This document shows, piece after piece, positions 1 through 64,000 of a stretch of DNA of 64,000 nt; positions within the stretch are counted from its first letter, which is position 1, and every line of letters begins with the position of its first letter. A program made the translations under genes and the position numbers. Below the pieces are notes generated by a model. The model did no database searches and had not been told where the DNA came from. It worked only from the letters and a program-made list of their open reading frames with translations. Source of the stretch: Natronosalvus vescus (GTDB lineage Archaea > Halobacteriota > Halobacteria > Halobacteriales > Natrialbaceae); assembly GCF_023973145.1 (NCBI RefSeq), contig NZ_CP099546.1, positions 496,001 to 560,000 of the forward strand, written 5' to 3'.

Positions 1-190
1 CGTGGGGTTCGTGATCGAGGGACGATTTGAGGTCGGAGACCTCGCCCGAACATTTGTGGACTTTTACGCCGGATCCGTTCTGGACGGCGATTCCGGCGGA
101 GTCGTAGCCACGGTACTCGAGGCTCTCGAGCGATGAGAGCAGCGTTTCCGTCGCGTTGCCGCGACCGATGCGGGCGACGATCCCACACAT
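1..190 (-). CDS. glmS: Glucosamine-fructose-6-phosphate aminotransferase, N-terminal part (cut by window edge)
   Basis: Only the first 63 codons lie in the window; the gene continues off the left edge. Translation of the minus strand begins MCGIVARIG and contains [12 protein letters not shown], the signature of the class II (Ntn) glutamine amidotransferase domain of GlmS, with Cys2 as the expected nucleophile. The enzyme makes glucosamine-6-phosphate from fructose-6-phosphate and glutamine, the entry to UDP-GlcNAc. That fits the nucleotide-sugar and glycan genes that follow. The start is set by the Cys2 requirement and by a perfect Shine-Dalgarno GGAGGTGA (minus strand, 198-205) seven bases upstream, which is unusual among the mostly leaderless genes here. 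Confidence 0.93.
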
Positions 191-197
191 CAGTGGG

Positions 198-205
198 TCA
201 CCTCC
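198..205 (-). promoter_or_regulatory. Shine-Dalgarno of glmS
   Basis: The minus strand reads GGAGGTGA, followed by 7 nt and the ATG of glmS. It matches the anti-SD of archaeal 16S rRNA and supports translation from a leadered mRNA. Confidence 0.75.
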
Positions 206-418
206 ACGCGGGCGGACGCGACATCCCATGACGTTACACCAGAGAGACGACTCGCGGCTGGGTTGGCCACGGGGCTCGTGGGCGCAGTCGGTGCGAATCG
301 ATTCGACACAGCGGTCTGGGTTTCGGTGCTGGAGTGTGTCATGGTTGGCTACTACCCATCCATCTTGCCCGGTATCGGGCGGTTGGGTATCTATTCATGC
401 CAACACGGACAGCACCCT

Positions 419-469
419 TTACTATAAGACGGATAAGGATCTGCCACTCTGTTTTATACCGTCGTTAGC
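419..469 (-). promoter_or_regulatory. Two tandem candidate promoters for glmS
   Basis: On the minus strand, TATAAAAC (458-451) is preceded by 5 nt and GCTAAC (469-464). Downstream, TATAGTAA (426-419) is preceded by 5 nt and CTTATC (437-432). Both have the hexamer-N5-TATA layout seen at other glycan genes here. Initiation about 27 nt downstream would give leaders of roughly 200-240 nt, consistent with glmS having an SD. No transcript data support this; it is read from sequence only. Confidence 0.5.
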
Positions 470-995
470 ACCTCAGTGGCCCGATTACCGGCGTCTTCGT
501 ATCCGGTGTAGCAGCTATCAGGTGTTCCGAGGCGTGATCACTCGACAGACGCATCGTTTCTATTCAGGAATAGTTGCAGTGAGCACGACGGTCGGTATTT
601 CCGACCGAAACTGGCAGTTTCTGGATCGCTGTGCATGCAGGAGGTGATCGTCGGCGACCTTGCACGATGCGGTGTGTCGATTCCGCTCGGATCTGGGAGT
701 CGAGTCGAGATGGTTGCGCCCAACCAGTACTGGGTGTACCGAGGGGGTGTTGCTGGCGATGGACGGGTGGTGTCGACCCTGGTGGGACGACGTCGGTCAC
801 GACTGTGTATCGTAACCGCGATCATCTCGACGACACTGTTGTCTGTAGCTGGTGGCTCTCCGGGTCGATTTCAGCCTCACCCGGCACGCGACGGTGGGCG
901 CTCGAACGGATCTGGCCCTGTGGTGGCGAGGTCGACGCACACCAGCTCGCTCGAGTCAGTCAGCGCTCGGATCCTGACTCTGCGCTTTGGTGTAT

Positions 996-1079
996 TATAG
1001 TAGCCACTGAACGTCACTGCACACCCGATCGCAAGACGTGTCTGCGATGGGTGGATAAATCGCTTCAGGTGGTACTATA
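996..1079. repeat. Palindromic repeat family A, copy 1
   Basis: This is an 84-nt imperfect palindrome with ends TATAGTAGCCACTGAA and, reading inward from the other side, TATAGTACCACCTGAA. It is centred on a GATCGC stem. The same ends and core occur in five other intergenic places in the window. Confidence 0.85.
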
Positions 1080-1490
1080 GCGGTAGCTCTCCGCTGTTTG
1101 TTGTGTTAACGACAGTCTTCGCGGCTGACCGTACTCTGTACGGTCGTAGCTGGTCTCCGATGCCAAACCGTGTTCGGACGCGCCGGCACGAACGTCTACT
1201 CGAGGGATCGAGTACGCAAAAAATAGGGGTCGGTGGTGGTGGAAGTGGTCGTAGCGTGTCACACGGTCTGTTGTAGTCGTTTACCGGTGGTTGCCGACAC
1301 TACTGGCAAGCATCGGTAAACCGGTACAACGACCCGTATCAAGGGTCGGTGGTGTGACAGGGGTGGTGTGTCGAGACTGTCGTTCCCCTGGGGACTGAAG
1401 ATGGGAGGACACCTCGACGCTCGAGGTGGCCCCCGTGACGGTGGATGGTGAGTGTGGGTTGGTGCGATGTACCCACGGTGTCAACGTGGC

Positions 1491-2132
1491 CTACGGGAGC
1501 GGCTTCTCGACGTTGAGTGGTGTGTCGTCTGTCGGCTGATCCGCGAGCGAGATGACGTTCTCCCGTCCTGCGGACATTTTGTCGATCATCCCATCTTCGT
1601 GCATCTGCGAGACGATCCGGCTCACTTTCGATTTCGACCAACCGGTCTCGGTGGTGATCTGGTTTTGCCGGATCTGGCCCTCGTTCTCGACGAGGAGCCT
1701 GATTACTTCCCCTTCGTCGCTCAGGAGCTTCGACGGTGTCGAAGCCGAGACGACGTGCTGAAACGAGTGATTGGTACTGATCTGGTGGTCGTCGGGGTCG
1801 TCATCCGATCCCGTCGAAAACGACACCGGAACGGAGATGTCGAGATCGAATCGGGACAGGACGTGCGCGAGACGAATGCCGACGAGGCCGCCGATCAGCA
1901 GGGACAACACCGTAACCAGGACGACATCCCAGACCGATGCGACGGGGCTCGCGAGGAGCCATTGCATCGCTCCGTCCGATCCCAGCGGCTCGAGGAGCCA
2001 GCGAGTAAGCGTTGCGCTCGTTCCATCCCCCTCAAGGATGGTGCGTGCGATCGGAGTTGCGTCGCCAAGGTCGCTGAGTCGACCTATCGTGGTACTGTGC
2101 CCGGCGGCGACATGGGAAGTCGAATCTATCAT
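1491..2132 (-). CDS. Membrane-anchored winged-helix (MarR/IclR-like) regulator
   Basis: This 213-residue protein has one clear transmembrane segment at about residues 69-91. An acidic linker follows, then a C-terminal winged helix at about 135-198 (LLSDEGEVIRLLVEN, then a recognition-helix region TGWSKSKVSRIVSQMHEDG). The layout matches the common haloarchaeal type of membrane-tethered HTH protein, in which the DNA-binding domain faces the cytoplasm. The target is unknown. The gene is divergent from the nucleotide-sugar dehydrogenase gene, so it may control the glycan locus, but that is inference. A TATA-like CATAATGA lies at 2219-2226 on the minus strand. Confidence 0.75.
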   Translation of the reverse strand: MIDSTSHVAAGHSTTIGRLSDLGDATPIARTILEGDGTSATLTRWLLEPLGSDGAMQWLLASPVASVWDVVLVTVLSLLIGGLVGIRLAHVLSRFDLDISVPVSFSTGSDDDPDDHQISTNHSFQHVVSASTPSKLLSDEGEVIRLLVENEGQIRQNQITTETGWSKSKVSRIVSQMHEDGMIDKMSAGRENVISLADQPTDDTPLNVEKPLP

Positions 2133-2353
2133 GGTACGGCGTTTGTGCGGTCACCGCGCAGGTCAGGGGTGGGAGCTGCCCGCGCCAACCGCACTCTCTT
2201 CTCAGTTCCATACCCCCTTCATTATGGGTTTACTCAGGCCCGTTTAACAGCCTGCTAAGCCTGCGACGGGGCTAATTTGCGAGTTTTCGCCTGAATCCGG
2301 CGACAGGCTCCCTCTCGGCGGTGTTGTGTCGGGGCTAGTCTGGCTGCAACGGT

Positions 2354-2372
2354 TTTACCGGCGCTATAGTAA
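2354..2372 (+). promoter_or_regulatory. Promoter of the nucleotide-sugar dehydrogenase
   Basis: TTTACC (2354-2359) is followed by 5 nt and TATAGTAA (2365-2372). Initiation about 27 nt downstream would leave a leader of about 90 nt that contains the two hairpins. Confidence 0.5.
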
Positions 2373-2407
2373 ACGGCTGAAAGACTGTGGGATGGTGATG
2401 AGGAATA

Positions 2408-2457
2408 CCCGCTTCGGCGGGAACACACGAAAACCGGTTCGCTCGCGTGATCGAGCG
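2408..2457 (+). promoter_or_regulatory. Two 5'-leader hairpins
   Basis: CCCGC-TTCG-GCGGG (2408-2421) is a perfect 5-bp stem capped by a very stable UUCG tetraloop. CGCTCG-N6-CGAGCG (2440-2457) is a second perfect stem. Both fall between the predicted start of transcription and the ATG at 2484. A role in mRNA stability or regulation is possible but not shown. Confidence 0.4.
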
Positions 2458-2483
2458 CGACCACAACACAGATACGAGGCACC

Positions 2484-3902
2484 ATGACCCCACCACTCAG
2501 CAACACCGAACGACGGACGGACGACCGAGCACGCACCGGGCAGACATTCCATCGGGACGCAGAACGTAAAACGTTCGAACACACCGAACCGGACTCGGAC
2601 TCGGGCGTGCAACGTACCCGCGAAGCAACCGTCTGTGTCGTCGGACTCGGCTACGTCGGGCTTCCGCTCGCGGTTGGCTTCGGCGAGGCCGCGTTCGACG
2701 TCATCGGTTTCGACGTCGATGACGAGAAGGTCGACACGCTCCAGGACGGGGTCGACACGACCGGCGACCTGTCGGACGAACAGATCGAAGAGAGCGGCGT
2801 GACGTATACGGCCGATCCGACGACGATCCAGGAAGCCGACTACGTCTTCGTCGCCGTCCCGACGCCGATCGACCGTGACGGCCACCCCGACCTCGACTAC
2901 GTCGAAAGCGCCGCACGCACCGTCGGCTCGAACATGACCGCCGGAACGACGGTCGTCCTCGAGTCGACGGTCTACCCGGGTGCTACGCGCGAAGTTCTCA
3001 TGCCCGCACTCGAGGAGTCCTCCGGCTTTGACGCTGGTGAGGATTTCTTCGTCGGGTACTCGCCCGAACGGGCGACGCCCGGTGACGAGGAACACGGGCT
3101 CGCAGATGTCGTCAAGGTCGTCAGCGGCCAGAACGAAGCGGTGCTCAACGACGTGGCGGCGCTCTATGAGTCGATCGTCGACGCCGGCGTCCACCGCGCA
3201 GCGTCGATCGAGGTTGCTGAGGCGAGCAAAGTCGTCGAGAACACCCAGCGCGACATCAACATCGCGTTCGTCAACGAACTGACGATGGCCCTCGAGGAGA
3301 TGGACGTCGACGCCCACGCCGTCCTCGAGGCGGCCGGGACGAAGTGGAACTTCCACGACTATCGACCTGGACTGGTCGGCGGTCACTGTATCCCGGTCGA
3401 TCCGAACTTCCTCGCCTACCGCGCCGAGCAGTCGGGATTCACGCCCGAACTGATCCACGCGGGCCGAGAGGTCAACGAATCCGTCCCCGCCCACCTCGCC
3501 GAGATTACGATCAAGGCGCTCAACCGCTGTCACAAGACGCTGTGTAACAGCCGCGTGCTGGTACTCGGCCTCGCCTACAAGCCGAACGTCGACGACATCC
3601 GGAGTTCGAAGGTGTCGAACGTCATCGCGCAACTCGAGGACTACGACGTCGACGTCGAGGGCTACGACCCACACGCCGACAACGAGATGGCGCGCGAGGC
3701 GTTCGGCATCGAGATGCAAGATCAGCTCTTGTACGAGGGATTCGACGCGGTCATGGTGGCGACTCCTCACGACGAGTTCGCCGCACTGGATCTCGAGGCT
3801 GTCGCAGCCGACCTCGCGGAGCAACCCGCCTTGATCGACGTCACGGGGGCGGTCGACGAGGCAGCAGCCGCTAAGGCTGGGTTCGTCTACCGGAGGTTGT
3901 AG
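2484..3902 (+). CDS. UDP-N-acetyl-hexosamine/hexosaminuronate-type nucleotide-sugar 6-dehydrogenase
   Basis: This 472-residue protein is of the UDP-glucose/GDP-mannose dehydrogenase superfamily, which oxidises the sugar C6 twice with NAD to give a uronate. The Rossmann motif GLGYVGLPLA is at about residues 54-63. The catalytic cysteine motif GGHCIPVDP has Cys302; the GGHCIPVDP form is typical of the WecC/TviB/WbpA group acting on UDP-N-acetylamino sugars rather than UDP-glucose. The C-terminal domain has VLGLAYKPNVDDIRSS. The first ~48 residues are polar and outside the fold, so a later start such as the GTG near 2607 cannot be excluded. The gene heads an apparent operon with the DUF354, GT4 and GT-C genes and probably supplies an acidic sugar donor for the surface glycan. 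Confidence 0.9.
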   Translation: MTPPLSNTERRTDDRARTGQTFHRDAERKTFEHTEPDSDSGVQRTREATVCVVGLGYVGLPLAVGFGEAAFDVIGFDVDDEKVDTLQDGVDTTGDLSDEQIEESGVTYTADPTTIQEADYVFVAVPTPIDRDGHPDLDYVESAARTVGSNMTAGTTVVLESTVYPGATREVLMPALEESSGFDAGEDFFVGYSPERATPGDEEHGLADVVKVVSGQNEAVLNDVAALYESIVDAGVHRAASIEVAEASKVVENTQRDINIAFVNELTMALEEMDVDAHAVLEAAGTKWNFHDYRPGLVGGHCIPVDPNFLAYRAEQSGFTPELIHAGREVNESVPAHLAEITIKALNRCHKTLCNSRVLVLGLAYKPNVDDIRSSKVSNVIAQLEDYDVDVEGYDPHADNEMAREAFGIEMQDQLLYEGFDAVMVATPHDEFAALDLEAVAADLAEQPALIDVTGAVDEAAAAKAGFVYRRL

Positions 3903-3906
3903 TCCA

Positions 3907-4098
3907 ATGTCCCTTCTCGATTACGACCGCTCGCCAGCACTCGCGACGACGTCAGCGTTGGCGTTTGCGTCCGTCTCCGCTTTCGCGTCTGTGTTCACGT
4001 CAGCGCTCGCGCGAGCACCCGTGCTCGAGAGGGCCTGGCCATCGACACTCGCTTCGTGGCCACCGACACTCGCTTCGGACAGGGGGGTGACCAACTGA
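3907..4098 (+). CDS. Possible 63-codon linker ORF in the operon
   Basis: The ORF starts 5 nt after the dehydrogenase stop and its TGA overlaps the next ATG (TGATG), so translation could be coupled. Its composition is low-complexity (Ala/Ser/Leu/Phe, from a repetitive stretch) and resembles no family I know. It may simply be a degenerate spacer between two operon genes. Confidence 0.2.
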   Translation: MSLLDYDRSPALATTSALAFASVSAFASVFTSALARAPVLERAWPSTLASWPPTLASDRGVTN

Positions 4099-5165
4099 TG
4101 CGCGTGGTCGTGACGATCCAGCACCCTGGACACGTCCACTTCTTCAAACACGCCATCGAGGAGATGGAGGGGCGTGGCCACGAGGTGTACGTCTTCGCCC
4201 GTGAGAACGAGGTCGCCGTCGACCTGCTCGAGGCCTACGACATCGACCACGAGGTGCTCGCTGGAGAGTCGGACTCGTTGCTTTCACTGGCGACGGTACA
4301 GGCAACGTACGAGGCCCGGTTGCTTCGGCGTGCCCGGCAGGTCAAACCGGACGTCATCACGGCGATCGGTGGCGTTGCCGCCGCCCACGTCGCGACGGCC
4401 GTCCGCGCCAGGAGCGTCGTGTTCTACGACACGGAACACGCGAGCCTCATCACGCGGCTTGCTTATCCGTTCGCGGACGTCGTCTGTACGCCCTCGTGTT
4501 ACCGGGGTGACGTCGGCGCGAAACACCGTCGCTATCCCGGCTACCACGAACTGGCCTACCTGCATCCCGACCGATTCGAACCCGACCGCTCGGTGCGAGA
4601 CACCATCGACTGCGATCCATCCGACCCGCTCGTCCTGGCACGAATCAGTAGCTGGGGTGCGTCCCACGACGTCGGGCAGGGCGGCTTCGAGAGCGTTCGC
4701 GACGTCGTCGAGCGTCTCGAGAACGCCGGGGCCCACGTCGTGTTGACGGCGGAGGGAGATCTGCCGGCCAGCCTCGAGTCCAATCAACTCACAACGGCTC
4801 CCGAACGCTTGCACGACTGGCTCGCCGCAGCCGATCTCGTGGTGAGCGAAGGAGCGACGACGGCAGCCGAAGCCGCCGTCCTCGGAACACCAGCGGTGTA
4901 CGTCAACTCCCAGGCGCTCGGCTACACGACCGAACTCGAGGCCCAGTACGGGCTCCTGTTCGCGTTCTACGACGAAACCCGTCACGCGCGTGCGCTAGAA
5001 AAAGCCGTGTCGATCCTCGAGGACGACGACACCGACTGGTCGGCTCGACGGGCCGCCATGTTAGACGAGCGTATCGACGTGACCACGAGAATCGTCACCG
5101 AACTCGAGACCGCTGGTCAGGAACGCGTATCCGACCGATCGCCGGTTGTTGCGAATCCGGGGTAG
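4098..5165 (+). CDS. DUF354 family glycosyltransferase-like protein
   Basis: This 355-residue protein resembles the DUF354 family, GT-B-fold proteins common in archaeal surface-glycan loci and related to the UDP-GlcNAc 2-epimerase/MurG fold. Visible marks are the N-terminal QHPGHVHFFK, the mid motif ITAIGGVAAAHVA and the C-terminal GATTAAEAAVLGTPAVYV, where the nucleotide-sugar would bind. The ATG at 4098 is preferred over an upstream in-frame start because the conserved beta-strand MRVVVTIQ starts there. It lies 4 nt before the GT4 gene. The exact reaction is unknown; transfer or epimerisation of a UDP-sugar is the likely role. Confidence 0.8.
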   Translation: MRVVVTIQHPGHVHFFKHAIEEMEGRGHEVYVFARENEVAVDLLEAYDIDHEVLAGESDSLLSLATVQATYEARLLRRARQVKPDVITAIGGVAAAHVATAVRARSVVFYDTEHASLITRLAYPFADVVCTPSCYRGDVGAKHRRYPGYHELAYLHPDRFEPDRSVRDTIDCDPSDPLVLARISSWGASHDVGQGGFESVRDVVERLENAGAHVVLTAEGDLPASLESNQLTTAPERLHDWLAAADLVVSEGATTAAEAAVLGTPAVYVNSQALGYTTELEAQYGLLFAFYDETRHARALEKAVSILEDDDTDWSARRAAMLDERIDVTTRIVTELETAGQERVSDRSPVVANPG

Positions 5166-5169
5166 ATAG

Positions 5170-6138
5170 ATGAACGTGTTACAGCTCGTCACGTCGCCGC
5201 GCCCGTTCTTCGACCAGCAGGTGTCGACCCTCGAAGCACGGGGCGTCGAGTGTACCGTCCTCAGCGTCCCCGGCGAGTACAACGGCGACTCGACGCGTGG
5301 CCCACTCGAGTATGCGCGATACTATCCACAGGTTCTCGGGGAGCTTCGTTCGGGTGAGTACGACCTCGTCCACGCGAACTACGGGCTCGTCGCGCCGTTC
5401 GCGCTCGCCCAGCCGAAACGGCCGGTCGTCCTCACGCTGTGGGGTACCGACCTGATGAGCGACCAGGACTGGCTGCGGACGATCACCCGGCAGGGCGCTC
5501 GGTTTGCCGACGCCGTCGTCGCCCCAAGCCCGGCGATGTCGGCTGCACTCGAGGTCGACCACGAACTCATCCCGTTCGGCGTCGACACCGACCGGTTCAG
5601 GCCTGTTTCGAAAGCGGAGGCGCGCGACCAACTCGGCTGGGACACCGACGAACCGATCGCCCTCTTTCCGTACGACCCGTCCCGTGAGGTGAAAGATTAC
5701 CCGCGAGCCCAACGGGTGGTCGAACGTGCCGACGCCGACGTCGAGTTGCGGGCGGTCACCGGGGTGCCACACGAGGAGATTCCCTTGTACATGAACGCGA
5801 GCGACCTGCTGTTGGTCACCTCCGAACGCGAGAGCGGCCCGATGGTCGTCAAGGAGGCCGCCGCGTGTAACGTCCCGATCGTCTCGACCGACGTCGGCTT
5901 CGTTCGCGAAACGGTTGGCGACGTCACCGGCTGTGTCGTCAGTGACGACGACGCGGCACTCGTCGACGGTATCGAACGGGCTGCCGAGACGTCGATCCGA
6001 CCGGACGCACGAGGTGCCATCGACGGACTGAGCCTCGAGTCGATGGGTGATCGGCTGCTCGAGCTGTATTACGACCTGCTCGAGGGGCCGGTGGACGGCA
6101 GCACCGATCAGGCTGCGGGGGTGACCCAGCGTGCTTAA
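5170..6138 (+). CDS. Glycosyltransferase family 4
   Basis: This 322-residue GT-B enzyme has LTLWGTDLMS in the linker and PFGVDTDRF after it. The donor-binding motif SERESGPMVVKEAAACNVPIV is at about residues 217-237, where the E-x7-E arrangement of retaining GT4 enzymes is recognisable. It is cytoplasmic or membrane-peripheral and would add a sugar from a nucleotide donor to the lipid-linked glycan. It follows the DUF354 gene by 4 nt and overlaps the next gene by 8 nt, so it is in the same operon. The protein is somewhat short for GT4 (usually 350-400), mainly in the N-terminal acceptor domain. Confidence 0.88.
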   Translation: MNVLQLVTSPRPFFDQQVSTLEARGVECTVLSVPGEYNGDSTRGPLEYARYYPQVLGELRSGEYDLVHANYGLVAPFALAQPKRPVVLTLWGTDLMSDQDWLRTITRQGARFADAVVAPSPAMSAALEVDHELIPFGVDTDRFRPVSKAEARDQLGWDTDEPIALFPYDPSREVKDYPRAQRVVERADADVELRAVTGVPHEEIPLYMNASDLLLVTSERESGPMVVKEAAACNVPIVSTDVGFVRETVGDVTGCVVSDDDAALVDGIERAAETSIRPDARGAIDGLSLESMGDRLLELYYDLLEGPVDGSTDQAAGVTQRA

Positions 6139-8110
6139 GACGATCGATCAGTTGCGACCGTTCAGACTCGACACCGTCGCCGCCATCGCGGGTCTCGCGC
6201 TGGCACTGGCGCTGTTACCGCTGCGGCTGTTCGCCTCCCAGATCTACCTCGAGACCGTGCCGATCGTTCTCGGGACGGCGTGTGGGTTGTACCTGCTGTC
6301 GCTGTACCACCAGGGGAACGTGACGTCGCTGCCGACGCTGCCAGGGTCGGTTGCGATGACGCTCCCAACGGTCGTGTTGGCTGGTATTTCGGCCATGATC
6401 GTCCTTCCGGTGGTGCAGGGTGAGCGTACCCTGTTGTTTTTCGCGCTCTCGAGTCTCGTCGGGACGCTGTTGCTCGTCCAGATCGTCTTCACCGACGACG
6501 AGGTGTTTAGCGCGGGCCAGATACTGTTTCAGCTCGTGTGTTTCGCGCTCGTCTTCCGGTTTACGGCGCTGTACGTGACGCCAGGCTACATCGGCATCGA
6601 CATCTGGACGCACATGGAGCTGGCGAACGCGATCCATCAGGAGCGTTCGCTGGCTGCGATCTCCCACGATAAACACTTCGCGTCGCCATTGTATCACCTG
6701 CTGGTCGTCACGGCGTCGTTCCTGTTCGAAGTTCCCCTGCGAACTGCGTTGTACCTGTCCGTCGGGCTCGTGATGCCACTGTCGATTCTGCTGGTGTACG
6801 CGACGACGAACCTGCTGGTGCCTGGCCGGTGGGCGACGCTCGCGGCGGCGCTGTATGCCTTCGCCAGCCACGTCTCGCTGTGGGGGATGCACATCATCCC
6901 GACGAGCCTGGGACTGGTTTTCTTCCTGGGGCTGGTGTACGCGTTGATCCGAGTCATGCGGATCGAGTACACGCTCCGGGACTTCTCGTTGCTCCTGGTG
7001 TTGAGCATCGCCGTTATCCTCACCCACCAGGTGTCGACGTTCATCATGCTCGTACTCCTGGTCGCGGCGTTCATCGCCCAGGTGACGTTCATGATCGGCC
7101 CGTTCGGCCTCACGCGCCTGGACACGAGCGTGTTCCGGGCGAAAAAGCCGGTCAACCTCATCGGGCTGGTCGTGTTCAACTTCGGACTGACCATATTTGT
7201 CTGGTCTCTAACACCCTATCGCGAGCAATCGTTCCTCGCGACGGTGTTGAGCTTCTTCGGACAAACCATCGAAGAGAGCGCTGGTTTCCTCAACATTGCG
7301 AGCCAGACTGACAGCGATTCGGCAGAACAGAGTGCCGCGGCGGCCGATCCGTCACTGCTCGAACAGGCCGTCCCCTACACCGACGCGGCGGGCTTCCTGC
7401 TCTTGCTGGGGCTGACGTTCGCCGGCTGTCTGTACGTCGTCCACCGACGTCGCGCCGAGCAGTCGGTGTTCACGCTGTTGCTCGCGGCGGCGTTCATGCT
7501 GGTGTTCGTCCTCGGGTTGCCGATGTTCGGCATCCGGAATTTCATCCCGACCCGGTGGTTCGCGTTCCTGTTCGCGCCGATGGCGATCCTCGGCGCGGTC
7601 GGGGTTCGCCTGCTGGTACGGGATCTCAACCCGGCGTTCGTCGTCGCCTGTCTGTTACTGGTCGTCCTGGTGTACCCGGGGGCGATGATGCTGGCTGTAG
7701 AGAGCAACACCGAGAACCCCGTGTTCTCGAGCCAGCACGAACGACTGGCCTACGACGAATCCGAACTGGTCGCTGCCGGGTCGATCGCCCAGCTGACGGG
7801 TTCACCCGACGGACAGGACATTCGCCAGGATCAACGGCTGTACACTGACCACCCCTATCAGACGTTGATCAGTCGAACCGGGGCGTATCAGTCGACGATG
7901 GCAGGCACCGTCCCCACTGATGGTACTGCCGACCACGAGTACACGCTGTACCGAACGACGCAGTCGTCCGAAAGCGTCTACTTCCAGGACGAAGACGGGC
8001 ACGCCCAACTCGGTACCATCGACCGGGCACAGCTCTGTCGACCCGACCAGGCAACGGTGTACACGAACGGTGACGTAACGCTGTGTACGCCGTCGCCGGT
8101 CAGCAGCTAG
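6131..8110 (+). CDS. GT-C-like polytopic membrane protein (putative lipid-linked sugar transferase)
   Basis: This 659-residue protein has about a dozen hydrophobic segments and a C-terminal extracellular domain of about 120 residues. After the first few helices comes TPGYIGIDIWTHMELANAI, followed by PLYHLLVV. This resembles the D-x-W/H first-loop arrangement of GT-C transferases (AglB/PMT/ArnT type), which use polyprenyl-phosphate sugars on the outer face. It starts with GTG at 6131, overlapping the GT4 stop, so translation is coupled. It is a candidate for polymerising the glycan or adding side residues outside the membrane. GT-C membership is inferred from layout and motif only. Confidence 0.65.
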   Translation: MLKTIDQLRPFRLDTVAAIAGLALALALLPLRLFASQIYLETVPIVLGTACGLYLLSLYHQGNVTSLPTLPGSVAMTLPTVVLAGISAMIVLPVVQGERTLLFFALSSLVGTLLLVQIVFTDDEVFSAGQILFQLVCFALVFRFTALYVTPGYIGIDIWTHMELANAIHQERSLAAISHDKHFASPLYHLLVVTASFLFEVPLRTALYLSVGLVMPLSILLVYATTNLLVPGRWATLAAALYAFASHVSLWGMHIIPTSLGLVFFLGLVYALIRVMRIEYTLRDFSLLLVLSIAVILTHQVSTFIMLVLLVAAFIAQVTFMIGPFGLTRLDTSVFRAKKPVNLIGLVVFNFGLTIFVWSLTPYREQSFLATVLSFFGQTIEESAGFLNIASQTDSDSAEQSAAAADPSLLEQAVPYTDAAGFLLLLGLTFAGCLYVVHRRRAEQSVFTLLLAAAFMLVFVLGLPMFGIRNFIPTRWFAFLFAPMAILGAVGVRLLVRDLNPAFVVACLLLVVLVYPGAMMLAVESNTENPVFSSQHERLAYDESELVAAGSIAQLTGSPDGQDIRQDQRLYTDHPYQTLISRTGAYQSTMAGTVPTDGTADHEYTLYRTTQSSESVYFQDEDGHAQLGTIDRAQLCRPDQATVYTNGDVTLCTPSPVSS

Positions 8111-8242
8111 CGATCGCGTTCGCGATCGGGTTCGTCTTTTTGAACGGAGGCTGTCACTCGAGACGGTGTCGTGACCACTGGACAGACACGGCCGGCTACT
8201 GCCACGAGTGACCTTTTCCGATTCGGTGCGGAAGTGTCGCCG

Positions 8243-9262
8243 ATGTCTTCACTCCACTCGTTTCTCGCCAGTGGTGCTGGGTTGGGGCTCGGGGCCGCTG
8301 CCGATCCAGTTACCAGCCCCGTCAGAAATGTCGACGCCGGTACCCTGCCCGAGGCCGTTCCGTTCGTCGACGATCCGTGGGTCGTGGCAGCAGTCGTCGT
8401 CGTTATCGTGTGGGTCGGCTCGGGGATCCTCGTCAATCGCGTCCGTCCGCAACTCGAGGATCGACTTCGTCCGTCGACCGCGAACCTCGGCCTGGTTGTT
8501 GCTCGTATCGCCGTCGTCCTCTATGCACTCGTACCATTTGCCGGGTTGCTCGGCTTTCGTCCGCGGAACGTCCTCCTCTCCTTTACCGTGCTCTCGCTCG
8601 TCCTGGGGGCGATACTCGCCCCGGTCGGTCGAAGCTACGTGAGTGGACTCTTCATCCTCTTCAACCGGCCCTACGAGGTGGGGGACGTGGTCGAACTCGT
8701 CGAACGGGAAGAGCGCGGCTACGTCGACGATATCACCCTCGGCTACACGAAGCTCACGACGCTCGACAACTCGTTTCTGGTGGTGCCAAACGAGACGATG
8801 CGCGAACGCGACGTCCGGAACCTCTCGGCGGTCGACGAGCGACTCAGGGAGACGATCTCCGTCTGCATCACCTACGAGAGTGACCTCACTGACGCCTGTT
8901 CAATCCTCGAGGACGCCGCTCGATCGGTCGACGGCGTCATCACCGGTGGGCCTTCGATACGGGTTGGCCACACGCCGTTCCCCGCCGAACCGACGACGCT
9001 GCTCGAGTCGTTCGGCGACCACGGACTTCACCTCGTGTTGGCGTTCTGGATCGATGACCCATCCCTCGTGGCTGGGATTCGATCCGAGGTTCGACGGGCT
9101 ATCTGGGACGGTGTCGTTGACACCGACGTCGACATCGCCTACCCACACACGCACGTCGTCTTCGACCAGACCAGCGGTCGAGCCAGGATCGATCTCGGCA
9201 CATCCGATACAATCGATTCGAACGGCGAACTGTGGGCGGGGTCGGCGTCGCCGCGGGAGTGA
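8243..9262 (+). CDS. MscS-family mechanosensitive channel
   Basis: About 339 residues with two to three N-terminal transmembrane helices. The pore-helix/beta-domain region LSLVLGAILAPVGRSYVSGLFILFNRPYEVGDVVEL then gives way to GYVDDITLGYTKLTTLDNSFLVVPN, the classic MscS beta domain. The C-terminal alpha/beta domain is present, so the protein is complete. It protects the cell by releasing solute on hypo-osmotic shock. I chose the ATG at 8243; an in-frame GTG at 8171 would add 24 residues with weaker codon bias. The promoter lacks the hexamer shared by the glycan genes, so this is probably an unrelated insertion in the locus. Confidence 0.88.
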   Translation: MSSLHSFLASGAGLGLGAAADPVTSPVRNVDAGTLPEAVPFVDDPWVVAAVVVVIVWVGSGILVNRVRPQLEDRLRPSTANLGLVVARIAVVLYALVPFAGLLGFRPRNVLLSFTVLSLVLGAILAPVGRSYVSGLFILFNRPYEVGDVVELVEREERGYVDDITLGYTKLTTLDNSFLVVPNETMRERDVRNLSAVDERLRETISVCITYESDLTDACSILEDAARSVDGVITGGPSIRVGHTPFPAEPTTLLESFGDHGLHLVLAFWIDDPSLVAGIRSEVRRAIWDGVVDTDVDIAYPHTHVVFDQTSGRARIDLGTSDTIDSNGELWAGSASPRE

Positions 9263-9303
9263 ACGGTATCGCGGACGATAGCCCCGAACCACCCACAGTC
9301 CGG

Positions 9304-9879
9304 TTATTGAATTCGGTCGGAAACCCACCACCACAGATCCGAGACGAACGGTGCGCCATCGGAGAGCCAGAGCACGACGATTCCACCCCCAAGGCCGATC
9401 TGGAGCAGTACCTGTGTCGTCAGTCCATCGCTGAGGAGGATATTCACGTACCTGGCGAAGTAGACGACGAAGTGATCGAGAAGGCCACCGTGATCGTTCG
9501 CGGGTGGTGACGCGAGCGGCCACAGTACGACTCGCGGTTCGATACTCCCTCCGCGCAACCATGGGTAGAGCACGTCCGTAAGGAGGTGGGACAGATACGC
9601 GATCGAGAAGGCGATTGCGATCGGACGGTCGTTCATCCGGACTGCCAGCAGGGAGATACCGAGACAGACGAACGGGGCGACGAAGATCGAGTGGCCGATG
9701 GCGTATCCCGTTTCAGTAATACCGAACGTCCAGGCCAGCGGCTTGTCCACGAGATCAGGTACCTGCGATCCGAGGACGACCGCGGCTGTTTCACGACCCG
9801 TTGGTGACCGTCCGCTCACCAGATGTGCGTACAACGAGTAGCAAAGATAGGCAACCGCAAGGTGCTCCCACGGCCACAT
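9304..9879 (-). CDS. DUF457-type membrane-bound putative metal-dependent hydrolase
   Basis: A 191-residue protein with about five transmembrane helices. Its N-terminus MWPWEHLAVAYLCYSLY and GSQVPDLVDKPLAW place it in the YdjM/DUF457 family, annotated as membrane-bound metal-dependent hydrolases. Likely ligands are His6, the Asp of PDLVDK, His85-like residues in IGHSIF and the SHLLTD motif. The substrate is unknown. Its start lies 1 nt from the stop of the upstream DUF1616 gene, so the two form a two-gene operon. In haloarchaea such genes recur beside surface-polysaccharide genes. Confidence 0.75.
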   Translation of the reverse strand: MWPWEHLAVAYLCYSLYAHLVSGRSPTGRETAAVVLGSQVPDLVDKPLAWTFGITETGYAIGHSIFVAPFVCLGISLLAVRMNDRPIAIAFSIAYLSHLLTDVLYPWLRGGSIEPRVVLWPLASPPANDHGGLLDHFVVYFARYVNILLSDGLTTQVLLQIGLGGGIVVLWLSDGAPFVSDLWWWVSDRIQ

Positions 9880-9880
9880 C

Positions 9881-10870
9881 CTACTGAACCACGATCGGCA
9901 GGTGAATCACCCTGTAGGCGTTTTCGCTGTTGGGGTCGTCCGGTGGGTCACCTTCGTACAGCAACACCGTCAGCCGGAGATCGTCGCCTTGCATCGTCGG
10001 CGTTACCTCGAGCGTCTGGTGGTGTTGCTCGCCGTCGGGGACGGTTGCCGATGCGTGTTGCAGCTGTTCGCTCTCGTGGACGGTCGCTTCGTCGCCGTCG
10101 TAGCTCACCTGCTCGAGTAACACGACGGTCGTGTACGTCCGTTCCTCGTGTTCGTGGTTGGTTATCAGAACGGGCAGTTCCTGTGTCTCGCCAGCGGTGT
10201 ACGTCGACTGGTACATCGTCTCGGTGTCGCTGGTCACGTCTTCGGTATCGACGGCGAACTCGGTGAATCCGTCGTGTTGGGGTGGGTTGGCGACGGCGAA
10301 CCCGGCAGTGGCGACCAACAGGAGTAATCCGATGGCGATGCCGACGTTGTACGGTCGTAGGTTTCGCTTTTCGGACGGTGGTGACTGTGTCTGGGTGAAA
10401 AATGGAACCGACAACGGAAGGGTTGGCGTGAACCGTTGATCGGTCGGATATCGGGCACGGGCGATGATCGCAAGTACTGTCAACCCAATGGTGAGTGCTG
10501 AAATCCCGAAGATCACTGTTTCGGGCGCAAAACCCCTGGGGGTAACGTGCGTGAAAAGGGCAACTACGGGAACGAGGAATACGCTACATACCACTGACAG
10601 GACTAGCCGTTCGATTAGCTCGAGTCCACCGGTGACGAGCAGGGGGTTTCGAAGGCCGGTTCGCTCCGCGTCGAAGGGGTAGTACTCCTCGGACGGGTCG
10701 TCCGGAAACAGTACTGAAACCAGGGCATACCCCGGTAAAACGAGGAGTAGCGGCAATGCAATGACGATCCGTCCAACGCCTGGAACACCGAGTAAGAGGC
10801 CGAACGAAAGGGCACCAGTCACCAGGATGACGAGCGCCAGATCGAGGAACCACCAGTTCGTATCGCTCAT
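9881..10870 (-). CDS. DUF1616 membrane protein
   Basis: A 329-residue protein. Four or five transmembrane helices are followed by an extracellular C-terminal domain of about 120 residues with CARDB/beta-sandwich-like sequence (STYTAGETQELPVLITNHEHEERTYTTVVLLEQV). LVLPGYALVSVLFP is the hallmark of the archaeal DUF1616 family, which recurs in cell-surface glycan loci. The function is not known; a role in assembling or retaining extracellular polymer is plausible from location. It is first in the operon with the DUF457 gene, and its promoter is at 10900-10918. Confidence 0.8.
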   Translation of the reverse strand: MSDTNWWFLDLALVILVTGALSFGLLLGVPGVGRIVIALPLLLVLPGYALVSVLFPDDPSEEYYPFDAERTGLRNPLLVTGGLELIERLVLSVVCSVFLVPVVALFTHVTPRGFAPETVIFGISALTIGLTVLAIIARARYPTDQRFTPTLPLSVPFFTQTQSPPSEKRNLRPYNVGIAIGLLLLVATAGFAVANPPQHDGFTEFAVDTEDVTSDTETMYQSTYTAGETQELPVLITNHEHEERTYTTVVLLEQVSYDGDEATVHESEQLQHASATVPDGEQHHQTLEVTPTMQGDDLRLTVLLYEGDPPDDPNSENAYRVIHLPIVVQ

Positions 10871-11263
10871 ACGCGTCGTGTAAACGAGGTGCTGGGGGAT
10901 TATTACAGGCTCAATAAGTGGTGACTCGAGTGTGGTGTTGTCCCGTTCTCGTGAACCATCTGTCTGATAACTGACGACGTTTCGATACCGGCCGAAATTC
11001 AGTGCGTTGAACCGTCTCGATACGACACGAACGGTTACAAAACAATCGTTAAATTCCTCTTGCTATTCTGTGATGTATATGTTTCTGCATTTGAAAATTT
11101 ACATCGGAAACTGGCGTCTCAGGGTCTGTGTGGCAGATATGAAAGGTTGTGAAACAAGTTAAAGGGTGCTTGAGGTGGGGATAAAATCAGATGAAACGTA
11201 CTGTTCAGCAGTGGACTATTTCTATCCTTTATTACCTCCCCCTGATTTGTGGAGACTGGTGCG
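10871..11263. other. Divergent intergenic region, AT-rich centre
   Basis: The gap separates the divergent DUF1616 and DUF7344 genes. The stretch 11030-11210 is clearly more AT-rich than its surroundings. No RNA gene, repeat copy or convincing ORF is visible. Confidence 0.5.
10900..10918 (-). promoter_or_regulatory. Promoter of the DUF1616 gene
   Basis: On the minus strand CTTATT (10918-10913), 5 nt, then TGTAATAA (10907-10900). The predicted transcription start lies only a few bases before the ATG at 10870, giving a near-leaderless mRNA. Confidence 0.5.
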
Positions 11264-11875
11264 ATGACGTCTACACATATCAGCCCTGAAGAACAGACCC
11301 GAGCGGAACCGGCAGAGACGGATGAACCGATGTCGTCTCCGCAGGATGACGACGAGCCAACGGAGTCGTTCTCCAAGGACGAACTCTTCCACCTCCTACA
11401 AAACGAGCGCCGTCGTATGGTTCTCGAGTACCTGCGCGGTACCGAAGGCCCCGTTCGTATGCGCGACGTTGCAGAGCAGGTCGCTGCGTGGGAACACGAT
11501 ACGGATGTTCAGAACCTCACTTCCACGCAGCGCCAGCGAGTTTACATCCCGTTATACCAGTCCCATCTGTCGAAACTGGATGAGGCAGGTATTATCGACT
11601 ACCAGAAAAACCGCGGGATCGTCGAGCGCAAACCGGCAGCTGACTACGTCGATCAGTACCTGCAGGTCGAGCCCGCGGAGAACACGACGAGTACGTCGCC
11701 GTCGGTCGGAACCGGTTGGGACGATTACTACCTCGGTGCAACGGCCCTCTGTTACCTCGTGTTGCTCGGGGCCGTGTTCGAGTTGCCGTTCGTCTCGCTG
11801 CTCTCCGGTATCGGCCTGAGCGCGCTCATCTTGCTCCTGTTCACCGTCCTGACGGTGCGCCGATTCATCGAGTAA
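11264..11875 (+). CDS. DUF7344-type winged-helix protein with C-terminal membrane anchor
   Basis: A 203-residue protein. After an acidic N-terminus comes a winged helix at about residues 42-120 (DELFHLLQNERRRMVLEYL, then RVYIPLYQSHLSKLDEAGIIDYQ). The wing ends in a short strand, and two transmembrane helices occupy about 155-200. The layout is that of the haloarchaeal DUF7344 family of membrane-tethered HTH proteins. The ATG at 11264 is preferred to the GTG 15 nt earlier because a TATA-like tract (CTTTATTACC) sits about 27-35 nt upstream. It is convergent with a second, shorter member at 12002-12514. Regulation of neighbouring glycan genes is an inference. Confidence 0.78.
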   Translation: MTSTHISPEEQTRAEPAETDEPMSSPQDDDEPTESFSKDELFHLLQNERRRMVLEYLRGTEGPVRMRDVAEQVAAWEHDTDVQNLTSTQRQRVYIPLYQSHLSKLDEAGIIDYQKNRGIVERKPAADYVDQYLQVEPAENTTSTSPSVGTGWDDYYLGATALCYLVLLGAVFELPFVSLLSGIGLSALILLLFTVLTVRRFIE

Positions 11876-12001
11876 CGACGACGTTTTGTTCTTGACGAAC
11901 GCTCGACCCCATAGCTGGTCGTTTCGCTATTTCGTCCGCGTGCACAGTGATGATTCGACTCTGCGACTCGCTGTTCCGACAACGTATCGATGCGAGGTCG
12001 C

Positions 12002-12514
12002 TCACACGCCGACGGTCATGAACGTAACCATCACGGCGGTTGCGAACGCCAGGCTGAGAAGAGCGACGATAGCAAAGAGGAACCCAATGGATATTCGCCC
12101 AAGCGAGGAGTCGAGCAGCCAGTCCTCGTCTCCCGATACCGGGATGTCGACCGTCCCCATCTGTGGATCGAACTCGATGTGACCGTCGGTGTCGAGTTGA
12201 GGGAGCCGATTCTGGTACAACTGTTCGTGAATATCCGCCCAGACGGAAACTGGTGGACGCGACGGCCGAAGCAGCTGATCCGTAATTTCGTCGACGGTCA
12301 CCGGCGTGTTCATCCGCTCGAGAGCGGTCACGAACGCGTCGTCGGAGGATGGGATGACATCCTCCGGCTCGATCGCTGAAGCCGGCTCACGAGCGGTTGT
12401 AGAGTTCTGGTAGATGGTGACGTCGACCAGCTGCTCTGTTCCCACGGTGCTGGCAGTGGTTTCGTCTGAAGAAGGGTCTGACGAGGAACGAAACCTGGAT
12501 GGCGTCAGACGCAT
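12002..12514 (-). CDS. Second DUF7344-type membrane-anchored winged-helix protein
   Basis: A 170-residue relative of the 11264-11875 product with the same architecture. A polar N-terminus is followed by the winged-helix segment DAFVTALERMNTPVTVDEITDQLL and VWADIHEQLYQNRLPQLDTDGHIEFD. One transmembrane pair closes the protein. The recognition region is shorter than in its neighbour. A good TATA-like ACTTATATCC about 27 nt before the ATG suggests a leaderless mRNA. The two genes converge with about 125 nt between them. Confidence 0.72.
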   Translation of the reverse strand: MRLTPSRFRSSSDPSSDETTASTVGTEQLVDVTIYQNSTTAREPASAIEPEDVIPSSDDAFVTALERMNTPVTVDEITDQLLRPSRPPVSVWADIHEQLYQNRLPQLDTDGHIEFDPQMGTVDIPVSGDEDWLLDSSLGRISIGFLFAIVALLSLAFATAVMVTFMTVGV

Positions 12515-12730
12515 ATTCCAGGTGAATAGATCCTGGGATATAAGTATTCTCCCGGTTGAGCGAATTAGAACGATTTATGCAACCCGTTCGGTCCGTTTCT
12601 CGGTAGACGTTGCCGGCTCTTCTGGATGTATCCAGACGGGCGCGACAGCACGAACACAGGGTGCGTGTCACTCCGGTGTATCGGGATCGAACTGGTGTGT
12701 GATGACCACCCGCGCGCAGTAGCGATCAGT

Positions 12731-14434
12731 TCAGCGGGTAGCGGATACGGCCGTCCGTTCGGCAGGCTGGAGCCACGGGAGTGACGCCGCAGGATCCGTC
12801 GACCAGTGCTCGAGCCACGTTCCAATGTCGTTGATCCGCAGTTTGTGTCTGGCAGGGAGGGTGTGAACGTGCTCAAGGTCGGGAAGCAAGCGTTGGTCGA
12901 GATTGTACTGCTCGAACAGGTGTCTCCGATCCGGCCACGGTGGCTCGAACGAGGTGATAAATGGCGTCTTGCGGCGGACGAATCCTTCGACTTCGTTGAG
13001 GAGTGTCGTCCGATGTGGGCGATCCGGCGGATGGTGACGGAGTAACTCCGGATCGATTCGCTCGCACGCTCGAAGGAACGTCTCCGTCGTTCGGTGGGCC
13101 GGTGGCGTCTGGAGGTGCCACTCGAGCAACTCGATGTCCGTGGCCAGAAACGAAGCGAAGAAGTTGTCGGCGAGGTGGTTGTGGAAGGGAACCGACGGCT
13201 GGTTGGCGATTCCACAACACGTCAGATTGTTCTGTGTCGTCGCTGCTCGGTGGCTGACGCTCTCGACCTCGTTTCCGACGGCCTCCCTGACGAACGCCTC
13301 GGGGTCGACATCAATTGCGAGTCGGTCGGTCAACTCACGGCTCGCGTCGCGATCGTAGCCGTACTTCTGGAGCAACACGTCGACTGGGTTGGGATCCGGA
13401 TCGAGTCGTTCGAACGGAACACGCTTGCCGAGAACGTCGACCCCGTCCTGGGCGGTGAAATGGCCCCGGTAAAACGTGTCAGAGAGCAGGCCGTGATAGA
13501 TGGTGTCGACGGCCATCTCGTCCGTGTATCCTGCGTGGTGGATGTGGAGTGACTCTTTCATTCCCTGTGAGTACTGTACCTTCGACCGGTCGGCGTACAG
13601 ATACCGGTCGTCGGGCTGGAACGCGACGTGGTCGACACCGTACTGTGTTGAGACCCGTTTTGCACCGGCAACCTCCTGGGCGTCTAGTGAGCCGACCGTA
13701 TAGCTGACCTCGAGATCCGGAATCGCTGAGAGGAAGATTCGCGAGTCGTATCCTGCAGAGAGGAGCAATCCCTTTCTGCCGGGAAGAATCGATCGCCGAT
13801 CAAGCGCACGCTCGAGGCGGGAAGCGAGTTCCTCGACGTAGTTGAACTCCCGGGGGCTGTAGACGAACCGATCGAACGAATCGACGTCGGTCGCCGTCAA
13901 GCGACTGTCGAGTGGCAGTCGATGCATGCCCTCAACAGCGGTCTTCGTCCCAAGAATTAATCCGAGGTGGAGGAACTCGAGCACCCCCTCTCGACGTGGT
14001 GTCGGCTCCCCGAGCGTGGCTGCGACGGTCGCTGCGTCGGTGCCGAACAGCCGAACGCCCGGTTCGTTCGTGTAGAAACACTCCCGTGACCGAACCGGGT
14101 CAGTCGCGACGAACGCGTCGCCGTCGGCCGGGTCGACGACGGCGAGGTAGGAGCCGTTGAAGCTCTCGAACGCGTCCGGCCCGTCGGTCTCAACGCGTTC
14201 GAGCAGCCATCGAGCGGTGTTCGTACCGCCGCTCGGGGCGTAGGCTTCACCCCAGACGACACACGTGCCAGCGTCGCTCTCGTATCGAGCGGACCAGCCG
14301 GGGGTTCCCAGGCCTGGATCTCTGATGCCGACTGTGATACTCGAACCGGTGAGCACCGCGTCGAACTCGCTTACCGATCTGAATCGTTCGAAGGTCTCTC
14401 TCCCGCCGAACACGCCGAAAAGTTCCTTGTTCAT
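12731..14434 (-). CDS. Asparagine-synthase-like protein lacking the glutaminase cysteine
   Basis: A 567-residue protein with the two-domain layout of AsnB. The N-terminal Ntn-like domain begins MNKELFGVFGG instead of MCG, so the catalytic Cys2 is missing and glutamine hydrolysis is not expected. The C-terminal domain carries a PP-loop-like LLLSAGYDSRIF near residues 222-233, a variant of the SGGxDS AMP-binding loop. Such proteins occur in archaeal and bacterial surface-glycan clusters, where they may amidate uronic acids or act on unknown acyl substrates using free ammonia. Amidation of the acidic sugar made by the dehydrogenase at 2484 is an attractive but unproven role. Confidence 0.75.
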   Translation of the reverse strand: MNKELFGVFGGRETFERFRSVSEFDAVLTGSSITVGIRDPGLGTPGWSARYESDAGTCVVWGEAYAPSGGTNTARWLLERVETDGPDAFESFNGSYLAVVDPADGDAFVATDPVRSRECFYTNEPGVRLFGTDAATVAATLGEPTPRREGVLEFLHLGLILGTKTAVEGMHRLPLDSRLTATDVDSFDRFVYSPREFNYVEELASRLERALDRRSILPGRKGLLLSAGYDSRIFLSAIPDLEVSYTVGSLDAQEVAGAKRVSTQYGVDHVAFQPDDRYLYADRSKVQYSQGMKESLHIHHAGYTDEMAVDTIYHGLLSDTFYRGHFTAQDGVDVLGKRVPFERLDPDPNPVDVLLQKYGYDRDASRELTDRLAIDVDPEAFVREAVGNEVESVSHRAATTQNNLTCCGIANQPSVPFHNHLADNFFASFLATDIELLEWHLQTPPAHRTTETFLRACERIDPELLRHHPPDRPHRTTLLNEVEGFVRRKTPFITSFEPPWPDRRHLFEQYNLDQRLLPDLEHVHTLPARHKLRINDIGTWLEHWSTDPAASLPWLQPAERTAVSATR

Positions 14435-14531
14435 ACTCAGGTCACTGTGTGTGGTGTGCGATTGGCGGACACGTACTGGTAGTTGCCCGCACGCACGGTC
14501 ACGTTGATGGTATCTGTGCCGGTTTCCCCAT

Positions 14532-14550
14532 TTACTATAACGTCGTTAAA
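14532..14550 (-). promoter_or_regulatory. Promoter of the asparagine-synthase-like gene
   Basis: On the minus strand TTTAAC (14550-14545), GACGT, TATAGTAA (14539-14532). Transcription is expected to begin about 70 nt before the ATG. Confidence 0.5.
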
Positions 14551-14658
14551 CGTCGTCTCCAGCCGTCTCTGATGCCTTGCCTGTCGACACCTTCGGAAAC
14601 ACCGGTTAGAATACTCAGTGATGGCGATAACGGTCGGTACGGCGGTCACAGGTCAGGG

Positions 14659-14677
14659 TCTATCGGATCTATAATAA
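14659..14677 (+). promoter_or_regulatory. Promoter of the first NodB-like lipoprotein gene
   Basis: TCTATC (14659-14664), 5 nt, TATAATAA (14670-14677). The expected transcription start is just before the ATG at 14709. Confidence 0.45.
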
Positions 14678-14708
14678 TAGGGGCTCTGTCGGTATGGCTA
14701 CGTGTCCA

Positions 14709-16061
14709 ATGAAACGAGATCGATCGACCCGCAGACGGTTCCTGACTGCATCGAGCGCTGCCGCACTGACTGTCGGTCTCGCTGGGTGTACCAGCGATTC
14801 CGAACCCACGGACGACGATGGCAACGGATCCACGACCGACGACACCAACGGCAGTACCGACGACGTCGGGGACGACGATAATGGCGAGCAGGACGGCGAA
14901 GAGGACGGTGTCCCACCGCTCGAGACCCAGTATCACCCCCGAGAAGAGTATCGCCAACCCGGCGAGTCGCTCGACAATTTCGAAGATATTGACGCGTGGG
15001 AGATCGTCCGCGGGGAAGGTGAGGCCGACGAGGACATCGTTTTCGACGGCTCACAGAGTCTCAGGCTGACCGCCGAGGACAGCCAAAACATCGTCGTCCA
15101 GCGCGACCTCTCTGGCGAGGATCTGACCGACGTGGATCTGTCGTTCGCGGTTCGAACGACGACCCCACAGAACATCACGATCAACGTCCGCCTGGTGGAT
15201 CTGTACGGTAGTCAGGTCACGTACTCTCTGCGTGAGATCACGTATCGTGACCCCGACGTCGGCTGGTTCCGCTCGAGCCCTGGCGTGTTCGAGGCGGACG
15301 AAATCGAGCCGATGATGGACGATCTCGACCGTATCGAGATCCAGGTACTTCACAGCATGGAGGAAGCCGAGGTGTGGATCGACGACCTGCGCACGCACGA
15401 GAAACCCGACCAGGGGTACGTCATGTTGGTCTGGGACGACGGGTTCAGTGACTACTACGACGTCGCTTCCCCGATCCACGACGAGTACGAAGTACGGACG
15501 GTTCAGGCTCCAGTTCCGCAGTGGTCTGAGGAACGTCGTGACGGTATCATGTCCGTCTCGGAGCTGCAGGAACGCCAGGAAGCCGGTGACGAAATCGTCG
15601 TCCACGGAACGCACAATGAACTCCACGAGGTCGAGAGCGAAGACGAGATTGTGGCCCGTCTCGGCGGCGACAAGCGCTGGTTCATCGAAAACGGCTTCGA
15701 AGGCGCGAATTACATCGTCTACCCGTACAACAGCTTCGACAAGACGAGCCTCGAGCACATCGGCGAGTACCACTACTGTGGCGGGTTCAACCAGGCCGGG
15801 AACGTCAACACGACCGGCGTCTACGGCTTCGATCCCCTGGTGTTGCCACGAACGATCGGTCACGACCTGGACATCTCGAAGCGGTGTGTCGACCTCGCCG
15901 CCGAGCACAACCAGTGTACGATCCTGAACTTCCACACGTTCGACGCGGACAATACGATGCCCGAGGACGACTACGAGGAGTTGATCCAGCACATCGTCGA
16001 CTCAGACATCGAGGTCATCACGTTCGACGACCTCTGGACGATGCGGACGGAGAACCATTGA
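14709..16061 (+). CDS. Tat/lipobox-anchored NodB-like polysaccharide deacetylase
   Basis: A 450-residue exported lipoprotein. The start at 14709 gives MKRDRSTRRRFLTASSAA, a twin-arginine signal ending in a lipobox LAGC; an ATG 15 nt earlier would only lengthen the n-region. An Asp/Asn/Gly/Thr-rich spacer follows, then a beta-sandwich-like carbohydrate-binding region (about 80-235). A NodB-type domain follows with VWDDGFSDYYDVA (metal/base Asp pair) and VHGTHNEL (His ligands). The arginine motif position reads YIVYPYNSFDKTS. The expected action is removal of N-acetyl groups from extracellular polysaccharide. A paralogue lies at 21027-22331. Confidence 0.82.
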   Translation: MKRDRSTRRRFLTASSAAALTVGLAGCTSDSEPTDDDGNGSTTDDTNGSTDDVGDDDNGEQDGEEDGVPPLETQYHPREEYRQPGESLDNFEDIDAWEIVRGEGEADEDIVFDGSQSLRLTAEDSQNIVVQRDLSGEDLTDVDLSFAVRTTTPQNITINVRLVDLYGSQVTYSLREITYRDPDVGWFRSSPGVFEADEIEPMMDDLDRIEIQVLHSMEEAEVWIDDLRTHEKPDQGYVMLVWDDGFSDYYDVASPIHDEYEVRTVQAPVPQWSEERRDGIMSVSELQERQEAGDEIVVHGTHNELHEVESEDEIVARLGGDKRWFIENGFEGANYIVYPYNSFDKTSLEHIGEYHYCGGFNQAGNVNTTGVYGFDPLVLPRTIGHDLDISKRCVDLAAEHNQCTILNFHTFDADNTMPEDDYEELIQHIVDSDIEVITFDDLWTMRTENH

Positions 16062-16187
16062 TAGGCCGAAGTGAATAGGCCACCATCACCGCCGACGTAC
16101 CACACTGGTCTCGCCCTGTCGCCTCGAGACCGACCGGCTGACTCGAGTCACCGAATCTTTTTGCTCGTGGTATGTGAACTCCGTGGC

Positions 16188-16631
16188 ATGTCGCTACGGA
16201 CGCGTCTGGCGGTACTCACGCCGCTGATTGCCGTTATCACGCTCCCGGTCGCGATGCTCGCGGCCATATTCGCCGGGCCGACCAACGCACTCGCGGTCGT
16301 GATCGTCGGCTGGCTCCTGTTGACGCCCGCGTCGGCGATTCTGTTCGGTCATCCTGGCGATGCGTTCGGCACCGCCGATCTCGACGAGGAGATCGAGTCG
16401 GTAGTTCGGGAACGAGTGCGAGAGCGCCTCGACGGGCAGACGACGGTGGACGAAGGGACGGAAACCGACCCACTGGCGACCCTCCGGGAGCGCTACGCGA
16501 GTGGGGAGATCGACGACGTCGAACTCGAGCGTCGACTCCACATCTTGCTCGAACTCGACGACGCCGATGCCGACGACGTGGCCTCCATCGAGCGAGTGAA
16601 GACGACGCTCGAGCCTGATCTCGAAACGTGA
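16188..16631 (+). CDS. SHOCT-domain small membrane protein
   Basis: A 147-residue protein. Two transmembrane helices fill about residues 8-60, an acidic linker follows, and a C-terminal SHOCT motif (LATLRERYASGEIDDVELERRLHILLEL) is at about 100-128. SHOCT domains occur at protein termini and are thought to help oligomerisation; no enzymatic function is known. I chose the ATG at 16188, with a T-rich TATA-like tract (ATCTTTTTGC) about 27 nt upstream, over a longer reading from 16071 that has no support. A second SHOCT protein is at 23827. Confidence 0.75.
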   Translation: MSLRTRLAVLTPLIAVITLPVAMLAAIFAGPTNALAVVIVGWLLLTPASAILFGHPGDAFGTADLDEEIESVVRERVRERLDGQTTVDEGTETDPLATLRERYASGEIDDVELERRLHILLELDDADADDVASIERVKTTLEPDLET

Positions 16632-16792
16632 GCCACCGCGATGCTCGAGAGGCGGGCGTCGACTGTGACCGTACTCGAGGGTGGGATAGTGAAAGTGACG
16701 TGACTCGAGGGACAGACGCTGAAACGGTGCGACGTGAGAAACAGACACCGAAACGCAGTGCCGTCCGTCACGACGACGAATCGCCTGTAGCG

Positions 16793-17959
16793 CTACGTCG
16801 TGCTGAGGGTGATCTCTGCCGTATCGGAACGACCCTCGTCGTCTTCGACCCGAAGAACGATCGGATACTCCGATTCCGCAGAGACCGTGACGTCGACTTG
16901 ACCGCCCGTTTCGTCCGGATCGTCGTCGTCGGTGATGTACCACTCGTAGCTCACGATGTCGCCGTCCGGGGCATCGGAACAGGTTCCATCGAGTTCGACA
17001 GTATCACCCGACTCGAGCGTTCGCTCGGCGGCGTCATCGGGGATCGTTCGAATCTCGGCGGTCGGTGATTCTCCAGGATCATCGTCCGGTTCTTCGGGGT
17101 CGGTATCCGGTTCGGTATCCGGTTCTTCGGGTGGCTCATCGACGTCAGGGTCTCCATTATCGCTGCCATCGGGGAACAGTCCGTCGGCGACCAGGCGTTC
17201 GACGAGCGCTAGCTGCCAGTGGACGCGCGTCTCGAGGTCGATATCAACCGATAACGTCTCGACGAGGAAGGCGTCGGCACCCAGGTCGCGGGACGCCTTG
17301 TGGACGAGCAACCCGGTCGGCTCGGTGTTGGGGCCCGTAAAGCCGCCCGTCATGAAGGCGAGTTTGTCGTCTTCGACGTACTGCTCGTTCACGTACGTGA
17401 TAGCGTCGTCCGCGGCCGTCGTCACGCCCTGCCCACCGGAGTGGAAGATGGCCTGGCCGACGCCGTCGACCGGGTCGCCGGCGTAGATCCCGATCGATTC
17501 GTGGAGGTCGATGACGACGTCCGGGTCGTACTCGAGCAGCACGTCCCAGATAGCCCGGGCGAGTTCCGTTCCCGGCTCGCCGCCTTCGGGGAACTGCCGG
17601 TTGAGGTCGCGGCCGTCGGCGTCAGTTCGCGTGCCGTGTTCGATGGCGACGGCGTTCGCCTCGGGGATGGTGATGAGCGTCCCTGCTCCGATTTCCCAGT
17701 TCGCGATTTCGCCTGCGGCGACGTAGCCTGCGGTCTCGTTTCCGTGGATACCGCCAATCACGACGACTGTAGGCCCCTCCTGTGGCCCATCGGTGACGTG
17801 GACTGTGGTCTCACGGTCAGTCCCCGGCATAATTTCGAAAGACTCCCGAGAGAAGTCGTCGGTATCGCGTGCATGTACAGCGCCGACGCCAAGACTCGCG
17901 ATCGTACAACTACCAGCTATGGTCAGGAGTGACCGTCGCGAAAGCAAATCACGTGGCAT
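16793..17959 (-). CDS. Tat-exported M14/aspartoacylase-like zinc hydrolase with PKD-like tail
   Basis: A 388-residue secreted protein. MPRDLLSRRSLLTIAGSCTIA is a twin-arginine signal with cleavage near AVHA. The catalytic domain shows the succinylglutamate desuccinylase/aspartoacylase signature GGIHGNE (His72, Glu75) and DLHES (His153), a plausible zinc triad, plus DLNRQFP. After about residue 235 comes an acidic Pro/Glu/Asp linker and a PKD-like beta-sandwich (DTVELDGTCSDAPDGDIVSYEWY). The family removes acyl or amino-acid groups from amides. Position inside the glycan locus suggests an N-acyl group on an extracellular polymer, but the substrate is unknown. The ATG at 17959 fits the promoter at 17989-18007 better than the upstream ATG at 17980. 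Confidence 0.78.
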   Translation of the reverse strand: MPRDLLSRRSLLTIAGSCTIASLGVGAVHARDTDDFSRESFEIMPGTDRETTVHVTDGPQEGPTVVVIGGIHGNETAGYVAAGEIANWEIGAGTLITIPEANAVAIEHGTRTDADGRDLNRQFPEGGEPGTELARAIWDVLLEYDPDVVIDLHESIGIYAGDPVDGVGQAIFHSGGQGVTTAADDAITYVNEQYVEDDKLAFMTGGFTGPNTEPTGLLVHKASRDLGADAFLVETLSVDIDLETRVHWQLALVERLVADGLFPDGSDNGDPDVDEPPEEPDTEPDTDPEEPDDDPGESPTAEIRTIPDDAAERTLESGDTVELDGTCSDAPDGDIVSYEWYITDDDDPDETGGQVDVTVSAESEYPIVLRVEDDEGRSDTAEITLSTT

Positions 17960-17988
17960 TCCACCCCTCTCTCTCGCCACGGACGTAT

Positions 17989-18007
17989 TTACTATCGCGA
18001 CTGTAAC
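17989..18007 (-). promoter_or_regulatory. Promoter of the aspartoacylase-like gene
   Basis: On the minus strand GTTACA (18007-18002), GTCGC, GATAGTAA (17996-17989). The expected start lies within about 10 nt of the ATG at 17959. The hexamer is a weaker match (A in the last position). Confidence 0.4.
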
Positions 18008-18241
18008 CGGTAAAATGGGGTGTGAACGCTCGAGCGGCCATAATTGGATCGATCGGTGTTTATTTCACAACATCCTGTTCGAATTTCAAACGGTTGGGTC
18101 ACCGTGAATCGATGTTCGTGTCTCGAGCGATCCGCTCCGTCGGCGAATTTGTCGATCCGACCCGAAGGGCCGTGTCGGGATCGTTTTCACCGATTGAAAC
18201 CGTTCATCGACGTCCAACGGTACATACCACCCGGAAAGCGG

Positions 18242-19234
18242 CTATTCTGCGGTCGACGTTGCACCGACGAGCGCCTGTCGACCCAAGACGGCTGCTACGA
18301 GGACGAGGAAAACCGAGGCCACGACCGGGAGCGGACGCCGCCGAACACCCGTTCCGGCGACCCAGAGGAGACCGGGGTAATGACGCGCGGAGACGGCCGC
18401 CCGTCGCAGATGCCACGCACCTCGTAGCAGTCGCCCTTCCGCGAGATACCGTTTCGCGATCACGAGCTCGTGGCTCGCGTACACGTCGTATCCCAGGGTC
18501 TCGAAGTACTCGACGGCGTCTTCGTGTTTCTCGAGGTACTGACGGTCGGCCCTGTGGACGACGTTTGCAGGCGGGTGGCCGGTTTCTTCGCGAATCACGA
18601 GCGGTTCGTCGACGTAGGCGAGCTTTCCTTCGTACAGTACTCGAACGCAGAACTCGGGATCCTGGAACCGGTCGAGCGACTCGTCGAAGCCGTCGATCTC
18701 TCTGGCGACGTCCGTCCGAACGAGCAGTGTCGAGCCGGCACCGGGCTGTACCGCGTCGGTGAGTATCTCTCCAATCAGTTCCTCGTCGCCCTCCATCGTC
18801 GGTTCCTCGTCCGTTCGCGACAGCGCGTCGGCGATTAGCCCCCGTACGTGTCCGGTCGTTCCCGATAGCTCGTAGGCCGTATCGCAGTAGACGCCGACCC
18901 AGTCGGCCGAACGGCCCTCGAGGGCGTTCAGTTGTTTCTCCAGTTTCTTGCGGTGCCAGTAGTCGTCGGAGTCGAGAAAGGCGACGTACTCCCCACGAGC
19001 GTGGTCGATGCCCGTGTTCCGGGCGACGTTGGCCCCCTGGTTCGTCGCGTGAACGACGGGGCGAACGCGAGGATCGTCGTAGCTCGCTAACAGCGACGCG
19101 GTGTCGTCGGTCGAGCCGTCGTCGACGACGACAACCTCGAGATCCTCGATCGTCTGTTCTAGGGCACTGTCGATGGCGTGTGAGAGCGTGGCCGCTCTGT
19201 TGTACGTCGGGATGATCACGCTGACACGTGGCAT
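18242..19234 (-). CDS. Glycosyltransferase family 2
   Basis: A 330-residue inverting GT-A enzyme. It begins MPRVSVIIPTYNRAATL, continues VVVDDGSTDDTASLL (nucleotide binding) and has the metal-binding FLDSDDYW, with the general-base region near residues 190-200 (FQDPEFCVRVL). About 20 hydrophobic residues near the C-terminus (VVASVFLVLVAAVLGRQAL) probably anchor it to the membrane. It transfers a sugar from a nucleotide donor in the cytoplasm. Promoter at 19262-19280. It stands alone, with a beta-helix gene upstream on the same strand. Confidence 0.9.
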   Translation of the reverse strand: MPRVSVIIPTYNRAATLSHAIDSALEQTIEDLEVVVVDDGSTDDTASLLASYDDPRVRPVVHATNQGANVARNTGIDHARGEYVAFLDSDDYWHRKKLEKQLNALEGRSADWVGVYCDTAYELSGTTGHVRGLIADALSRTDEEPTMEGDEELIGEILTDAVQPGAGSTLLVRTDVAREIDGFDESLDRFQDPEFCVRVLYEGKLAYVDEPLVIREETGHPPANVVHRADRQYLEKHEDAVEYFETLGYDVYASHELVIAKRYLAEGRLLRGAWHLRRAAVSARHYPGLLWVAGTGVRRRPLPVVASVFLVLVAAVLGRQALVGATSTAE

Positions 19235-19261
19235 TTTCCGGTAGTTTAGGGACAGCGGGGA

Positions 19262-19280
19262 TTATTATGCTGGCGCTAAG
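19262..19280 (-). promoter_or_regulatory. Promoter of the GT2 gene
   Basis: On the minus strand CTTAGC (19280-19275), GCCAG, CATAATAA (19269-19262). The predicted start of transcription coincides with the ATG at 19234 within a few bases, a leaderless arrangement. Confidence 0.55.
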
Positions 19281-19292
19281 CTGCAGGATGGC

Positions 19293-20786
19293 TCATCGGT
19301 CGTCACGAACGCCGCTGGGGAAGTCGTTGTTGCTGAGTGCGACGCTCCCCGAGTTGCTGAGTATGCGTAGCGAGACGCGATCAGCATACGATTCGCTGTA
19401 GCAGTCTTCGATTACCACGTCGTCCGAGCCGTTGACGACGATCGGGATGTGGTTCGTCCGGAAGTCGCTGTTGGCGACGCGGTAGTTATCGCCCCGGAGC
19501 TCGAGGCCGCCTCGATCTTCGCCGGGTTGATCGATAGAGAGCCCATCGAATTGACAGTCGTTCCGTTCGCAGTAGACCGTGTGCCGAATGGGTGATCCAC
19601 TCGCGTCTCCCGTGATGGCGACGTCTCGAAGGCTGACCTCGCCAGCGTCCTCACCGAGGATACGGAAGGCGTACCCGCTGCCGTCGATGTCGAGATCCAC
19701 GTTTTCGATCGCCGTCGGGCCCGCTTCCGGATCGATCCGGATTCCCGAGTTACGGCGATTACCGATCGAGATCCGCGCGTTCGAGATCGATGCCTGGTCG
19801 ACGCCGTTCATCACCCTGATCGCGTCGCCGTTGGGCTCGGGCATCCTGATATCGACGCCGTCGATCTCAAAGCTGGTGCCGTAATCGAGCCGGATCGGAT
19901 GCTGACGAGTCGCCCGCTCGGGATTCTCGTCGACGACCACGATCGCGTCCCTGATCGTCCCTCGCGGCCCGGACAGGCGGATCGAGGCGGTATCGCTGTT
20001 CTCGAACCAGCCACCTCGAACGTCGACCTCGCCGTACTCGGTCGATTTGTAGAGGCCGGTGTCGGGGAACCCGCCGAGCGTACAGTCCCTGAAGACGAGC
20101 GTTCCGCGATGGTTGTTGACGAGAATTCCCGTCGGGCCTTTCCACATATTTCCACTGTTTGGGGTATCCTCGACGTGACGGCCACCGTCGAACGCCCGGA
20201 AACACTCGACGCGTCCGTGGCCACCGGGCTCGTGTATGTTGAACAGGCCAGGCCCCCAGGTGCCGCTGTCGTGAACGCCGTAAATCGAGACGTCTTTCAC
20301 GAGGAGCCCGTCTTCGACCTCGGCGTTGATTACGCGGATTCCCGTATGCTCGGCAGTCTGATCGACGGCGAACCCCTCGAACCGGAGATCGCGACCGGGT
20401 CTCGAGGCGGTTCCCAGCCTGAACAGTCGATACTGGGGGCCGTCGAACTCGTGGTAGTTCGCCGGCACCAGCGTCGCGTTCTCGCCGACGAACCCGACGT
20501 TCTCGAAGTTGGTGAACCGGAGCTGTTCGTCCATGTAGTAGCGCCCTTCCGGGAATTTCAGGAGCGTGTCGTCACCAACCACGTCTCGCAGAACTGGAGT
20601 AATGGATTCCTCCCCCGTATTGTCCGCCCCCGCGTCGGTGACGTCCACAACGGTTCCGTACTGCTCGTCGTCGTTCGATGCGGCCGCCGCCCCCGAGACA
20701 GAAAGCGCAGCGCCAATGCCAACGATACAGCCCTTCACATACGATCGCCGACCGAGTCGACCCGTTCGTGATTCGTTCGAACTCAC
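19293..20786 (-). CDS. Tat-exported right-handed beta-helix protein (pectate-lyase-like), paralogue 1
   Basis: A 497-residue exported protein. GRLGRRSYVKGCIVGIGAALSVSG is a twin-arginine signal. The mature part opens with VDVTDAGADNTGEESITPVL and LLKFPEGRYYMDEQL, the entry of pectate-lyase-superfamily beta-helix proteins. Many short repeating rungs follow (for example IRDAIVVVDEN and IENVDLDIDGS). A distinctive block HDSGTWGPGLFNI is shared with the paralogue at 26930. Relatives act on acidic polysaccharides as lyases or C5-epimerases; catalytic residues cannot be assigned here. It probably works on the exported glycan. Confidence 0.82.
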   Translation of the reverse strand: MSSNESRTGRLGRRSYVKGCIVGIGAALSVSGAAAASNDDEQYGTVVDVTDAGADNTGEESITPVLRDVVGDDTLLKFPEGRYYMDEQLRFTNFENVGFVGENATLVPANYHEFDGPQYRLFRLGTASRPGRDLRFEGFAVDQTAEHTGIRVINAEVEDGLLVKDVSIYGVHDSGTWGPGLFNIHEPGGHGRVECFRAFDGGRHVEDTPNSGNMWKGPTGILVNNHRGTLVFRDCTLGGFPDTGLYKSTEYGEVDVRGGWFENSDTASIRLSGPRGTIRDAIVVVDENPERATRQHPIRLDYGTSFEIDGVDIRMPEPNGDAIRVMNGVDQASISNARISIGNRRNSGIRIDPEAGPTAIENVDLDIDGSGYAFRILGEDAGEVSLRDVAITGDASGSPIRHTVYCERNDCQFDGLSIDQPGEDRGGLELRGDNYRVANSDFRTNHIPIVVNGSDDVVIEDCYSESYADRVSLRILSNSGSVALSNNDFPSGVRDDR

Positions 20787-20812
20787 GGAACTCCCTGTGA
20801 AGTGGGATCACT

Positions 20813-20831
20813 TGGCTATATTCTCGGTAAT
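20813..20831 (-). promoter_or_regulatory. Promoter of beta-helix paralogue 1
   Basis: On the minus strand ATTACC (20831-20826), GAGAA, TATAGCCA (20820-20813). The predicted start lies at or just before the ATG at 20786. Confidence 0.45.
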
Positions 20832-20980
20832 ACCGGCGCAAACATTGCAGGAATCAAACGATCAATCCACGACCACTTGAACTGTGGCTCTCACAGCGAG
20901 GTCGGTGGGAGGCTTATTTGGTCAGTAAATGCGACCAGGCGGTCGAATGAGGGTGTCTACCGGCAGATTTCAGTAATGGT

Positions 20981-20999
20981 GCTATGATCTGTATAAGAA
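20981..20999 (+). promoter_or_regulatory. Promoter of the second NodB-like lipoprotein gene
   Basis: GCTATG (20981-20986), 5 nt, TATAAGAA (20992-20999). The TATA box is centred about 31 nt before the ATG at 21027. The hexamer matches at its central TA only. Confidence 0.4.
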
Positions 21000-21026
21000 A
21001 GGTCGGATAGTACGAAGTGAGGGTCG

Positions 21027-22331
21027 ATGACGTACAGAAACCGACGATCGTTCGTTACCGCCGTTGCAGCGACCGGAACGTTGGGGCTCGCAGGATGCCT
21101 CTCGGACGCGAGCGAGTGGTACGGCGACGACGACAACGACGACGACTCGACCCCCTCCGAAGGAGACGACGACTCGTCACCGTCTGACCCGTCTGATCCA
21201 TCAGACGACGGTGATGACTCGTCGGAACTCGGGCACTTGCCGGGGGACTCCATCGACGACTTCGAGTCACTCGACGAGTGGGTGACGATGCTCGACGCGG
21301 GCGCGCTCGAGGCCGCCAGCGACGACCCCTACGCCGGCAGCCAGTCCGCCCACCTCACCGCAGATGAGGGGACGAGCTACGCCGGAATCTACCGGACGTT
21401 CCCCGGTGGAACCGACCTGAGCGACTCCAACTTCTCGGTCGCCGTCAAATTCGCCGAGCAAGAACAGCTCCAGCTCACCCTCGAGGTGTACGCACCGAAC
21501 TCCCGGAACACGCTCACGATGCGTCGGACGCTCACCGGGCCTGCTGACAGCTGGGTTCGCGTCGACTTCGGTGTCACGAGCATCGATACGCAGCCGGATC
21601 TCTCCGACGTCCGCGAGGTCAGGCTGATCGCCCGCCGACGCGGGAGCGACGAGGGGCCGATCGATTGCCAGCTCGACGACCTGCGTGCAGTCGAACGTCC
21701 CGAGCGGGGCAGGGTGATGTTCCTGTTCGATGGCACCCTCGAGTCCCACTACACGCACGCGTTCGAGCACATGAACGAGTTCGGATTCGGCGGCGTCGAG
21801 GCCGTCATTCCGGAGGCCGTCGGCGAGGACGGCCGGCTCACGATCGACCGGCTCGACGATATGAGCGAGGCTGGCTGGGATATGGCTGCCCGCCCGCGAA
21901 CGGGTGCGCGAAACATCCACGAGTTCACCCCCGAAGAACAGGAAGGGATGATCCGGCGCACGCGCGCCTACCTCGAGAACCGCGGGTTCGAAGACGGCGC
22001 TGACCACTTCGTCACGCCTCGAAACCTGCTCGGCCCAGAGACGATGGAGCTCGTCCGGGAGTACCACGAGCAGGCGTTCCGCTACGGCGGCGGCCCGAAC
22101 GGGCTCCCGCTGACCGACCCGCACAACCTCGGCGTCTTCTCCGGGGCAGCGGACGAAGAGACCAAACAGTACGTCGACTACGCGGCCGACTACGGCCAGC
22201 TCGCCGTGCTCCACTTCGAGGAGATCGGTGAGGACGGCCTGAGCGAAGACGCGTTCGTCGACCTCCTCGAGTACGTCGAGGAGAGTGACGTGGACGTCGT
22301 CACCGCGACCGAACTGCTGGAGGGCGAATAA
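21027..22331 (+). CDS. Tat/lipobox lipoprotein, NodB-like fold with degenerate active site
   Basis: A 434-residue paralogue of the 14709 product with the same order of parts. They are the signal RNRRSFVTAVAAT with lipobox LAGC, an Asp/Ser-rich spacer, a beta-sandwich carbohydrate-binding-like region (DDFESLDEWVTM to QLDDLRAVERP), and a NodB-like C-terminal domain. The catalytic motifs have drifted. The Asp-Asp motif is now MFLFDGTLESHY and the HGTHNE position reads AARPRTGA. Deacetylase activity is therefore doubtful; a binding or scaffolding role is possible. A GT2 gene follows 58 nt downstream on the same strand, suggesting cotranscription. Confidence 0.75.
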   Translation: MTYRNRRSFVTAVAATGTLGLAGCLSDASEWYGDDDNDDDSTPSEGDDDSSPSDPSDPSDDGDDSSELGHLPGDSIDDFESLDEWVTMLDAGALEAASDDPYAGSQSAHLTADEGTSYAGIYRTFPGGTDLSDSNFSVAVKFAEQEQLQLTLEVYAPNSRNTLTMRRTLTGPADSWVRVDFGVTSIDTQPDLSDVREVRLIARRRGSDEGPIDCQLDDLRAVERPERGRVMFLFDGTLESHYTHAFEHMNEFGFGGVEAVIPEAVGEDGRLTIDRLDDMSEAGWDMAARPRTGARNIHEFTPEEQEGMIRRTRAYLENRGFEDGADHFVTPRNLLGPETMELVREYHEQAFRYGGGPNGLPLTDPHNLGVFSGAADEETKQYVDYAADYGQLAVLHFEEIGEDGLSEDAFVDLLEYVEESDVDVVTATELLEGE

Positions 22332-22389
22332 TCCACCACGCCTGCGCAGACATCCACATGGACATGGTTCACCACACCGGAGGCGACTG

Positions 22390-23481
22390 ATGTATCAAGA
22401 TCACACGATTGGCGTCGTCATCCCCGCGTACAACGAGGAGGGGTTCGTCGGTGACGTCATCCGCGAGATGCCCGACTACGTCGACCGGCTGTACGTGATC
22501 GACGACTGCTCGACCGACGGCACCTGGTCTGAGATCCTCGAGGCTGCAGCGGCCGATGACGGCGCCGACGCCGACGCCGACGCCGATGCATCCCTCGAGG
22601 ACACCGAACAGTCGCTCGACCGTCCGGCCGACGAGGAACCCCGTCCCGTCACCGACGGCGGGGCCACGGCGCTCGCGACACGCGCCGAGGTCCACGACCC
22701 GGTCGGTCGGGTGTACCCGATCCAGCACCGGGAAAACCTGGGTGCTGGCGGCGCGATCAAGACCGGCTACCTCGCCGCCTACGTCGACGGGGCTGACGTG
22801 ACCGCGACCGTCGACGCCGACGGCCAGATGGATCTCTCCCAGTTGCCACGACTGCTCGACCCCATCGTCGAGGGGAAGGCAGACTACGCGAAAGGCAACC
22901 GACTCATCAACGGGGAGTACCGGGCTGCAATGCCACGATTCCGGCTCTTCGGGAACGCGATACTAACGTTCCTGACGAAGATTGCCTCGGGCTACTGGAA
23001 GACGATGGATCCACAGAACGGCTACACGGCCATCTCCCACGAGGCGCTCGAGGCGGTCGATCTCGAGAACCTGTACGAGTACTACGGCTACTGCAACGAC
23101 CTGCTGGTCAAGCTCAACGCCAGCGGGATGCGCGTCGCCGACGTGGCGATGCCGGCCGTCTACGGCGACGAGGAGTCGAGTATCAGCTACGGGGAGTACA
23201 TTCCGAAGGTGTCGACGATGCTCCTTCGGGACTTCCTCTGGCGGCTCCGAACGAAGTACCTCGTCCGGGACTTTCACCCGCTCGCCCTGTTTTACCTGTC
23301 CGGGGCGGCGGTCGCCGGCATCGGGCTCGTCGGGCTCCTGTGGACGATGCTCACGACGCTGTCGCTCGGCTTCGTGCTGTCCTCGACGAGCTTGCTGGTG
23401 TTCGTCGCCGGCTGGGCGCTCATCCTGTTCGCCATGGTGTTCGACATGGCCGAGAGCGAGCACCTCGAGATGCAGGTGTAA
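22390..23481 (+). CDS. DPM1/GtrB-like membrane-anchored glycosyltransferase family 2
   Basis: A 363-residue protein. GVVIPAYNEEGFVGDVI and LYVIDDCSTDGTW open the GT-A domain; ATVDADGQM is the metal-binding DxD region; PQNGYTAIS and the two C-terminal transmembrane helices resemble dolichyl-phosphate-sugar synthases. Between the second strand and YPIQHRENLGAGGAIKTGY lies an insertion of about 45 residues, acidic and repetitive (alternating Asp/Ala from a GACGCC-like repeat), absent from typical members. The ATG at 22390 has GGAGG six bases upstream. It probably makes a polyprenyl-phosphate sugar used by the GT-C-like protein. Confidence 0.85.
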   Translation: MYQDHTIGVVIPAYNEEGFVGDVIREMPDYVDRLYVIDDCSTDGTWSEILEAAAADDGADADADADASLEDTEQSLDRPADEEPRPVTDGGATALATRAEVHDPVGRVYPIQHRENLGAGGAIKTGYLAAYVDGADVTATVDADGQMDLSQLPRLLDPIVEGKADYAKGNRLINGEYRAAMPRFRLFGNAILTFLTKIASGYWKTMDPQNGYTAISHEALEAVDLENLYEYYGYCNDLLVKLNASGMRVADVAMPAVYGDEESSISYGEYIPKVSTMLLRDFLWRLRTKYLVRDFHPLALFYLSGAAVAGIGLVGLLWTMLTTLSLGFVLSSTSLLVFVAGWALILFAMVFDMAESEHLEMQV

Positions 23482-23499
23482 ATTGGTTTTTCGCGGTAT

Positions 23500-23577
23500 C
23501 TGGTTCAGCGATTTAAGAGTGACATCTGGTTCAGCGACTCGAGAGCGTCACCTGTTTTTAGCGACTCGAGAGCGGCG
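23500..23577. repeat. Three imperfect 26-nt tandem repeats
   Basis: Units begin CTGGTTCAGCGA, CTGGTTCAGCGA and CTGTTTTTAGCGA at 23500, 23526 and 23552. The second and third units share GCGACTCGAGAGCG. The array starts 19 nt after a stop codon. Confidence 0.7.
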
Positions 23578-23622
23578 CGACCGCCCCGTTTTGAATGCCG
23601 TACGCTGGTCGGCTGGGCTGCG

Positions 23623-23702
23623 ATAGTAACCACTGGCACGTCAATCTACATCCGATCGCCAGCCGTCTCGGTGATCGGTGTACCGACTGGTTGAGTGGTG
23701 GC
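23623..23702. repeat. Palindromic repeat family A, degenerate copy 2
   Basis: It has the left end ATAGTAACCACTGG and core GATCGCCAGCCGTCTCGGTGATC of the family. The right end has decayed. The central stem is largely kept. Confidence 0.65.
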
Positions 23703-23826
23703 GTCATTCCCACGAGTATCATAAGCCCCTGACTCGAGTATCAGGTCTGGACGAGCAGCGTCTGTTTCCGGGTAGGGTGTCGGCTGCTGGGCAAACCCTT
23801 TGTGCCTTCCACGGAATGTAAACCAC

Positions 23827-24252
23827 ATGAAACAACCGGAGTGGTTCCGGTCGCTTCCGACCTGGGCCAGGGTCATCGGTGGACTGCTCGGTCTCCTGGT
23901 CGTCATGACTGGGCTCTCGATGGTACTTGGTGTCGTCTTCGCCGGAATCGCTCTGGGGCTCGAGTTCGGTAGCGTAACGTTGGGGCTCCTCGCTGCCGTC
24001 GTCGGGTTGGTACTCGTCCTCGTTCCAACCGCCGCACTGGTGATGATCCGCACCGGTGACGACCGTGGTGTCGACGCTGGAGACGAGGTCGAAACGCTCA
24101 AAGAGCGATATCTCGCCGGTGAGATCGACGAGGCGACGTTCGAGCGACGCGTCACCGAACTGCTCACCGCCGCAGATGCATCCCAGGAGTCGGCCGCGAC
24201 CGATTTCGATGGGCGGGACGTCGAACGGATGCCGAAGCGCGAACGACAGTGA
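23827..24252 (+). CDS. SHOCT-domain small membrane protein 2
   Basis: A 141-residue protein with the same plan as the 16188 product. A tryptophan-containing N-terminus (MKQPEWFRSLPTWARV) is followed by two transmembrane helices (about 15-75). The SHOCT motif (VETLKERYLAGEIDEATFERRVTELL) is at about 90-118. The ATG at 23827 begins the conserved part; an earlier in-frame start adds nine unlikely residues. Function unknown. Confidence 0.75.
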   Translation: MKQPEWFRSLPTWARVIGGLLGLLVVMTGLSMVLGVVFAGIALGLEFGSVTLGLLAAVVGLVLVLVPTAALVMIRTGDDRGVDAGDEVETLKERYLAGEIDEATFERRVTELLTAADASQESAATDFDGRDVERMPKRERQ

Positions 24253-24311
24253 GTCGACGCACTATTCGTGTCACACAACCTACTTATAATCGCTGCCAGT
24301 TGTGGTAACTG

Positions 24312-24644
24312 ATGGCTGGCGACACGGATACGGAGGTGGAACAGTACGTCGGATATCCGCGCCAAACGGTAGTTCTCGAAGCGGTTCGAATCGCCTATGC
24401 GATTGGGATCAGTGGTGCGGTAACCGTGGTGATCGCACTCGGCTGGTACTGGTTCGATCCAGGCGTTTCTCCGGGAGCAGAGCGGATAGGCGTATTGCTC
24501 TTGATCTTCTTTCCGACAGCGTTCGCTCTCGGACTGTACACGTACGATCGGCGCCACAGACGAGATCTCGTCATTGCCGACGCAGTAGTGCGTGTCGTCA
24601 GACCATTTGCCGCACTGATCCGACTTCTCCGGGGCGCCTCGTAA
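24312..24644 (+). CDS. Small two-helix membrane protein, unknown
   Basis: A 110-residue protein. A charged N-terminus with VEQYVGYPRQTVVLEAVRIAY precedes two transmembrane helices (about 30-50 and 58-76). A basic stretch YDRRHRRDLVIADAV and an amphipathic C-terminus follow. A TATA-like CTTATAATC lies about 27 nt before the ATG, and codon use is like that of its neighbours, so I take it as real. I do not recognise the family. Confidence 0.6.
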   Translation: MAGDTDTEVEQYVGYPRQTVVLEAVRIAYAIGISGAVTVVIALGWYWFDPGVSPGAERIGVLLLIFFPTAFALGLYTYDRRHRRDLVIADAVVRVVRPFAALIRLLRGAS

Positions 24645-25130
24645 TGCGAGACACACTCGAGCTCGAGCAATATAGTAGCCATTGCAAGTCAATGCACATT
24701 TGATCGCCAGACATGTCGGCGATCAGTGTGTAAATCGTTGCAGTTGTTACTATAGCACGGCGTAGGCTCCCCTATCGGATCTCTCATCCGGTTGCGAGAC
24801 GTGGTGCGCTCGCCGGTGACGGCTTTCGATCACCGGAATCAACGGCTTCGTCGGTACGTGACTGCCATACGTTGATGCTTCTTGGTCGGAGAGAGCCGTC
24901 GTCTCGCCTCGGGCAAGTCCATCCGACTGGTTACACTTTGAATTTTATACTAATACACTACAACATGTGTGCTATTGTGTATCACCGTTTCAGCCAATTC
25001 TCGGGGGACGGCACCGACGTTCTGACAGGAACCGTTCTTGCGGTGAGACCGCGCGGGTTGATCGGTGTGAGATGACGGGTCGAAATCGGCGACGCAGAGG
25101 CAACCCGGGAGGGGCGACGACGTGTCCGAC
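24645..25130. other. Intergenic region with one repeat copy
   Basis: It contains the best-preserved family A palindrome (24671-24754). The rest (24755-25130) has an AT-rich stretch near 24940-24985 and no ORF I can support. Confidence 0.6.
24671..24754. repeat. Palindromic repeat family A, copy 3 (best preserved)
   Basis: 84 nt, nearly a complete inverted repeat. Left end TATAGTAGCCATTGCAAG pairs with right end (reverse) TATAGTAACAACTGCAAC. The central stem is GATCGCC/GGCGATC around the 9-nt loop AGACATGTC. Confidence 0.9.
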
Positions 25131-26768
25131 TCAGGGTAGAAGTCCGTTGAGCCACGGCCCGATGAAGCCGAGAACGAGTCCAGCGACGAACAACGAGAGC
25201 CCGACCGCGAACAACAGCCCCTGGAGCACGCTTGGCGGCGAGGAGACACCACGGGTGCCCTCGAGGCGGCATTCGATCGTTTTCGCTCGTGACCCAACTG
25301 GATCGGGGAATTCCGACAGGATCGTAAACGGTTCGGCGAGATCGAGGGCTCCCATGAGGATCGCGAACGCGAGGAAAATGCCGAGGCCGACGGGCGGAAC
25401 CACGATGAGGGCGACCCACGGGTTGGTGATGGCCGCCGCGAGCGCGAAGATGGGGAGTCCGGCGAGGCCGGTGGCTGCGATGGCACGGCTGAGTCGGGCA
25501 TCCGCCAGCGGGTCGAATCCGACCAGGCGGGCGCTCCAGACGTGGAAGACGAACATCGATCCGTAGCCGACACTCGTCGCGATAGCCGCGCCGTGCATCC
25601 CGTAGCGCGGGATCAGGAGGACGTTCAGGATGACGTTGATTCCCGCAGCGACGCCCGTCGCCGCAACCGGATATCGAAGCGTCCCGTTGCCCTGTGAGAC
25701 CGCGAGCACCGGGCGTGCGAGGGCAAAGCCGAGTGCACCCGGGAGCAACAGCAACAGCGGGGCGATCGCCGGAGTGGCGTCCGAGCCGAAGTAAATCGGC
25801 ACGGCGACGTCGGCCAGTGCAGCCAGCCCGACGGCCATCACGGCGGTCAGCAGGAACGTATAGCGCGTGGTTCGTGACGCGAGCGAGCTGATCTTGTCGT
25901 GGCGGTTCTGTGACCAGAGTTCAGACGTCGAGTGGACGTACACCGTCTGTAACGCCAGCGGGACGAACCAGAGGAACTCCGCGAGCGTCAACGCGGCACG
26001 GTAGTTCCCCACGTCCGAACTCGGGCGGAACTGCTGGAGCATCACGATGTCGATGTGATACAGCGACATCAACAGGAAGACGAGAACGATGCTCATCGAA
26101 TTGAATGTCAACATCTCCCGGCGGGGGAACCTCGCCGGCGGCTTCGACCTGATACAGGCCAGCGATTCCCGTCGGTGGATGAGTACGAGCCCGATTGCCC
26201 CGACGAGCAGGCTCCCGATCAGATGGCCAGCGAGTGCGCCGACGACGCCGAATCCGACGTACACGAGCGGGATCGCGACGACGACGAAGCCGACGGTGTC
26301 GAGCACCTTCAGCGGCTCGGAGTAGCGCTCGAGTCCGAACCCCATCAGGGTTTTCCGGGCGTAATCGCGAAACTGCGCGGTGATGACGAGGACAGCGAGC
26401 ACGACAAAATACAGCTGATACTCCGGGCCGAACGCCAGCGAGACCAGTTCGAAGTAGACGGCGACGAGCAACAACAGCGCGCCGACGCCGGCGAAGAGGA
26501 TCGCGAGTCGAAGGTAGAATCCAACGACGTAGCCACTCCAGTTGTCGGTCTTGCGATCCTCGGCGAGGTACTTTCGTACTCCGTCGGTGATCCCGGAGCT
26601 GACGAAGATCATGTAGATGGCGAACACCGAGAGGACGAACGCGTAGTCGCCAAACCCGGATGGACCGAGGAGCCGGTACAGGAGCGGCGTCGAAAGTGCG
26701 GTGACGAGAAGGACGATAACCTTCGCGCTCACGACCGAGAGGACGCCGCTAGCGATACTCCTGTTCAC
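25131..26768 (-). CDS. Wzx-like polysaccharide flippase (MOP superfamily)
   Basis: About 545 residues with 12-14 predicted transmembrane helices. The N-terminus NRSIASGVLSVVSAKVIVLLVTAL and LLGPSGFGDYAFVLSVF are typical of archaeal oligosaccharide flippases of the MATE/MOP superfamily, which move lipid-linked glycans to the outer face. I chose the GTG at 26768. Upstream GTG (26792) and TTG (26849) starts exist, but the TTG lies before the predicted transcription start and 26768 begins the conserved region. The C-terminus has an extra hydrophobic pair after a polar stretch. The promoter is at 26866-26884. Confidence 0.88.
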   Translation of the reverse strand: MNRSIASGVLSVVSAKVIVLLVTALSTPLLYRLLGPSGFGDYAFVLSVFAIYMIFVSSGITDGVRKYLAEDRKTDNWSGYVVGFYLRLAILFAGVGALLLLVAVYFELVSLAFGPEYQLYFVVLAVLVITAQFRDYARKTLMGFGLERYSEPLKVLDTVGFVVVAIPLVYVGFGVVGALAGHLIGSLLVGAIGLVLIHRRESLACIRSKPPARFPRREMLTFNSMSIVLVFLLMSLYHIDIVMLQQFRPSSDVGNYRAALTLAEFLWFVPLALQTVYVHSTSELWSQNRHDKISSLASRTTRYTFLLTAVMAVGLAALADVAVPIYFGSDATPAIAPLLLLLPGALGFALARPVLAVSQGNGTLRYPVAATGVAAGINVILNVLLIPRYGMHGAAIATSVGYGSMFVFHVWSARLVGFDPLADARLSRAIAATGLAGLPIFALAAAITNPWVALIVVPPVGLGIFLAFAILMGALDLAEPFTILSEFPDPVGSRAKTIECRLEGTRGVSSPPSVLQGLLFAVGLSLFVAGLVLGFIGPWLNGLLP

Positions 26769-26865
26769 GGTGTCATCCCCCCGTACCAACACGACGACGT
26801 GACGACTCCTCGTCGAGAGACCCGCTGCACGCTCACAATATTTTGACAAGGGGTTCCGCCGGGCC

Positions 26866-26884
26866 TTATTATAGGGCTGTTAAA
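26866..26884 (-). promoter_or_regulatory. Promoter of the flippase gene
   Basis: On the minus strand TTTAAC (26884-26879), AGCCC, TATAATAA (26873-26866). Transcription should begin near 26842, which argues against the TTG start at 26849. Confidence 0.6.
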
Positions 26885-26929
26885 GGACTCGAGCGGCAAA
26901 AATCGAAGCAGGTTGCGGTTTTTGTTGGC

Positions 26930-28591
26930 CTACTCGAGGGTGTTCGCCCAGGTGTCCACGCCGCTCGCACCGAGGTCACGAATGCCGTTGACCAGTCGGT
27001 TCTTCCTGAACGAGGGGTTGCTCGAGGAGGAGTACAGACAGACGGCGTGACGGCCGCCGGTGGACTCGAGGTCGGAATCACGCACGAGGTTGTCAGCACC
27101 GATGTCGATGTAGGGGTACTGGCTGGCCCGGAGCGTACTCCGGTAGACGGTCGTGTCTGCTGCCGTGCTGACGATGGCGTTTCGACTCGCTCCATCGCGC
27201 CCGGGCTGGGCAATGTCGACGTTGCTGAACCGGCAGTTGTCCCGTTCGACCCGAACTCCGTCGCGGAAGCCACTGGCGTCGCCAGCGCGCCCGGAGACCG
27301 AGAGGTGTTCGGCGAGGACTCGATCGTTCGTATTTCCGCCACGGATCCACAGCGGATAGCCGCCCACAGTTTCGTGGACGATTTCTGAGTTCGTGATTGT
27401 GACTTCGCCACACTCCGGCGAGAGGACGATTCCGTGGTTGATGTCGTTGCCACGCATGTCGACTCGAACGCGCTCGATACGAGCGCTTTGACAGGAGTTC
27501 ATCGTGGAGATCGCGTGGCTCGTCGGCATCGGCGACGACACTTCGACGGCAGCGCCGTATATCCGGATGTTATTGCCGTTTTCGACCCGGATTCCCCGTT
27601 GCGTCTTGTCCTCCGGGCGGGTGTTGTCGACCCTGATCGTTGGCCACCTGATCTCGCTGTTGTCACCGCCGACGCGGATGTTCGCGCCATTGCTGTTCCG
27701 GTAGAGTCCTCCGAGGACGCGTACCCGGCCACCGCCACCAACGGCGTAGAGACCGTTGTTCGGGAACGCCCCAACGACGCAATGTCTGAACGTGAGGGTG
27801 CCTTTGTTCTGGTTGGCCTCGATGCCGATTGGGCCGCGCCAGCGGTTACCGGCGTTCGGCGTGTTGTTGATCCAGGCAGCGCCGTCGGGTGCTCGGAACC
27901 GTTCGACGATCCCGCTCCCGCTCGGGTCGGTGATGTTGAACAGACCAGGGCCCCACGTTCCGCTGTCGTGTTGGCCGTGGATCGTAACGTCACGCACGGC
28001 CATGTCCTGGGAGATATTGGCCTCGATGACACGGATTCCCGTATCTGGGGCCGTCTGATCGACGTCGAAGCCCTCGAATCGGAGCCGTCGACCCGGCCTG
28101 TACGTGACGCCGAGACGGAACAGCCGGAACCGCGGGCCGTCGAAGTCGTAGTAGTTCGCCGGCACGAGCGTCGCGTTCTCGCCGACCATCCCGAAGTTAT
28201 CGAATCCGGTGTACCGGAACTGTTTGTCCATGTAGTACCGGCCTTCGGGGAACACGAGCAGCGTGTCGTCCGCTCGCAGATTCTCCAGAACGGGAGTAAT
28301 CGACTCCGATCCCGTGTTGTCCGCACCCGCTTCGACGACGTTGATGACGTTCGAGTAGTCGTCGTAGTGGTGTGAGTACTGTCCCGTCGAGGCACTCGCC
28401 GTCGAGGCACCCGTCGTCGAGAGCCCGAGCAGCGAGGCACCGGCGACCGCCATTCCCCCCATGAACGTTCGCCGTGATCGACGGCCGATCGAAGATTGTT
28501 CGGACGAGTTGTGCGTGCAGTTTGAATCGATCGAGTGAGTTTCAGTCAAATTCTCAGAATCTGAGTCTATCGAGCCGCTTCGTTTCACCAT
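26930..28591 (-). CDS. Tat-exported right-handed beta-helix protein, paralogue 2
   Basis: A 553-residue paralogue of the 19293 product. An unusually long polar n-region (about 36 residues) precedes the twin-arginine motif GRRSRRTFMGGMAVAG. The mature part has the same entry (VVEAGADNTGSESITPVL, LLVFPEGRYYMDKQF) and the shared block HDSGTWGPGLFNI, followed by beta-helix rungs to the C-terminus. The two proteins align across most of their length; this one is longer in the signal and in late rungs. The likely substrate is the exported polysaccharide, as a lyase, epimerase or structural binder; catalytic residues are not identifiable. Confidence 0.82.
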   Translation of the reverse strand: MVKRSGSIDSDSENLTETHSIDSNCTHNSSEQSSIGRRSRRTFMGGMAVAGASLLGLSTTGASTASASTGQYSHHYDDYSNVINVVEAGADNTGSESITPVLENLRADDTLLVFPEGRYYMDKQFRYTGFDNFGMVGENATLVPANYYDFDGPRFRLFRLGVTYRPGRRLRFEGFDVDQTAPDTGIRVIEANISQDMAVRDVTIHGQHDSGTWGPGLFNITDPSGSGIVERFRAPDGAAWINNTPNAGNRWRGPIGIEANQNKGTLTFRHCVVGAFPNNGLYAVGGGGRVRVLGGLYRNSNGANIRVGGDNSEIRWPTIRVDNTRPEDKTQRGIRVENGNNIRIYGAAVEVSSPMPTSHAISTMNSCQSARIERVRVDMRGNDINHGIVLSPECGEVTITNSEIVHETVGGYPLWIRGGNTNDRVLAEHLSVSGRAGDASGFRDGVRVERDNCRFSNVDIAQPGRDGASRNAIVSTAADTTVYRSTLRASQYPYIDIGADNLVRDSDLESTGGRHAVCLYSSSSNPSFRKNRLVNGIRDLGASGVDTWANTLE

Positions 28592-28613
28592 TGATATTCA
28601 CTTTGGTTAGAGT

Positions 28614-28632
28614 AACCTATCGGGCCAATAAG
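28614..28632 (-). promoter_or_regulatory. Promoter of beta-helix paralogue 2
   Basis: On the minus strand CTTATT (28632-28627), GGCCC, GATAGGTT (28621-28614). The predicted start of transcription coincides with the ATG at 28591. Confidence 0.4.
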
Positions 28633-29215
28633 TACGGGTTCGGATAGACAGCCTTTAAGTACTATATGTAGACTCCCCCACAGATCCATGTTATACTATC
28701 CCACGAATGAAACAGTTGAGCCGTGTGGAATTGGAACATATGGGTTCTGAAAACGCCGATATCGCCTGCTGTCTGTGATTGGTTATCTTGGCTATAATCG
28801 CCTACGGGACAGAACCAACCGACATTAATCGACAATTTTCACACGCTGCAGTGGCGGCAACGATACCACCATCGGAACGACTGAACCAATGTACACACTG
28901 GCCAGGCGCAGTCTTCGATCGGGTGTGCAGTGATTCAGAGGGTAACGATGTACCGTCGATCGCCCGCCAAGGGGTTGCCAATCGACGGTACGTGACTCCA
29001 ACGATCATCTCGCTCCTGCAGGCGGCCGAATCGATCGTTAGTCAGCGGTCGCTCCTGACCGCTCACAACCGTGCCGTAGCGCTTGCCAGCAGCGAATTTT
29101 GTTCTGACCGCCAGTGTACAGCAGACGCAGTTACCGGCACGGTCAGGAGCCGGTTCGGATGGTATTCGGATACGACCGTCGTCGAACGAACCTGCCTCGC
29201 CAACGGGCACCTGGC

Positions 29216-29299
29216 TATAGTAGCCACTGCAAGCCATTGCACACCTGATCGCCAGACGTATCGGCGATCAGTGGGTGAACCGTTTCAGTTGTTACTGTA
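29216..29299. repeat. Palindromic repeat family A, copy 4
   Basis: 84 nt. Ends TATAGTAGCCACTGCAAG and (reverse) TACAGTAACAACTGAAAC; core TGATCGCC-AGACGTATC-GGCGATCA. It is very close to copy 3. Confidence 0.88.
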
Positions 29300-29423
29300 G
29301 CGCTCGAGTAGTCGCAAACGTCGGGCTCTACAGTACCGATAGTCGCCCGCTGACTGCCGGCATCAGGCCGCAGCTATCGAGTATCGGTTCGGTCTCACGT
29401 AATCGGCTGCGAGAAAATCGCGG

Positions 29424-30092
29424 TCAGCGGTGATTTCGTCGACCGGGTGTTCGATCGTTCTCGAGGGTGGCGGCGATCAACTCGGCGACGGCACGACGAT
29501 GGCGCTGTGAGACAGCCGACGTGGAGATGCCGAGCTTTTCTGCCAGGTAATCCTGTGACACCGCTCGTGGAATCTCGTAGTAGCCGGCGTAGTACGCCAT
29601 CGAGAGAATCTCGTGTTGTTGTTCGGTGAGAAAGTAGGTACCGTCGTCAGAGACCATCGAATCGTAGAGCTGGGTCATCCGGAACGATATCGAGTGGCTT
29701 CGACAGTAGTCCTGAAACGCGGTCAGCGCGTCGCGGTCGGGCATATGGGTTCGTACCATCCAGTCATCTTCGCCGCTCGTAATCCGGAAGACGAACACCC
29801 CATAGGCGGCGCACTTCTCTGGCAGTAAGTCGAGATCCGTCTCGACGGTGATTCGATAGATTGCCCGGTTTTCGAACGTGGCGACGTGTGTCGGGTTCGA
29901 CACGGTGTGATCGTCCACCATCGTCTCTTCGATGGCATCGTATTCACCGCCGAACACGGACACGAAACACAGGTCGTTCTGGGCAGCCGTGGCACTGTAC
30001 TCGTACCGAATCGTCACGTCAGGATGTGTCTCGATCGTCGGCATTAACACGAGATCGGGGTGATCGATCGAGAGGGTTGCAACGAATCCCAT
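29424..30092 (-). CDS. Bat-type HTH_10 transcriptional regulator
   Basis: A 222-residue protein. The N-terminal two thirds is a haloarchaeal bacterio-opsin-activator-like sensor region (ITVETDLDLLPEKCAAYGVFVF and others). The C-terminal HTH_10 domain begins LTEQQHEILSMAYYAGYYEIPRAVSQ and ends with the helix-turn-helix LAEKLGISTSAVSQRHRRAV. I chose ATG 30092; a GTG 6 nt earlier is possible. No ligand domain can be named. Its own promoter carries the hexamer-TATA layout of the glycan genes, so it may belong to the same circuit. Confidence 0.85.
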   Translation of the reverse strand: MGFVATLSIDHPDLVLMPTIETHPDVTIRYEYSATAAQNDLCFVSVFGGEYDAIEETMVDDHTVSNPTHVATFENRAIYRITVETDLDLLPEKCAAYGVFVFRITSGEDDWMVRTHMPDRDALTAFQDYCRSHSISFRMTQLYDSMVSDDGTYFLTEQQHEILSMAYYAGYYEIPRAVSQDYLAEKLGISTSAVSQRHRRAVAELIAATLENDRTPGRRNHR

Positions 30093-30134
30093 GGCCACTT
30101 GTGTACATCTTGTCCAGTTATGAACAAACGCTCA

Positions 30135-30153
30135 TACTTATACGGCGAGTAAC
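30135..30153 (-). promoter_or_regulatory. Promoter of the bat-type regulator
   Basis: On the minus strand GTTACT (30153-30148), CGCCG, TATAAGTA (30142-30135), about 45 nt before the start codon. Confidence 0.4.
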
Positions 30154-30308
30154 CACTGTTGCAATGGTTGCACGTATCACAAATCGATAGCTGGCGTCGC
30201 ATTCTGGCAGTCATTGCACCCTGATCAGCATCCATTGCGTCCCACGCCGACTCAATACAAACCGATTATTCCTGCTCCGAATCAGCAGGATACGTTGGGG
30301 GTCGCTGT

Positions 30309-31985
30309 TCAGTTCATGTAGCCCAGGTCGGCGAGTCGCTGTGTGACCGCCTCGTCGGCGTCGTCTCGAGGCGTCGATGTCGCCCCTTCGTACTGTTCGT
30401 ACGACTCGGCACCTATGGCGTCGACGACCGGAATTACGTCGCCGTCCATCCGATCGCTGTGAGGGAGTCCAAACGCCGCCATGATCGTCGGTGCAACGTC
30501 GAAGAGGTGTGCTCGATCGATTGGCGCAGCCTCGTCGACGCCCGCTCCCATCGCGGCGAACACGCCGTCGAGTTTGTGGTTCCACGGCTCTGCCGGAGCG
30601 AAGTACTCTCCGTGGAGTTGCTCCGACAGCGCGTGTTCGAAGTCGGTCGGGATCGTCACGATGTCGACGGTCTCGTCTTCGTGCTCGCCGTGGAAATACG
30701 CCTCACGTGGGGCGACTGTCTCGAACACGGGTTCCCCTTCGGGCGTCGTCACGCCCTCGAGCGTCTCGATGAGATCCTCACGAACCGACTCGTACTCCGT
30801 CGGCGGAACGACGCCGTTTGGCTCACGTCCCTCGAGGTTGATTCGAACGCCGAGTTCGGTTCGTGCACGGACGTACGCCGTCGACGCTTCGAAATCGACC
30901 TGTTCGTTCGCCGTTCGCGAGACGTTGGTCGGTGCGTACTTGATCGCGACGTCAGCGAGGCCGACCCGCTCGAGGGCGACTCTGGCGCGACGTGCGGTGA
31001 GTCCGAATCGAGCAGCGATGGCGGCGGCACGTTCGGTCATCGTCGGTTCCCAGCTATCGCAGTTTTTCCCCTCGCGAAGCTGATTGCGCATCGGCGTCCA
31101 CGACGGCATCCCCTTCCCGCCCGTCGTCGTCTCGACGTATCCTTCGTCACGGAGGAAATCGTTGATACGGAACTCGTAGCCCTCGTACGGCCCCATTCCG
31201 TGATCGCTCACCAGGAAGACGGTGTCGGGATCGCAGTGGTCGAGAACCGCTCCAATCTGTTCGTCGGTCGCTTCGTACACCGTGTCCACGCGTTCTTCGT
31301 CACCCTCGAACTCGTGAAAGACCGTGTCGGGCTTTTGAAACTGAACGAAGCCGAAATCCGGGTCGTACTCGTCAGCGAGGTACCGGAACGCCTCCCCGCG
31401 CATCCGGATCAGCCGCTGGTACTCCGCGATTTTCTCGTCGTCAGACACCGAGTCGTCGTCGCGGGCGTAGTTTGGATAGACGCGATACTCACCAATGGCG
31501 TCGCGAACGTCCTCGAGCAGTCCCGATGGGTGACAGTTCGGATCTTCGGGACCGATGAACCCCGGGATCAAGGCACCCTCGAAACTGTCCGGTGGGTGAG
31601 TGATGGGTGCGTTGACCACGACGCTCGAGTACCCGTGCTGGTTGAGTAGCGTCCACACTGGATGTTCATCGACGTCGTCGCTACTCGTGACGTGCCAGTC
31701 GTAGCCGTCGTAGCCAACGAACCCGATGGCACCGTGTTTCCCCGGATTGACGCCCGTGTACATCGATGGCCAGGCGCTCGGCGTCCACGGCGGGATCTGT
31801 GACTCGAGCGGGGCACTCACGCCCGTGGTACACAGGTGTTCGATGTTCGGGATTCGATCGGCTTCGAAGAGGCGTTCGAACACTGGCAAACAGCCCGCGT
31901 CGATGCCGATGAGAAGCACGTCCATCCCGTCGGTTCCGTTCCGTTTGGTCGATACGTCTCCGTTTTGAGGGGGCTTCCGAGTCAT
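30309..31985 (-). CDS. Alkaline-phosphatase-superfamily phosphodiesterase/nucleotide pyrophosphatase
   Basis: About 558 residues. DVLLIGIDAG (first metal Asp), PPWTPSAWPSMYTGVNPGKHGAIGF (nucleophile Thr/Ser region), and VSDHGMGPYEGYEF (metal Asp-His) are the core of type I phosphodiesterase/nucleotide pyrophosphatase proteins. The family hydrolyses phosphodiesters or transfers phospho-groups to glycans. Archaeal members often sit in surface-glycan loci, with unknown substrates. There is no signal peptide, so it is probably cytoplasmic. The ATG at 31925, immediately before the first strand, is an alternative start. Promoter at 32109-32127. Confidence 0.82.
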   Translation of the reverse strand: MTRKPPQNGDVSTKRNGTDGMDVLLIGIDAGCLPVFERLFEADRIPNIEHLCTTGVSAPLESQIPPWTPSAWPSMYTGVNPGKHGAIGFVGYDGYDWHVTSSDDVDEHPVWTLLNQHGYSSVVVNAPITHPPDSFEGALIPGFIGPEDPNCHPSGLLEDVRDAIGEYRVYPNYARDDDSVSDDEKIAEYQRLIRMRGEAFRYLADEYDPDFGFVQFQKPDTVFHEFEGDEERVDTVYEATDEQIGAVLDHCDPDTVFLVSDHGMGPYEGYEFRINDFLRDEGYVETTTGGKGMPSWTPMRNQLREGKNCDSWEPTMTERAAAIAARFGLTARRARVALERVGLADVAIKYAPTNVSRTANEQVDFEASTAYVRARTELGVRINLEGREPNGVVPPTEYESVREDLIETLEGVTTPEGEPVFETVAPREAYFHGEHEDETVDIVTIPTDFEHALSEQLHGEYFAPAEPWNHKLDGVFAAMGAGVDEAAPIDRAHLFDVAPTIMAAFGLPHSDRMDGDVIPVVDAIGAESYEQYEGATSTPRDDADEAVTQRLADLGYMN

Positions 31986-32108
31986 CGTATCATCTGGTTG
32001 CACTCCTGTTCGTCCACTGACCGGTCGATTTCCCACTCACCGATCTGTTACGAACGAGTTCCTGTGCGAACCGGTTATTCACGAGAGGACGAAACAACCC
32101 TGCACACT

Positions 32109-32127
32109 TCATTATCGAGCTGTTAAA
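32109..32127 (-). promoter_or_regulatory. Promoter of the phosphodiesterase gene
   Basis: On the minus strand TTTAAC (32127-32122), AGCTC, GATAATGA (32116-32109). The hexamer is identical to those of the flippase and asparagine-synthase-like genes. Confidence 0.55.
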
Positions 32128-32217
32128 CGGCGATAGAGCCCGCGTAGCCTGTCCCACGACCGACTGGTAGGATCGTTCCAATCGAGACACTTAACCGAGT
32201 TCCGACCCTACCACTCA

Positions 32218-32646
32218 GTGGGAGAGAGAGCCTGGCTGCCGCGATGGCCGCCCCGAATCGGGTCGGCCACCAGACGCGAGCGACCTGTTCGTTCGCGCCC
32301 GCGAGGAAAGTCCCCCCACCCGTTGGGCGGGTGACCGGACGCAAGTCCGGAGCGGGAGACCGCTGGCTCTGGAACAGAAACGACACGTCTCGGCCCGATC
32401 GATGATGCGTGCGAACCCAACCGCAAGGACGGGGAGTCAACCCGCAGAGAGCGCGCGGTCGTGTACCGACCGCATTAGGTGAGGCGGTGATACCGCCACA
32501 CAGACGGCCGAGGATCGATGGAACGGCGAACCCTCACCGGTGCAAGTTCCCGTCGCAGGTAGCCCGACAACGCCGCGGTTCGCCGCGGGCGACGCGAACG
32601 CTCAGCCGAATGCCGGGATGAACAGAAGGGGGCTTACTCCTCTCAC
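32218..32646 (+). ncRNA. rnpB: RNase P RNA
   Basis: Catalytic RNA of RNase P, which trims tRNA 5' ends. It has the universal GAGGAAAGTCC (32303-32313), ACAGAA near 32374, and the 3' conserved ACAGAAGGGGGCTTA beginning near 32622. These are the pairing partners of P4 and the surrounding joining regions in archaeal type A RNA. The ends are set by pairing GTGGGAG (32218-32224) with CTCTCAC (32640-32646) as helix P1; the true termini may differ by a few bases. A TTAAC tract about 27 nt upstream may be the TATA box. Confidence 0.95.
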
Positions 32647-32819
32647 CTATTTCCTCCGTCGAGTGACGACATCCCCTCTCGAGCGACGCGCTCGAGTGTC
32701 GACTGCCCACTGCCGACTGCCGTTCGCGAGGAGCGTGCCATAACGCTCGAGCTGGTGCACTCGTCGACCGATGCCGTCGCTGGTTCGGCTCTCCGCACCA
32801 TCACAAAGCCGGATCTGGC

Positions 32820-33254
32820 TCAAACCGTCGACAACGACACGTCGATCCCCGTCTCGTGTTCGACGTTGTCGGTGATCGGACACCGTGTTTTCACGCCCTC
32901 GAGCCACGCCTCGAGTTCGTCGTCCGTTGCCTCGGCGTCGATCTCGATGTCGACTTCGATCCCCTGGAAGCCGGGCCGGGCGTCGGTCTCCTCGCCCCTG
33001 TAGGCCGAATAGTCGACGCCACCCTCGACGGTCACTGACAGCGACTCGATGCGGATATCCATGTCTCGTGCGACCATCGTCCCCGTCGAATTGAGACAGC
33101 CGGCGACCGAGCTGAGCATGTACTCGACCGGGTTGACGTCACGACCGATTTCGAACTCTGCGTCGCCCGTGTCGACCGCCATTCGTTTCGGGCTGATGCG
33201 AGTTCCCTCGAGCGTGTACCACGATAGTGCCGACTCGTCGTCTTCGTCTACCAT
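32820..33254 (-). CDS. OsmC-like protein
   Basis: A 144-residue protein of the OsmC/Ohr family, thiol peroxidases that reduce organic hydroperoxides. The two conserved cysteines are visible at Cys53 (SSVAGCLNST) and Cys125 (VKTRCPITDN), and NPVEYMLSS precedes the first. The length is normal. It stands alone between rnpB and tRNA-Arg and is unrelated to the glycan genes. Confidence 0.88.
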   Translation of the reverse strand: MVDEDDESALSWYTLEGTRISPKRMAVDTGDAEFEIGRDVNPVEYMLSSVAGCLNSTGTMVARDMDIRIESLSVTVEGGVDYSAYRGEETDARPGFQGIEVDIEIDAEATDDELEAWLEGVKTRCPITDNVEHETGIDVSLSTV

Positions 33255-33413
33255 ACGTGGTCGTTTTCACGCCGTCGAGTAATGTGTTCTGGGTGGTGGC
33301 GGCGACACTCGCGGATGGTGTGCGTTCGTCGATCAGATCCCGTTTAGACACCCTGACAGAGTCTATCGACCACGATGCGGGCACTGGGAACGTAACGTCG
33401 CGAACAAAGTGAG

Positions 33414-33486
33414 CGTCCTGACGGAGATTTGAACTCCGGTCCCTGGCTCCGCAAGCCAAGAGGATAGTCCACTACCCTACCAGGAC
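33414..33486 (-). tRNA. tRNA-Arg (anticodon GCG)
   Basis: The minus strand folds into a complete cloverleaf. The acceptor stem GTCCTGG pairs with TCAGGAC, the D arm is GGGT/ATCC, and the anticodon loop is TTGCGGA (anticodon GCG, reading CGC and CGU codons). The T arm is CGGAG-TTCAAAT-CTCCG. The mature RNA is 73 nt with discriminator G and no encoded CCA. Confidence 0.93.
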
Positions 33487-34038
33487 TCATATCCAAGTAA
33501 CCCGGAGTGCGTTAAAGCCCTTTCGAAAGACCGGTGCCCACCGTCTGGTGATTTTGGGGCGTGTTCCCGCTATGCACGCACCTCGAGTGAGCGTCACGCG
33601 TGACTGAACCCCTGTTTCCTCTCGACCTTCACTCGCCTGGGAACCCTATCGTGTTGGCCACGTATCCTGTACCCCTCCCCTGTGAGGCTTATTTGACTGC
33701 TAACGCACCGATGAACGGTCATAGGCGGACGCTGTGGCGGCGTGACGATCTCGAGGGAATCGTTGATCGATAAACGCAACGGTAGAATGGTCGAATTTCG
33801 TTCGTTCCCTCGTCGAAACGGAGCCGTGATCGCGTGATTCAGCATCTATGCACGTTGATTGTTGCGGCGTGTGAACGGCTGACAATATCTTCGGCCTACT
33901 CCCGACGCCCAAAACTGAAACGGTAGCCTGCGGATCGTTTCGACGGCGAGACAGTCTAAACTGGCTGCAATTCGAGTCAATCACGGCGGACGGTGACCGT
34001 CGCTTATGTGGCACTCCGTTGGCCCACCAACTGGCACT
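33487..34038. other. 0.55-kb gap, nothing recognised
   Basis: Two overlapping minus-strand ORFs (33594-33845 and 33700-34014) lack domains and codon bias. No repeat copy or RNA gene is apparent. Confidence 0.5.
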
Positions 34039-34449
34039 ATGCCAGACAACCCACTCAGCAGACGTCGATTCGTAACCGTAGCTAGCGCATGTACGGTCGC
34101 CGCACTCGCGGGCTGTACTGATGAAGGCCCTGGCGACGAGATTGACGACGAGGGCGAACCGGTTGACGACGAGGATGGGCTAGATGACGATGTCGGCGAC
34201 GACGAGGAAGACGACGACTTCGGCGACGACGAAGAAGATGACGGTGTCGGTGACGATGAAGAAGACGACGACTTCGGCGACGATGAAGAAGACGACGATG
34301 TCGGTGACGACGAAGAAGATGACGGTGTCGGCGACGACGAAGAAGACGATGGTGTCGATGACGACGAAGAAGACGACGGTGTCGGTGACGACGAAGAAGA
34401 TGACGGTGTCGGCGACGACGAAGAAGACGATGACGACACCACGGACTGA
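34039..34449 (+). CDS. Tat lipoprotein with nine 9-residue acidic repeats
   Basis: A 136-residue protein. MPDNPLSRRRFVTVASACTVAAL is a twin-arginine signal ending in the lipobox LAGC. Everything after it is Asp/Glu/Gly, and from residue 51 it is nine tandem copies of a nonapeptide of the form xVGDDEEDD (Phe replaces Val in two). There is no room for a folded domain. It would present an extended polyanion at the cell surface and could bind cations or act as a spacer; no function is known. An upstream in-frame start at 34006 would disrupt the signal peptide. Confidence 0.72.
   Translation: MPDNPLSRRRFVTVASACTVAALAGCTDEGPGDEIDDEGEPVDDEDGLDDDVGDDEEDDDFGDDEEDDGVGDDEEDDDFGDDEEDDDVGDDEEDDGVGDDEEDDGVDDDEEDDGVGDDEEDDGVGDDEEDDDDTTD
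34189..34431 (+). repeat. Nine tandem 27-nt repeats inside the lipoprotein gene
   Basis: Each unit encodes nine residues around GDDEEDD. Units differ mostly by synonymous changes and by D/G and V/F at the first two positions. Copy number may vary between strains through slippage. Confidence 0.88.
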
Positions 34450-34524
34450 GGGGACTGCGTTCGACTACTAACAGATCGAGACTTTTCTTTTTATCGTGCG
34501 TTCGAGCCCTGGCTTCGCTGAGAC

Positions 34525-34532
34525 TTTAAATA
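34525..34532 (+). promoter_or_regulatory. TATA box of the 25-codon ORF
   Basis: TTTAAATA, centred 26 nt before the ATG at 34554, the spacing of a leaderless haloarchaeal gene. It is one of the strongest TATA boxes in the window. Confidence 0.55.
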
Positions 34533-34553
34533 CGAACGCGAACCAGTACCGGT

Positions 34554-34631
34554 ATGAGCCGACGACGACCGAGAGCGCGACGCTCCCGACGACATGCCGA
34601 TCAGGGGCCTTGGAAGAGTGGTGAGTCATAG
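34554..34631 (+). CDS. Possible 25-residue Arg-rich micropeptide
   Basis: The translation begins MSRRRPRARRSRRHADQ and ends at the TAG at 34629-34631. Nine of the first 13 residues are Arg, opposite to the acidic haloarchaeal norm, which suggests nucleic-acid or ribosome binding. An excellent TATA box precedes the ATG at leaderless distance. It lies upstream of the RPA-like gene, separated by a palindromic repeat. No family is recognised. The transcript could instead be non-coding. Confidence 0.4.
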   Translation: MSRRRPRARRSRRHADQGPWKSGES

Positions 34632-34704
34632 TGATTCTTGGAACTGTTGAGACACTCGAGGCAAGCCGTCACTGCTCGCGTGTCTCAGGATCGCCAAGAA
34701 TCGC
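34631..34704. repeat. Palindromic repeat family B, copy 1
   Basis: The outer stem is GTGATTCTTGG (34631-34641) with CCAAGAATCGC (34694-34704). The inner stem is GAGACAC/GTGTCTC. The second copy is at about 63456-63530. It lies in the gap between the micropeptide ORF and the RPA-like gene. Confidence 0.75.
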
Positions 34705-34808
34705 TATCAGTCGGACGAACACTGCTACCGGTAGTTCGAGGAATGTTCACTGGTGCCGACAGCAAATGGACAATGCTTATGCGCGGGCTACCCATGCACG
34801 AGCATAGA

Positions 34809-36242
34809 ATGAGCGAGATCGAGGGTATTTACGAAGACCTCGAGGCTGACGTCTCCCTCGAGGAGTTTCGCGAGGCCGTCGAGGCCAAAGTCGAGCAGAT
34901 GGGTGGGCTCGCCGACGAGGAAACGGCGGCGATGCTGATCGCGCACGAACTCGGCGAGAGCGAGGTCAACGGGGTAGCCGACGTCGAACCCGGGATGGAG
35001 GAAGCGAAGTTCGTCGCCAAGGTGGTGCGCATCGGCGACCTCCGAACGTTCGAGCGCGACGGCGAGGACGAAGACGGCCGCGTCGTCAACGTCGAAGTCG
35101 CCGACGAAACCGGAAGTATCCGGGCGGCGTTCTGGGACGAACACGCCGAGGCGGCGATCAACGAACTCGAGGAAGGCCAGGTATTGAAGATCAAAGGCCG
35201 GCCGAAGGAGGGCTTCAGCGGCGTCGAGGTCAGTGTCGACGACGTCCAACCGGACGACGAGACTGAGATCGACGTCCAACTCACCGACACTTACACCGTC
35301 GAGGCACTGTCGCTCGGCCTCTCGGACGTGACGCTCGTCGGCGTCGTTCTCGATACCGATTCGGTTCGAACGTTCGACCGGGACGACGGCTCGACGGGTA
35401 AAGTCTCGAACCTCACTCTGGGCGATTCGACCGGCCGGATTCGCGTGACCCTCTGGGACGAGCAGGCCGACCTCGCCGACGAGTTCACCCCCGGGGAAAC
35501 CGTCGAGGTCGTCGACGGCTACGTGCGCGACCGTGACGGCGCGCTCGAGCTCCACGTCGGGAACCGCGGCGCGATCGAAACCGTCGACGAGGACGTGGAG
35601 TACGTCCCCGAGAGTACACCGATCGAACAACTCGAGATCGGCGAGACCGTCGACATTGCCGGCGTCGTTCGCTCCGCCGATCCGGTGCGGACGTTCGATC
35701 GGGACGACGGCTCCGAGGGGCAGGTACGAAACATTCGCGTCCAGGATGCGACCGGCGACATTCGGGTCGCGATGTGGGGCGAGAAAGCCGACGTGGACGT
35801 CGGCCCCGGTGACGAGGTCGCTCTCGCGGACGTCGAGATCAAAGACGGCTGGCAGGACGACCTCGAGGCGTCGGCCGGCTGGCGATCGACGGTAACCATC
35901 CTGGGTGACGGCGGTGGCGGTGACGCAGGCGACGCGAGGGACGACGAGTCGACCGGCCTGTCGGCGTTCACCGATGCAGACGGCGGCGCTGAATCGGCGT
36001 CAACCGATGAAGAGACCGAGGCCGATTCTGCGTCACCGGCTCCCGATCCGGTCGAGGACGGCGACTCGGACGAACCGATCGAGTTCACGGGCGTCGTCGT
36101 TCAGGCTGGCGACCCGGTCGTCCTCGACGACGGCGACACGACGATGAGCGTCGAGACGTCTGCCGACGTCGGACTCGGTGAGGAAGTGACCGCTCGCGGA
36201 CGAGTTCGTGACGGGCGGCTCGAAGCCGATGACGTCTTCTAG
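34809..36242 (+). CDS. RPA-like single-stranded DNA-binding protein, multiple OB folds
   Basis: A 477-residue protein with at least three repeated OB-fold segments, each starting with a KVVRIGDLRTF-like strand. The three are FVAKVVRIGDLRTFERDG near 65, LVGVVLDTDSVRTFDRDDG near 175 and IAGVVRSADPVRTFDRDDG near 290. Each is followed by a GSIRAAFWD/GRIRVTLWD/GDIRVAMWG strand. A Ser/Asp-rich linker precedes a fourth short OB-like C-terminus. There is no zinc finger. The N-terminus MSEIEGIYEDL is typical for haloarchaeal RPA-type proteins, which coat ssDNA in replication and repair. The ATG at 34809 is about 27 nt after a TTATGC box; a longer frame from 34638 runs through the repeat and is rejected. 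Confidence 0.9.
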   Translation: MSEIEGIYEDLEADVSLEEFREAVEAKVEQMGGLADEETAAMLIAHELGESEVNGVADVEPGMEEAKFVAKVVRIGDLRTFERDGEDEDGRVVNVEVADETGSIRAAFWDEHAEAAINELEEGQVLKIKGRPKEGFSGVEVSVDDVQPDDETEIDVQLTDTYTVEALSLGLSDVTLVGVVLDTDSVRTFDRDDGSTGKVSNLTLGDSTGRIRVTLWDEQADLADEFTPGETVEVVDGYVRDRDGALELHVGNRGAIETVDEDVEYVPESTPIEQLEIGETVDIAGVVRSADPVRTFDRDDGSEGQVRNIRVQDATGDIRVAMWGEKADVDVGPGDEVALADVEIKDGWQDDLEASAGWRSTVTILGDGGGGDAGDARDDESTGLSAFTDADGGAESASTDEETEADSASPAPDPVEDGDSDEPIEFTGVVVQAGDPVVLDDGDTTMSVETSADVGLGEEVTARGRVRDGRLEADDVF

Positions 36243-36386
36243 TACCGTTCCAAACGTCGACTGTTGGGTAAACTCGGACGACCACAATCGATTGCACCCA
36301 CCAGTTCTGGTTTGGAACGCCACTAGCGAAGACGGCCGGTCGCCTGTACGAAAAGCATTAAGAAGGTCAACTTCGGCTATCTGTGT

Positions 36387-36818
36387 ATGAACGTCGAACT
36401 CCCGTTCGCTCCGGTGGACACCATCATCCGGCGAAACGCGGGGGAACTTCGGGTAAGCGCGGGCGCGTCTGAGGAACTCGCGAAGGAAATTCAGGTTCAC
36501 GGGGCACGCCTGGCCGTCGACGCGGCCGAACGCGCGACGGCCGATGGGCGAAAGACGCTGATGGCCGAAGACTTCGAGGTCGAAACGCTCGTCGATAAAG
36601 ACACACTCGAGTTGCCGGTTGCACCCGTCGATCGGATCGCACGCATCGACATCGACGACAACTACCGCGTCTCGATGGACGCGCGCATCGCACTCGCGGA
36701 CATCCTCGAGGACTACGCCGATAACGTGGCACGGGCCGCGGCTACACTCGCTCACCATGCCGACCGCCGAACGATCACGGCGGACGATATAGAGACGTAC
36801 TTCGCCCTCTTTGAGTAA
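36387..36818 (+). CDS. hstA: Archaeal histone, two fused histone folds
   Basis: A 143-residue protein made of two tandem histone folds. Each begins with a (V/L)P(F/V)APVD(T/R)I(I/A)R helix-1 signature (LPFAPVDTIIRR at 5-16 and LPVAPVDRIARI near 77) and ends with RxT(L/I)xAEDFE/ADDIE. This head-to-tail doublet is the haloarchaeal form and equals one histone dimer. An AT-rich box (GCATTAAG) sits about 27 nt before the ATG. It is followed after 4 nt by a histone deacetylase gene, so the two are cotranscribed. Confidence 0.95.
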   Translation: MNVELPFAPVDTIIRRNAGELRVSAGASEELAKEIQVHGARLAVDAAERATADGRKTLMAEDFEVETLVDKDTLELPVAPVDRIARIDIDDNYRVSMDARIALADILEDYADNVARAAATLAHHADRRTITADDIETYFALFE

Positions 36819-36822
36819 CCAT

Positions 36823-37830
36823 ATGCGATTTGGGTATAGCGCCACCTGTCTCGACCACGACCCCGGGCCGCGCCATCCGGAGACACCGGATCGCCTCCGG
36901 GCGATTCGAGGGGGGCTCAAACACAAACACGAGGTCGAGTACGTCGAGGCCGACCCCGTCTCGATCGATCGTATGGCTGGCGTGCACGACAGGAACTATC
37001 TCGAGGACGTCCGTGCGTTCTGTGCCGATGGCGGGGGCAACTGGGATCCGGATACGACTGCCACCGAGGAGACCTGGGATGCCGTCCGGATGAGCGCTGG
37101 ACTCGCCTGCTGGGCAGCCGAACGAGCGATCGAGGGCGACGACGGACGACAAACGCCGTTTTCGATTGGGCGGCCACCTGGTCATCACGCCGTGGTCGAC
37201 GACGCAATGGGATTCTGTTTCGTCAACAACGTGGCCGTCGCTGCTCAGTACGCACTCGACGAACACGGCGTCGACCGGGTGGTGGTCCTCGACTGGGACG
37301 TCCATCACGGGAACGGAACGCAAGATATCTTTTACGACAGGGAGGACGTGTTCGTCGTCTCCCTCCACGAAAAAGGGCTGTACCCGGGGACGGGTGAGGT
37401 CGACGAAACCGGTCGTGGAGCGGGAGCGGGAACGACGATGAACGTCCCGATGCCTGCGGGGGCCCACGACGGCGACTACTGTGCGGCGTTCGACCGGGTG
37501 ATCCTCCCGCGCTTGAAGACGTACGACCCCGATCTCGTCCTCGTCAGCGCTGGCTTCGATGCGCATCGCCACGATCCGATTTCGCGCATTCGCCTCTCGA
37601 CGGAGGCGTACGCGCTCATGACCGATGGGATACGATCGTTCGTCGACAACGTGGGCGCTGGACTGGCGTTCGTCCTCGAGGGTGGCTACGGGCTCGAGGT
37701 ACTCGCCGACAGCGTTGGCCTGGTTCACGAGACGTTCGACGGACGCGATCCACTCGGCCCCGACAACGGTGTGAGCGACGACGTCGATGCGTTGCTCGAA
37801 GCGGTATCCGTGACACACGGACTCGAGTAA
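36823..37830 (+). CDS. Class II-type histone/protein deacetylase
   Basis: A 335-residue zinc deacetylase of the arginase/deacetylase fold. It shows RPPGHHA (catalytic His121-His122), DWDVHHGNGTQ (zinc ligands Asp159 and His161) and LVSAGFDAHRHDP (third zinc Asp), so the active site is complete. It removes acetyl groups from lysine. The obvious candidate substrate is the histone encoded 4 nt upstream, though archaeal histones have few acetylatable lysines and other proteins may be targets. I start at ATG 36823; a TTG at 36811 would overlap the histone gene. Confidence 0.93.
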   Translation: MRFGYSATCLDHDPGPRHPETPDRLRAIRGGLKHKHEVEYVEADPVSIDRMAGVHDRNYLEDVRAFCADGGGNWDPDTTATEETWDAVRMSAGLACWAAERAIEGDDGRQTPFSIGRPPGHHAVVDDAMGFCFVNNVAVAAQYALDEHGVDRVVVLDWDVHHGNGTQDIFYDREDVFVVSLHEKGLYPGTGEVDETGRGAGAGTTMNVPMPAGAHDGDYCAAFDRVILPRLKTYDPDLVLVSAGFDAHRHDPISRIRLSTEAYALMTDGIRSFVDNVGAGLAFVLEGGYGLEVLADSVGLVHETFDGRDPLGPDNGVSDDVDALLEAVSVTHGLE

Positions 37831-37923
37831 CCCGGGCCTCGATCCGTTCGGTGACACGCGTCATCAAAACGTCACGTCGGGGGCCAACAAACTCATACGA
37901 ACTGGATGGGTAGGGAATTCGTA

Positions 37924-38577
37924 ATGCATCGCAGAAATGTCCTCACGGGGGCAGGTGTCGTGGGGATTGCAAGTCTCTCGGGATGCCTGGGTGTGCTGGG
38001 ACTCGACAGCCACGAATCGAAACCGGCCGGCGTCGACGAAGGTGTGCTCGCGGATACCGGCTACGAACAGACGAAGGTCGAACCGATCGGAATCGAAGAG
38101 GAGTTCGATGCCGTCCTCTATACGGAGACGATTCGGGTGACGAACTACCTGACCGAACACGAGAAAGCTATCGATCTCGGCCCACTGGGTCGCCAGCGAG
38201 CAGCCGTGTTCATGGTGTTGACGACGCCGAAGGTCGAAGTTGCTGGCCGAGAACTCAACCCGGTCGAGGATATGTCGACCGACGAACTCGTCTCCCTCGT
38301 CGAGGATAATTACGACGACATCGGTGATATCACCCACCAGGGCGACGAGTCGGTGACGATCCTCGGCGAAGGGACGACAGTCTCCCAATTTAGCGCCGAT
38401 GCACAGTTCGACGGCCAGGACGTGGACGTACGCATCCACGTGTCAGAGGCCGTGCAAACGGACGACGACCTCGTCGTCGCGATCGGTATCTACCCGGAAC
38501 AGACGCGCGATCAGGAGGGGCCGAACGTTGGCTCGCTCATGGAGGGCATCATCGAGGATGCCCACGACGATTCGTAG
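37924..38577 (+). CDS. DUF6517-like lipoprotein
   Basis: A 217-residue exported protein. MHRRNVLTGAGVVGIASLSGC is a short signal with a twin-arginine-like pair and lipobox LSGC. The mature part is beta-rich (VLYTETIRVTNYLTEHEKAIDL, VFMVLTTPKVEVAGRELNPV) and resembles the haloarchaeal family of that name, of unknown function. The ATG at 37924 puts the arginines at positions 3-4. Single gene, convergent with cca. Confidence 0.72.
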   Translation: MHRRNVLTGAGVVGIASLSGCLGVLGLDSHESKPAGVDEGVLADTGYEQTKVEPIGIEEEFDAVLYTETIRVTNYLTEHEKAIDLGPLGRQRAAVFMVLTTPKVEVAGRELNPVEDMSTDELVSLVEDNYDDIGDITHQGDESVTILGEGTTVSQFSADAQFDGQDVDVRIHVSEAVQTDDDLVVAIGIYPEQTRDQEGPNVGSLMEGIIEDAHDDS

Positions 38578-38616
38578 TCTGATTTTCTCTCTGCCTCGGA
38601 TGCACTCGAGATTCGA

Positions 38617-40035
38617 TCACGGCGTAGGATCGTAAAACCGGGCCAGTGCTCGCGGGAACTCCTCGAGTAGTGCGGTCACCTCGTCATCGACGAGGATGTC
38701 GTAGCGTTCTTCGAGGGCGGTTTCGACGTGTGCGCCGAGGCTCACGCCGAAGAGGTCGTCGCTCTCGAGAAACGCGATAGCACTCCGATAGTCGCGTTCG
38801 CGCTCGACGACGTACCGATCGCCGTCGAGAAACGGGCCGTAGACGGTGTCGTCGTTCGTATAGGCGTCGAAGAACCCTTCGGCGTGGGTTCGGACGTGCA
38901 CCGGCGGCCCTTCGTGGCGCTCGATTGCGGGTCGTTCGGTGACTGCGAGCTCGAGGTACAGGACGCCCGTCTCATCGGCGAAGGACTCGGCGCGGAACAC
39001 CTCGAACCCGCGATCGTCGAGGCCACGTCGTACCCCCTCGAGCGATTTTCTGAGCTGTGGATACAGTTGATCGTCGACAACATCGGGGGCATCGAACCGG
39101 ATCGCGACCGGTGTCGTGTCCCGGCGCTCGAGGTGCGTCTCGAGGGCGTCGACCTCGAGTGGCTCCGGCGGTTCGGCGTCGAAGAGTCCGGGGTTGGGTG
39201 CCTCGAGGAGTTCGCGGGCGTAGTGCTGGACGCGGGCGACGTTTTCGGCCGAGCAGACAGCCGCGACGTTCCGTCCGGGGTCAGTCGGATCGATGACGAT
39301 CAGTGGGTCATCGAACGTGGCCTGTCCGTGGTCTTCGGGATCGAGTTCGACGGGCGGGTGCCAGTCGGCTGCGGCTTCGAGAAACGAGCGAAAGCCGCCG
39401 TACTCGACGACGAGGAGTTCTGTCAGGTAGCCGCTGAACCCTTCAGTCCTGAGGTTCGACCCGTAGGCCCCGATTCCCTTGAGAAACTGCTTGGCAAGGC
39501 GAACGTCGTCGACGAGGTCGTCGTCGAGGCGCTCCTCGAGATACCAGTTGTGAAACGGTGTTCTGTCGACAGCCGACCTGATGTCGGTGGCATCCTCCAG
39601 GCGAAAGCAGGGGACGAGATCCACGTCGAACCCGTCGTACTCCCCTTTGACGTAGGGATGTTCGGCGTACTCCTCGTGCCCTGAGGGCAACGTTTCGTGC
39701 CCGACCTCGAGCCCGTACGTTTCGAGCGTCTGGCGGTCGATCGTCGGTGGAAAGCGAACGAAGATGTCGATGTCTCGATCGCCGCTAATCCAGGTGTCCC
39801 GCGCGCTCGAGCCGACCTGGAGGACGTCTGCACCGGGACTGCGGTCGGTTGCGGCTGTCGCCGCGCGCTCGAGCAGCGTTGTGGCGGTTGCTCGAAGGAT
39901 TGCCCGCTCGTTCTCGTCGGGTTCGATCTCCGCGAGCACTGCTCGAGTGACGGCCTCGAACGTGGGTTCCCCGTCAGTGGACGCGTCGTCGGCCTCGTCG
40001 GCGTTCGATTCGCCACGGGCCGTGTCGTCGGTCAT
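38617..40035 (-). CDS. cca: CCA-adding enzyme, archaeal class I
   Basis: A 472-residue tRNA nucleotidyltransferase that builds or repairs the 3' CCA of tRNA; CCA is not encoded in the three tRNA genes seen here. GSSARDTW (75-82) and DRDIDIFVRF (catalytic Asp88, Asp90) form the polymerase beta signature. DLVPCF supplies the third carboxylate. The family's tail domain follows, including RTHAEGFFDAY. A 23-residue acidic N-terminal extension is present. The ATG at 40035 is chosen because the upstream 51 codons would overlap the tRNA-Asn gene. Confidence 0.95.
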   Translation of the reverse strand: MTDDTARGESNADEADDASTDGEPTFEAVTRAVLAEIEPDENERAILRATATTLLERAATAATDRSPGADVLQVGSSARDTWISGDRDIDIFVRFPPTIDRQTLETYGLEVGHETLPSGHEEYAEHPYVKGEYDGFDVDLVPCFRLEDATDIRSAVDRTPFHNWYLEERLDDDLVDDVRLAKQFLKGIGAYGSNLRTEGFSGYLTELLVVEYGGFRSFLEAAADWHPPVELDPEDHGQATFDDPLIVIDPTDPGRNVAAVCSAENVARVQHYARELLEAPNPGLFDAEPPEPLEVDALETHLERRDTTPVAIRFDAPDVVDDQLYPQLRKSLEGVRRGLDDRGFEVFRAESFADETGVLYLELAVTERPAIERHEGPPVHVRTHAEGFFDAYTNDDTVYGPFLDGDRYVVERERDYRSAIAFLESDDLFGVSLGAHVETALEERYDILVDDEVTALLEEFPRALARFYDPTP

Positions 40036-40161
40036 TACGGAGGCGTACTCGAGCGATGGGGGAAAGCGTATCGACCTGCAACCGACCTCGTATGTCACCG
40101 ACGAACACGACCGCGGGAAAAACGAAAGCCCTATCAAATCGACCCGACAACCTGCAGATGA

Positions 40162-40234
40162 GCCGAAGTAGCTCAGTTGGTAGAGCACCTCGCTGTTAAC
40201 GAGGCGGTCCCAGGTTCGAGTCCTGGCTTCGGCG
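40162..40234 (+). tRNA. tRNA-Asn (anticodon GTT)
   Basis: Cloverleaf with acceptor GCCGAAG/CTTCGGC, D arm GCTC/GAGC, anticodon stem CCTCG/CGAGG around CTGTTAA (anticodon GTT), and T arm CCAGG-TTCGAGT-CCTGG. Discriminator G, 73 nt, no intron and no encoded CCA. Confidence 0.95.
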
Positions 40235-40284
40235 CTTTTGTTTCGACCGGTACAAATGGTGCGTGTGCTGTGTCTCTACCTGCT

Positions 40285-40344
40285 GACGTCTTGCTAACGT
40301 TCAAGTGACGTCCTTGCGACGTCTAAATCGTGCTCGGCGACGTC
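40285..40344 (+). promoter_or_regulatory. Four phased GACGTC sites upstream of the CobW-like gene
   Basis: The palindromic hexamer GACGTC occurs at 40285, 40307, 40318 and 40339, at spacings of 22, 11 and 21 bp. These are close to whole helical turns. Two copies are part of a longer direct repeat TGACGTC(C)TTGC. A TATA-like CTAAATCG lies at 40323-40330 between the third and fourth sites. A metal-responsive operator is a reasonable guess. Confidence 0.4.
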
Positions 40345-40386
40345 GATCCACAGGCACAAGGTGCCTCCGCTCGAGCACTCGAGTAC

Positions 40387-41721
40387 ATGGCCGTGCCTGT
40401 CACGATCCTCTGTGGGGCCCTCGGTGCCGGAAAGACGACACTGTTGTCGCAGCTACTCGAGCAAGACGACCGCGAGATCGCCGTCGTCGTCAACGACGTC
40501 GGCGAGGTGAACGTCGACGCGGATCTGGTCGAGACGCGTACGGATCTCGAGACCGGTGAGGAGGTCGTCGCCCTCGAGAACGGCTGTATCTGCTGTAGCC
40601 TCGGCGGCGACCTCTCTCGTGCCGTCGTGAACCTCTGGAAACGACACGATTTCGATGCGCTCGTCGTCGAAGCCTCCGGCGTCGGCGAACCCGAGCCGAT
40701 CGCCCACCAGTTCGTCCGCGGTCCAGCCGGCGGCCCATACGATCTCGACGCTATCGTCACGGTGGTCAACGCCCGCCAGTTCTCCGATACGTTCCTCGCG
40801 GACGGCACGAGTGAGCCCCCGACGCAGTCAGAGCCGGACGAGGCGGGGACGCGCCCGTTGTCCGATCTCTTGCTCGAGCAAATCGAGTTCTGTGATCTTC
40901 TCGTGGTCAACAAATGTGATCTTGTCTCCGAGACCGAACTGGGCGCGGTCGTCGACGCGCTCGAGGCACTCCAGCCGCGTGCGGCGATTCACACGACGTC
41001 CTACGGCGATCTCGCGGTCGATACCGTCCTCGACACCGGCCTGTTCGACTTCTCGGTCGCACGGGAGGCCGCGGGATGGAAGCGGGCGATCGACGGTGAC
41101 GATGGCCACTCGTTTTACGAACATGATCACGACGACTCCGACAATGATCCCGACGACGACGACGACCACGATCATGGGCTACACCACCAAGACGACCATG
41201 ACCACGATCATGACGGTCACGATCACGCCCGCGACCACGTCCACCCACTAGAACGATACGGCATCGTCGTCGACACCTACCACCGCGTGCGCCCGTTCCA
41301 CCCTGAGCGACTGGTCGAGTTCCTCGAGCACCCGCCCGACGGACTGATCCGGATGAAAGGCCTCACCTGGGTTGCTGGCCGCGAGGAGCAGGCAATCACG
41401 ATGAGTCTCGCCGCGACCGAAACCAGCCTCGAGGTCACCGGTAGGTGGATCGCCAGTTTCTCCGCCCAGCAACAGGAGACCTACCGCGCCAGCCAGCCGG
41501 ATCTCCCCTGGGACGACACCTGGGGCGACCGGGAAACCCGCCTGGCGGTCATCGGTCACGACCTCGAGCTCGACCCTCTGTTCGACCGGCTCGACGAGTG
41601 TCTGGTCACCGATGCGGAACTCGAGGCGGGGCCGGAACGTTGGTCGACGTTCGAGAATCCCACGCCGACGGCGATGAATCGGACGGTGGTGGTCTCGAGT
41701 GCTGAGCGGGAGTGTTGGTGA
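40387..41721 (+). CDS. CobW/COG0523 GTPase, putative metallochaperone
   Basis: A 444-residue G3E GTPase. Walker A GALGAGKTTL is at 10-19, the metal-binding CxCC motif at Cys67-Cys70 (NGCICCSLGG), EASGVGEPE is the switch region, and NKCD near 176 is the guanine-specificity motif. A loop of about 40 residues near 245-290 is extremely His/Asp-rich and probably binds zinc or another divalent metal. The C-terminal CobW domain is present. The family inserts metal into client proteins, often under zinc limitation. I start at ATG 40387, since residues upstream precede the conserved strand. Confidence 0.9.
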   Translation: MAVPVTILCGALGAGKTTLLSQLLEQDDREIAVVVNDVGEVNVDADLVETRTDLETGEEVVALENGCICCSLGGDLSRAVVNLWKRHDFDALVVEASGVGEPEPIAHQFVRGPAGGPYDLDAIVTVVNARQFSDTFLADGTSEPPTQSEPDEAGTRPLSDLLLEQIEFCDLLVVNKCDLVSETELGAVVDALEALQPRAAIHTTSYGDLAVDTVLDTGLFDFSVAREAAGWKRAIDGDDGHSFYEHDHDDSDNDPDDDDDHDHGLHHQDDHDHDHDGHDHARDHVHPLERYGIVVDTYHRVRPFHPERLVEFLEHPPDGLIRMKGLTWVAGREEQAITMSLAATETSLEVTGRWIASFSAQQQETYRASQPDLPWDDTWGDRETRLAVIGHDLELDPLFDRLDECLVTDAELEAGPERWSTFENPTPTAMNRTVVVSSAERECW

Positions 41722-41829
41722 TGAGCGTGCGAGTGAGGAGCGCTGACGGCTGATCAGGTGGCGCTGAAACGGGCGCGGATTCCGCCTGCGTGGGATGGCT
41801 ATTTGTCCCTTCGTTCCCCAGACACGCAC

Positions 41830-42414
41830 ATGACTGATCCCGACCGACGAACGACGGACGACCACGGCCACGACGTGATCGACCCGCTGTACGTTGCCAT
41901 CGTGACGGTATCGACCTCGAGAGCGGGCGACGAAGATCCGGACGACCCCGGCGGCGACACCATCCAGGCGTGTTTCGAGAGCGAGGGCCACGAGGTGCGC
42001 CGGCGTGAACTGGTACGAGACGACTACGCCGCCATTCGAACGGCCGTCAGGAGCCTGGTCGTCCAGCCCGACGTCGACGTCGTCGTGACGACCGGCGGCA
42101 CTGGCGTCACCGCCGACGACGTCTCACCAGATGCCGTCTCGGCGTTGTTCGAACGCGAACTACCCGGTTTCGGCGAACTCTTTCGCTCGCTGTCGTGGGA
42201 TGAGGTCGGCACCCGGGCGATGGCCTCTCGAGCCACTGCGGGAATTACCGCCGACACGCCGGTGTTCTGCCTCCCCGGGAGCACGAACGCCTGTCGGACG
42301 GCCTGTGAACAGTTGATCGTTCCCGAGGCTCCACACCTGGCCGGTTTGGCGACCAAACATCGCGTCGGGACGAACACCCAGACCCAGACGCTCGCGGATT
42401 TCGACGGGGAGTGA
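41830..42414 (+). CDS. moaB: Molybdopterin adenylyltransferase-like protein MoaB
   Basis: A 194-residue MogA/MoaB-family protein that adenylates molybdopterin. VAIVTVSTSR opens the fold, TTGGTGVTADDVSPDAV is the substrate-binding loop, and VFCLPGSTNAC is the C-terminal motif. An acidic/His N-terminus of about 18 residues precedes it. ATG 41830 fits a CTATTTG box about 27 nt upstream. It follows the CobW-like gene but has its own promoter. Confidence 0.92.
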   Translation: MTDPDRRTTDDHGHDVIDPLYVAIVTVSTSRAGDEDPDDPGGDTIQACFESEGHEVRRRELVRDDYAAIRTAVRSLVVQPDVDVVVTTGGTGVTADDVSPDAVSALFERELPGFGELFRSLSWDEVGTRAMASRATAGITADTPVFCLPGSTNACRTACEQLIVPEAPHLAGLATKHRVGTNTQTQTLADFDGE

Positions 42415-42561
42415 TTTGCTAGAGCGAGGGTGAAACCCGTGTTCGCTACGTGTCGTGACCTCGAGTGCGATACACGGTGCGAAGGGAGGCTGGTCTGGAC
42501 GGTGACTCGAGCCGTATCAGACAGCAAGCGTTAATTAGCCCGCCCGTTTTCTGCCGACTAC

Positions 42562-42667
42562 GGGCCCTTAGCTCAGTCTGGTTAGAGCGCTCGGCTCATA
42601 ACACGCTCTCATACGTGAGGGGGTGTGGGATACCGAGTGGTCGTTGGTTCAAATCCGGCAGGGCCCA
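42562..42667 (+). tRNA. Elongator tRNA-Met (anticodon CAT) with a 31-nt intron
   Basis: Acceptor GGGCCCT/AGGGCCC, D arm GCTC/GAGC, anticodon stem CTCGG/CCGAG, loop CTCATAA after splicing, T arm GTTGG-TTCAAAT-CCGGC, discriminator A. The loop is interrupted at the canonical 37/38 site by 42601-42631, and removing it gives a 75-nt tRNA. Introns in the elongator tRNA-Met are known from haloarchaea. Confidence 0.92.
42601..42631 (+). other. tRNA intron
   Basis: A 31-nt archaeal intron, with internal ACAC/GTGT and CTC/GAG pairing, to be cut by the splicing endonuclease at a bulge-helix-bulge. The boundary could shift by one base because A occurs on both sides. Confidence 0.8.
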
Positions 42668-43049
42668 TGGAGATCACGAGCGATTGGAATGGAATGCTGA
42701 CGGATTTCTACCCAGAGCGAAGCGGGTTCTGTAGTTTAAATTCGGCGGAATCAATGAACTATATGGCTTTAGGCTAAGGGGTTTGGAAAACATATGGATC
42801 GACCATCTTTTTGCGAATTAACCGGTAGCCAAATCACGAGTCGGAGTTGGGTTCATTTACCTGTTAGCTGTGATTCGCTGCCGCCGTACCTCATTGATCA
42901 TCGAAGAGAGGCCAGCCAATATGAGAATTGAGTGATACGTGCTTTGTGAAGAGATCGCGTTGTGGTGAGTTATACGCTCTTTTAAGGATATGAACGTCTA
43001 ATAGGAGGAACATAATTATTAATACCTTTGGCTGGGATTGACAACCACA
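42668..43049. other. AT-rich intergenic region before the transporter operon
   Basis: No gene or repeat copy is visible. The end holds the TATA-like ATTATTAATACC (43015-43026), about 27 nt before the ATG at 43050, which indicates a leaderless transporter mRNA. Confidence 0.55.
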
Positions 43050-44078
43050 ATGCAACGACGCGCATTCTTAAAGTGTGGTGCCGCTGGGACGACCGGTTTG
43101 ACAATGGGGCTGGCAGGGTGTCTCGGGGACATCGGAGGTGGAGACGATTTCCCGTCGGAGTCACTTACCTGGATGATCCCGTGGTCGGAAGGTGGTGGGA
43201 CGGACACGTATGCGCGCCAGTTATCACCGCACATGGAAGAACCACTGGGGGAATCAATTGAGATCGATAACCGTGAAGGTGCCGGCAGTATGGTCGGATC
43301 CGAGTGGCTCCACGCACAGGACAACGACGGTCACACGTTTGGTACCGTCAACAGTCCTGGCTGGGACTTCACCTGGCGAGCGCAAGAAATCGATGATTGG
43401 CATCCCGACGACTTCGAGCCGATCAGTTATGCCGGCTTCTTCGGATACACGCTCATCGTTAACAACAGGTACGAAATCGAAACCTTTGACGGACTTCGCG
43501 ACGCGTACGCCGACGGTGACATCACGGGATTCGCCCACCAGGGTGCGGGGAGTGACAGCCACTTGACCACGCTGTTACTCAGAGAAGAGTACGGCCTCGA
43601 GTACGACACTGCCGTTCCGTACGACGGTGGTGGTCCGGCGATGGAGGCAGTGATCTCTGACGAAGTCGCAGCCGGCTTCGCAACTAACACTTCCGCGGTC
43701 AACGCAGAGGAGTCCGGTGAGGCGAGCGCGATCGTGAACCTCATGGACGTGGATCTGACGGACGTCTGGCCGGATATAGACCGGATCGACAACTACGGGG
43801 ACAGCCTGGCCTGGATCACCGAGTTCGGACAGATGCAGGTTGCACCGGAGGGGACACCGGAAGACGTACGACAACAAATCTCCGAGGCCGTGGAGGAGGC
43901 CATCAATCACGACGATCCCCAGGCGTGGTCAGAAGACACCGGTAACATCCTCGAGTACGGTGATATGGATGCGGCGGCAGACCGACTGGATGGCACTGTT
44001 GACAAGATTGAACAGCGGGTTGACGAGGCGATTGGTGGGTTCGACGAGTTCTTGCGAATGGCAGAAGAAGAAGAATAG
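43050..44078 (+). CDS. Tripartite tricarboxylate transporter substrate-binding lipoprotein (TctC/Bug type)
   Basis: A 342-residue exported lipoprotein. MQRRAFLKCGAAG is a twin-arginine signal ending in the lipobox LAGC. LTWMIPWSEGGGTDTYARQL and NREGAGSMVGSEWL are the substrate-loop signatures of the Bug/TctC family. It binds a carboxylate outside the membrane and delivers it to TctA/TctB. ATG 43050 fits the TATA box. The first gene of the three-gene transporter. Confidence 0.9.
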   Translation: MQRRAFLKCGAAGTTGLTMGLAGCLGDIGGGDDFPSESLTWMIPWSEGGGTDTYARQLSPHMEEPLGESIEIDNREGAGSMVGSEWLHAQDNDGHTFGTVNSPGWDFTWRAQEIDDWHPDDFEPISYAGFFGYTLIVNNRYEIETFDGLRDAYADGDITGFAHQGAGSDSHLTTLLLREEYGLEYDTAVPYDGGGPAMEAVISDEVAAGFATNTSAVNAEESGEASAIVNLMDVDLTDVWPDIDRIDNYGDSLAWITEFGQMQVAPEGTPEDVRQQISEAVEEAINHDDPQAWSEDTGNILEYGDMDAAADRLDGTVDKIEQRVDEAIGGFDEFLRMAEEEE

Positions 44079-44238
44079 TCGTACGACCCGCGAATCGCCG
44101 TTTCGACACGGAGATAGTGAGGAGAATACGCCGAAGCGAGGGGTAACTCAATGCGATGGTCTCCGACTGCGCTCACTGACACAGCCGTGACGGACGCCAG
44201 CGACGGGAAGACACGGCGTTTGATACACTAACTAGACG

Positions 44239-45099
44239 ATGACTCAAGAGGATACACTGGTAGACGACACGAGGCAGATGGCACAACGGCTCGGCCGGAG
44301 TGTATCGAAAGTCCTCGAGAAAGTGTTGCGAGAACCGCCGACAATGGAGCACGTTCTGCTCGTACTGTTTCTGGTCACAGGCGTGTACATGTACGTCGGT
44401 GCGGCGAATTTTTCCCCGGCGGCGGCTGAATTTCCGCGACGCATCGCTGCCGCGACAGCCTTGCTGTCGTTTCTGATACTCGCGAGGAACTACCTGCGGA
44501 TCGTCGCACCGGTCGTGACTGTTGCTCTCGGACTGTATGCACTGTACATCGGAGCAAACGCGTTCACCGAAGACGGAAGCGGAGTGGTGTGGCTCGCTCT
44601 CGGTATAGCACTCCTCTGTATCGGTATCGTATTCCGGAATTACATCGGTGAGTCCGCCGAATCGTTCGTCGCCGAACCGATGCAGGTGCTCGGGGAGGAG
44701 GACATCATCGAGGACGATGAGGACGACGATCAATCGGACGAACAAGCGGAAACGGAGGAGTCAGGCGCGATGTACGTCTACGACATCGACGATCCGAAGG
44801 GGCCTGTCGTCACCGGCATTTTGTGTATCGGGTATATGTTGTTGACATTTACGATTGGGATGCTGTACGCGACTCCACTGTTCGTCATAGCCTGGACACT
44901 CTGGGTGAAGATGGACAGAGCAAAAGCCGTCGCCCTCGTCCTCATCAGTTTCGTCTGTGCGTATCTGTTCTACGAACTGATCCAGTCGGACATCGCCGAA
45001 GGCTGGGTCACCGGGTTCGAACCCCCACCACCTGACGTCTTACTCGAGCTGTTGATACGCTTCCTCAGCTTCCTCAACTGGGGTGTGTGGTTCGTATGA
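44239..45099 (+). CDS. Tripartite tricarboxylate transporter small membrane subunit (TctB)
   Basis: A 286-residue protein with four to five transmembrane helices. An N-terminal amphipathic stretch is followed by helices at about 37-60, 70-88 and 90-130, an acidic cytoplasmic loop of about 35 residues, then two more. The position between the binding protein and TctA fits TctB, though it is longer than the usual 150-200 residues because of the N-terminus and the acidic loop. It overlaps the next ATG by four bases. Confidence 0.85.
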   Translation: MTQEDTLVDDTRQMAQRLGRSVSKVLEKVLREPPTMEHVLLVLFLVTGVYMYVGAANFSPAAAEFPRRIAAATALLSFLILARNYLRIVAPVVTVALGLYALYIGANAFTEDGSGVVWLALGIALLCIGIVFRNYIGESAESFVAEPMQVLGEEDIIEDDEDDDQSDEQAETEESGAMYVYDIDDPKGPVVTGILCIGYMLLTFTIGMLYATPLFVIAWTLWVKMDRAKAVALVLISFVCAYLFYELIQSDIAEGWVTGFEPPPPDVLLELLIRFLSFLNWGVWFV

Positions 45100-46616
45100 G
45101 CCTCGAGACACTGATCGACGCCGTCGCCGTGTTATTCACGTTCGAAACCATGCTCTGGGTCTTCCTGGGGGTCGTCATCGGCATCATCGTCGGCGGTCTG
45201 CCTGGTCTCGGCCCACCGCTGGGAATGGCGATCATCCTTCCGTTGACGCTCCCGCTCGATGCGGGGAACGCGATCATCCTCCTGGTCGGCGTCTACAGCG
45301 GTTCGATGTACGGCGGATCGATCGCTGCAGTGTTGATCAACACGCCCGGTGTGTCGTCGTCCGCGGCGACGATGTTCGACGGGTATCCGATGTCACAACA
45401 GGGGCGGGCAGCGACGGCGCTCTCGATTTCGGCCACTGCGTCCGCCCTCGCGGGATTGTTCACCATTACGGCGCTGATCCTCTTTTCGCCGCTGTTGATC
45501 GAGATGGTGCTCGCTGTCGGTACCCCCGAGCGTTTCCTCGTCGCGTTACTCGGGTTAGCGATGATCACTGTCATCACTCGCGGTTCGTTCGCGAAGGGGT
45601 TGCTCGCTGGGGCGGCGGGGTTGCTCATCACGACCGTTGGTTCGGCACAGCCGATCGCTATCGATCGACGGTATTCGGATCACATTCTGCTGTTTGACGG
45701 GATCGACTTCGTCGCGGTGTTGATCGGCCTGTTCGCCATCGCCGAGATGATGAAACTTGCCGGCCAGGAAGGTGGCATCGCGGAGGGCGACGTTGTGATC
45801 GACAGGGCTGGAATCACGGAGGGAATTGTCGCAACGGTCAAACGGCCAGTGACGGTAATCAAGTCCGGCATGATCGGAATGATCGTCGGCGCTATTCCTG
45901 GTGCGGGCGCGACCGTGTCGAACTTCGTATCGTACTCCGAGGCGGTTCGATCATCATCGGATCCCGACTCCTTTGGTAGCGGGAACGAAGTTGGCGTCGT
46001 TGCCTCTGAAGCGTCCAACAACGGAACCGTCGCGGGCTCGCTCGTCCCGGCGATTTCGTTCGGTATTCCTGGGAGTTCGTCGACCGCCGTCCTCATCGGT
46101 GGCCTTCTCATGCACGGGTTACAGCCCGGGCCAAGTATGTTTCAGGCAGACGGCGAGTTACAGCTGACCTACGTCATGCTCCTGGCACTGCTCGTCGGGA
46201 ACGTAATCATCCTCGTCTTCGGGCTCTCAATGGTCACACAACTCGGCTACCTAACGAAGATCAACACGGACTACATCATCCCGATGGTTGTTGTGCTCTC
46301 GTTCTTGGGAACATACGCCCTCCGAATCAACCCTATCGACATTCTGACGATCATCATTTTCGGTGTGATCGGGTTCTACATGGTACGGTACAACTACTCG
46401 GTGATCGCGTTCGTCCTTGGCGTGGTGCTCGGTGACATCGCCGAGGCGAACCTCTACACCGCGTTGCAGCTTTCGGGCGGTTCGTACATGATCTTCGTGA
46501 ATCCGTTCGAGTACGGTAGCAGTCGGTGGCTCTCACTCATTCTGGTGATTCTGATCTTCGCACTGCTGTTTGGCCCGTTTATTAAGCGAGGGATTACCAG
46601 TCTGCGTTCTGCCTGA
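45096..46616 (+). CDS. Tripartite tricarboxylate transporter large membrane subunit (TctA)
   Basis: A 506-residue protein with about 12 transmembrane helices. GIIVGGLPGLGPPLGMAI, YSGSMYGGSIAAVLINTPG and GAIPGAGATVSNFVSY are the two inverted-repeat signature loops of TctA transporters. SFGIPGSSSTAVLIGG follows. It forms the sodium- or proton-coupled path for a carboxylate. The start overlaps the TctB stop (ATGA). Confidence 0.94.
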   Translation: MSLETLIDAVAVLFTFETMLWVFLGVVIGIIVGGLPGLGPPLGMAIILPLTLPLDAGNAIILLVGVYSGSMYGGSIAAVLINTPGVSSSAATMFDGYPMSQQGRAATALSISATASALAGLFTITALILFSPLLIEMVLAVGTPERFLVALLGLAMITVITRGSFAKGLLAGAAGLLITTVGSAQPIAIDRRYSDHILLFDGIDFVAVLIGLFAIAEMMKLAGQEGGIAEGDVVIDRAGITEGIVATVKRPVTVIKSGMIGMIVGAIPGAGATVSNFVSYSEAVRSSSDPDSFGSGNEVGVVASEASNNGTVAGSLVPAISFGIPGSSSTAVLIGGLLMHGLQPGPSMFQADGELQLTYVMLLALLVGNVIILVFGLSMVTQLGYLTKINTDYIIPMVVVLSFLGTYALRINPIDILTIIIFGVIGFYMVRYNYSVIAFVLGVVLGDIAEANLYTALQLSGGSYMIFVNPFEYGSSRWLSLILVILIFALLFGPFIKRGITSLRSA

Positions 46617-46974
46617 GTGATTCGGTCGTTTTAGGGAGACTCAGCTCGTTTCACGGGGCGAGTCTCATCATTGAATATGACTCCCCATCTCCGGACAGAC
46701 GTACACAGGGTTGTCCGCCTTTCCGAGGCGAGTACGGATCGGACACCGATTACTCGACGTCACCCCGGAAGTGATACAGGTTCGAACGCTCGCAGTCCTT
46801 CATCCGTCAATACGACCGCTCTAAGTGCGATAGGGAAAGGCCGACCACGATCAGACCACCAAGTATCGGAATCACTTCAAACACCTGTAACAACGGCATG
46901 ATAGCGACGACTCGTGCCAACGTATCAGCTAACCGATCAGTATTCTCGATGTTTGGTGCAGTTATCGATCCTGA
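46617..46974. other. Intergenic region after tctA
   Basis: No gene recognised. A possible hairpin terminator lies at 46636-46666. The remainder has only short ORFs without support. Confidence 0.5.
46636..46666 (+). terminator. Possible hairpin terminator of the tct operon
   Basis: GAGACTC (46636-46642) pairs with GAGTCTC (46660-46666) about 20 nt after the stop. A T run is not present, so this is weak for an archaeal terminator and may only stabilise the mRNA end. Confidence 0.3.
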
Positions 46975-47196
46975 TTACGAACTGTCCTCGCGTTGCTCCT
47001 CGTCGATCGACGAAAAACGGCTCCAGGCACCGAGTAATATTACGAGAAAGAGGACACCGAGTGCAACGCGGAGACCGATCTCCTCCCAGCCCGTTGCCTC
47101 GGCGTGGACGAGGCCACCCGCCCAACCGCCGACCACGACGGCGAGCCCGGTCGCGACGATAACCATGATCAGGAGCCGATCGGTGGGAATAGCCAT
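46975..47196 (-). CDS. Small two-helix membrane protein, unknown
   Basis: A 73-residue protein from the ATG at 47196. Two transmembrane helices (LLIMVIVATGLAVVVGGWAG and GLRVALGVLFLVILLGAW) are separated by VHAEATGWEEI, with an acidic tail SSIDEEQRED. A GTG at 47247 would add 17 polar residues. Not assigned to a family. Confidence 0.55.
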   Translation of the reverse strand: MAIPTDRLLIMVIVATGLAVVVGGWAGGLVHAEATGWEEIGLRVALGVLFLVILLGAWSRFSSIDEEQREDSS

Positions 47197-47735
47197 CGGT
47201 TGATCTATCACCGTGCGCTCGGTAAGTTCGTTCCCTGAAAGTGCCACGCTGGTTTTCGTCCCTTCACACGCGTGGATTCCTATCTCATCTATCTCATCTC
47301 AGGACGGTGTGAGTGCCTCGAGTTCACTGCCAAAGTATCTACACGATGATTCTTGACCACCAACTACCCACTGAGTCGTGACGACGGATACGAGGGAAAC
47401 GCCTCCCGACGAGCGAATCTCGCCGCCGCATAGCCCCAGAGCATCGTTCGTGAATACGCAGTGTGCCCTAAGCTACACGAGGAGCGACACAACGTTGGTA
47501 GAGGCCGGTTGCTGTTCTACCACGACCCGATCATTATAGTATTTTGAACTTTACCGGAAGATAAAAATAACCGGGGTTGAAACCACTGGTGGACAACGCG
47601 GTGGTATAACCATGAGTGTGAAACTGCGACGATGGCCGATGTGTCTATCTCTGACATGGGAGACGCCGCCCGGAATTATCAGAGTTGGTAATTTCTGGAT
47701 GAATTTTTTGATGGGTGAGAGATTGGAGGGAGTCA
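47197..47735. other. Intergenic region before the pilus operon
   Basis: An AT-rich tract (47530-47720) precedes the pilB gene and probably holds its promoter. No further gene or repeat copy is visible. Confidence 0.5.
47725..47730 (+). promoter_or_regulatory. Shine-Dalgarno of the PilB-type gene
   Basis: GGAGGG five bases before the ATG at 47736. It supports that start over an in-frame upstream one at 47715. Confidence 0.6.
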
Positions 47736-50700
47736 ATGGCTACTGAGGAGGTCGACCAATCTTCCCCCGAGACGTCTTCTGACGGTGGTGGGCCGGGGGA
47801 TCGGTCGGAAACGCAGGATGCACACGAACCGACGCAGGGGTCAGCGACTCGCGTCGGGTCGTACACGTGGGCCGATTTCATGGCTGAGTACGGCTACGAG
47901 GACGAGATCTCGATCCTCTATCCCCACGGGACGAGCGGGCCCGACGATCAGCTCGGACTTGAGACTGACGATCGACCAATCGTTCCACACGGGGACGCCT
48001 GGGATCGCGTCGAGTTCGACCCGACCGCACATCTGGGCTACCATCCGGACGACGTCCCCGAGTTGCTGGCGGAGGTGTTCCACCCGAACGCCGATACGCT
48101 CGAGGATATCTTTTTGCAGTACGTCGATCCGGAGACGACGCCGGTTCGCAAGGACTTCTACACCTGGGAACACTACAAGTGGGAATACTACTACGACGAG
48201 GATGGAAGTCGCCCGCGCAAGAGTGACGGCTCGATCGATCCCTTCGACGAGGAAGCGGCGTTGGGGTTCGACCCGGAGGAGATCCACCAGAAGCTTCACG
48301 TGGGCGGCCAGGCGGCGATGGAACTGGACGACGTCGTCGAGGAACGAACCGTCAACGTCAACGAGGAACTCGACGAGGACAAATTCTTTTCGACCGACAT
48401 CGGCGGGACGACGGTCGTCAATCGGTACGACCTCGAGAAGGCCGTCCCGTTCGCGAAAAAACGTCACTTCAGGGAGGTCGAACGCTACTGGGTCAACAAG
48501 CCCTACTCGTTCGTCATAATCTTTCACTCCGAGAAGGAAAACGAGAAGAAATACTACGCGATCGAACCATACCTCAACGAGATCGAGGAGGATCTCCAGG
48601 AGTTCCTCTCGGGGAAGTTACGAACGGCGATCAAGTACTCCGACGACGGGATCAAACACACGGCCGACGTCGAGGGTCGGCGGGAAGTGATCGAGGAGGA
48701 AACCCGTCGCCTGCTGAAACGGTACGACCTCTTCGAGAAAACCGGTGGCAAGACGAAGAAAGGCATTATCGAGTCGCTGCGGACGCTCCTTGACGAGGAC
48801 GACGAGCGCCCGACCCGGGGATCCTTCCAACTCGATGGGGTCGAGACGCGACCAGAACCAGCGATCCTCGCGGACGACCCGGATACGCTGAGCGAATACC
48901 AGGTCGAAAAGCTCCTGTACCTCCTGAAACGGGATTTCCTGGGGTACGAACGGATCGACCCGATCAAACACGACATCAACGTCGAGGACATCTCCTGTGA
49001 CGGCTACAACTCGCCGGTGTTCGTCTACCACTCCGGGTACGAGCAGATCATCTCGAACATCTTCCACGGCGAGGACGAACTCGACGACTTCGTCGTGAAA
49101 CTCGCCCAGCGGTCGGGGAAGGGGATCAGCAAGCGACTGCCACAGGTCGACACGACGCTCCCCGACGGCTCCCGTGCCCAATTAACTCTCGGAAAGGAGG
49201 TCTCCGATCACGGGACGAACTACACGATCCGACAGTTCAAGGACGTCCCGTTCACGCCGATCGACCTCATCAACTGGAACACGTTCAGCCTCGACGAGAT
49301 GGCCTATCTCTGGCTCGCCATCGAGAACCACAAGAGCCTGATCTTCGCTGGCGGGACGGCATCCGGGAAGACGACCAGCCTGAACGCCGTCTCGCTGTTC
49401 ATCCCGAGCAACACCAAGATCGTCTCCATCGAGGACACCCGCGAGGTCGAACTCCCTCAGCGAAACTGGATCGCGTCGGTGACTCGGCCATCCTTCTCAG
49501 ACGACGACCAGGGAGACGTCGACGAGTTCGACCTCCTCGAGGCCGCGCTCCGTCAGCGTCCGGACTACATCGTGATGGGTGAGATCCGTGGTGAAGAGGG
49601 TCGAACGCTGTTCCAGGTCATGTCGACGGGTCACACGACGTATACGACCTTCCACGCCGACTCCGTCGACGAGGTACTCAAGCGATTTACCACCGACCCC
49701 ATCAACGTCTCGAAGACGATGTTCACTGCACTGGATCTGGTCTCGATCCAGACCCAGACGCGCGTGCAGGGCCAGAAGGTTCGCCGGAACAAGTCGCTCA
49801 CCGAGATCAACCACTACGAGGCCGAACACGACGAGATCAACGTCCAGGACGTATACCAGTGGCAGGCCGAAACCGACGAGTATCTCAAGATGGGCGAGTC
49901 GAACACCCTCGAGGAGATCAAGTTCGACCGCGGCTGGAGCGACGAGAAACTGCAGACCGAGCTGTTCAAGCGCCAGGTCATCCTGGCATACCTGATCAAA
50001 AACGACCTCAACACCTACGCTCAGGTCGCCGCGACGGCGCAGGCGTTCATCAACGACCCGGACACGATCATGACGCTCATCGCCAACGGCCAACTCGAGA
50101 ACAGCCTCGAGGATCTCCGGGAGATGGAGAGCGTGTTGATCGACGTCGATCCGGAGAAAGAGGAACTCGTCCCGCGACCGGATTCGACCACCGAGACCTA
50201 CAACCTCGCGATGGATCTGCTCGAGCGGGCCGAGGAATCCCTCTTCGAGGAGTATCGGGGCAACGTCCCGAGCGGACTTGCGAGCGCACTCAGTGACGTC
50301 GAACCGGCCGAACCGATCGAGGTCGATCGGGCAGATGTCGACGAGTTCGACTTCGGCGGTGACGTCGACGAGGACGTCTCGGACGAGGCGTGGGATCTCG
50401 GCGATGGTTCGACCGAGTTCGGCTTCGATTCGGGCGAGAGTCCGTCCTGGCTCGACGACGACGGTGGATTCGGGATGGACGACGGAAGCGACGAGGCGGA
50501 GGCAACGGCGACGGCCGACGCATCGCCAGAAGCGACACCCGATACGGCGACACCGACGTCCGAATCACTACCAGAGACCGGGTCTGCTATCGAAGCTGCC
50601 GACACTGACACGCCAGTTCCGGAACTCGAGGGCGAGACTGAACCAGAATCGAGCCGGAACGTGGAACCTGGATCTGGATCGAGTGTGGGGGAAGGGTCGT

Positions 50701-51392
50701 CTTCGCCCCAGCCTTCGCCCTCGTCCCAACCCGCGCCCTCACCGTCGTCCGATTCCGCCCATGCCGACGACGGGTCGAGCGCTCCGTCCACTCACTCGAG
50801 TGGGGACGCAGACAACATCGGAGACGAGGGTGGAACCACCGAACAGACCTTCGAGGGGCTGTTCTCGGATATGGGATCGACGCTCGAGCGCCTCGAAGAG
50901 GAGCCCGGCCGTGACCCTGACCTCGTGTCAGATACGGGTGACAAGCCTGACACGTCGGACTTCGATGAGATGTTCCCCGATCGTGGTCTCGATTCGATCT
51001 TTGGGTCTGAGTCGCCACCGGAACCCGGTGAGGATGCCGGTTCGCCACCGCCGGGGCCTGGTGCGAACGAGCCCCTCGACCTCGATGAGGGTCGCTCGTC
51101 GACGACCGATCAGTCGATGACGGCCGCCGAGACGGACGAAACGTTGTTCGAGGAATCGGGGTCGATCTTCAGCGACGACGCCGACGAATCGTCGGACAGC
51201 GATGACGCAGACGACGAGTCCGGCTCGATTTTTAGCGACGATTCGGGAGCGTCGTCCGTCGATGACGACGGGGGATCGATTTTCAGCGACGACGATGCTG
51301 ATGGATCGATCTTCGATGACGACGACAACGATGACGCAGACGGCGAGTCCGGCTCGATTTTCAGCGATGATGAGGAGGAAACGGACACATGA
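47736..51392 (+). CDS. Type IV pilus/secretion ATPase (PilB/FlaI family), very long with acidic repeat tail
   Basis: A 1218-residue hexameric ATPase that drives pilin assembly from the cytoplasm. The core runs to about residue 830: Walker A GGTASGKTT (Lys545), an Asp box near SIEDTREVELPQ, Walker B YIVMGEIRGEE (Glu616) and the His box STGHTTYTTFHADS. Two HEYKWEYY-like segments in the N-terminal half are typical of haloarchaeal PilB. The last 390 residues are low-complexity, Asp/Ser/Glu/Pro-rich. They end in repeated GSIF(S/D)DD motifs (about 1140-1215). Archaeal homologues are usually 500-750 residues. It overlaps the pilC gene by four bases. Confidence 0.93.
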   Translation: MATEEVDQSSPETSSDGGGPGDRSETQDAHEPTQGSATRVGSYTWADFMAEYGYEDEISILYPHGTSGPDDQLGLETDDRPIVPHGDAWDRVEFDPTAHLGYHPDDVPELLAEVFHPNADTLEDIFLQYVDPETTPVRKDFYTWEHYKWEYYYDEDGSRPRKSDGSIDPFDEEAALGFDPEEIHQKLHVGGQAAMELDDVVEERTVNVNEELDEDKFFSTDIGGTTVVNRYDLEKAVPFAKKRHFREVERYWVNKPYSFVIIFHSEKENEKKYYAIEPYLNEIEEDLQEFLSGKLRTAIKYSDDGIKHTADVEGRREVIEEETRRLLKRYDLFEKTGGKTKKGIIESLRTLLDEDDERPTRGSFQLDGVETRPEPAILADDPDTLSEYQVEKLLYLLKRDFLGYERIDPIKHDINVEDISCDGYNSPVFVYHSGYEQIISNIFHGEDELDDFVVKLAQRSGKGISKRLPQVDTTLPDGSRAQLTLGKEVSDHGTNYTIRQFKDVPFTPIDLINWNTFSLDEMAYLWLAIENHKSLIFAGGTASGKTTSLNAVSLFIPSNTKIVSIEDTREVELPQRNWIASVTRPSFSDDDQGDVDEFDLLEAALRQRPDYIVMGEIRGEEGRTLFQVMSTGHTTYTTFHADSVDEVLKRFTTDPINVSKTMFTALDLVSIQTQTRVQGQKVRRNKSLTEINHYEAEHDEINVQDVYQWQAETDEYLKMGESNTLEEIKFDRGWSDEKLQTELFKRQVILAYLIKNDLNTYAQVAATAQAFINDPDTIMTLIANGQLENSLEDLREMESVLIDVDPEKEELVPRPDSTTETYNLAMDLLERAEESLFEEYRGNVPSGLASALSDVEPAEPIEVDRADVDEFDFGGDVDEDVSDEAWDLGDGSTEFGFDSGESPSWLDDDGGFGMDDGSDEAEATATADASPEATPDTATPTSESLPETGSAIEAADTDTPVPELEGETEPESSRNVEPGSGSSVGEGSSSPQPSPSSQPAPSPSSDSAHADDGSSAPSTHSSGDADNIGDEGGTTEQTFEGLFSDMGSTLERLEEEPGRDPDLVSDTGDKPDTSDFDEMFPDRGLDSIFGSESPPEPGEDAGSPPPGPGANEPLDLDEGRSSTTDQSMTAAETDETLFEESGSIFSDDADESSDSDDADDESGSIFSDDSGASSVDDDGGSIFSDDDADGSIFDDDDNDDADGESGSIFSDDEEETDT

Positions 51393-53452
51393 GCTTACAG
51401 CGGAGTGATGGCCCTGGCGGCGTGGCCGCCAGTTCGGACGTTCTGGGGGAGACGTTTTATCCCCTCTACAGTCGGCTGTTCGGGGATGACAGCCAGTTCG
51501 TCTCCGACGTCGAGTTGAAACTGGCCCAGGCGCGGATGACCGACACGGTCGAGATGTACCTCTCGCGGTCACTCGGCGTCGGCTTCCTCTCGGGGTTGGT
51601 TCTCTGGTTGATGGGCTTGATGCTGGGCTACGGGCTGTTTGCGACCGGCGTCGTGCAGGTCGATACGATCATCGGCATGCCCGTCCGGAACCCGACCGTC
51701 CTCGAGGTCATCCAGATGACGCGCATTCCCGCGCTCATCCTCGCGACGGGGCTGTTCTTCGGAACGATCGGATTCGCCCTCGGCTTTGGCTCCCTCGTCG
51801 CCATTCCGTACTCGCGAGCGTCGGCGCGCAAACGCGAGATCAACATGCTCATGACCGACTCCGTCTCGTTCATGTACGCACTGTCGGTCGGCGGACTCAA
51901 CCAGCTCGAGATCCTCGAGGCGATGGCCGAGGCCGACGACACCTACGGCGAGGTCGCAAAGGAGTTCCAGAGCATCGTCCAGGAGACCGAATACTTCGAC
52001 GTCGACTACCGGACGGCGATTCGCAATCAGGCGATCGAAACCCCGAGTGACGACCTCTCGCAGTTCCTGACGGACATGCTCTCGATCGTCAACAGCGGTG
52101 GGGACATGGAGAGCTTCCTCGAAGACAAGAAAGAAAAGCACATGCGGACGGCCAAGCAGGAACAGGAGCTGACTCTCGAGACGCTCGAGCTGTTCGGCGA
52201 GATGTACATGACGCTCTCGCTGTTCCCGCTCCTGTTGATCATCATCCTGGTGATCATGCAGATGGTGCCAGATGCCGACGTCGATACGAACCTGCTGTAC
52301 CTGGCCGTCTATGGCCTGATCCCGCTCACTGGAGTCGGATTTATCGTCCTCGTCTCGACGGTCAAACACGACGAGCCCGGCGATGGCTATCTCACGTCGA
52401 CCTCGGGTGACGACACCCGGATCAGAAGCGCGCAAGAACAGGGCCTGCTCAATCTGGGGCTGATCGAGCAGTACACCGGCAGCCACCGCGTCTTCGACCG
52501 GATCAAAAACCGAGAGGGAACTCACGAGACGGTCAACGTCCTCCGCCGGCCCCACATCTTCTTCCGGGACAACCCGCTGCTCACCCTCGCGCTGACGGTG
52601 CCGGCGGCGCTCGTCGTCGTCACGATCGCGATGGCCAACGGCTCGGCACCGACGTCGTGGGAGGGCCTGAAACAGCGTCCAGTCTGGGGAACGTTCATCT
52701 ACGTCTACGCGCCGCTGTACATCACGATGGTGCCGCTGGCGATCTTCCGCGAGTGGAACGTCCTCTCACGAAGGGCCGTGGTAAAGACGCTCTCGGAAGA
52801 CCTGCGCAAACTCGCGAGCGCAAACGACACTGGACTTACCCTCCTCGAGTCACTGAAATCGGTGTCGGACACCACCTCCGGGAAACTCGCCCGCGAACTC
52901 GAGTTGATGCACACCAAGGTTAACTACGGGATGAGCCTCTCGGAGGCGCTCATCGAGTTCAACAACAAGTATCACATCCCGCGGCTGGCACGGACGATCA
53001 AGCTGATCACGAAATCACAAGAAGCGTCGAACCAGATTTCGGCCGTGCTCCGGACGGCCGCCCGCTCGAGCGAGAACAACGACGATATCGAGCGTGAACG
53101 CAAGTCCCGAACGCGGATGCAGGTGGTCATCATCATCATGACGTTCATGACGCTGCTGGCGGTGATCGCCATCCTGCAGACCCAGTTCATCGGGACGATG
53201 GCCGGACTCGAGACCGGTGGAAGCAGCGACGTCGCTGCCGACGGTGCCGGGAGCCAGTTGGCTGACGCCGATTTCAGTGAGAACGTCGACATCGACTTGC
53301 TTTCGGTGTTGTTCTTCCACGCGGTGACGTTGCAGGCGATCCTCTCGGGGTTCATAAGCGGCTACATCCGCGATGCGGATCTCCTGAGCGGGTTGAAGTA
53401 CGTGATCATCCTCTCGACTATCGCCCTCATTGCCTGGGCACTGGTGGCATGA
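51389..53452 (+). CDS. Type IV pilus inner-membrane platform protein (PilC/TadC/FlaJ-like)
   Basis: A 687-residue T2SS F-domain protein. Two F domains each carry a transmembrane bundle; SVSFMYALSVGGLNQLEILEAMAE and ANDTGLTLLESLKSV are the conserved cytoplasmic helices. It anchors the PilB ATPase and passes pilins into the fibre. It starts with ATG overlapping the pilB stop (ATGA), so it is translationally coupled. Ends two bases before the next gene. Confidence 0.93.
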   Translation: MSLQRSDGPGGVAASSDVLGETFYPLYSRLFGDDSQFVSDVELKLAQARMTDTVEMYLSRSLGVGFLSGLVLWLMGLMLGYGLFATGVVQVDTIIGMPVRNPTVLEVIQMTRIPALILATGLFFGTIGFALGFGSLVAIPYSRASARKREINMLMTDSVSFMYALSVGGLNQLEILEAMAEADDTYGEVAKEFQSIVQETEYFDVDYRTAIRNQAIETPSDDLSQFLTDMLSIVNSGGDMESFLEDKKEKHMRTAKQEQELTLETLELFGEMYMTLSLFPLLLIIILVIMQMVPDADVDTNLLYLAVYGLIPLTGVGFIVLVSTVKHDEPGDGYLTSTSGDDTRIRSAQEQGLLNLGLIEQYTGSHRVFDRIKNREGTHETVNVLRRPHIFFRDNPLLTLALTVPAALVVVTIAMANGSAPTSWEGLKQRPVWGTFIYVYAPLYITMVPLAIFREWNVLSRRAVVKTLSEDLRKLASANDTGLTLLESLKSVSDTTSGKLARELELMHTKVNYGMSLSEALIEFNNKYHIPRLARTIKLITKSQEASNQISAVLRTAARSSENNDDIERERKSRTRMQVVIIIMTFMTLLAVIAILQTQFIGTMAGLETGGSSDVAADGAGSQLADADFSENVDIDLLSVLFFHAVTLQAILSGFISGYIRDADLLSGLKYVIILSTIALIAWALVA

Positions 53453-53453
53453 G

Positions 53454-53936
53454 ATGAGCAAACGGCGTCCACACACGAACACGGTCTCGATCTCGCTGGC
53501 CGATCGCGGCCAGACGACGCAGGATTTCGCCGTCGGTATCGGTATCTTCCTGCTCGCCGTGGCGTTCGTCTTCTCGTTCGTCCCGACGCTCATCACGCCG
53601 TTCGCGACCTCGACGGCCTCGGAGACCGCACAGGCTGACCGGATCGCTGACGAGATCGTCGCCAACTACTCGGAGGAACCAAACCAGCTCGATCTGACGG
53701 CGCTCGAGTCGGCGAACGTGAGCGAGTTGGGCGTTCGGGCAGTCGACGACCACCAGATCGATCGGGTGAACATTACGGTAGTGAACACGAGTGATGGCGG
53801 CGGGACGTTCGCCCATCCGGAGGATAGTCCGTACACCGACGAGTCGGCCGGGAGTGCGACGCGACTGGTGACGGTCACCGAGGACGCCGACATCGAGTGC
53901 GATAGGGGCTGTAAACTCATCGTGAGGGTGTGGTAA
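53454..53936 (+). CDS. Pilin-like protein 1 (DUF7287 type)
   Basis: A 160-residue protein. Its N-terminus has the DRGQTTQDFAVGIGIFLLAVAFVF arrangement, a polar Gly/Gln site before a hydrophobic helix, recalling class III/pilin signal peptides cut by an archaeal prepilin peptidase. The rest is beta-rich, with a Cys pair CDRGC near the C-terminus. It lies two bases after pilC and is probably a minor pilin or assembly cofactor. Confidence 0.78.
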   Translation: MSKRRPHTNTVSISLADRGQTTQDFAVGIGIFLLAVAFVFSFVPTLITPFATSTASETAQADRIADEIVANYSEEPNQLDLTALESANVSELGVRAVDDHQIDRVNITVVNTSDGGGTFAHPEDSPYTDESAGSATRLVTVTEDADIECDRGCKLIVRVW

Positions 53937-53938
53937 CC

Positions 53939-54613
53939 ATGTCAGGACGTCGATCCCAGGCGAGGAAACCGCGCCCACGAGGTGGCCGGCCGCTCTCGTC
54001 GACCGACAGAGGTCAGGCCTTTACCCTCGAGGGGTTCGTGGCGGCGTTCATTCTCCTGATCGCGGTGTTGTTCGCGGTGCAGTCGGTGGTCATCACGCCC
54101 TCGACCGGCGGGGCGGTGGATCGAACGGCACAGGCACAGCTCCAGCAGCAGACTCAGGACGCGCTGATTATTGCCCAGCAGGAAAATAATCTGTCGGTGA
54201 TGGTTCGCCAGATCGAATTCGATAATGACGACTTCGATGGGTTCCACAACGAGACTACCGGTGCCCAAGGCGTCTACTCCATGAGCGACTTCGGCAACGA
54301 ATCGACGCTCGGGGCAGTGTTGAACCAGAACCTGGATGCGGGCCAGCGGTACAACGTGGAGTTGCACTATCAGTCGCTCGATCCCGATGGCGACTCTCCG
54401 GAGCCGATCAAACTCGTCGATCAGGGCTCGCCCTCGAGTACGGCGGTGACGGCGAGTTATACGGTCGTGTTACACGGGAACCAGTCGATCACGACACCGG
54501 GTGAGAACAGAACGCTCGCTGATGTCTCCGACCCGGATGAGGAGTACATACCCCATCTAAACGACGGTGATTCCCTCTACAACGTCGTCGAAGTACGGGT
54601 GGTCGTATGGTGA
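53939..54613 (+). CDS. Pilin-like protein 2 (DUF7288 type)
   Basis: A 224-residue protein. A basic N-terminus leads to STDRGQAFTLEGFVAAFILLIAVLFAVQ, a pilin-like signal and helix. The ectodomain of about 170 residues is beta-rich. The ATG at 53939 follows the preceding stop by 2 nt; the alternative GTG at 53930 would overlap it. Same operon; role in the fibre unknown. Confidence 0.75.
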   Translation: MSGRRSQARKPRPRGGRPLSSTDRGQAFTLEGFVAAFILLIAVLFAVQSVVITPSTGGAVDRTAQAQLQQQTQDALIIAQQENNLSVMVRQIEFDNDDFDGFHNETTGAQGVYSMSDFGNESTLGAVLNQNLDAGQRYNVELHYQSLDPDGDSPEPIKLVDQGSPSSTAVTASYTVVLHGNQSITTPGENRTLADVSDPDEEYIPHLNDGDSLYNVVEVRVVVW

Positions 54614-55050
54614 TCGCTATCGGAGACTCGAGCGGCGACCACGCCGGCGGCCACGACCGCGGCCAACTCGTCCTCATCGCCGCAATCACCATCGCGTTCA
54701 TCCTTCTCGGCGTCGTCGTCGTGTTCAACGGCGTGCTCTACACCCAGACGCTCTCCTCGAGCGCCTCGACCCAGACGGTGTCGGATACCGATCGGACGAT
54801 GCTCGAGGTGACCGATGGGGTCTGTGCCGTTTCGCCGAACGGTGAACTCGATGATGCTGCGATGGATGACTTGCAGGATCGATATCCAAGCGTCCGATCG
54901 GGGTCGACGGCGGCGGCTGTGACGATCGAATATACGCACCCAGATAACAGCACTGTGAACGTAACCGTCACGTACGCGTCGACCGACCTCGAGTTCACGC
55001 GAACGGAGACGGTCGACCTCGAGGATTGCCCAGAGGAGGTGGAGGCATGA
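54607..55050 (+). CDS. Pilin-like protein 3 (DUF7261 type)
   Basis: A 147-residue protein with HDRGQLVLIAAITIAFILLGVVVV as pilin-like helix. A compact beta domain with two cysteines (GVCAVS, LEDCPEE) follows. It overlaps the previous gene by 7 nt and the next by 4 nt, indicating tight coupling within the pilus operon. Confidence 0.75.
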   Translation: MVIAIGDSSGDHAGGHDRGQLVLIAAITIAFILLGVVVVFNGVLYTQTLSSSASTQTVSDTDRTMLEVTDGVCAVSPNGELDDAAMDDLQDRYPSVRSGSTAAAVTIEYTHPDNSTVNVTVTYASTDLEFTRTETVDLEDCPEEVEA

Positions 55051-55541
55051 TCGGCCGTTCCGAAACCGATCGCGCCGTCTCCATCGCCATCACCCACGTC
55101 CTCACCATCGCGATTACCACAGTGCTCATCTCCGGCCTGCTCATCTCCGCCGGCAGCCTCCTCGCCGGCGAAACCGACCGCAGCGCCCAGCGATCCCTCG
55201 ATACCATCGGTGAACGCCTCTCGGGCGAGATCTCGAGCGTCGAGCGGTTAGCTGCTGACGGTGAGGCTGAGACAGTGCGATTGACCGTCGAACACCCCTC
55301 GATGGTTGCGTCTGAGAGATACACGGTGACGTTGTACAACTCGACGGACTCCGATGTGTGCGCTGACGACGCGCCGTTGCTCACCGGCGACACCAACTGC
55401 ATGCACCTTCAAACCCAGAGCGGCAGCGTCGACGTCTACGTCCCTGTGACCGCCGACGTCGATGACGAAAGCTCGGTTGCTGGTGGGACGATTACGATCG
55501 TGTATGAGGACGATCAAATCACACTCGAGCGTGGTACCTGA
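55047..55541 (+). CDS. Pilin-like protein 4 (DUF7266 type)
   Basis: A 164-residue protein. SETDRAVSIAITHVLTIAITTVLISGLLISA is its helix; the ectodomain has a Cys pair (DVCADD, TNCMHL). Start ATG 55047 overlaps the preceding stop. The D-R-A form of the signal, instead of D-R-G-Q, is shared with the last member of the series. Confidence 0.75.
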   Translation: MIGRSETDRAVSIAITHVLTIAITTVLISGLLISAGSLLAGETDRSAQRSLDTIGERLSGEISSVERLAADGEAETVRLTVEHPSMVASERYTVTLYNSTDSDVCADDAPLLTGDTNCMHLQTQSGSVDVYVPVTADVDDESSVAGGTITIVYEDDQITLERGT

Positions 55542-56275
55542 TGTTCACACGAGAACCCACTGAAACGGACGAACGCGCAGTCTCCGAAGTACTCGCGTTC
55601 ATCCTCGTGTTCACGATCGTTATCGGCTCGGTGACGATCGTCTCCGTGTTCGGGATGCAGTCGCTGACGAGCTATCAGGAGGGTGAGCAACTGCGCAATG
55701 CGGAGCGGGCGATGGATGCCTTGAGCGACAATTTCAACGACGTGGTTCGCTACGATGGGATTACCACCCGTTCCGGGGAACTCAACCTGCGTGATGGATC
55801 GATTACGACGAATCACGAGGGGACGGAGCTGTCCATTACCATAGATGGTGGTTCTGATCACACCATCACGACCGGCGGACTCGTCTACGAAGCCGGTAGC
55901 GGTACCGACACCATCGCCTACGAGGGCGGCGGCATCTTCCGTGGGGATCACACCGGGAACGTGGCGCTCGAGCGACCGATGATCCGCTGTACTGAGGACA
56001 CTGCCGTCATCTCATTGCTCGTGATCGAACAGGAGCCACGGACGTTCCAGAGCAGCGAGATCAGCCAGATTTCGATCAGTGAAACCGACTCGATCCGCCG
56101 GACGTACACTAACCCCGGCGATGTCACGATCACCGTCGACGACTCCGACTACAAAATGGGCTGGGAACGGACGCTCGAGCAAGGTGAGTGGGACTGGAAC
56201 GAGGATGATAGTGAAGCGACCTGCACCCCAGACCGCGTAACCATTCACATCGTTACCGCCGAACTCGACTACTGA
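55541..56275 (+). CDS. Pilin-like protein 5 (DUF7289 type)
   Basis: A 244-residue protein, the largest of the series. TDERAVSEVLAFILVFTIVIGSVTIVSV matches archaeal type IV pilin N-termini (the RAVSEV motif resembles archaeal pilin sites). The ectodomain of about 200 residues includes SDHTITTGGLVYEAG. It starts at the TGATG overlap with the preceding gene and its 3' end overlaps the convergent gene by 7 nt. The most likely fibre-forming pilin of the set. Confidence 0.75.
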   Translation: MFTREPTETDERAVSEVLAFILVFTIVIGSVTIVSVFGMQSLTSYQEGEQLRNAERAMDALSDNFNDVVRYDGITTRSGELNLRDGSITTNHEGTELSITIDGGSDHTITTGGLVYEAGSGTDTIAYEGGGIFRGDHTGNVALERPMIRCTEDTAVISLLVIEQEPRTFQSSEISQISISETDSIRRTYTNPGDVTITVDDSDYKMGWERTLEQGEWDWNEDDSEATCTPDRVTIHIVTAELDY

Positions 56276-57531
56276 TCCTCCCAGTCGCCGGTCAACATCA
56301 CACGATAACCGGCTCGACACCCCAGTGCCTCGATGCGCTCGACGTGTTCTTCGACGGTCCCTGCGGTGTTGAGATGGATGCCGTTCGAGAGCTGCTGGCC
56401 CTGACTCAACCGATATGCCTCGTCACGACTGACGAGAACGGGGTCGCCGTTAGCTGCAGGCACGTGGCTTGCTGATTCCGATTCCGATTCCACCTCCGGC
56501 CAGGGCAGACGAACGCCCGACAGGCCTCGCTCGAGGAGAAACTCCGTGGCGTGGACGAGCGCACCCGTGGAGGTCGAGTGTCCAATCGCGCCGATCGATC
56601 CCTGGTCGCTGAAGAATCTGACGACGTACTCGCCGTCTTTGTCATGGTCGCCGTCTCCGTTGTAATCGCCATCCTCGTCCCGACCGGCGTCGGATGGCTC
56701 GTCGTCTCCTCGAGTAGCCGTCCCACCCATCTCCACAGGTGCCTCCTCCTCCTCGATCGTTCGATCCGTGTAGTGGACGGCATTCGACGTATCATCACGG
56801 GCAGGTTCGCCGGTTTTTTGTGTCGGTTCGCCAGTCTCGGCGTCTGTCCAAGCGGTCGCCGGCTGAAACGGGCTCTCAGCAGGCGAGGACTGAGCGGCAG
56901 TCGACGGCGAGGCGGTCGTCTCCCACGCGAACGCCGCGATGAGTGAGTCCAGAAACCGATCGCTGGCTCCCTCGAGTTCGCGAGTGTACGCCTCGCCGGT
57001 GACGTCAGCGAGCAGGTCGACCATGGCCGCTCGAACTGCCTCGCGCTCGAGCGCCAGCTTCCGGGCCACGACGGGCCGTGAGTGGCGCTGCAGGCGCTCT
57101 GAGAGCGCTCGCCTGGTGTAGTGATCAGCGAGTGGCTCGAGGGTGTTCGGCTTCCACAGGTCACACCGGTGGATGTCGACTGACGCAGTTCCGGCGAGCA
57201 ACAGCGTCGTCCGGCCGTTGGTGTAGATAGCCCGGTCGACGCCCGTCGCCCCGAGCAGCGGTATCAGTTCGTCCACCCGATCGTCGACGAGGTCGCTCGA
57301 GGCAGCTTCGACGGCGACGAAGAGGGCGGGAACGCTATCGATCGTACAGACGTACTCGAGGGTCGTGCCCTGGAGCGAGACGTTGGTCTGACAGTGGTCG
57401 TAGACGTCCCATCCCAGTGCCCGAAGGAGGTCGTCGACGATCGAGCGCGTCTCGAGCAGCGTTGTCGGTGGCATCTCCTCGATCCGTGCTCGCGCGAGGC
57501 GACTGAACTGGTGAAGTCGGTCAGTACTCAT
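56269..57531 (-). CDS. HsdR-N-like (PD-(D/E)XK relative) protein of unknown function
   Basis: A 420-residue protein. Residues 25-120 (ETRSIVDDLLRALGWDVYDHCQTNVSLQG, FVAVEAASSD, RAIYTNGRTTLLLA) follow the layout of type I restriction HsdR N-terminal domains. The catalytic xEAKK is replaced by VEAAS, so nuclease activity is unlikely. An acidic linker (about 215-310) leads to a C-terminal alpha/beta domain (EYVVRFFSDQGSIGAIGHSTSTGALVHATEFLLERGLSGVRLPWP). It is convergent with the pilin operon. No methylase or specificity subunit is near, so this is not a restriction system. Confidence 0.6.
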   Translation of the reverse strand: MSTDRLHQFSRLARARIEEMPPTTLLETRSIVDDLLRALGWDVYDHCQTNVSLQGTTLEYVCTIDSVPALFVAVEAASSDLVDDRVDELIPLLGATGVDRAIYTNGRTTLLLAGTASVDIHRCDLWKPNTLEPLADHYTRRALSERLQRHSRPVVARKLALEREAVRAAMVDLLADVTGEAYTRELEGASDRFLDSLIAAFAWETTASPSTAAQSSPAESPFQPATAWTDAETGEPTQKTGEPARDDTSNAVHYTDRTIEEEEAPVEMGGTATRGDDEPSDAGRDEDGDYNGDGDHDKDGEYVVRFFSDQGSIGAIGHSTSTGALVHATEFLLERGLSGVRLPWPEVESESESASHVPAANGDPVLVSRDEAYRLSQGQQLSNGIHLNTAGTVEEHVERIEALGCRAGYRVMLTGDWEDQ

Positions 57532-57633
57532 TTTCTCTCAATCGGTCGTCAGAGGGGATGTTTCGACGGCTCGCTCTTAAAGAACGCCTGTTGTACTACA
57601 CGTGTTCTCAGTCGTGATAATCGTGGGTGAGGA

Positions 57634-57640
57634 TTTATTG
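57634..57640 (+). promoter_or_regulatory. TATA box of transducer gene 1
   Basis: TTTATTG centred about 28 nt before the ATG at 57665. The same box and spacing occur at the second transducer. Confidence 0.6.
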
Positions 57641-57664
57641 TCGATGGTGACTGTCTACGACCGT

Positions 57665-60301
57665 ATGCTAGGCCCGGCGCGAAAAGTTATTCCAAAATTT
57701 ATCAGACGAAGCTATGCGTTGAAGTTCGCCATAGTGTTGCTGGTGATTGGACTGTCTGTGGGGGCGGTGGGGTATCTCGGTACAAATGAAATTGCAGGGG
57801 AGGTACAATCCCAGGTGCAAGAGGATTCGGCGGAACTGGCCCAACAGGAAGCTAGGAACGTTGACAAATGGAATCAGCTGAACCTTCAAGAAGTACAGTC
57901 GCTCGAGTCGGCGATGCCGGCCGACGGTCAGGTAGAGTTGGTCGGCCTCAGATCAGATATCGATGGTGCACACAGTATTCATTACGTCAATCTGAACGAC
58001 GGTGTCGTCCAACAGAGTACGAACGACGAGTTACACGAGCAACCGCTTGACGCCGTTGCTGAGGAACACCAGCTGCTGTGGGCAGCAGAGTTTTCCCAGG
58101 TCGAAGGGAACTACGATAGTAACTCTGATTCCTATCAGGATGACGATATGGTCTTTGGCGAGCCAATCGCTAACCTCGCACGAGAGCCAACGGTCGTCCC
58201 ACACCAGGCGGCCGATGGGACGCCAGTCTTGAGCTACGTTATCAGTAACGACTGGCGAAACGAGTTCATCGTCCTCTCACTCGAGATGGAGTCCTACGCA
58301 GACGAGATGATCTATAACGAGGACGACGGTCGCGTCTCGTTCATCGTCATGGAGGGTGTAGACGGTGAGGAGGACGTGGTCGTGATGGATCCAAGTGGTG
58401 AGGCGTTCTTCATGGACTACGACCAGGACGACGTCGATCTCGGTACGGTTGGAATCGAGGGAGAGGTGTTTCCCGGTTCCCAACCAGGTGAGGCCCTCAA
58501 TGCCGCAACGGCAAGTAATTTCCACGACGAGGAATACATCATCTCGGCAGCACGGGTTACCGAAGACAGTCCGTTCCTGGTAGCGGTGCAAACACCCGAA
58601 TCTGAAGCCTACGGATTCGTTCAGGACGTCCAGCAGTACGGTATCTACGCCTCGATAGGCGGCATTCTGTTCGTGATGCTCATAGGCGGTATCGTCGGCC
58701 GGAACACGTCACGCTCGATAGACCGTCTCACGAGCAAAGCCCAGCAGATGGAAGACGGGGATCTCGACGTCGAGTTCGAGACTCAGCGAATCGACAGCAT
58801 CGGTCGTCTCTACACCGGATTCGCTACGATGCGTGACTCCCTCAAGGCACAGATCCAGAACGCACAGGAAGCACGCGAGGAAGCCGAACAGGCTCGGGCG
58901 GAGACCGAAGCGATCAACCGTCATCTCGAGTCGAAAGCCGACGAGTACCGTGGCGTGATGCAAACGTGCGCCGCCGGGGATCTGACCGCGCGGATGGACG
59001 CCGACACCGAGAACGAAGCGATGGAGGACATCGCACACGAGTTCAACGCGATGGTCGGCGAACTCGAGGAGACGACCGCCCAGGTCAAAGCGTTCGCGGC
59101 CGAAGTGGCCACCGCATCCGAGCAGGTGACGGCCTCGAGCGAGGAAGTCCGCTCGGCCTCCGAGCAGGTGACGGAATCGGTGCAGGAAATCTCCGATGGT
59201 GCTGAGCGCCAGAACCGCAGCCTGCAGTCGGTCAATCACGAGATGAGCGGGCTGTCGACGACGATCGAACAGATCGCGGCCTCCTCGAACCAGGTGGCCG
59301 ACATCGCCGAGCGGACGGCCCAGACGGGCAAACACGGGCGCAAAGCGGCCCAGGACGCGATCGAGGGCATGAACGAGATCGAAGACGAGTCCAAAACTGC
59401 CGTCGAGGAAATCGAGCGCCTCGAGGCGGAGATGGAACAGATCGACGAACTGATCGAGTTCATCACGGAAGTCGCCGAGCAGACGAACATGCTGGCGTTG
59501 AACGCCAACATCGAGGCGGCGCGTTCCGGTGACTCCGGTGAAGGGTTCTCGGTCGTTGCAGCGGAGGTCAAGGAACTGGCCGAAGAGACGAAGGAGGCTG
59601 CTGAGGACATCGAGTCGATTCTCGGGACGATTCAGGAACAGACCGAGCGGACGGCGACGGAGGTGCAACTGACCAGCGATCGGGTCGCCGAACACACCGA
59701 TTCGGTCGAGCGAGCGTCCGATGCACTCGACGAAATTGCCGAGTACGCCACCGAGACGAACACGGGCGTCCAGGAGATTTCGGCTGCCAGCGAGGAGCAG
59801 GCGGCTTCCACGCAGGAAGTGGTCTCGATGGTCGACGAAGCCGCGACGATTTCCGAGGAGACGACGGCCGAGAGCGAGAACGTCGCCGCGGCGGCCGAAG
59901 AACAGACCACGGCGCTGACGGAAGTCTCGCGAAGTGCGAGCGACCTGGCGAATCAGGCCGCACAGCTCTCGGAGGCGCTCGATCGGTTCGACACCGACGC
60001 GAACCTCGAGTCGACGGCGATTACGTTCGAGGACGATTTAGACGTGTCACCGGAGACCGACCAACTCCCGCCGGTGGAGACGCCACCAGCGGGACGCGAG
60101 GCGCTGCCACCCCAGTCGGACTCGGATGCGCCGTCGCTACCGGCGGAGGACGAGGATGACAGCGAGCAGCACACGGAGTCGAAATCCGACGACGTGTCGA
60201 TTCAGGACGCGGAGTCTGACGATGTGACCGAAGGAGAGAGCGACCACGACGACGCTGACGAAGACGGGGACGACATGTTCACGTTCGGTAACGACGCCTG
60301 A
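57665..60301 (+). CDS. Halobacterial transducer (methyl-accepting chemotaxis protein) 1
   Basis: An 878-residue chemoreceptor. The first transmembrane helix is at about 18-40 ([21 protein letters not shown]), an extracellular Cache-like sensor at 40-325, and the second helix at about 328-352. HAMP-like regions are at 355-400 and 428-478, the methylation helices and hairpin tip [18 protein letters not shown] near 600, and an acidic linker ending in DDMFTFG. It relays an extracellular signal to CheA. The start at 57665 is chosen from the TATA box and from alignment with the next gene (both begin M(L/V)G(P/A)(A/L)RK(V/I)(I/V)P). Several upstream starts are rejected. Confidence 0.92.
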
Positions 60302-60374
60302 GGCGGAACGTCGAACGGCGGTCGGTGCGGTTTTTTCACGAGACGAGCGTCGGTGGGTACTCGATGTGACGAGC

Positions 60375-60475
60375 TATCGTAGCCACTGAACGCCGATGCA
60401 CGCCCGATCACAGGCTGGTTCCGGTTACAAGGCTGGTCTGTGATCAGGGGTGTAACTCGTTTCAGTTTGTACTCT
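60375..60475. repeat. Palindromic repeat family A, copy 5 (long loop)
   Basis: About 101 nt. Left end TATCGTAGCCACTGAACG, core stem GATCACAG/CTGTGATC with a longer internal loop than other copies, and right end TTTCAGTTTGTACT. Confidence 0.7.
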
Positions 60476-60576
60476 CCGTAACCGGGGAGGCTCGAGTCTC
60501 GGAATCTGTTCTGACCGGTCATCGCATTCGGCCATCGCCCACCCGCTGCAAGTTGGATGAACTTTCACAGCAAACG

Positions 60577-60583
60577 TTTATTA
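60577..60583 (+). promoter_or_regulatory. TATA box of transducer gene 2
   Basis: TTTATTA centred 26 nt before the ATG at 60606, matching the first transducer gene. Confidence 0.6.
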
Positions 60584-60605
60584 CCGTGAGCTTACTCTAG
60601 GCAGT

Positions 60606-63176
60606 ATGGTTGGTGCGTTACGCAAGATCGTTCCACGACCGATACGGCGGAGTTATGCGCTCAAATTTGCAATCGTCCTTCTCATTTTGGGGATCACGGT
60701 TGGGGTAATTGGGGTCGTCGCGACGGACGAGGTGCAGTCGGAAGTCGAGTCGATCGTTCACGACGACCACGGCACGCTCGCCGTCCAACAGGCACAGAGC
60801 GTCCGAAACTGGAACGAGAACAACGAGGACGCCGTCGAGGCGATGGCGCGTTCGAGTGCCATCGACGACGGTGAGTCGGAGGCGGTACAGGCGTACATCG
60901 ACGACGAGATGGATGAACGCCACGGTAGCGGGCGGATGTACCATCAGCTTCACTACATCGACGTCGAATCGGGGGAGGTTCTGGCGAGCACGAAGAAAGA
61001 TGAGAACCTCAATCCGGTTTTGGAACTCGAGGGTGAGTGGGTCGAAACCCTCGGAGACGTCGATGGGACGGTCAGCACGGAGGTATACATGAGTGGATCG
61101 TACGGCGACAACGAGCCACGAATCGCCTACGTGGCGACGGAGGGTGACGTCGCCGATGGGCACGTGCTGGTCTATACGGTTCCGCTCCAGTTTTACGAAC
61201 AGCAGATGCAAAGCGGCGATTCCGGCGTGGCGATGATCGTCGACGAGGGGGGAATGATTCTCTTTGCGAGCCCGAGCGGGCCAGGGTGGGAGTCCTACGA
61301 CGAGGATACCCACCCGCTCGAGGAGGCACGTACGCTCTCGGCAGGCAGCGGGACGGGAATGGTGATCGACGGTGCGTCCGGCGTGTTGACCTCGCGAAGC
61401 GGCTACGGCATCAATGCAGATGAGGAGTACGTCGTCGGCGCTGCTCCGGTTCCAGGCACCGACTGGGTTGCCCTCGTTCACACGCCCTCGGCGAACGCGT
61501 ACGGGTTCGTACAGGACATCCAGCGGTACGGCATCTACGCCACACTGGGCATCGTTGCGCTGGTCGTTCTCGTCGGGGCTGCGCTCGGCTTCAATACCTC
61601 GAGATCGATCGATCGGCTGACGGGTAAAGCCGAGCAGATGGAGAACGGTGATCTGGACGTCGAACTCGAGTCGCCACGCATCGACAGCATCGGTCGCCTC
61701 TACGCCGGGTTCGACAGTATGCGAACCTCGCTCAAGGAGACGATTACTGAGGCCGAAACGGCACGAGCGGAAGCCGAACAGGCTCGGGCGGAGACCGAAG
61801 CGATCAACCGTCACCTCGAGTCGAAAGCCGACGAGTACCGTGGCGTGATGCAAACGTGCGCCGCCGGGGATCTGACCGCGCGGATGGACGCCGACACCGA
61901 GAACGAAGCGATGGAGGACATCGCACACGAGTTCAACGCGATGGTCGGCGAACTCGAGGAGACGACCGCCCAGGTCAAAGCGTTCGCCACTGACGTCGCG
62001 ACGGCCTCGGAGCAGGTGACGGCCTCGAGCGAGGAGGTGCGTTCTGCCTCCGAACAGGTGACCGAATCGGTACAGGAGATCTCGGATGGGGCTGAACGAC
62101 AGAGTCAACGCCTGCAGTCGGTCAACCACGAGATGAGCGGGCTGTCGACGACGACCGAACAGATCGCGGCCTCCTCGAACCAGGTGGCCGACATCGCCGA
62201 GCGGACGGCCCAGACGGGCAAACACGGGCGCAAAGCGGCCCAGGACGCGATCGAGGGCATGAACGAGATCGAAGACGAGTCCGAAACCGCCGTCACCGAC
62301 ATCGAGCGCCTCGAGGCGGAGATGGAACAGATCGACGAACTGATCGAGTTCATCGGCGAGGTGGCAAAGGAGACGAACATGCTGGCGTTGAACGCCAACA
62401 TCGAAGCCTCGCGCTCGAGCACCGGTGACGAGGGGTTCTCGGTCGTCGCGGGCGAGGTCAAAGAGCTCGCCGAGGAGACGAAACAGACGGCAGAGGACAT
62501 CGAAACTCGCCTCGAGACAATTCAGGCGCTGACGGCGGAGACGGCCGATTCGGTGACGGGAACGAGCGAGCGCGTTGCGGCGAATCGGGATGCCATCGAA
62601 GAGGCAGTTTCGGCACTCGACGAGATCGCCGAGTACGCCGAGGAGACGAATACGGGGGTCCAGGAGATTTCGGCGGCGACGGAAGAACAGGCAGCCTCCA
62701 CGCAGGAGGTGGTCTCGATGACCGCCGAGGCGACGACCATCGCCGAGGAGACGACGGCCGAGAGCGAGAACGTCGCCGCGGCGGCCGAAGAACAGACCAC
62801 GGCGCTGACGGAAGTCTCGCGAAGTGCGAGCGACCTGGCGAATCAGGCCACAAAGCTCTCGGAGGCGCTCGATCGGTTCGACACCGACGTCGCCGCGGTA
62901 TCACTCGCCGACGACGAGGCACTTCCTGAATCGGTCACGATTGCCGCCGACACGAGCGGTGTGGACTCCCTCGAGTCGGACGTGTCGACGGTCAATCCAG
63001 CTGGCGACGCCGAGGACGTCGACGACGGCCTCGATTCTGCTGGGACTGCAGGCGGCCGCTCGAACGGATCTGATCGCGATGTGGGAACTGACTCGAGTTC
63101 GGCAGACGAGTTCGAAACGGACGGAGAGGACGTCTTCACGTTCGGCGAGCAGGGTGACGACGGCGACGACAGGTAA
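60606..63176 (+). CDS. Halobacterial transducer (methyl-accepting chemotaxis protein) 2
   Basis: An 856-residue tandem paralogue of the previous gene with the same layout. The first transmembrane helix ([20 protein letters not shown]) and extracellular sensor are clearly diverged. From the second HAMP region onward the two genes are colinear at a fixed 2890-nt offset, with stretches of almost perfect nucleotide identity. The hairpin tip reads [19 protein letters not shown], a common haloarchaeal variant. The tail ends with EDVFTFGEQGDD. It presumably senses a different stimulus but shares signalling partners. Confidence 0.92.
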   Translation: MVGALRKIVPRPIRRSYALKFAIVLLILGITVGVIGVVATDEVQSEVESIVHDDHGTLAVQQAQSVRNWNENNEDAVEAMARSSAIDDGESEAVQAYIDDEMDERHGSGRMYHQLHYIDVESGEVLASTKKDENLNPVLELEGEWVETLGDVDGTVSTEVYMSGSYGDNEPRIAYVATEGDVADGHVLVYTVPLQFYEQQMQSGDSGVAMIVDEGGMILFASPSGPGWESYDEDTHPLEEARTLSAGSGTGMVIDGASGVLTSRSGYGINADEEYVVGAAPVPGTDWVALVHTPSANAYGFVQDIQRYGIYATLGIVALVVLVGAALGFNTSRSIDRLTGKAEQMENGDLDVELESPRIDSIGRLYAGFDSMRTSLKETITEAETARAEAEQARAETEAINRHLESKADEYRGVMQTCAAGDLTARMDADTENEAMEDIAHEFNAMVGELEETTAQVKAFATDVATASEQVTASSEEVRSASEQVTESVQEISDGAERQSQRLQSVNHEMSGLSTTTEQIAASSNQVADIAERTAQTGKHGRKAAQDAIEGMNEIEDESETAVTDIERLEAEMEQIDELIEFIGEVAKETNMLALNANIEASRSSTGDEGFSVVAGEVKELAEETKQTAEDIETRLETIQALTAETADSVTGTSERVAANRDAIEEAVSALDEIAEYAEETNTGVQEISAATEEQAASTQEVVSMTAEATTIAEETTAESENVAAAAEEQTTALTEVSRSASDLANQATKLSEALDRFDTDVAAVSLADDEALPESVTIAADTSGVDSLESDVSTVNPAGDAEDVDDGLDSAGTAGGRSNGSDRDVGTDSSSADEFETDGEDVFTFGEQGDDGDDR

Positions 63177-63378
63177 TCCCTCAGACAGCGACTCCGCTTT
63201 TGTCGACGTGAGACAGGGCCTCTGATTGACCCTCTGTCATTCTTAGTAGTCACTCGGAATTTCGACGAGTGCAGAAGAGCTGCGACGTGCTCGTGAGTGA
63301 TACGAACTGCCCCAAACTCGAGTGGCGGCGGTCACGCGTCGGGTATCGATACTAACCGGTGAAGCCGGTACGAACTCT

Positions 63379-63462
63379 CGTAGTTACCGCCCGTCATTGC
63401 ACATTGCACACCTGATCGCCAGTCGAATCGGCGATCAGTGTGTCTCTCGTTTCGTAGTGAAC
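63379..63462. repeat. Palindromic repeat family A, copy 6 (decayed ends)
   Basis: The core GCACACCTGATCGCC-AGTCGAATC-GGCGATCAGTGTG is well kept. The terminal TATAGTA motifs are altered. Confidence 0.7.
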
Positions 63463-63530
63463 GTGGAACTGTCGAGACACTCGAGCGCTACCGTCACTGC
63501 CTGAGTGTCTCAGAGCTTCCAGGAATCGCA
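63456..63530. repeat. Palindromic repeat family B, copy 2
   Basis: GGAACTGTCGAGACACTCGAG, CGTCACTGC and GTGTCTCAG match copy 1 in order and spacing. The outer stem (TTCCAGGAATCGC on the right) is imperfect. Flanking ATCAGTTGG also matches copy 1. Confidence 0.7.
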
Positions 63531-63531
63531 A

Positions 63532-64000
63532 TCAGTTGGTACGCTCGGATGAGACCGCATCCCGCTGGTAGATTCGAAGCCGTCCCTTTCGCACGTCGAA
63601 TGCGGATTTGACGTTCGGCGGAATCGTTTCGGCCTTCCCGATCACGAGGTAGCCCCCTGAGCGAAGCGAACGGGCGATGGTCTCGAGCATGGACTGTTTG
63701 TGCTCGTTGTCGATGTAGATGAACAGGTTGCGACAGATGACGAGGTCGAACCCCGATTTCGGGCCATCGTTGATGAGATCGTGGCGTTCGAACGTGACGT
63801 TCTCGGCGACGGTACTCGTGACCTGGTAGGTCTGTGCGGCAGGATCGTGGTCGACGTACTCCTCGTACTCGGAGAGAAACGCGAGCTGGTCACCGAGGTC
63901 GACCGTTCGTGACTCCGTGTAGGTGCCGCTGCGGGCGGTCTCGAGTGCGCTCTCGCTGATGTCCGTCGCCAGGATGTGAACGTTCGATGCGTCGATCTCG
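63532..64000 (-). CDS. cheR: Chemotaxis methyltransferase CheR, C-terminal part (cut by window edge)
   Basis: The minus strand encodes about 155 residues ending at TGA 63532-63534. HILATDISESALETARSGTY is the SAM-binding acidic loop, DLVICRNLFIYIDNE the catalytic-domain motif, and GGYLVIGKAETIP the C-terminal strand of CheR. The enzyme methylates glutamates of chemoreceptors, so its position beside two transducers is functional. The N-terminal part lies beyond the right edge. Confidence 0.93.
   Translation of the reverse strand, partial: EIDASNVHILATDISESALETARSGTYTESRTVDLGDQLAFLSEYEEYVDHDPAAQTYQVTSTVAENVTFERHDLINDGPKSGFDLVICRNLFIYIDNEHKQSMLETIARSLRSGGYLVIGKAETIPPNVKSAFDVRKGRLRIYQRDAVSSERTN

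Follow-up and report, generated by a model that had tools for sequence, protein, structure and literature searches.

The window, the whole 64,000-nucleotide stretch of DNA that was analysed, contains a glycan cluster in which nearly all transcription units carry upstream copies of a composite element. The copies are listed below as hexamer, spacer and TATA-like half, together with two candidate regulator genes; fractions give the orthologous promoters that retain the element.

418-437, minus strand: before glmS, CTTATC-CGTCT-TATAGTAAA, exact, 27/29
450-469, minus strand: second, weak glmS copy, GCTAAC-GACGG-TATAAAACA, score 11.6
2218-2237, minus strand: before a DUF7343 winged-helix gene, CTGAGT-AAACC-CATAATGAA, degenerate, score 15.6, 15/25
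2354-2373, plus strand: before the nucleotide-sugar dehydrogenase operon, TTTACC-GGCGC-TATAGTAAA, exact, 29/30
10899-10918, minus strand: before the DUF1616 gene, CTTATT-GAGCC-TGTAATAAT, degenerate, 25/28
11264-11875, plus strand: DUF7344 protein, candidate regulator, with a predicted winged-helix fold and two predicted membrane helices at the C-terminus
14531-14550, minus strand: before the asparagine-synthase-like gene (12731-14434), TTTAAC-GACGT-TATAGTAAA, exact, 23/27
14659-14678, plus strand: before the NodB/PgaB-like deacetylase gene (14709-16061), TCTATC-GGATC-TATAATAAT, degenerate, 19/22
17988-18007, minus strand: before the aspartoacylase-like gene, GTTACA-GTCGC-GATAGTAAA, degenerate, 14/15
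19261-19280, minus strand: before the GT2 gene (18242-19234), CTTAGC-GCCAG-CATAATAAT, exact, 30/30
20812-20831, minus strand: weak copy before a beta-helix gene (19293-20738), ATTACC-GAGAA-TATAGCCAA, score 10.1 (12.3 with the out-of-family matrix)
20981-21000, plus strand: before gene 21027-22331, GCTATG-ATCTG-TATAAGAAA, degenerate, 24/24
26865-26884, minus strand: before the flippase gene, TTTAAC-AGCCC-TATAATAAG, exact, 27/29
28613-28632, minus strand: weak copy before a beta-helix gene (26930-28591), CTTATT-GGCCC-GATAGGTTA, score 14.8
29424-30092, minus strand: Bat-type (BAT + HTH_10) regulator, second candidate, itself a predicted regulon member
30134-30153, minus strand: before the Bat-type gene, GTTACT-CGCCG-TATAAGTAT, degenerate, 20/26
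32108-32127, minus strand: before the phosphodiesterase gene, TTTAAC-AGCTC-GATAATGAA, exact, 19/20

The glmS gene runs leftwards from about 190, past the window edge, and the GT2 gene at 22390 forms one operon with gene 21027-22331. The asparagine-synthase-like gene matches TIGR01536 below the cut-off. The copy before the DUF7343 gene was missing from the earlier list of sites, and the beta-helix copy at 28613-28632 had no match of at least 12 with the out-of-family matrix.

The element reads G-YTTANC-N5-KATARTRAW, a hexamer site joined to a TATA-like half. As the original prediction held, the distance between hexamer and TATA box is fixed at the glycan promoters: in the cluster loci of 29 relatives and the window, 157 copies have a spacer of 6 and none has 5 or 7 (counted from the hexamer to ATARTRA, YTTANC-N6-ATARTRA, which equals five bases between hexamer and KATARTRAW). 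Six window copies match YTTANC-N5-[TCG]ATARTRA exactly (beginning at 437-, 2354+, 14550-, 19280-, 26884- and 32127-), and the three TTTAAC hexamers lie on the minus strand where they had been placed (14545-14550, 26879-26884 and 32122-32127). The remaining window copies have degenerate hexamers at unchanged spacing, so the YTTANC consensus proposed at the outset fits the six exact copies and is too strict as written. Among the sites first listed, those before the DUF1616, NodB, 21027, aspartoacylase-like and Bat-type genes and the second glmS site are degenerate at the proposed spacing, and both beta-helix sites are weak. TTTAAC by itself was rejected as the signal, since it occurs 7 times in the window against 6.0 expected; the signal is the composite hexamer-N5-TATA. 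TTWWWW, considered first for the TATA half, had no match in the window and only scattered ones in the genome; the true half is ATARTRA.

Of the 203 sites followed by a start codon at 30-70 nt, 88 fall in a peak at 45-46 nt past the hexamer, and ATARTRA accordingly occupies the TATA position; the TATA of background promoters lies at -30 to -26. The element thus holds a fixed position relative to both TATA and start. Against the canonical promoter of the genome (CGAAA BRE, TTTWT TATA), the TATA half is non-consensus, KATARTRA instead of TTTWT. The BRE score of the marked promoters varies with register, and one choice makes the last C of the hexamer the BRE C, so that a loss of the BRE is no more than a possibility. 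The TATA half is also more constrained than an ordinary TATA.

We next consider how rare the element is outside the cluster. In the whole genome (3.84 Mb), YTTANC-N6-ATARTRA has 7 matches, all within C1:494265-528127, about 34 kb around the glycan cluster, while the reversed control pattern has none. A sample of the same genome (40 stretches of 20 kb, 0.8 Mb) gave a single match. With a matrix trained on other families only, 13 sites were found at 1-33 kb of the window against 0.63 expected, and none at 33-64 kb. The original prediction had named equal frequency before unrelated genes as evidence against it; none of 350 background promoters scored 14 or more. The promoters said to lack the element (those of MscS, tctC, the SHOCT genes and the two DUF7344 genes, among others) indeed have no match there, and no score at 33-64 kb exceeds 9.7. 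At a score of at least 15, the genome holds 7 scattered off-cluster sites, none of which precedes a gene. The element therefore stands before a number of units with related functions and is seldom found elsewhere, and its origin by chance is excluded.

The search of the relatives agreed with the enrichment at the glycan cluster, where all seven strict own-genome matches lie. Orthologous promoters in 30 genomes retain the element (for example, GT2 in 30/30 and the 21027 gene in 24/24), and in the cluster maps of relatives nearly all units are marked, with the exception of DUF7344. The element recurs in Haloferax, Halobellus and Halosimplex with other genes behind it, and copies at different genes of one genome are unrelated beyond the element. 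None of the 29 relatives has MscS or either SHOCT gene in its cluster, so these genes can serve as internal controls. Judged by its enrichment, exact spacing, orthologous conservation and absence from the 350 background promoters, the element is a regulon-specific promoter class conserved in several haloarchaeal families. Since nearly every surface-polysaccharide transcription unit carries one copy, the cluster would be switched as one regulon; this part of the original prediction is strongly supported by the sequence comparisons, whereas its proposal that the hexamer is an activator site is plausible only.

The DUF7344 protein, annotated to date only as hypothetical or unknown, belongs to PF24035 (E 2.1e-30, 105 bits against a cut-off of 27.8). 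Its predicted model has a winged-helix block (pLDDT 94-97), with hydrophobic C-terminal helices predicted at residues 151-171 and 182-202. The best structural matches are the winged-helix regulators RosR, MarR, HxlR and ArsR (Z 8-10), led by RosR of H. salinarum (Z 10.1 over 88 residues, rmsd 2.7, 9% identity; RosR-DNA complexes are among the matches). Foldseek E-values were weak (best 0.02), and a PDB sequence search with the DUF7344 profile gave no match. RosR is a soluble protein with target genes other than those proposed for DUF7344. The DUF7344 gene itself has no element in 26/28 orthologous promoters.

A DUF7344 gene was present at essentially every motif cluster checked. When loci were fetched through DUF7344 alone, the motif was found in 38/38 Natrialbaceae loci (93 strict matches in 782 kb) and in 18/40 more distant loci, including Haloferax and Halobellus (45 strict matches in 779 kb); the reversed control gave none in either set, and 800 kb of own-genome background held a single match. 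Strict copies are missing within 10 kb at about half of the more distant loci, so some DUF7344 members may read different sites. Among 40 complete genomes with at least 3 motif matches, 38 have a DUF7344 match at E<=1e-38, one (G043) has a match inside the cluster, and the last (G069) has a motif count at the control rate; a close Bat-type match occurs in 28. Outside the family, the strength of the DUF7344 match tracks motif number (rho 0.62, p 0.001). Inside the family, genomes gain and lose the motif together with DUF7344 and the cluster genes (the cluster GT2 is found in 0/12 motif-less genomes), so co-occurrence there does not single out the regulator from the cluster enzymes. The clusters of G009, G033, G036, G056, G073, G087, G097, G042 and G081 have the motif and DUF7344 and lack the Bat-type gene, and for this reason DUF7344 is the best candidate regulator, ahead of the Bat-type protein. 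DUF7343 was rejected, as the G093 cluster has no match and matches elsewhere are weak and generic.

Taken together, these results suggest that a predicted membrane-anchored DNA-binding protein probably controls the marked units jointly. Our preferred reading, to which we give a probability of roughly 0.55, is that the composite element switches the glycan cluster as one regulon, with membrane-tethered DUF7344 reading the hexamer and turning the genes on. The upstream site GYTTANC, fixed five bases before the non-consensus TATA box KATARTRAW, would be read by the cluster-encoded DUF7344, as co-occurrence and predicted fold suggest. Its winged-helix domain, tethered by the two C-terminal helices, would bind beside TFB/TBP and recruit both to a weak core promoter. 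We infer that a membrane or cell-surface cue would turn the glycan genes on, while DUF7344 would be driven from its own ordinary promoter, which has no element.

Activation is plausible because the site lies just upstream of a non-consensus TATA, as in bop and in EarA-dependent promoters. EarA, a winged-helix protein, acts at TACATA hexamers of the Methanococcus maripaludis archaellum operon, upstream of a weak BRE/TATA, and is thought to recruit TFB (PMC13286277, PMC6396743). EarA has repeated sites at a single promoter, whereas here about a dozen units are each preceded by a single copy at fixed spacing, and the membrane helices predicted in DUF7344 are not described for EarA. ArnR/ArnR1 of Sulfolobus acidocaldarius, an activator that governs surface structures, has an N-terminal HTH and two C-terminal transmembrane helices, the arrangement predicted for DUF7344 (PMC6396743); it differs in having HAMP and sensor domains and in binding two TCGAC-N5-GTCGA boxes further upstream, and is likened here by predicted architecture. 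CsmR of Haloferax volcanii likewise acts at many promoters through a motif beside TATA (PMC13286277), but this motif is TATCA-N4-TGATA and its genes concern motility and shape.

Rather unlikely, in our judgement, is that DUF7344 represses the same regulon from an operator spanning the TATA region and is released by a surface signal. Winged-helix proteins of this shape are repressors in many cases, including many of the RosR, MarR, HxlR and ArsR proteins closest to the predicted fold. The constrained TATA half would suit an operator, as would the weak inverted repeat formed by TTA and TRA at the element ends; 21 near-palindromic sites score at least 14 on both strands in the same register. A simple hexamer model does not predict these near-palindromic copies. 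Nevertheless, clear palindromes make up no more than some 4% of sites, and most of these belong to ugd or aspartoacylase-like promoters that are orthologous to one another; a universal dyad operator was rejected. Two further points speak against a repressor: the hexamer is on the upstream side of TATA, the side bound by archaeal activators such as EarA, and the core deviates from the genome consensus.

The earlier analysis implied a Bat-type HTH regulator, which would read the hexamer as Bat reads the bop upstream activator sequence. The gene lies in most Natrialbaceae clusters, with the element upstream in 20/26, and bop of Halobacterium likewise has a short site, shared by a small co-regulated gene set, immediately before a non-consensus TATA; no BRE can be recognised at bop (PMC2121645, PMC1447603). 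The bop site differs in sequence as far as can be checked, and serves purple-membrane instead of glycan genes. The Bat-type gene is missing from at least nine motif-bearing clusters, and is thus dispensable for motif presence, and outside the family the strength of its match is not correlated with motif number (rho 0.17, p 0.41). We therefore regard a Bat-type regulator as improbable and less likely than DUF7344, which accompanies the motif without it. Just as improbable is a core promoter for one TFB/TBP pair, with hexamer and TATA as variant BRE and TATA sites that need no classical activator. The several TFBs and TBPs of haloarchaea are proposed promoter-class selectors (PMC2121645), and hexamer and TATA are mutually fixed; but a general factor would be expected at many loci, whereas the element keeps to a single cluster and the 7 scattered sites precede no genes, and the hexamer TTA ends 8 bases before KATARTRA, further than the usual BRE. 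Ordinary promoters or recent common descent of the cluster would explain why orthologous promoters of close genomes look alike, but are highly improbable given the spacing and out-of-family tests, the unrelated surroundings of same-genome copies, the 0/350 ordinary promoters, and the element before different genes in Haloferax, Halobellus and Halosimplex.

To our knowledge, the control of exopolysaccharide and surface glycan synthesis in haloarchaea is poorly understood. Haloferax mediterranei carries a DUF7344 gene on plasmid pHME505 (E6P09_RS17100, WP_004060974.1); the literature searched gave no confirmation that this locus is the known EPS cluster of the species. From these results we predict, in each genome, a regulon of about a dozen units with one candidate regulator and a precisely defined element open to mutation, and the prediction is directly testable since the element and DUF7344 are present in tractable Haloferax species. 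We suggest, at slightly less than even odds, that DUF7344 is a haloarchaeal family of membrane-tethered one-component regulators, which would sense the surface and switch whole clusters of polysaccharide genes by way of a composite promoter of their own, GYTTANC-N5-KATARTRAW, in place of the usual BRE-TATA core. This would open the control of EPS and biofilms to study, along with the way archaea build activator-dependent core promoters.

A surface-polysaccharide cluster lies in the left half of the window in the Natronosalvus vescus genome, a single contig (C1) of 3.84 Mb. The cluster carries genes for sugar supply and transfer (glmS, nucleotide-sugar dehydrogenase, DUF354 and group-1 and group-2 glycosyltransferases) together with DUF1616, asparagine-synthase-like, PgaB-like deacetylase, aspartoacylase-like, beta-helix, flippase and phosphodiesterase genes and a Bat-type regulator (BAT and HTH_10; 29424-30092, minus strand). 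The original prediction had placed a hexamer, YTTANC, five bases before the TATA box of the glycan-gene promoters. This spacing held at every promoter listed; the exact hexamer consensus did not, with six exact YTTANC-N5-[TCG]ATARTRA copies in the window and the others degenerate. Its three TTTAAC copies (14545-14550, 26879-26884 and 32122-32127, minus strand) lie exactly where predicted, TTTAAC alone is no more frequent in the window than chance, and the informative unit is the hexamer with a particular TATA rather than TTTAAC alone. The genome-wide search that it had proposed gave seven strict matches (YTTANC-N6-ATARTRA, the same element), all within 34 kb at the cluster (C1:494265-528127). 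As a negative control, the pattern read backwards gave no match in the whole genome. A looser pattern gave 10 matches, 8 of them inside the same 34 kb. The promoters of MscS and two SHOCT genes (8243-9262, 16188-16631, 23827-24252) lack the element as predicted, and these genes, located within the cluster here and absent from the clusters of 29/29 relatives, are probably later insertions.

The window itself had served to refine the pattern, so it needed testing on independent sequence. Matches were present in 59 of 100 related genomes, mostly crowded into single loci of 25-45 kb. In such loci from 29 genomes plus the window (1.25 Mb), YTTANC and ATARTRA were separated by 6 bases in 157 cases, by 5 or 7 in none, and by any other spacer up to 20 in at most two each; the sampled own-genome background gave one match at spacer 6. 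When a matrix was built solely from other families' loci (Haloferax, Halobellus, Halosimplex and others), it found 13 sites of at least 12 bits in window 1-33 kb, where background predicts 0.63, while window 33-64 kb had none. No score of 14 or more occurred among 350 ordinary promoters. Taken together, these results show that the element is a regulon-specific composite promoter kept across several haloarchaeal families.

Gene maps show almost every cluster unit marked by one copy, except DUF7344 (2/28 ortholog promoters), and operon-internal genes lack the element or nearly so.

Genomes with the element before the ortholog
GT2 glycosyltransferase (18242-19234): 30/30
Nucleotide-sugar dehydrogenase: 29/30
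glmS: 27/29
Flippase: 27/29
DUF1616: 25/28
21027 gene (21027-22331): 24/24
Asparagine-synthase-like: 23/27
PgaB-like deacetylase: 19/22
Phosphodiesterase: 19/20
Aspartoacylase-like: 14/15
Bat-type: 20/26

Most often the start codon follows the hexamer by 45-46 bases, and thus KATARTRAW occupies the TATA position, a little further upstream than the TTTWT (-30 to -26) of ordinary promoters, which in the own-genome background also have a CGAAA BRE; the same ordinary consensus is given in PMC4983044. Whether the BRE scores as kept or lost at marked promoters varies with the register chosen. About 20 copies, most of them upstream of ugd and aspartoacylase-like genes, are near-palindromic and match on either strand in a single register (L072:8931, L081:11507, L093:8241, L186:12431 and others; L, stretches of related genomes). 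At the same locus in Haloferax and Halobellus, a divergent pair of copies is arranged back to back, with the hexamers just 5-6 nt apart (L174:17377/17383, L188:17699/17705, L209:23502/23508). One off-cluster copy, CTTAACGGCTGTATAATAA (L130:8335-8354, minus strand; identical at G002 C1:2838177 and G006 C1:271322), is kept in three same-genus genomes upstream of a 260-aa protein without a Pfam match.

The candidate regulator is the DUF7344 protein (11264-11875, plus strand). Its gene is in 29/30 clusters as taken, and in the thirtieth (G025) it lies just past the edge of the stretch; one motif region among those taken (G052), with two scattered matches, has no DUF7344. When loci were chosen by DUF7344 similarity alone, 38 of 38 Natrialbaceae cluster loci and 18 of 40 others held strict copies, and the reversed pattern had no match in them. 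In Haloferax mediterranei, DUF7344 (E6P09_RS17100) lies inside a megaplasmid glycan cluster with about 10 copies. AlphaFold predicts a winged-helix domain with two hydrophobic helices behind it, and the nearest solved folds are winged-helix regulators, RosR-DNA complexes first. We infer, with a probability of roughly 0.7, that DUF7344 binds the hexamer, and it appears to be membrane-tethered, for which ArnR is a precedent (PMC6396743). Given binding, DUF7344 is rather likely an activator; the tethered, hexamer-bound protein would help TFB/TBP onto a weak core and so turn cluster units on. The EarA hexamer lies upstream of a weak BRE, and BRE mutations bypass EarA, a precedent for such activation (PMC13286277), while bop likewise pairs an upstream site with a non-consensus TATA (PMC2121645). 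Repression by the same protein is the less probable alternative.

In G081 (L230), a second DUF7344 gene (C1:2388463) lies about 700 nt from a lone motif (C1:2387726), with no other searched cluster gene found nearby. Seven DUF7344 relatives (L182, L193, L197, L199, L205, L206, L207) have neighbourhoods without any copy; such members of the family may recognise other sites. The DUF7343 winged-helix protein (1491-1967, minus strand) is a frequent second regulator-like gene of the cluster; an N-terminal membrane segment seems to be present in its relatives, and the element precedes 15/25 orthologs.

The Bat-type protein is a weaker candidate reader. Across 82 complete genomes, motif number correlated with the best DUF7344 hit at rho 0.81 and with the Bat-type hit at 0.66; outside the family the values were 0.62 (p 0.001) and 0.17 (p 0.41), p-values serving as guides because genomes are not independent. 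Among extra clusters examined that also carry DUF7344, G073, G087 and G097 have the motif and lack the cluster GT2, the 659-aa protein and the Bat-type gene. DUF7344 is the sole DNA-binding candidate accompanying the motif throughout the clusters compared. A dedicated TFB is an improbable reader.

Activator sites next to archaeal TATA boxes are already known, and therefore the element counts as a variation on them. In openly licensed papers, we found no description of this element and no function for DUF7344. What is new here is one private composite promoter copied onto nearly every unit of the cluster, together with a new candidate regulator family.

Follow-up and report, generated by a model that had tools for sequence, protein, structure and literature searches.

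The question raised by this locus is whether the genes at 2484-32036 of the window (the whole 64,000-nucleotide stretch of Natronosalvus vescus DNA that was analysed) form a single system and, if so, what that system makes. The original prediction described an exopolysaccharide (EPS) system with doubled extracellular modifying enzymes. The genes it listed were all present: a dehydrogenase, four glycosyltransferase-like proteins, a flippase, two NodB-like and two beta-helix proteins, and aspartoacylase-like, AsnB-like and DUF1616 proteins. The locus probably directs both the synthesis and the finishing of an acidic EPS, or a loosely held capsule, of N-acetylated hexosaminuronic acid, through a lipid-linked pathway that depends on a flippase. 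Pfam scans covered 26 ORFs of the window; fractions of 40 below are counts in fetched regions of family genomes.

1-190, minus strand: 5' part of glmS (glutamine--fructose-6-phosphate transaminase, amino-sugar supply); whole gene G000:C1:494385-496190
2484-3902, plus strand: ugd, predicted UDP-N-acetylhexosamine-type nucleotide-sugar 6-dehydrogenase (PF03721/PF00984/PF03720)
4056-5165, plus strand: DUF354-family GT-B glycosyltransferase (PF04007, E 1.7e-12; 39/40)
5170-6138, plus strand: gt4, GT4-family glycosyltransferase (PF00534/PF13439; 39/40)
6131-8110, plus strand: 659-aa polytopic transferase of predicted GT-C fold, candidate polymer assembler (39/40)
9304-9879, minus strand: YdjM-like membrane protein, optional (PF04307; 19/40)
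9881-10870, minus strand: DUF1616 membrane protein (PF07760, E 5.6e-82; 39/40)
11249-11875, plus strand: DUF7344 protein, probably a regulator (PF24035; 39/40)
12731-14434, minus strand: AsnB-like ATP-dependent amide ligase that lacks the glutaminase cysteine (TIGR01536, 34 bits, below the cut-off of 267)
18242-19234, minus strand: gt2a, GT2 glycosyltransferase (PF00535; 40/40)
22285-23481, plus strand: gt2b, GT2 of polyprenyl-phosphate sugar synthase type (PF00535; 38/40)
25131-26849, minus strand: Wzx/MurJ-type polysaccharide flippase (PF01943, E 2.8e-16; 39/40)
29424-30098, minus strand: Bat/HTH_10 transcriptional regulator (PF04967/PF15915; 37/40)
30309-32036, minus strand: type I phosphodiesterase-family protein (PF01663, E 6.9e-37; 31/40)

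The gene set forms a single conserved locus, and a chance grouping was rejected. Comparison of gene order showed the block retained in 39 of the 40 family regions, with homologues co-localised rather than scattered; the genomes had been selected for AsnB and bh1 (beta-helix) matches on the same contig, so that the counts of these two are by design. Across the whole family sample, a close bh1 relative was present in 74 genomes, all of which also held AsnB, within 25 kb in 71 of them. Outside the family, AsnB and the 659-aa GT-C gene lay at most 26 kb apart in 48 of the 64 genomes with a strong AsnB match, among the matches listed from searches that scored up to three candidates per genome. Twenty order-level loci were then selected for having the AsnB and GT-C genes no more than 26 kb apart, which fixes those two counts by design; they contained ugd (20), the DUF354 glycosyltransferase (18), glmS (17), gt2b (16), gt4 (15), DUF1616 (14), the YdjM-like protein (13), and gt2a (8). 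The recurrent core, which co-localises across the family and across the order, comprises ugd, the DUF354 glycosyltransferase, GT4, the GT-C protein, the AsnB-like protein, DUF1616, and GlmS, and this linkage bears out the proposal of one exopolysaccharide system. The strong AsnB match was found in 84 of 125 family genomes and in none of the other 41, so the locus is dispensable within the family.

The sugar supply is consistent with the oxidised amino sugar proposed originally. The dehydrogenase matched TIGR03026 at 407 bits, followed by the TviB model at 350 bits, under the TviB cut-off of 592; its best PDB relatives were 4r16, 3ojl, and 3g79, and its nearest relatives are N-acetylhexosamine dehydrogenases. 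A glmS match adjoins ugd in 39 of the 40 family regions, several of which are cut by the region end. The locus begins to the left of the genes listed originally, with glmS, which crosses the left edge of the window.

No described archaeal system had been recognised for this arrangement; that view did not survive the comparison of loci. The closest described relative is a megaplasmid locus of Haloferax mediterranei ATCC 33500 (L182; pHME505, NZ_CP039140.1, about 442-471 kb), where, as in the window, a predicted UDP-HexNAc dehydrogenase, a DUF354 glycosyltransferase, a GT-C protein, an AsnB-like protein, and GlmS are linked. It shares the core and holds homologues of ugd (56% identity), DUF354 (50%), GT-C (43%), AsnB (43%), gt2a (49%), gt2b (51%), the flippase (39%), AstE (43%), YdjM (37%), DUF1616 (29%), HTH_10 (34%), and GlmS (60%), and even two beta-helix proteins (36-38%). 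The gt4 match is weak (26%), the gene order differs from that of the window, and GlmU, an ATP-grasp protein, an acyltransferase, and a second dehydrogenase are additional; neither NodB1 nor NodB2 was found within the 42 kb H. mediterranei stretch. The EPS cluster described for this species lies on the megaplasmid. Passages of PMC5467301 state that deletion of the EPS cluster in H. mediterranei eliminates EPS. L182 presumably corresponds to the cluster of Han 2012 and Zhao 2013. The EPS structure has been solved and contains GlcNAcA (N-acetylglucosaminuronic acid), Man, and sulfate, in N-acetylated form; the published repeat has no amide, despite the AsnB gene in the locus. With no NodB in the H. 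mediterranei stretch and an N-acetylated published EPS, deacetylation is not common to both systems. No sulfotransferase was seen among the 26 ORFs scanned in the window. The comparison ties a family-wide locus to the sole haloarchaeal EPS system found with both genetics and chemical structure. A published description of the locus itself was not found in titles, abstract openings, or passages, which does not prove that none exists.

With bacterial Wzx/Wzy-dependent assembly the window shares cytoplasmic glycosyltransferases and a Wzx-type flippase, which scored 60 bits against PF01943 (cut-off 28). Unlike that system, it has no recognised Wzy polymerase or Wzz-type chain-length regulator: no such Pfam family occurred in the 26 ORFs scanned, although a divergent member is possible. 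The 659-aa GT-C protein is the sole candidate assembler recognised in the locus. The original prediction overlooked this protein, whose gene keeps its linkage to AsnB throughout the order. Its Pfam and NCBIfam scans were empty, and a search of PDB sequences with a profile of the GT-C alignment gave nothing. The AF2 model, of middling confidence (pLDDT 61), indicates a GT-C fold, with structural matches to STT3 (Z 23.8), AglB (20.8), and ArnT (18.9); rows for STT3, AglB, and PglB span Z 14.8-23.8, and the first non-GT-C row appears at rank 46 (Z 7.7).

The presence of STT3 and AglB among the closest solved folds, together with an AglJ-like GT2 in the locus, could speak for a second protein-glycosylation pathway, in which the GT-C protein would be an OST that attaches an acidic oligosaccharide to surface proteins, those of the S-layer or others, and trimming would fall to the exported enzymes; alternative Agl pathways are known in haloarchaea. 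We regard this as unlikely. The WWD(YG) OST motif is absent from the window protein, from all 39 orthologs, and from the H. mediterranei homologue, and the non-OST proteins ArnT and AftA score only slightly lower than STT3 and AglB. The canonical AglB (2.689 Mb) and AglJ (2.704 Mb) lie about 12 kb from each other and 2.2 Mb from the locus, and the homologous H. mediterranei locus comes from an EPS producer. The best reading is an EPS pathway separate from AglB and AglJ. Given the position of AglB, the locus was also rejected as the AglB N-glycosylation locus. Assignment of gt2b as AglJ was likewise rejected: it scored 61.7 bits against TIGR04182, far under the cut-off of 325, while the AglJ of this genome scored 457.7 bits.

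The gt2b gene, whose true start is likely near 22393, sits beside ugd instead in some family genomes. Its proposed role resembles that of Haloarcula hispanica AepG (HAH_1206), which passages of PMC9943897 describe as a DPM-type DolP-sugar synthase acting in acidic EPS and not in the S-layer N-glycan; unlike gt2b, AepG makes DolP-GlcA and is clustered with aglB. The acidic EPS genes HAH_1661-1667 of that species encode glycosyltransferases, a polysaccharide biosynthesis protein, and an arylsulfatase (passages of PMC5467301). Neither the word "deacetylase" nor "asparagine synthase" (or "asparagine") appears in these two texts.

The suggestion that the AsnB-like protein alters carboxyl groups may hold. 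The synthetase pyrophosphate/ATP-binding loop S-x-G-x-D-S is intact in the window protein, in 40/40 family orthologs, and in 21/21 sequences from other loci, and the protein may amidate uronic carboxylates. The N-terminal catalytic Cys2, however, occurs in none of the 41 family sequences (window plus 40 orthologs) and none of the 21 from other loci; lacking the glutaminase cysteine, the protein is not an ordinary glutamine-dependent amidotransferase. According to passages of PMC7468200, WbpS, WbqG, and PGN_1234 are AsnB-type uronic-acid amidotransferases in surface-glycan loci that make N-acetylated uronic acids. The window gene would share that setting but differs from them in the missing cysteine and in matching asn_synth_AEB weakly and no other NCBIfam amidotransferase model; TIGR03108 (eps_aminotran_1/WbpS) was not among its matches up to E 0.1, and a profile of the AsnB alignment found nothing among PDB sequences.

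An AsnB-type ligase and an AstE-type amidohydrolase within the same locus would also suit a covalently bound cell-wall or sheath polymer rather than a released EPS, with AsnB forming amides to amino acids, and a compact version of the locus occurs in Natronococcus (L160, L162, L163, and L170). Such wall polymers include the Natronococcus glutaminylglycan and the Halococcus sulfated heteropolysaccharide. We hold this to be quite unlikely, given the 41 family genomes in which a strong AsnB was not found and a core that spans the order, wider than these two wall types.

Modification of the polymer outside the cell, as originally proposed, is consistent with five exported proteins, all of which (5/5) carry a twin-arginine motif:

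14694-16061, plus strand: NodB1, Tat-exported lipoprotein, predicted CE4 polysaccharide deacetylase (PF01522 over cut-off; 37/40)
16793-17980, minus strand: Tat-exported AstE/aspartoacylase-type metallohydrolase with a PKD domain (PF24827 and PKD; 26/40)
19293-20786, minus strand: bh2, second beta-helix protein, 45% identical to bh1; presence in the locus lineage-specific
21027-22331, plus strand: NodB2, Tat-exported lipoprotein of NodB1-like architecture without the CE4 metal site (30/40)
26930-28591, minus strand: bh1, Tat-exported right-handed parallel beta-helix protein (PF13229)

Both NodB-like proteins have a lipobox, and only NodB1 retains the Asp-His-His metal triad (D248-D249, H304-x-x-H307, and H414, invariant in 18/18). 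NodB2 had no Pfam match, carries R-P-x-T-G in place of HxxH in 18/18, and is missing the second motif-1 Asp; two active deacetylases were rejected, as NodB2 is without the metal-binding histidines. The two are distinct ortholog groups, with 23-30% identity where the query of one group matches only the other. NodB1 was counted in 3 of the 20 order-level loci, including L194, whose protein is nearer NodB2. The AF2 model of bh1 (pLDDT 85) yielded the right-handed parallel beta-helix, with matches to AlgE6 (Z 29.4), AlgE4 (29.1), and the RbmB lyase (27.5); identity to the AlgE and lyase folds is 13-14%, and phage tailspikes score equally high. A beta-helix profile search against PDB sequences gave a single weak relevant match. 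Of the 53 family genomes with both AsnB and a protein of the bh2 class, 11 have the two genes no more than 25 kb apart, and a doubled beta-helix was rejected as a general trait of the locus. Doubling of the modifying enzymes is thus no hallmark, NodB2 having no metal site and bh2 normally lying elsewhere. The zinc motifs of the AstE-like protein, HxxE and DLHES (ligands HxxE...H), are kept in the window and in 15/15 extracted orthologs.

Degradative enzymes also show beta-helix and CE4 folds, and the exported beta-helix, NodB, and AstE-like proteins might break down environmental polymers for utilisation. This is highly improbable beside the conserved linkage of biosynthetic glycosyltransferases, flippase, glmS, and dehydrogenase, and with no sugar ABC transporter among the 26 ORFs scanned.

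Gene content, linkage across genomes, folds, and the catalytic residues present or absent are the basis on which we infer the sugar identity, the order of steps, and the polymerase and AsnB roles in EPS synthesis. GlmS would feed the UDP-GlcNAc supply and the dehydrogenase would convert UDP-GlcNAc to UDP-HexNAcA, some carboxylates of which the AsnB-like ligase may amidate. The DUF354, GT4, and GT2 enzymes would assemble an oligosaccharide on a polyprenyl-phosphate lipid, and the Wzx-type protein would flip it. Outside the cell, the GT-C protein would join or extend the units, possibly using a polyprenyl-phosphate sugar made by gt2b. On the exported polymer, NodB1 would strip N-acetyl groups, bh1 (and bh2) may bind, cleave, or epimerise, the AstE-like protein may cleave acyl or amide bonds, and NodB2 may act without a CE4 metal site. 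These exported modifiers are best read as varying by lineage.

More tentatively, assembly without Wzy or a synthase may be order-wide: an STT3/ArnT-fold GT-C protein without WWD would polymerise or extend lipid-linked N-acetylhexosaminuronic-acid units outside the cell, amidation of the uronic acids would fall to a glutamine-independent AsnB-type ligase that uses ammonia or an amine, and the exported NodB, beta-helix, NodB-like, and AstE-like proteins would be lineage-specific finishers. Two uncharacterised proteins, the GT-C protein and the cysteine-less AsnB, stand out as leads to how the polymer is assembled and where amidation takes place.

The claim of one locus held, and glmS at the left edge belongs to it; MscS (8171) and SHOCT (16071) are bystanders, and these two and a 173-aa ORF (28779) were rejected as members, each found in 0/40 relatives. 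The ORF at 23646-24692 had no family match. From 36 to 64 kb of the window, annotation consisted of listing ORFs, tRNAs, and Rfam matches. A dispersed hairpin repeat occurs at 23.5-25.1 kb, the stretch that separates gt2b from the flippase.

The probable exopolysaccharide (EPS) locus lies in a haloarchaeal genome of 3.84 Mb, assembled as a single contig, of which the window covers bases 496001-560000. Pfam scanning of 26 window ORFs, together with NCBIfam scanning of ten, recovered all the gene classes listed in the original prediction, each where it had been placed. The strands alternate along the locus, which therefore comprises several transcripts, as had been proposed. The predicted extent (2484-32036) held at the right end, formed by a phosphodiesterase gene (30309-32036), but not at the left end, where glmS precedes the nucleotide-sugar dehydrogenase gene ugd (2484-3902, plus strand). 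The flanking features were as follows:

Window 1-190 (G000:494385-496190 in the source genome), minus strand: glmS, divergent neighbour of ugd
Window 32220-32648: archaeal RNase P RNA, just beyond the right end of the locus

The genome contains five full-length glmS-like genes.

The same block was found in named Natrialbaceae loci from Natronosalvus, Natronorubrum, Natrinema, Natrialba, and others. Without pre-selection, a strong AsnB was present in 84 of 125 family genomes, and a bh1-class beta-helix gene in 74, every one of which also had a strong AsnB; the two genes were no more than 25 kb apart in 71 of the 74. Forty of the 125 genomes were chosen for carrying AsnB and a beta-helix gene on one contig, and a region of about 40 kb was fetched from every genome, except that a contig end made one of the regions shorter. 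Gene order was kept in 39 of these regions, the exception being genome G029. Co-occurrence in other haloarchaea, which had been proposed as a check, thus held, and the locus is real and conserved. At thresholds of at least 45% identity and at least 60% coverage, matches were found for the glycosyltransferase gt2a (40 regions); DUF354, GT4, the 659-aa protein, DUF1616, DUF7344, and the flippase (39 each); ugd and gt2b (38 each); and NodB1 and HTH_10 (37 each). The phosphodiesterase (31), NodB2 (30), the aspartoacylase-type AstE-like protein (26), and YdjM (19) were matched less often, and MscS, SHOCT, and the 173-aa ORF were found in 0 of 40. A glmS match adjoined ugd in 39 regions, sometimes cut short where the fetched region stopped, and in some family genomes the best gt2b match adjoined ugd rather than NodB2. 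Four Natronococcus loci (L160, L162, L163, and L170) and one from a metagenome-assembled genome (L159) were compact, lacking bh1, NodB2, and AstE.

Among 392 genomes sampled from the order, AsnB matches occurred in 186 and 659-aa profile matches in 158. Outside the family, among the matches listed, 64 genomes had a strong AsnB; 62 of them also had the 659-aa gene, which lay within 26 kb of AsnB in 48. By an estimate from genome size, chance alone would bring a given gene pair this close in only some one to two percent of cases. In 20 order-level loci chosen for this closeness, we found ugd (20), DUF354 (18), glmS (17), gt2b (16), GT4 (15), DUF1616 (14), YdjM (13), DUF7344 (13), beta-helix genes (11), and gt2a (8). 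The deacetylases are largely a Natrialbaceae addition, because NodB1 was rare in these loci (3 of 20, one of the three being closer to NodB2).

With the 659-aa protein as query, a search of plasmids led to Haloferax mediterranei pHME505, whose locus (about 442-471 kb) carries homologues of nearly the whole set, two beta-helix proteins included, plus its own GlmU, ATP-grasp protein, acyltransferase, and second dehydrogenase. The homologues there include E6P09_RS17190 for the 659-aa protein, E6P09_RS17200 for AsnB, and E6P09_RS17130 and E6P09_RS17145 for the beta-helix proteins. The claim that the arrangement was undescribed therefore stands only in part, and the locus is probably a variant of a haloarchaeal acidic EPS locus. 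We take the H. mediterranei EPS cluster to be located on megaplasmid pHME505; this location and the gene content suggest that the pHME505 locus is the cluster deleted in earlier work. An EPS gene cluster was identified in this species, and its deletion eliminated the EPS (PMC5467301). The same source describes glucosamine and glucuronic acid in Haloterrigena turkmenica EPS (PMC5467301), and exopolysaccharide-like material was reported in Natrialba magadii by electron microscopy (PMC3403918). The chemistry first proposed, an oxidised amino-sugar polymer modified outside the cell, was broadly right. In or beside the H. mediterranei locus (L184 45962-48086 and L182 14168-17449, two fetched stretches) are genes for a DegT aminotransferase, a Gfo/Idh/MocA oxidoreductase, an acyltransferase, and two sugar dehydrogenases, which together correspond to a WbpA/B/D/E-type diacetamido-uronic acid pathway. 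Despite this set, GlcNAcA is the only uronic acid in the published repeat of GlcNAcA, Man, and 3-sulfated GlcNAcA (PMC3191746).

Two proteins of the locus deserve particular attention, one with a GT-C fold and the other an AsnB without its cysteine. The 659-aa protein (6131-8110, plus strand) had no Pfam or NCBIfam match, and a profile search of PDB sequences was also empty; some relatives are named GT39 or DUF2206 by NCBI. Its AlphaFold2 model (mean pLDDT 61, 33 sequences) retrieved only GT-C enzymes in the best 25 Foldseek rows against the PDB. VIA-align gave yeast STT3 at Z 23.8 (rmsd 5.0, 396 aligned), AglB at 20.8, ArnT at 18.9, and AftA at 18.6, with the first non-GT-C row at rank 46 (Z 7.7); the GT-C label of each row is our own assignment. 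The model suggests that the protein would work like a polyprenyl-linked-sugar transferase. We do not class this GT-C-fold protein as an oligosaccharyltransferase (OST), because the OST motif WWD was found in 0 of 39 orthologs. Since neither a Wzy nor a synthase was recognised among the scanned ORFs, it is a candidate for the enzyme assembling the polymer.

The reading of the locus as the AglB N-glycosylation locus was rejected: AglB (847 bits) and AglJ (458 bits) lie at 2.689 and 2.704 Mb of the genome, and gt2b scored weakly against the AglJ model (62 bits). A parallel is AepG of Haloarcula hispanica, a DPM-like protein reported to supply an acidic EPS rather than the glycans of the S-layer (PMC9943897). 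A second STT3-like match (G000:C1:3205338-3206612) was weak, at 91 bits, under the cut-off.

The AsnB-like protein (12731-14434, minus strand) keeps S-x-G-x-D-S but lacks Cys2, the nucleophile position of class II glutaminases, in every one of 41 sequences from the family and of 21 from elsewhere. Its probable activity is that of an ATP-dependent amide ligase using ammonia or an amine. The Porphyromonas AsnB-type WbpS (PGN_1234) is reported to convert an N-acetylated uronic acid to the uronamide (PMC7468200); the window protein fails to match the NCBIfam WbpS model, and the published H. mediterranei repeat, which contains no amide, counts against amidation.

A twin-arginine motif was present in each of NodB1, NodB2, bh1, bh2, and the AstE-like protein, and a lipobox in both NodB proteins. 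NodB1 has an intact CE4 triad (18/18), and its nearest PDB entry by profile search, over most of its length, was 8qpg chain TC, 'Prokaryotic polysaccharide deacetylase' (E 5e-21), which we take to belong to a haloarchaeal tailed-virus particle. One two-domain architecture may be common to an EPS deacetylase of the host and a structural protein of a virus. NodB2 has the same architecture, but in 18 of 18 sequences R-P-x-T-G replaces HxxH, so metal-dependent deacetylase activity is improbable for it. The bh1 model (pLDDT 85) matched a cyanophage tailspike (Z 30.6), AlgE6 (29.4), AlgE4 (29.1), and the RbmB lyase (27.5), a predicted fold that would fit a lyase, epimerase, hydrolase, or binder alike. 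The zinc motifs of the AstE-like protein were intact in 15 of 15 extracted orthologs. Many additional NodB1 relatives lie off-locus in Natronococcus, Saliphagus, and one Natrialbaceae metagenome-assembled genome (loci L132-L134, L136-L137, L139-L149, L152-L154, and L156-L158).

A dispersed element of about 86 bp, a single long hairpin (-39.8 kcal/mol, z -7.5), gave at least 42 matches in the genome (40 candidates scored), with the following window copies, two of them within the EPS locus:

Window 996-1081: element copy
Window 24670-24756: element copy
Window 29216-29301: element copy

Among other sampled genomes, G111, G114, and G116 gave at least 40 matches each, the incomplete G117 gave 20, G113 gave one, and G112 and G115 none. 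At window 42562-42667, Rfam found a tRNA gene that is probably intron-containing, since the match spans 106 bases and is absent from the ARAGORN list.
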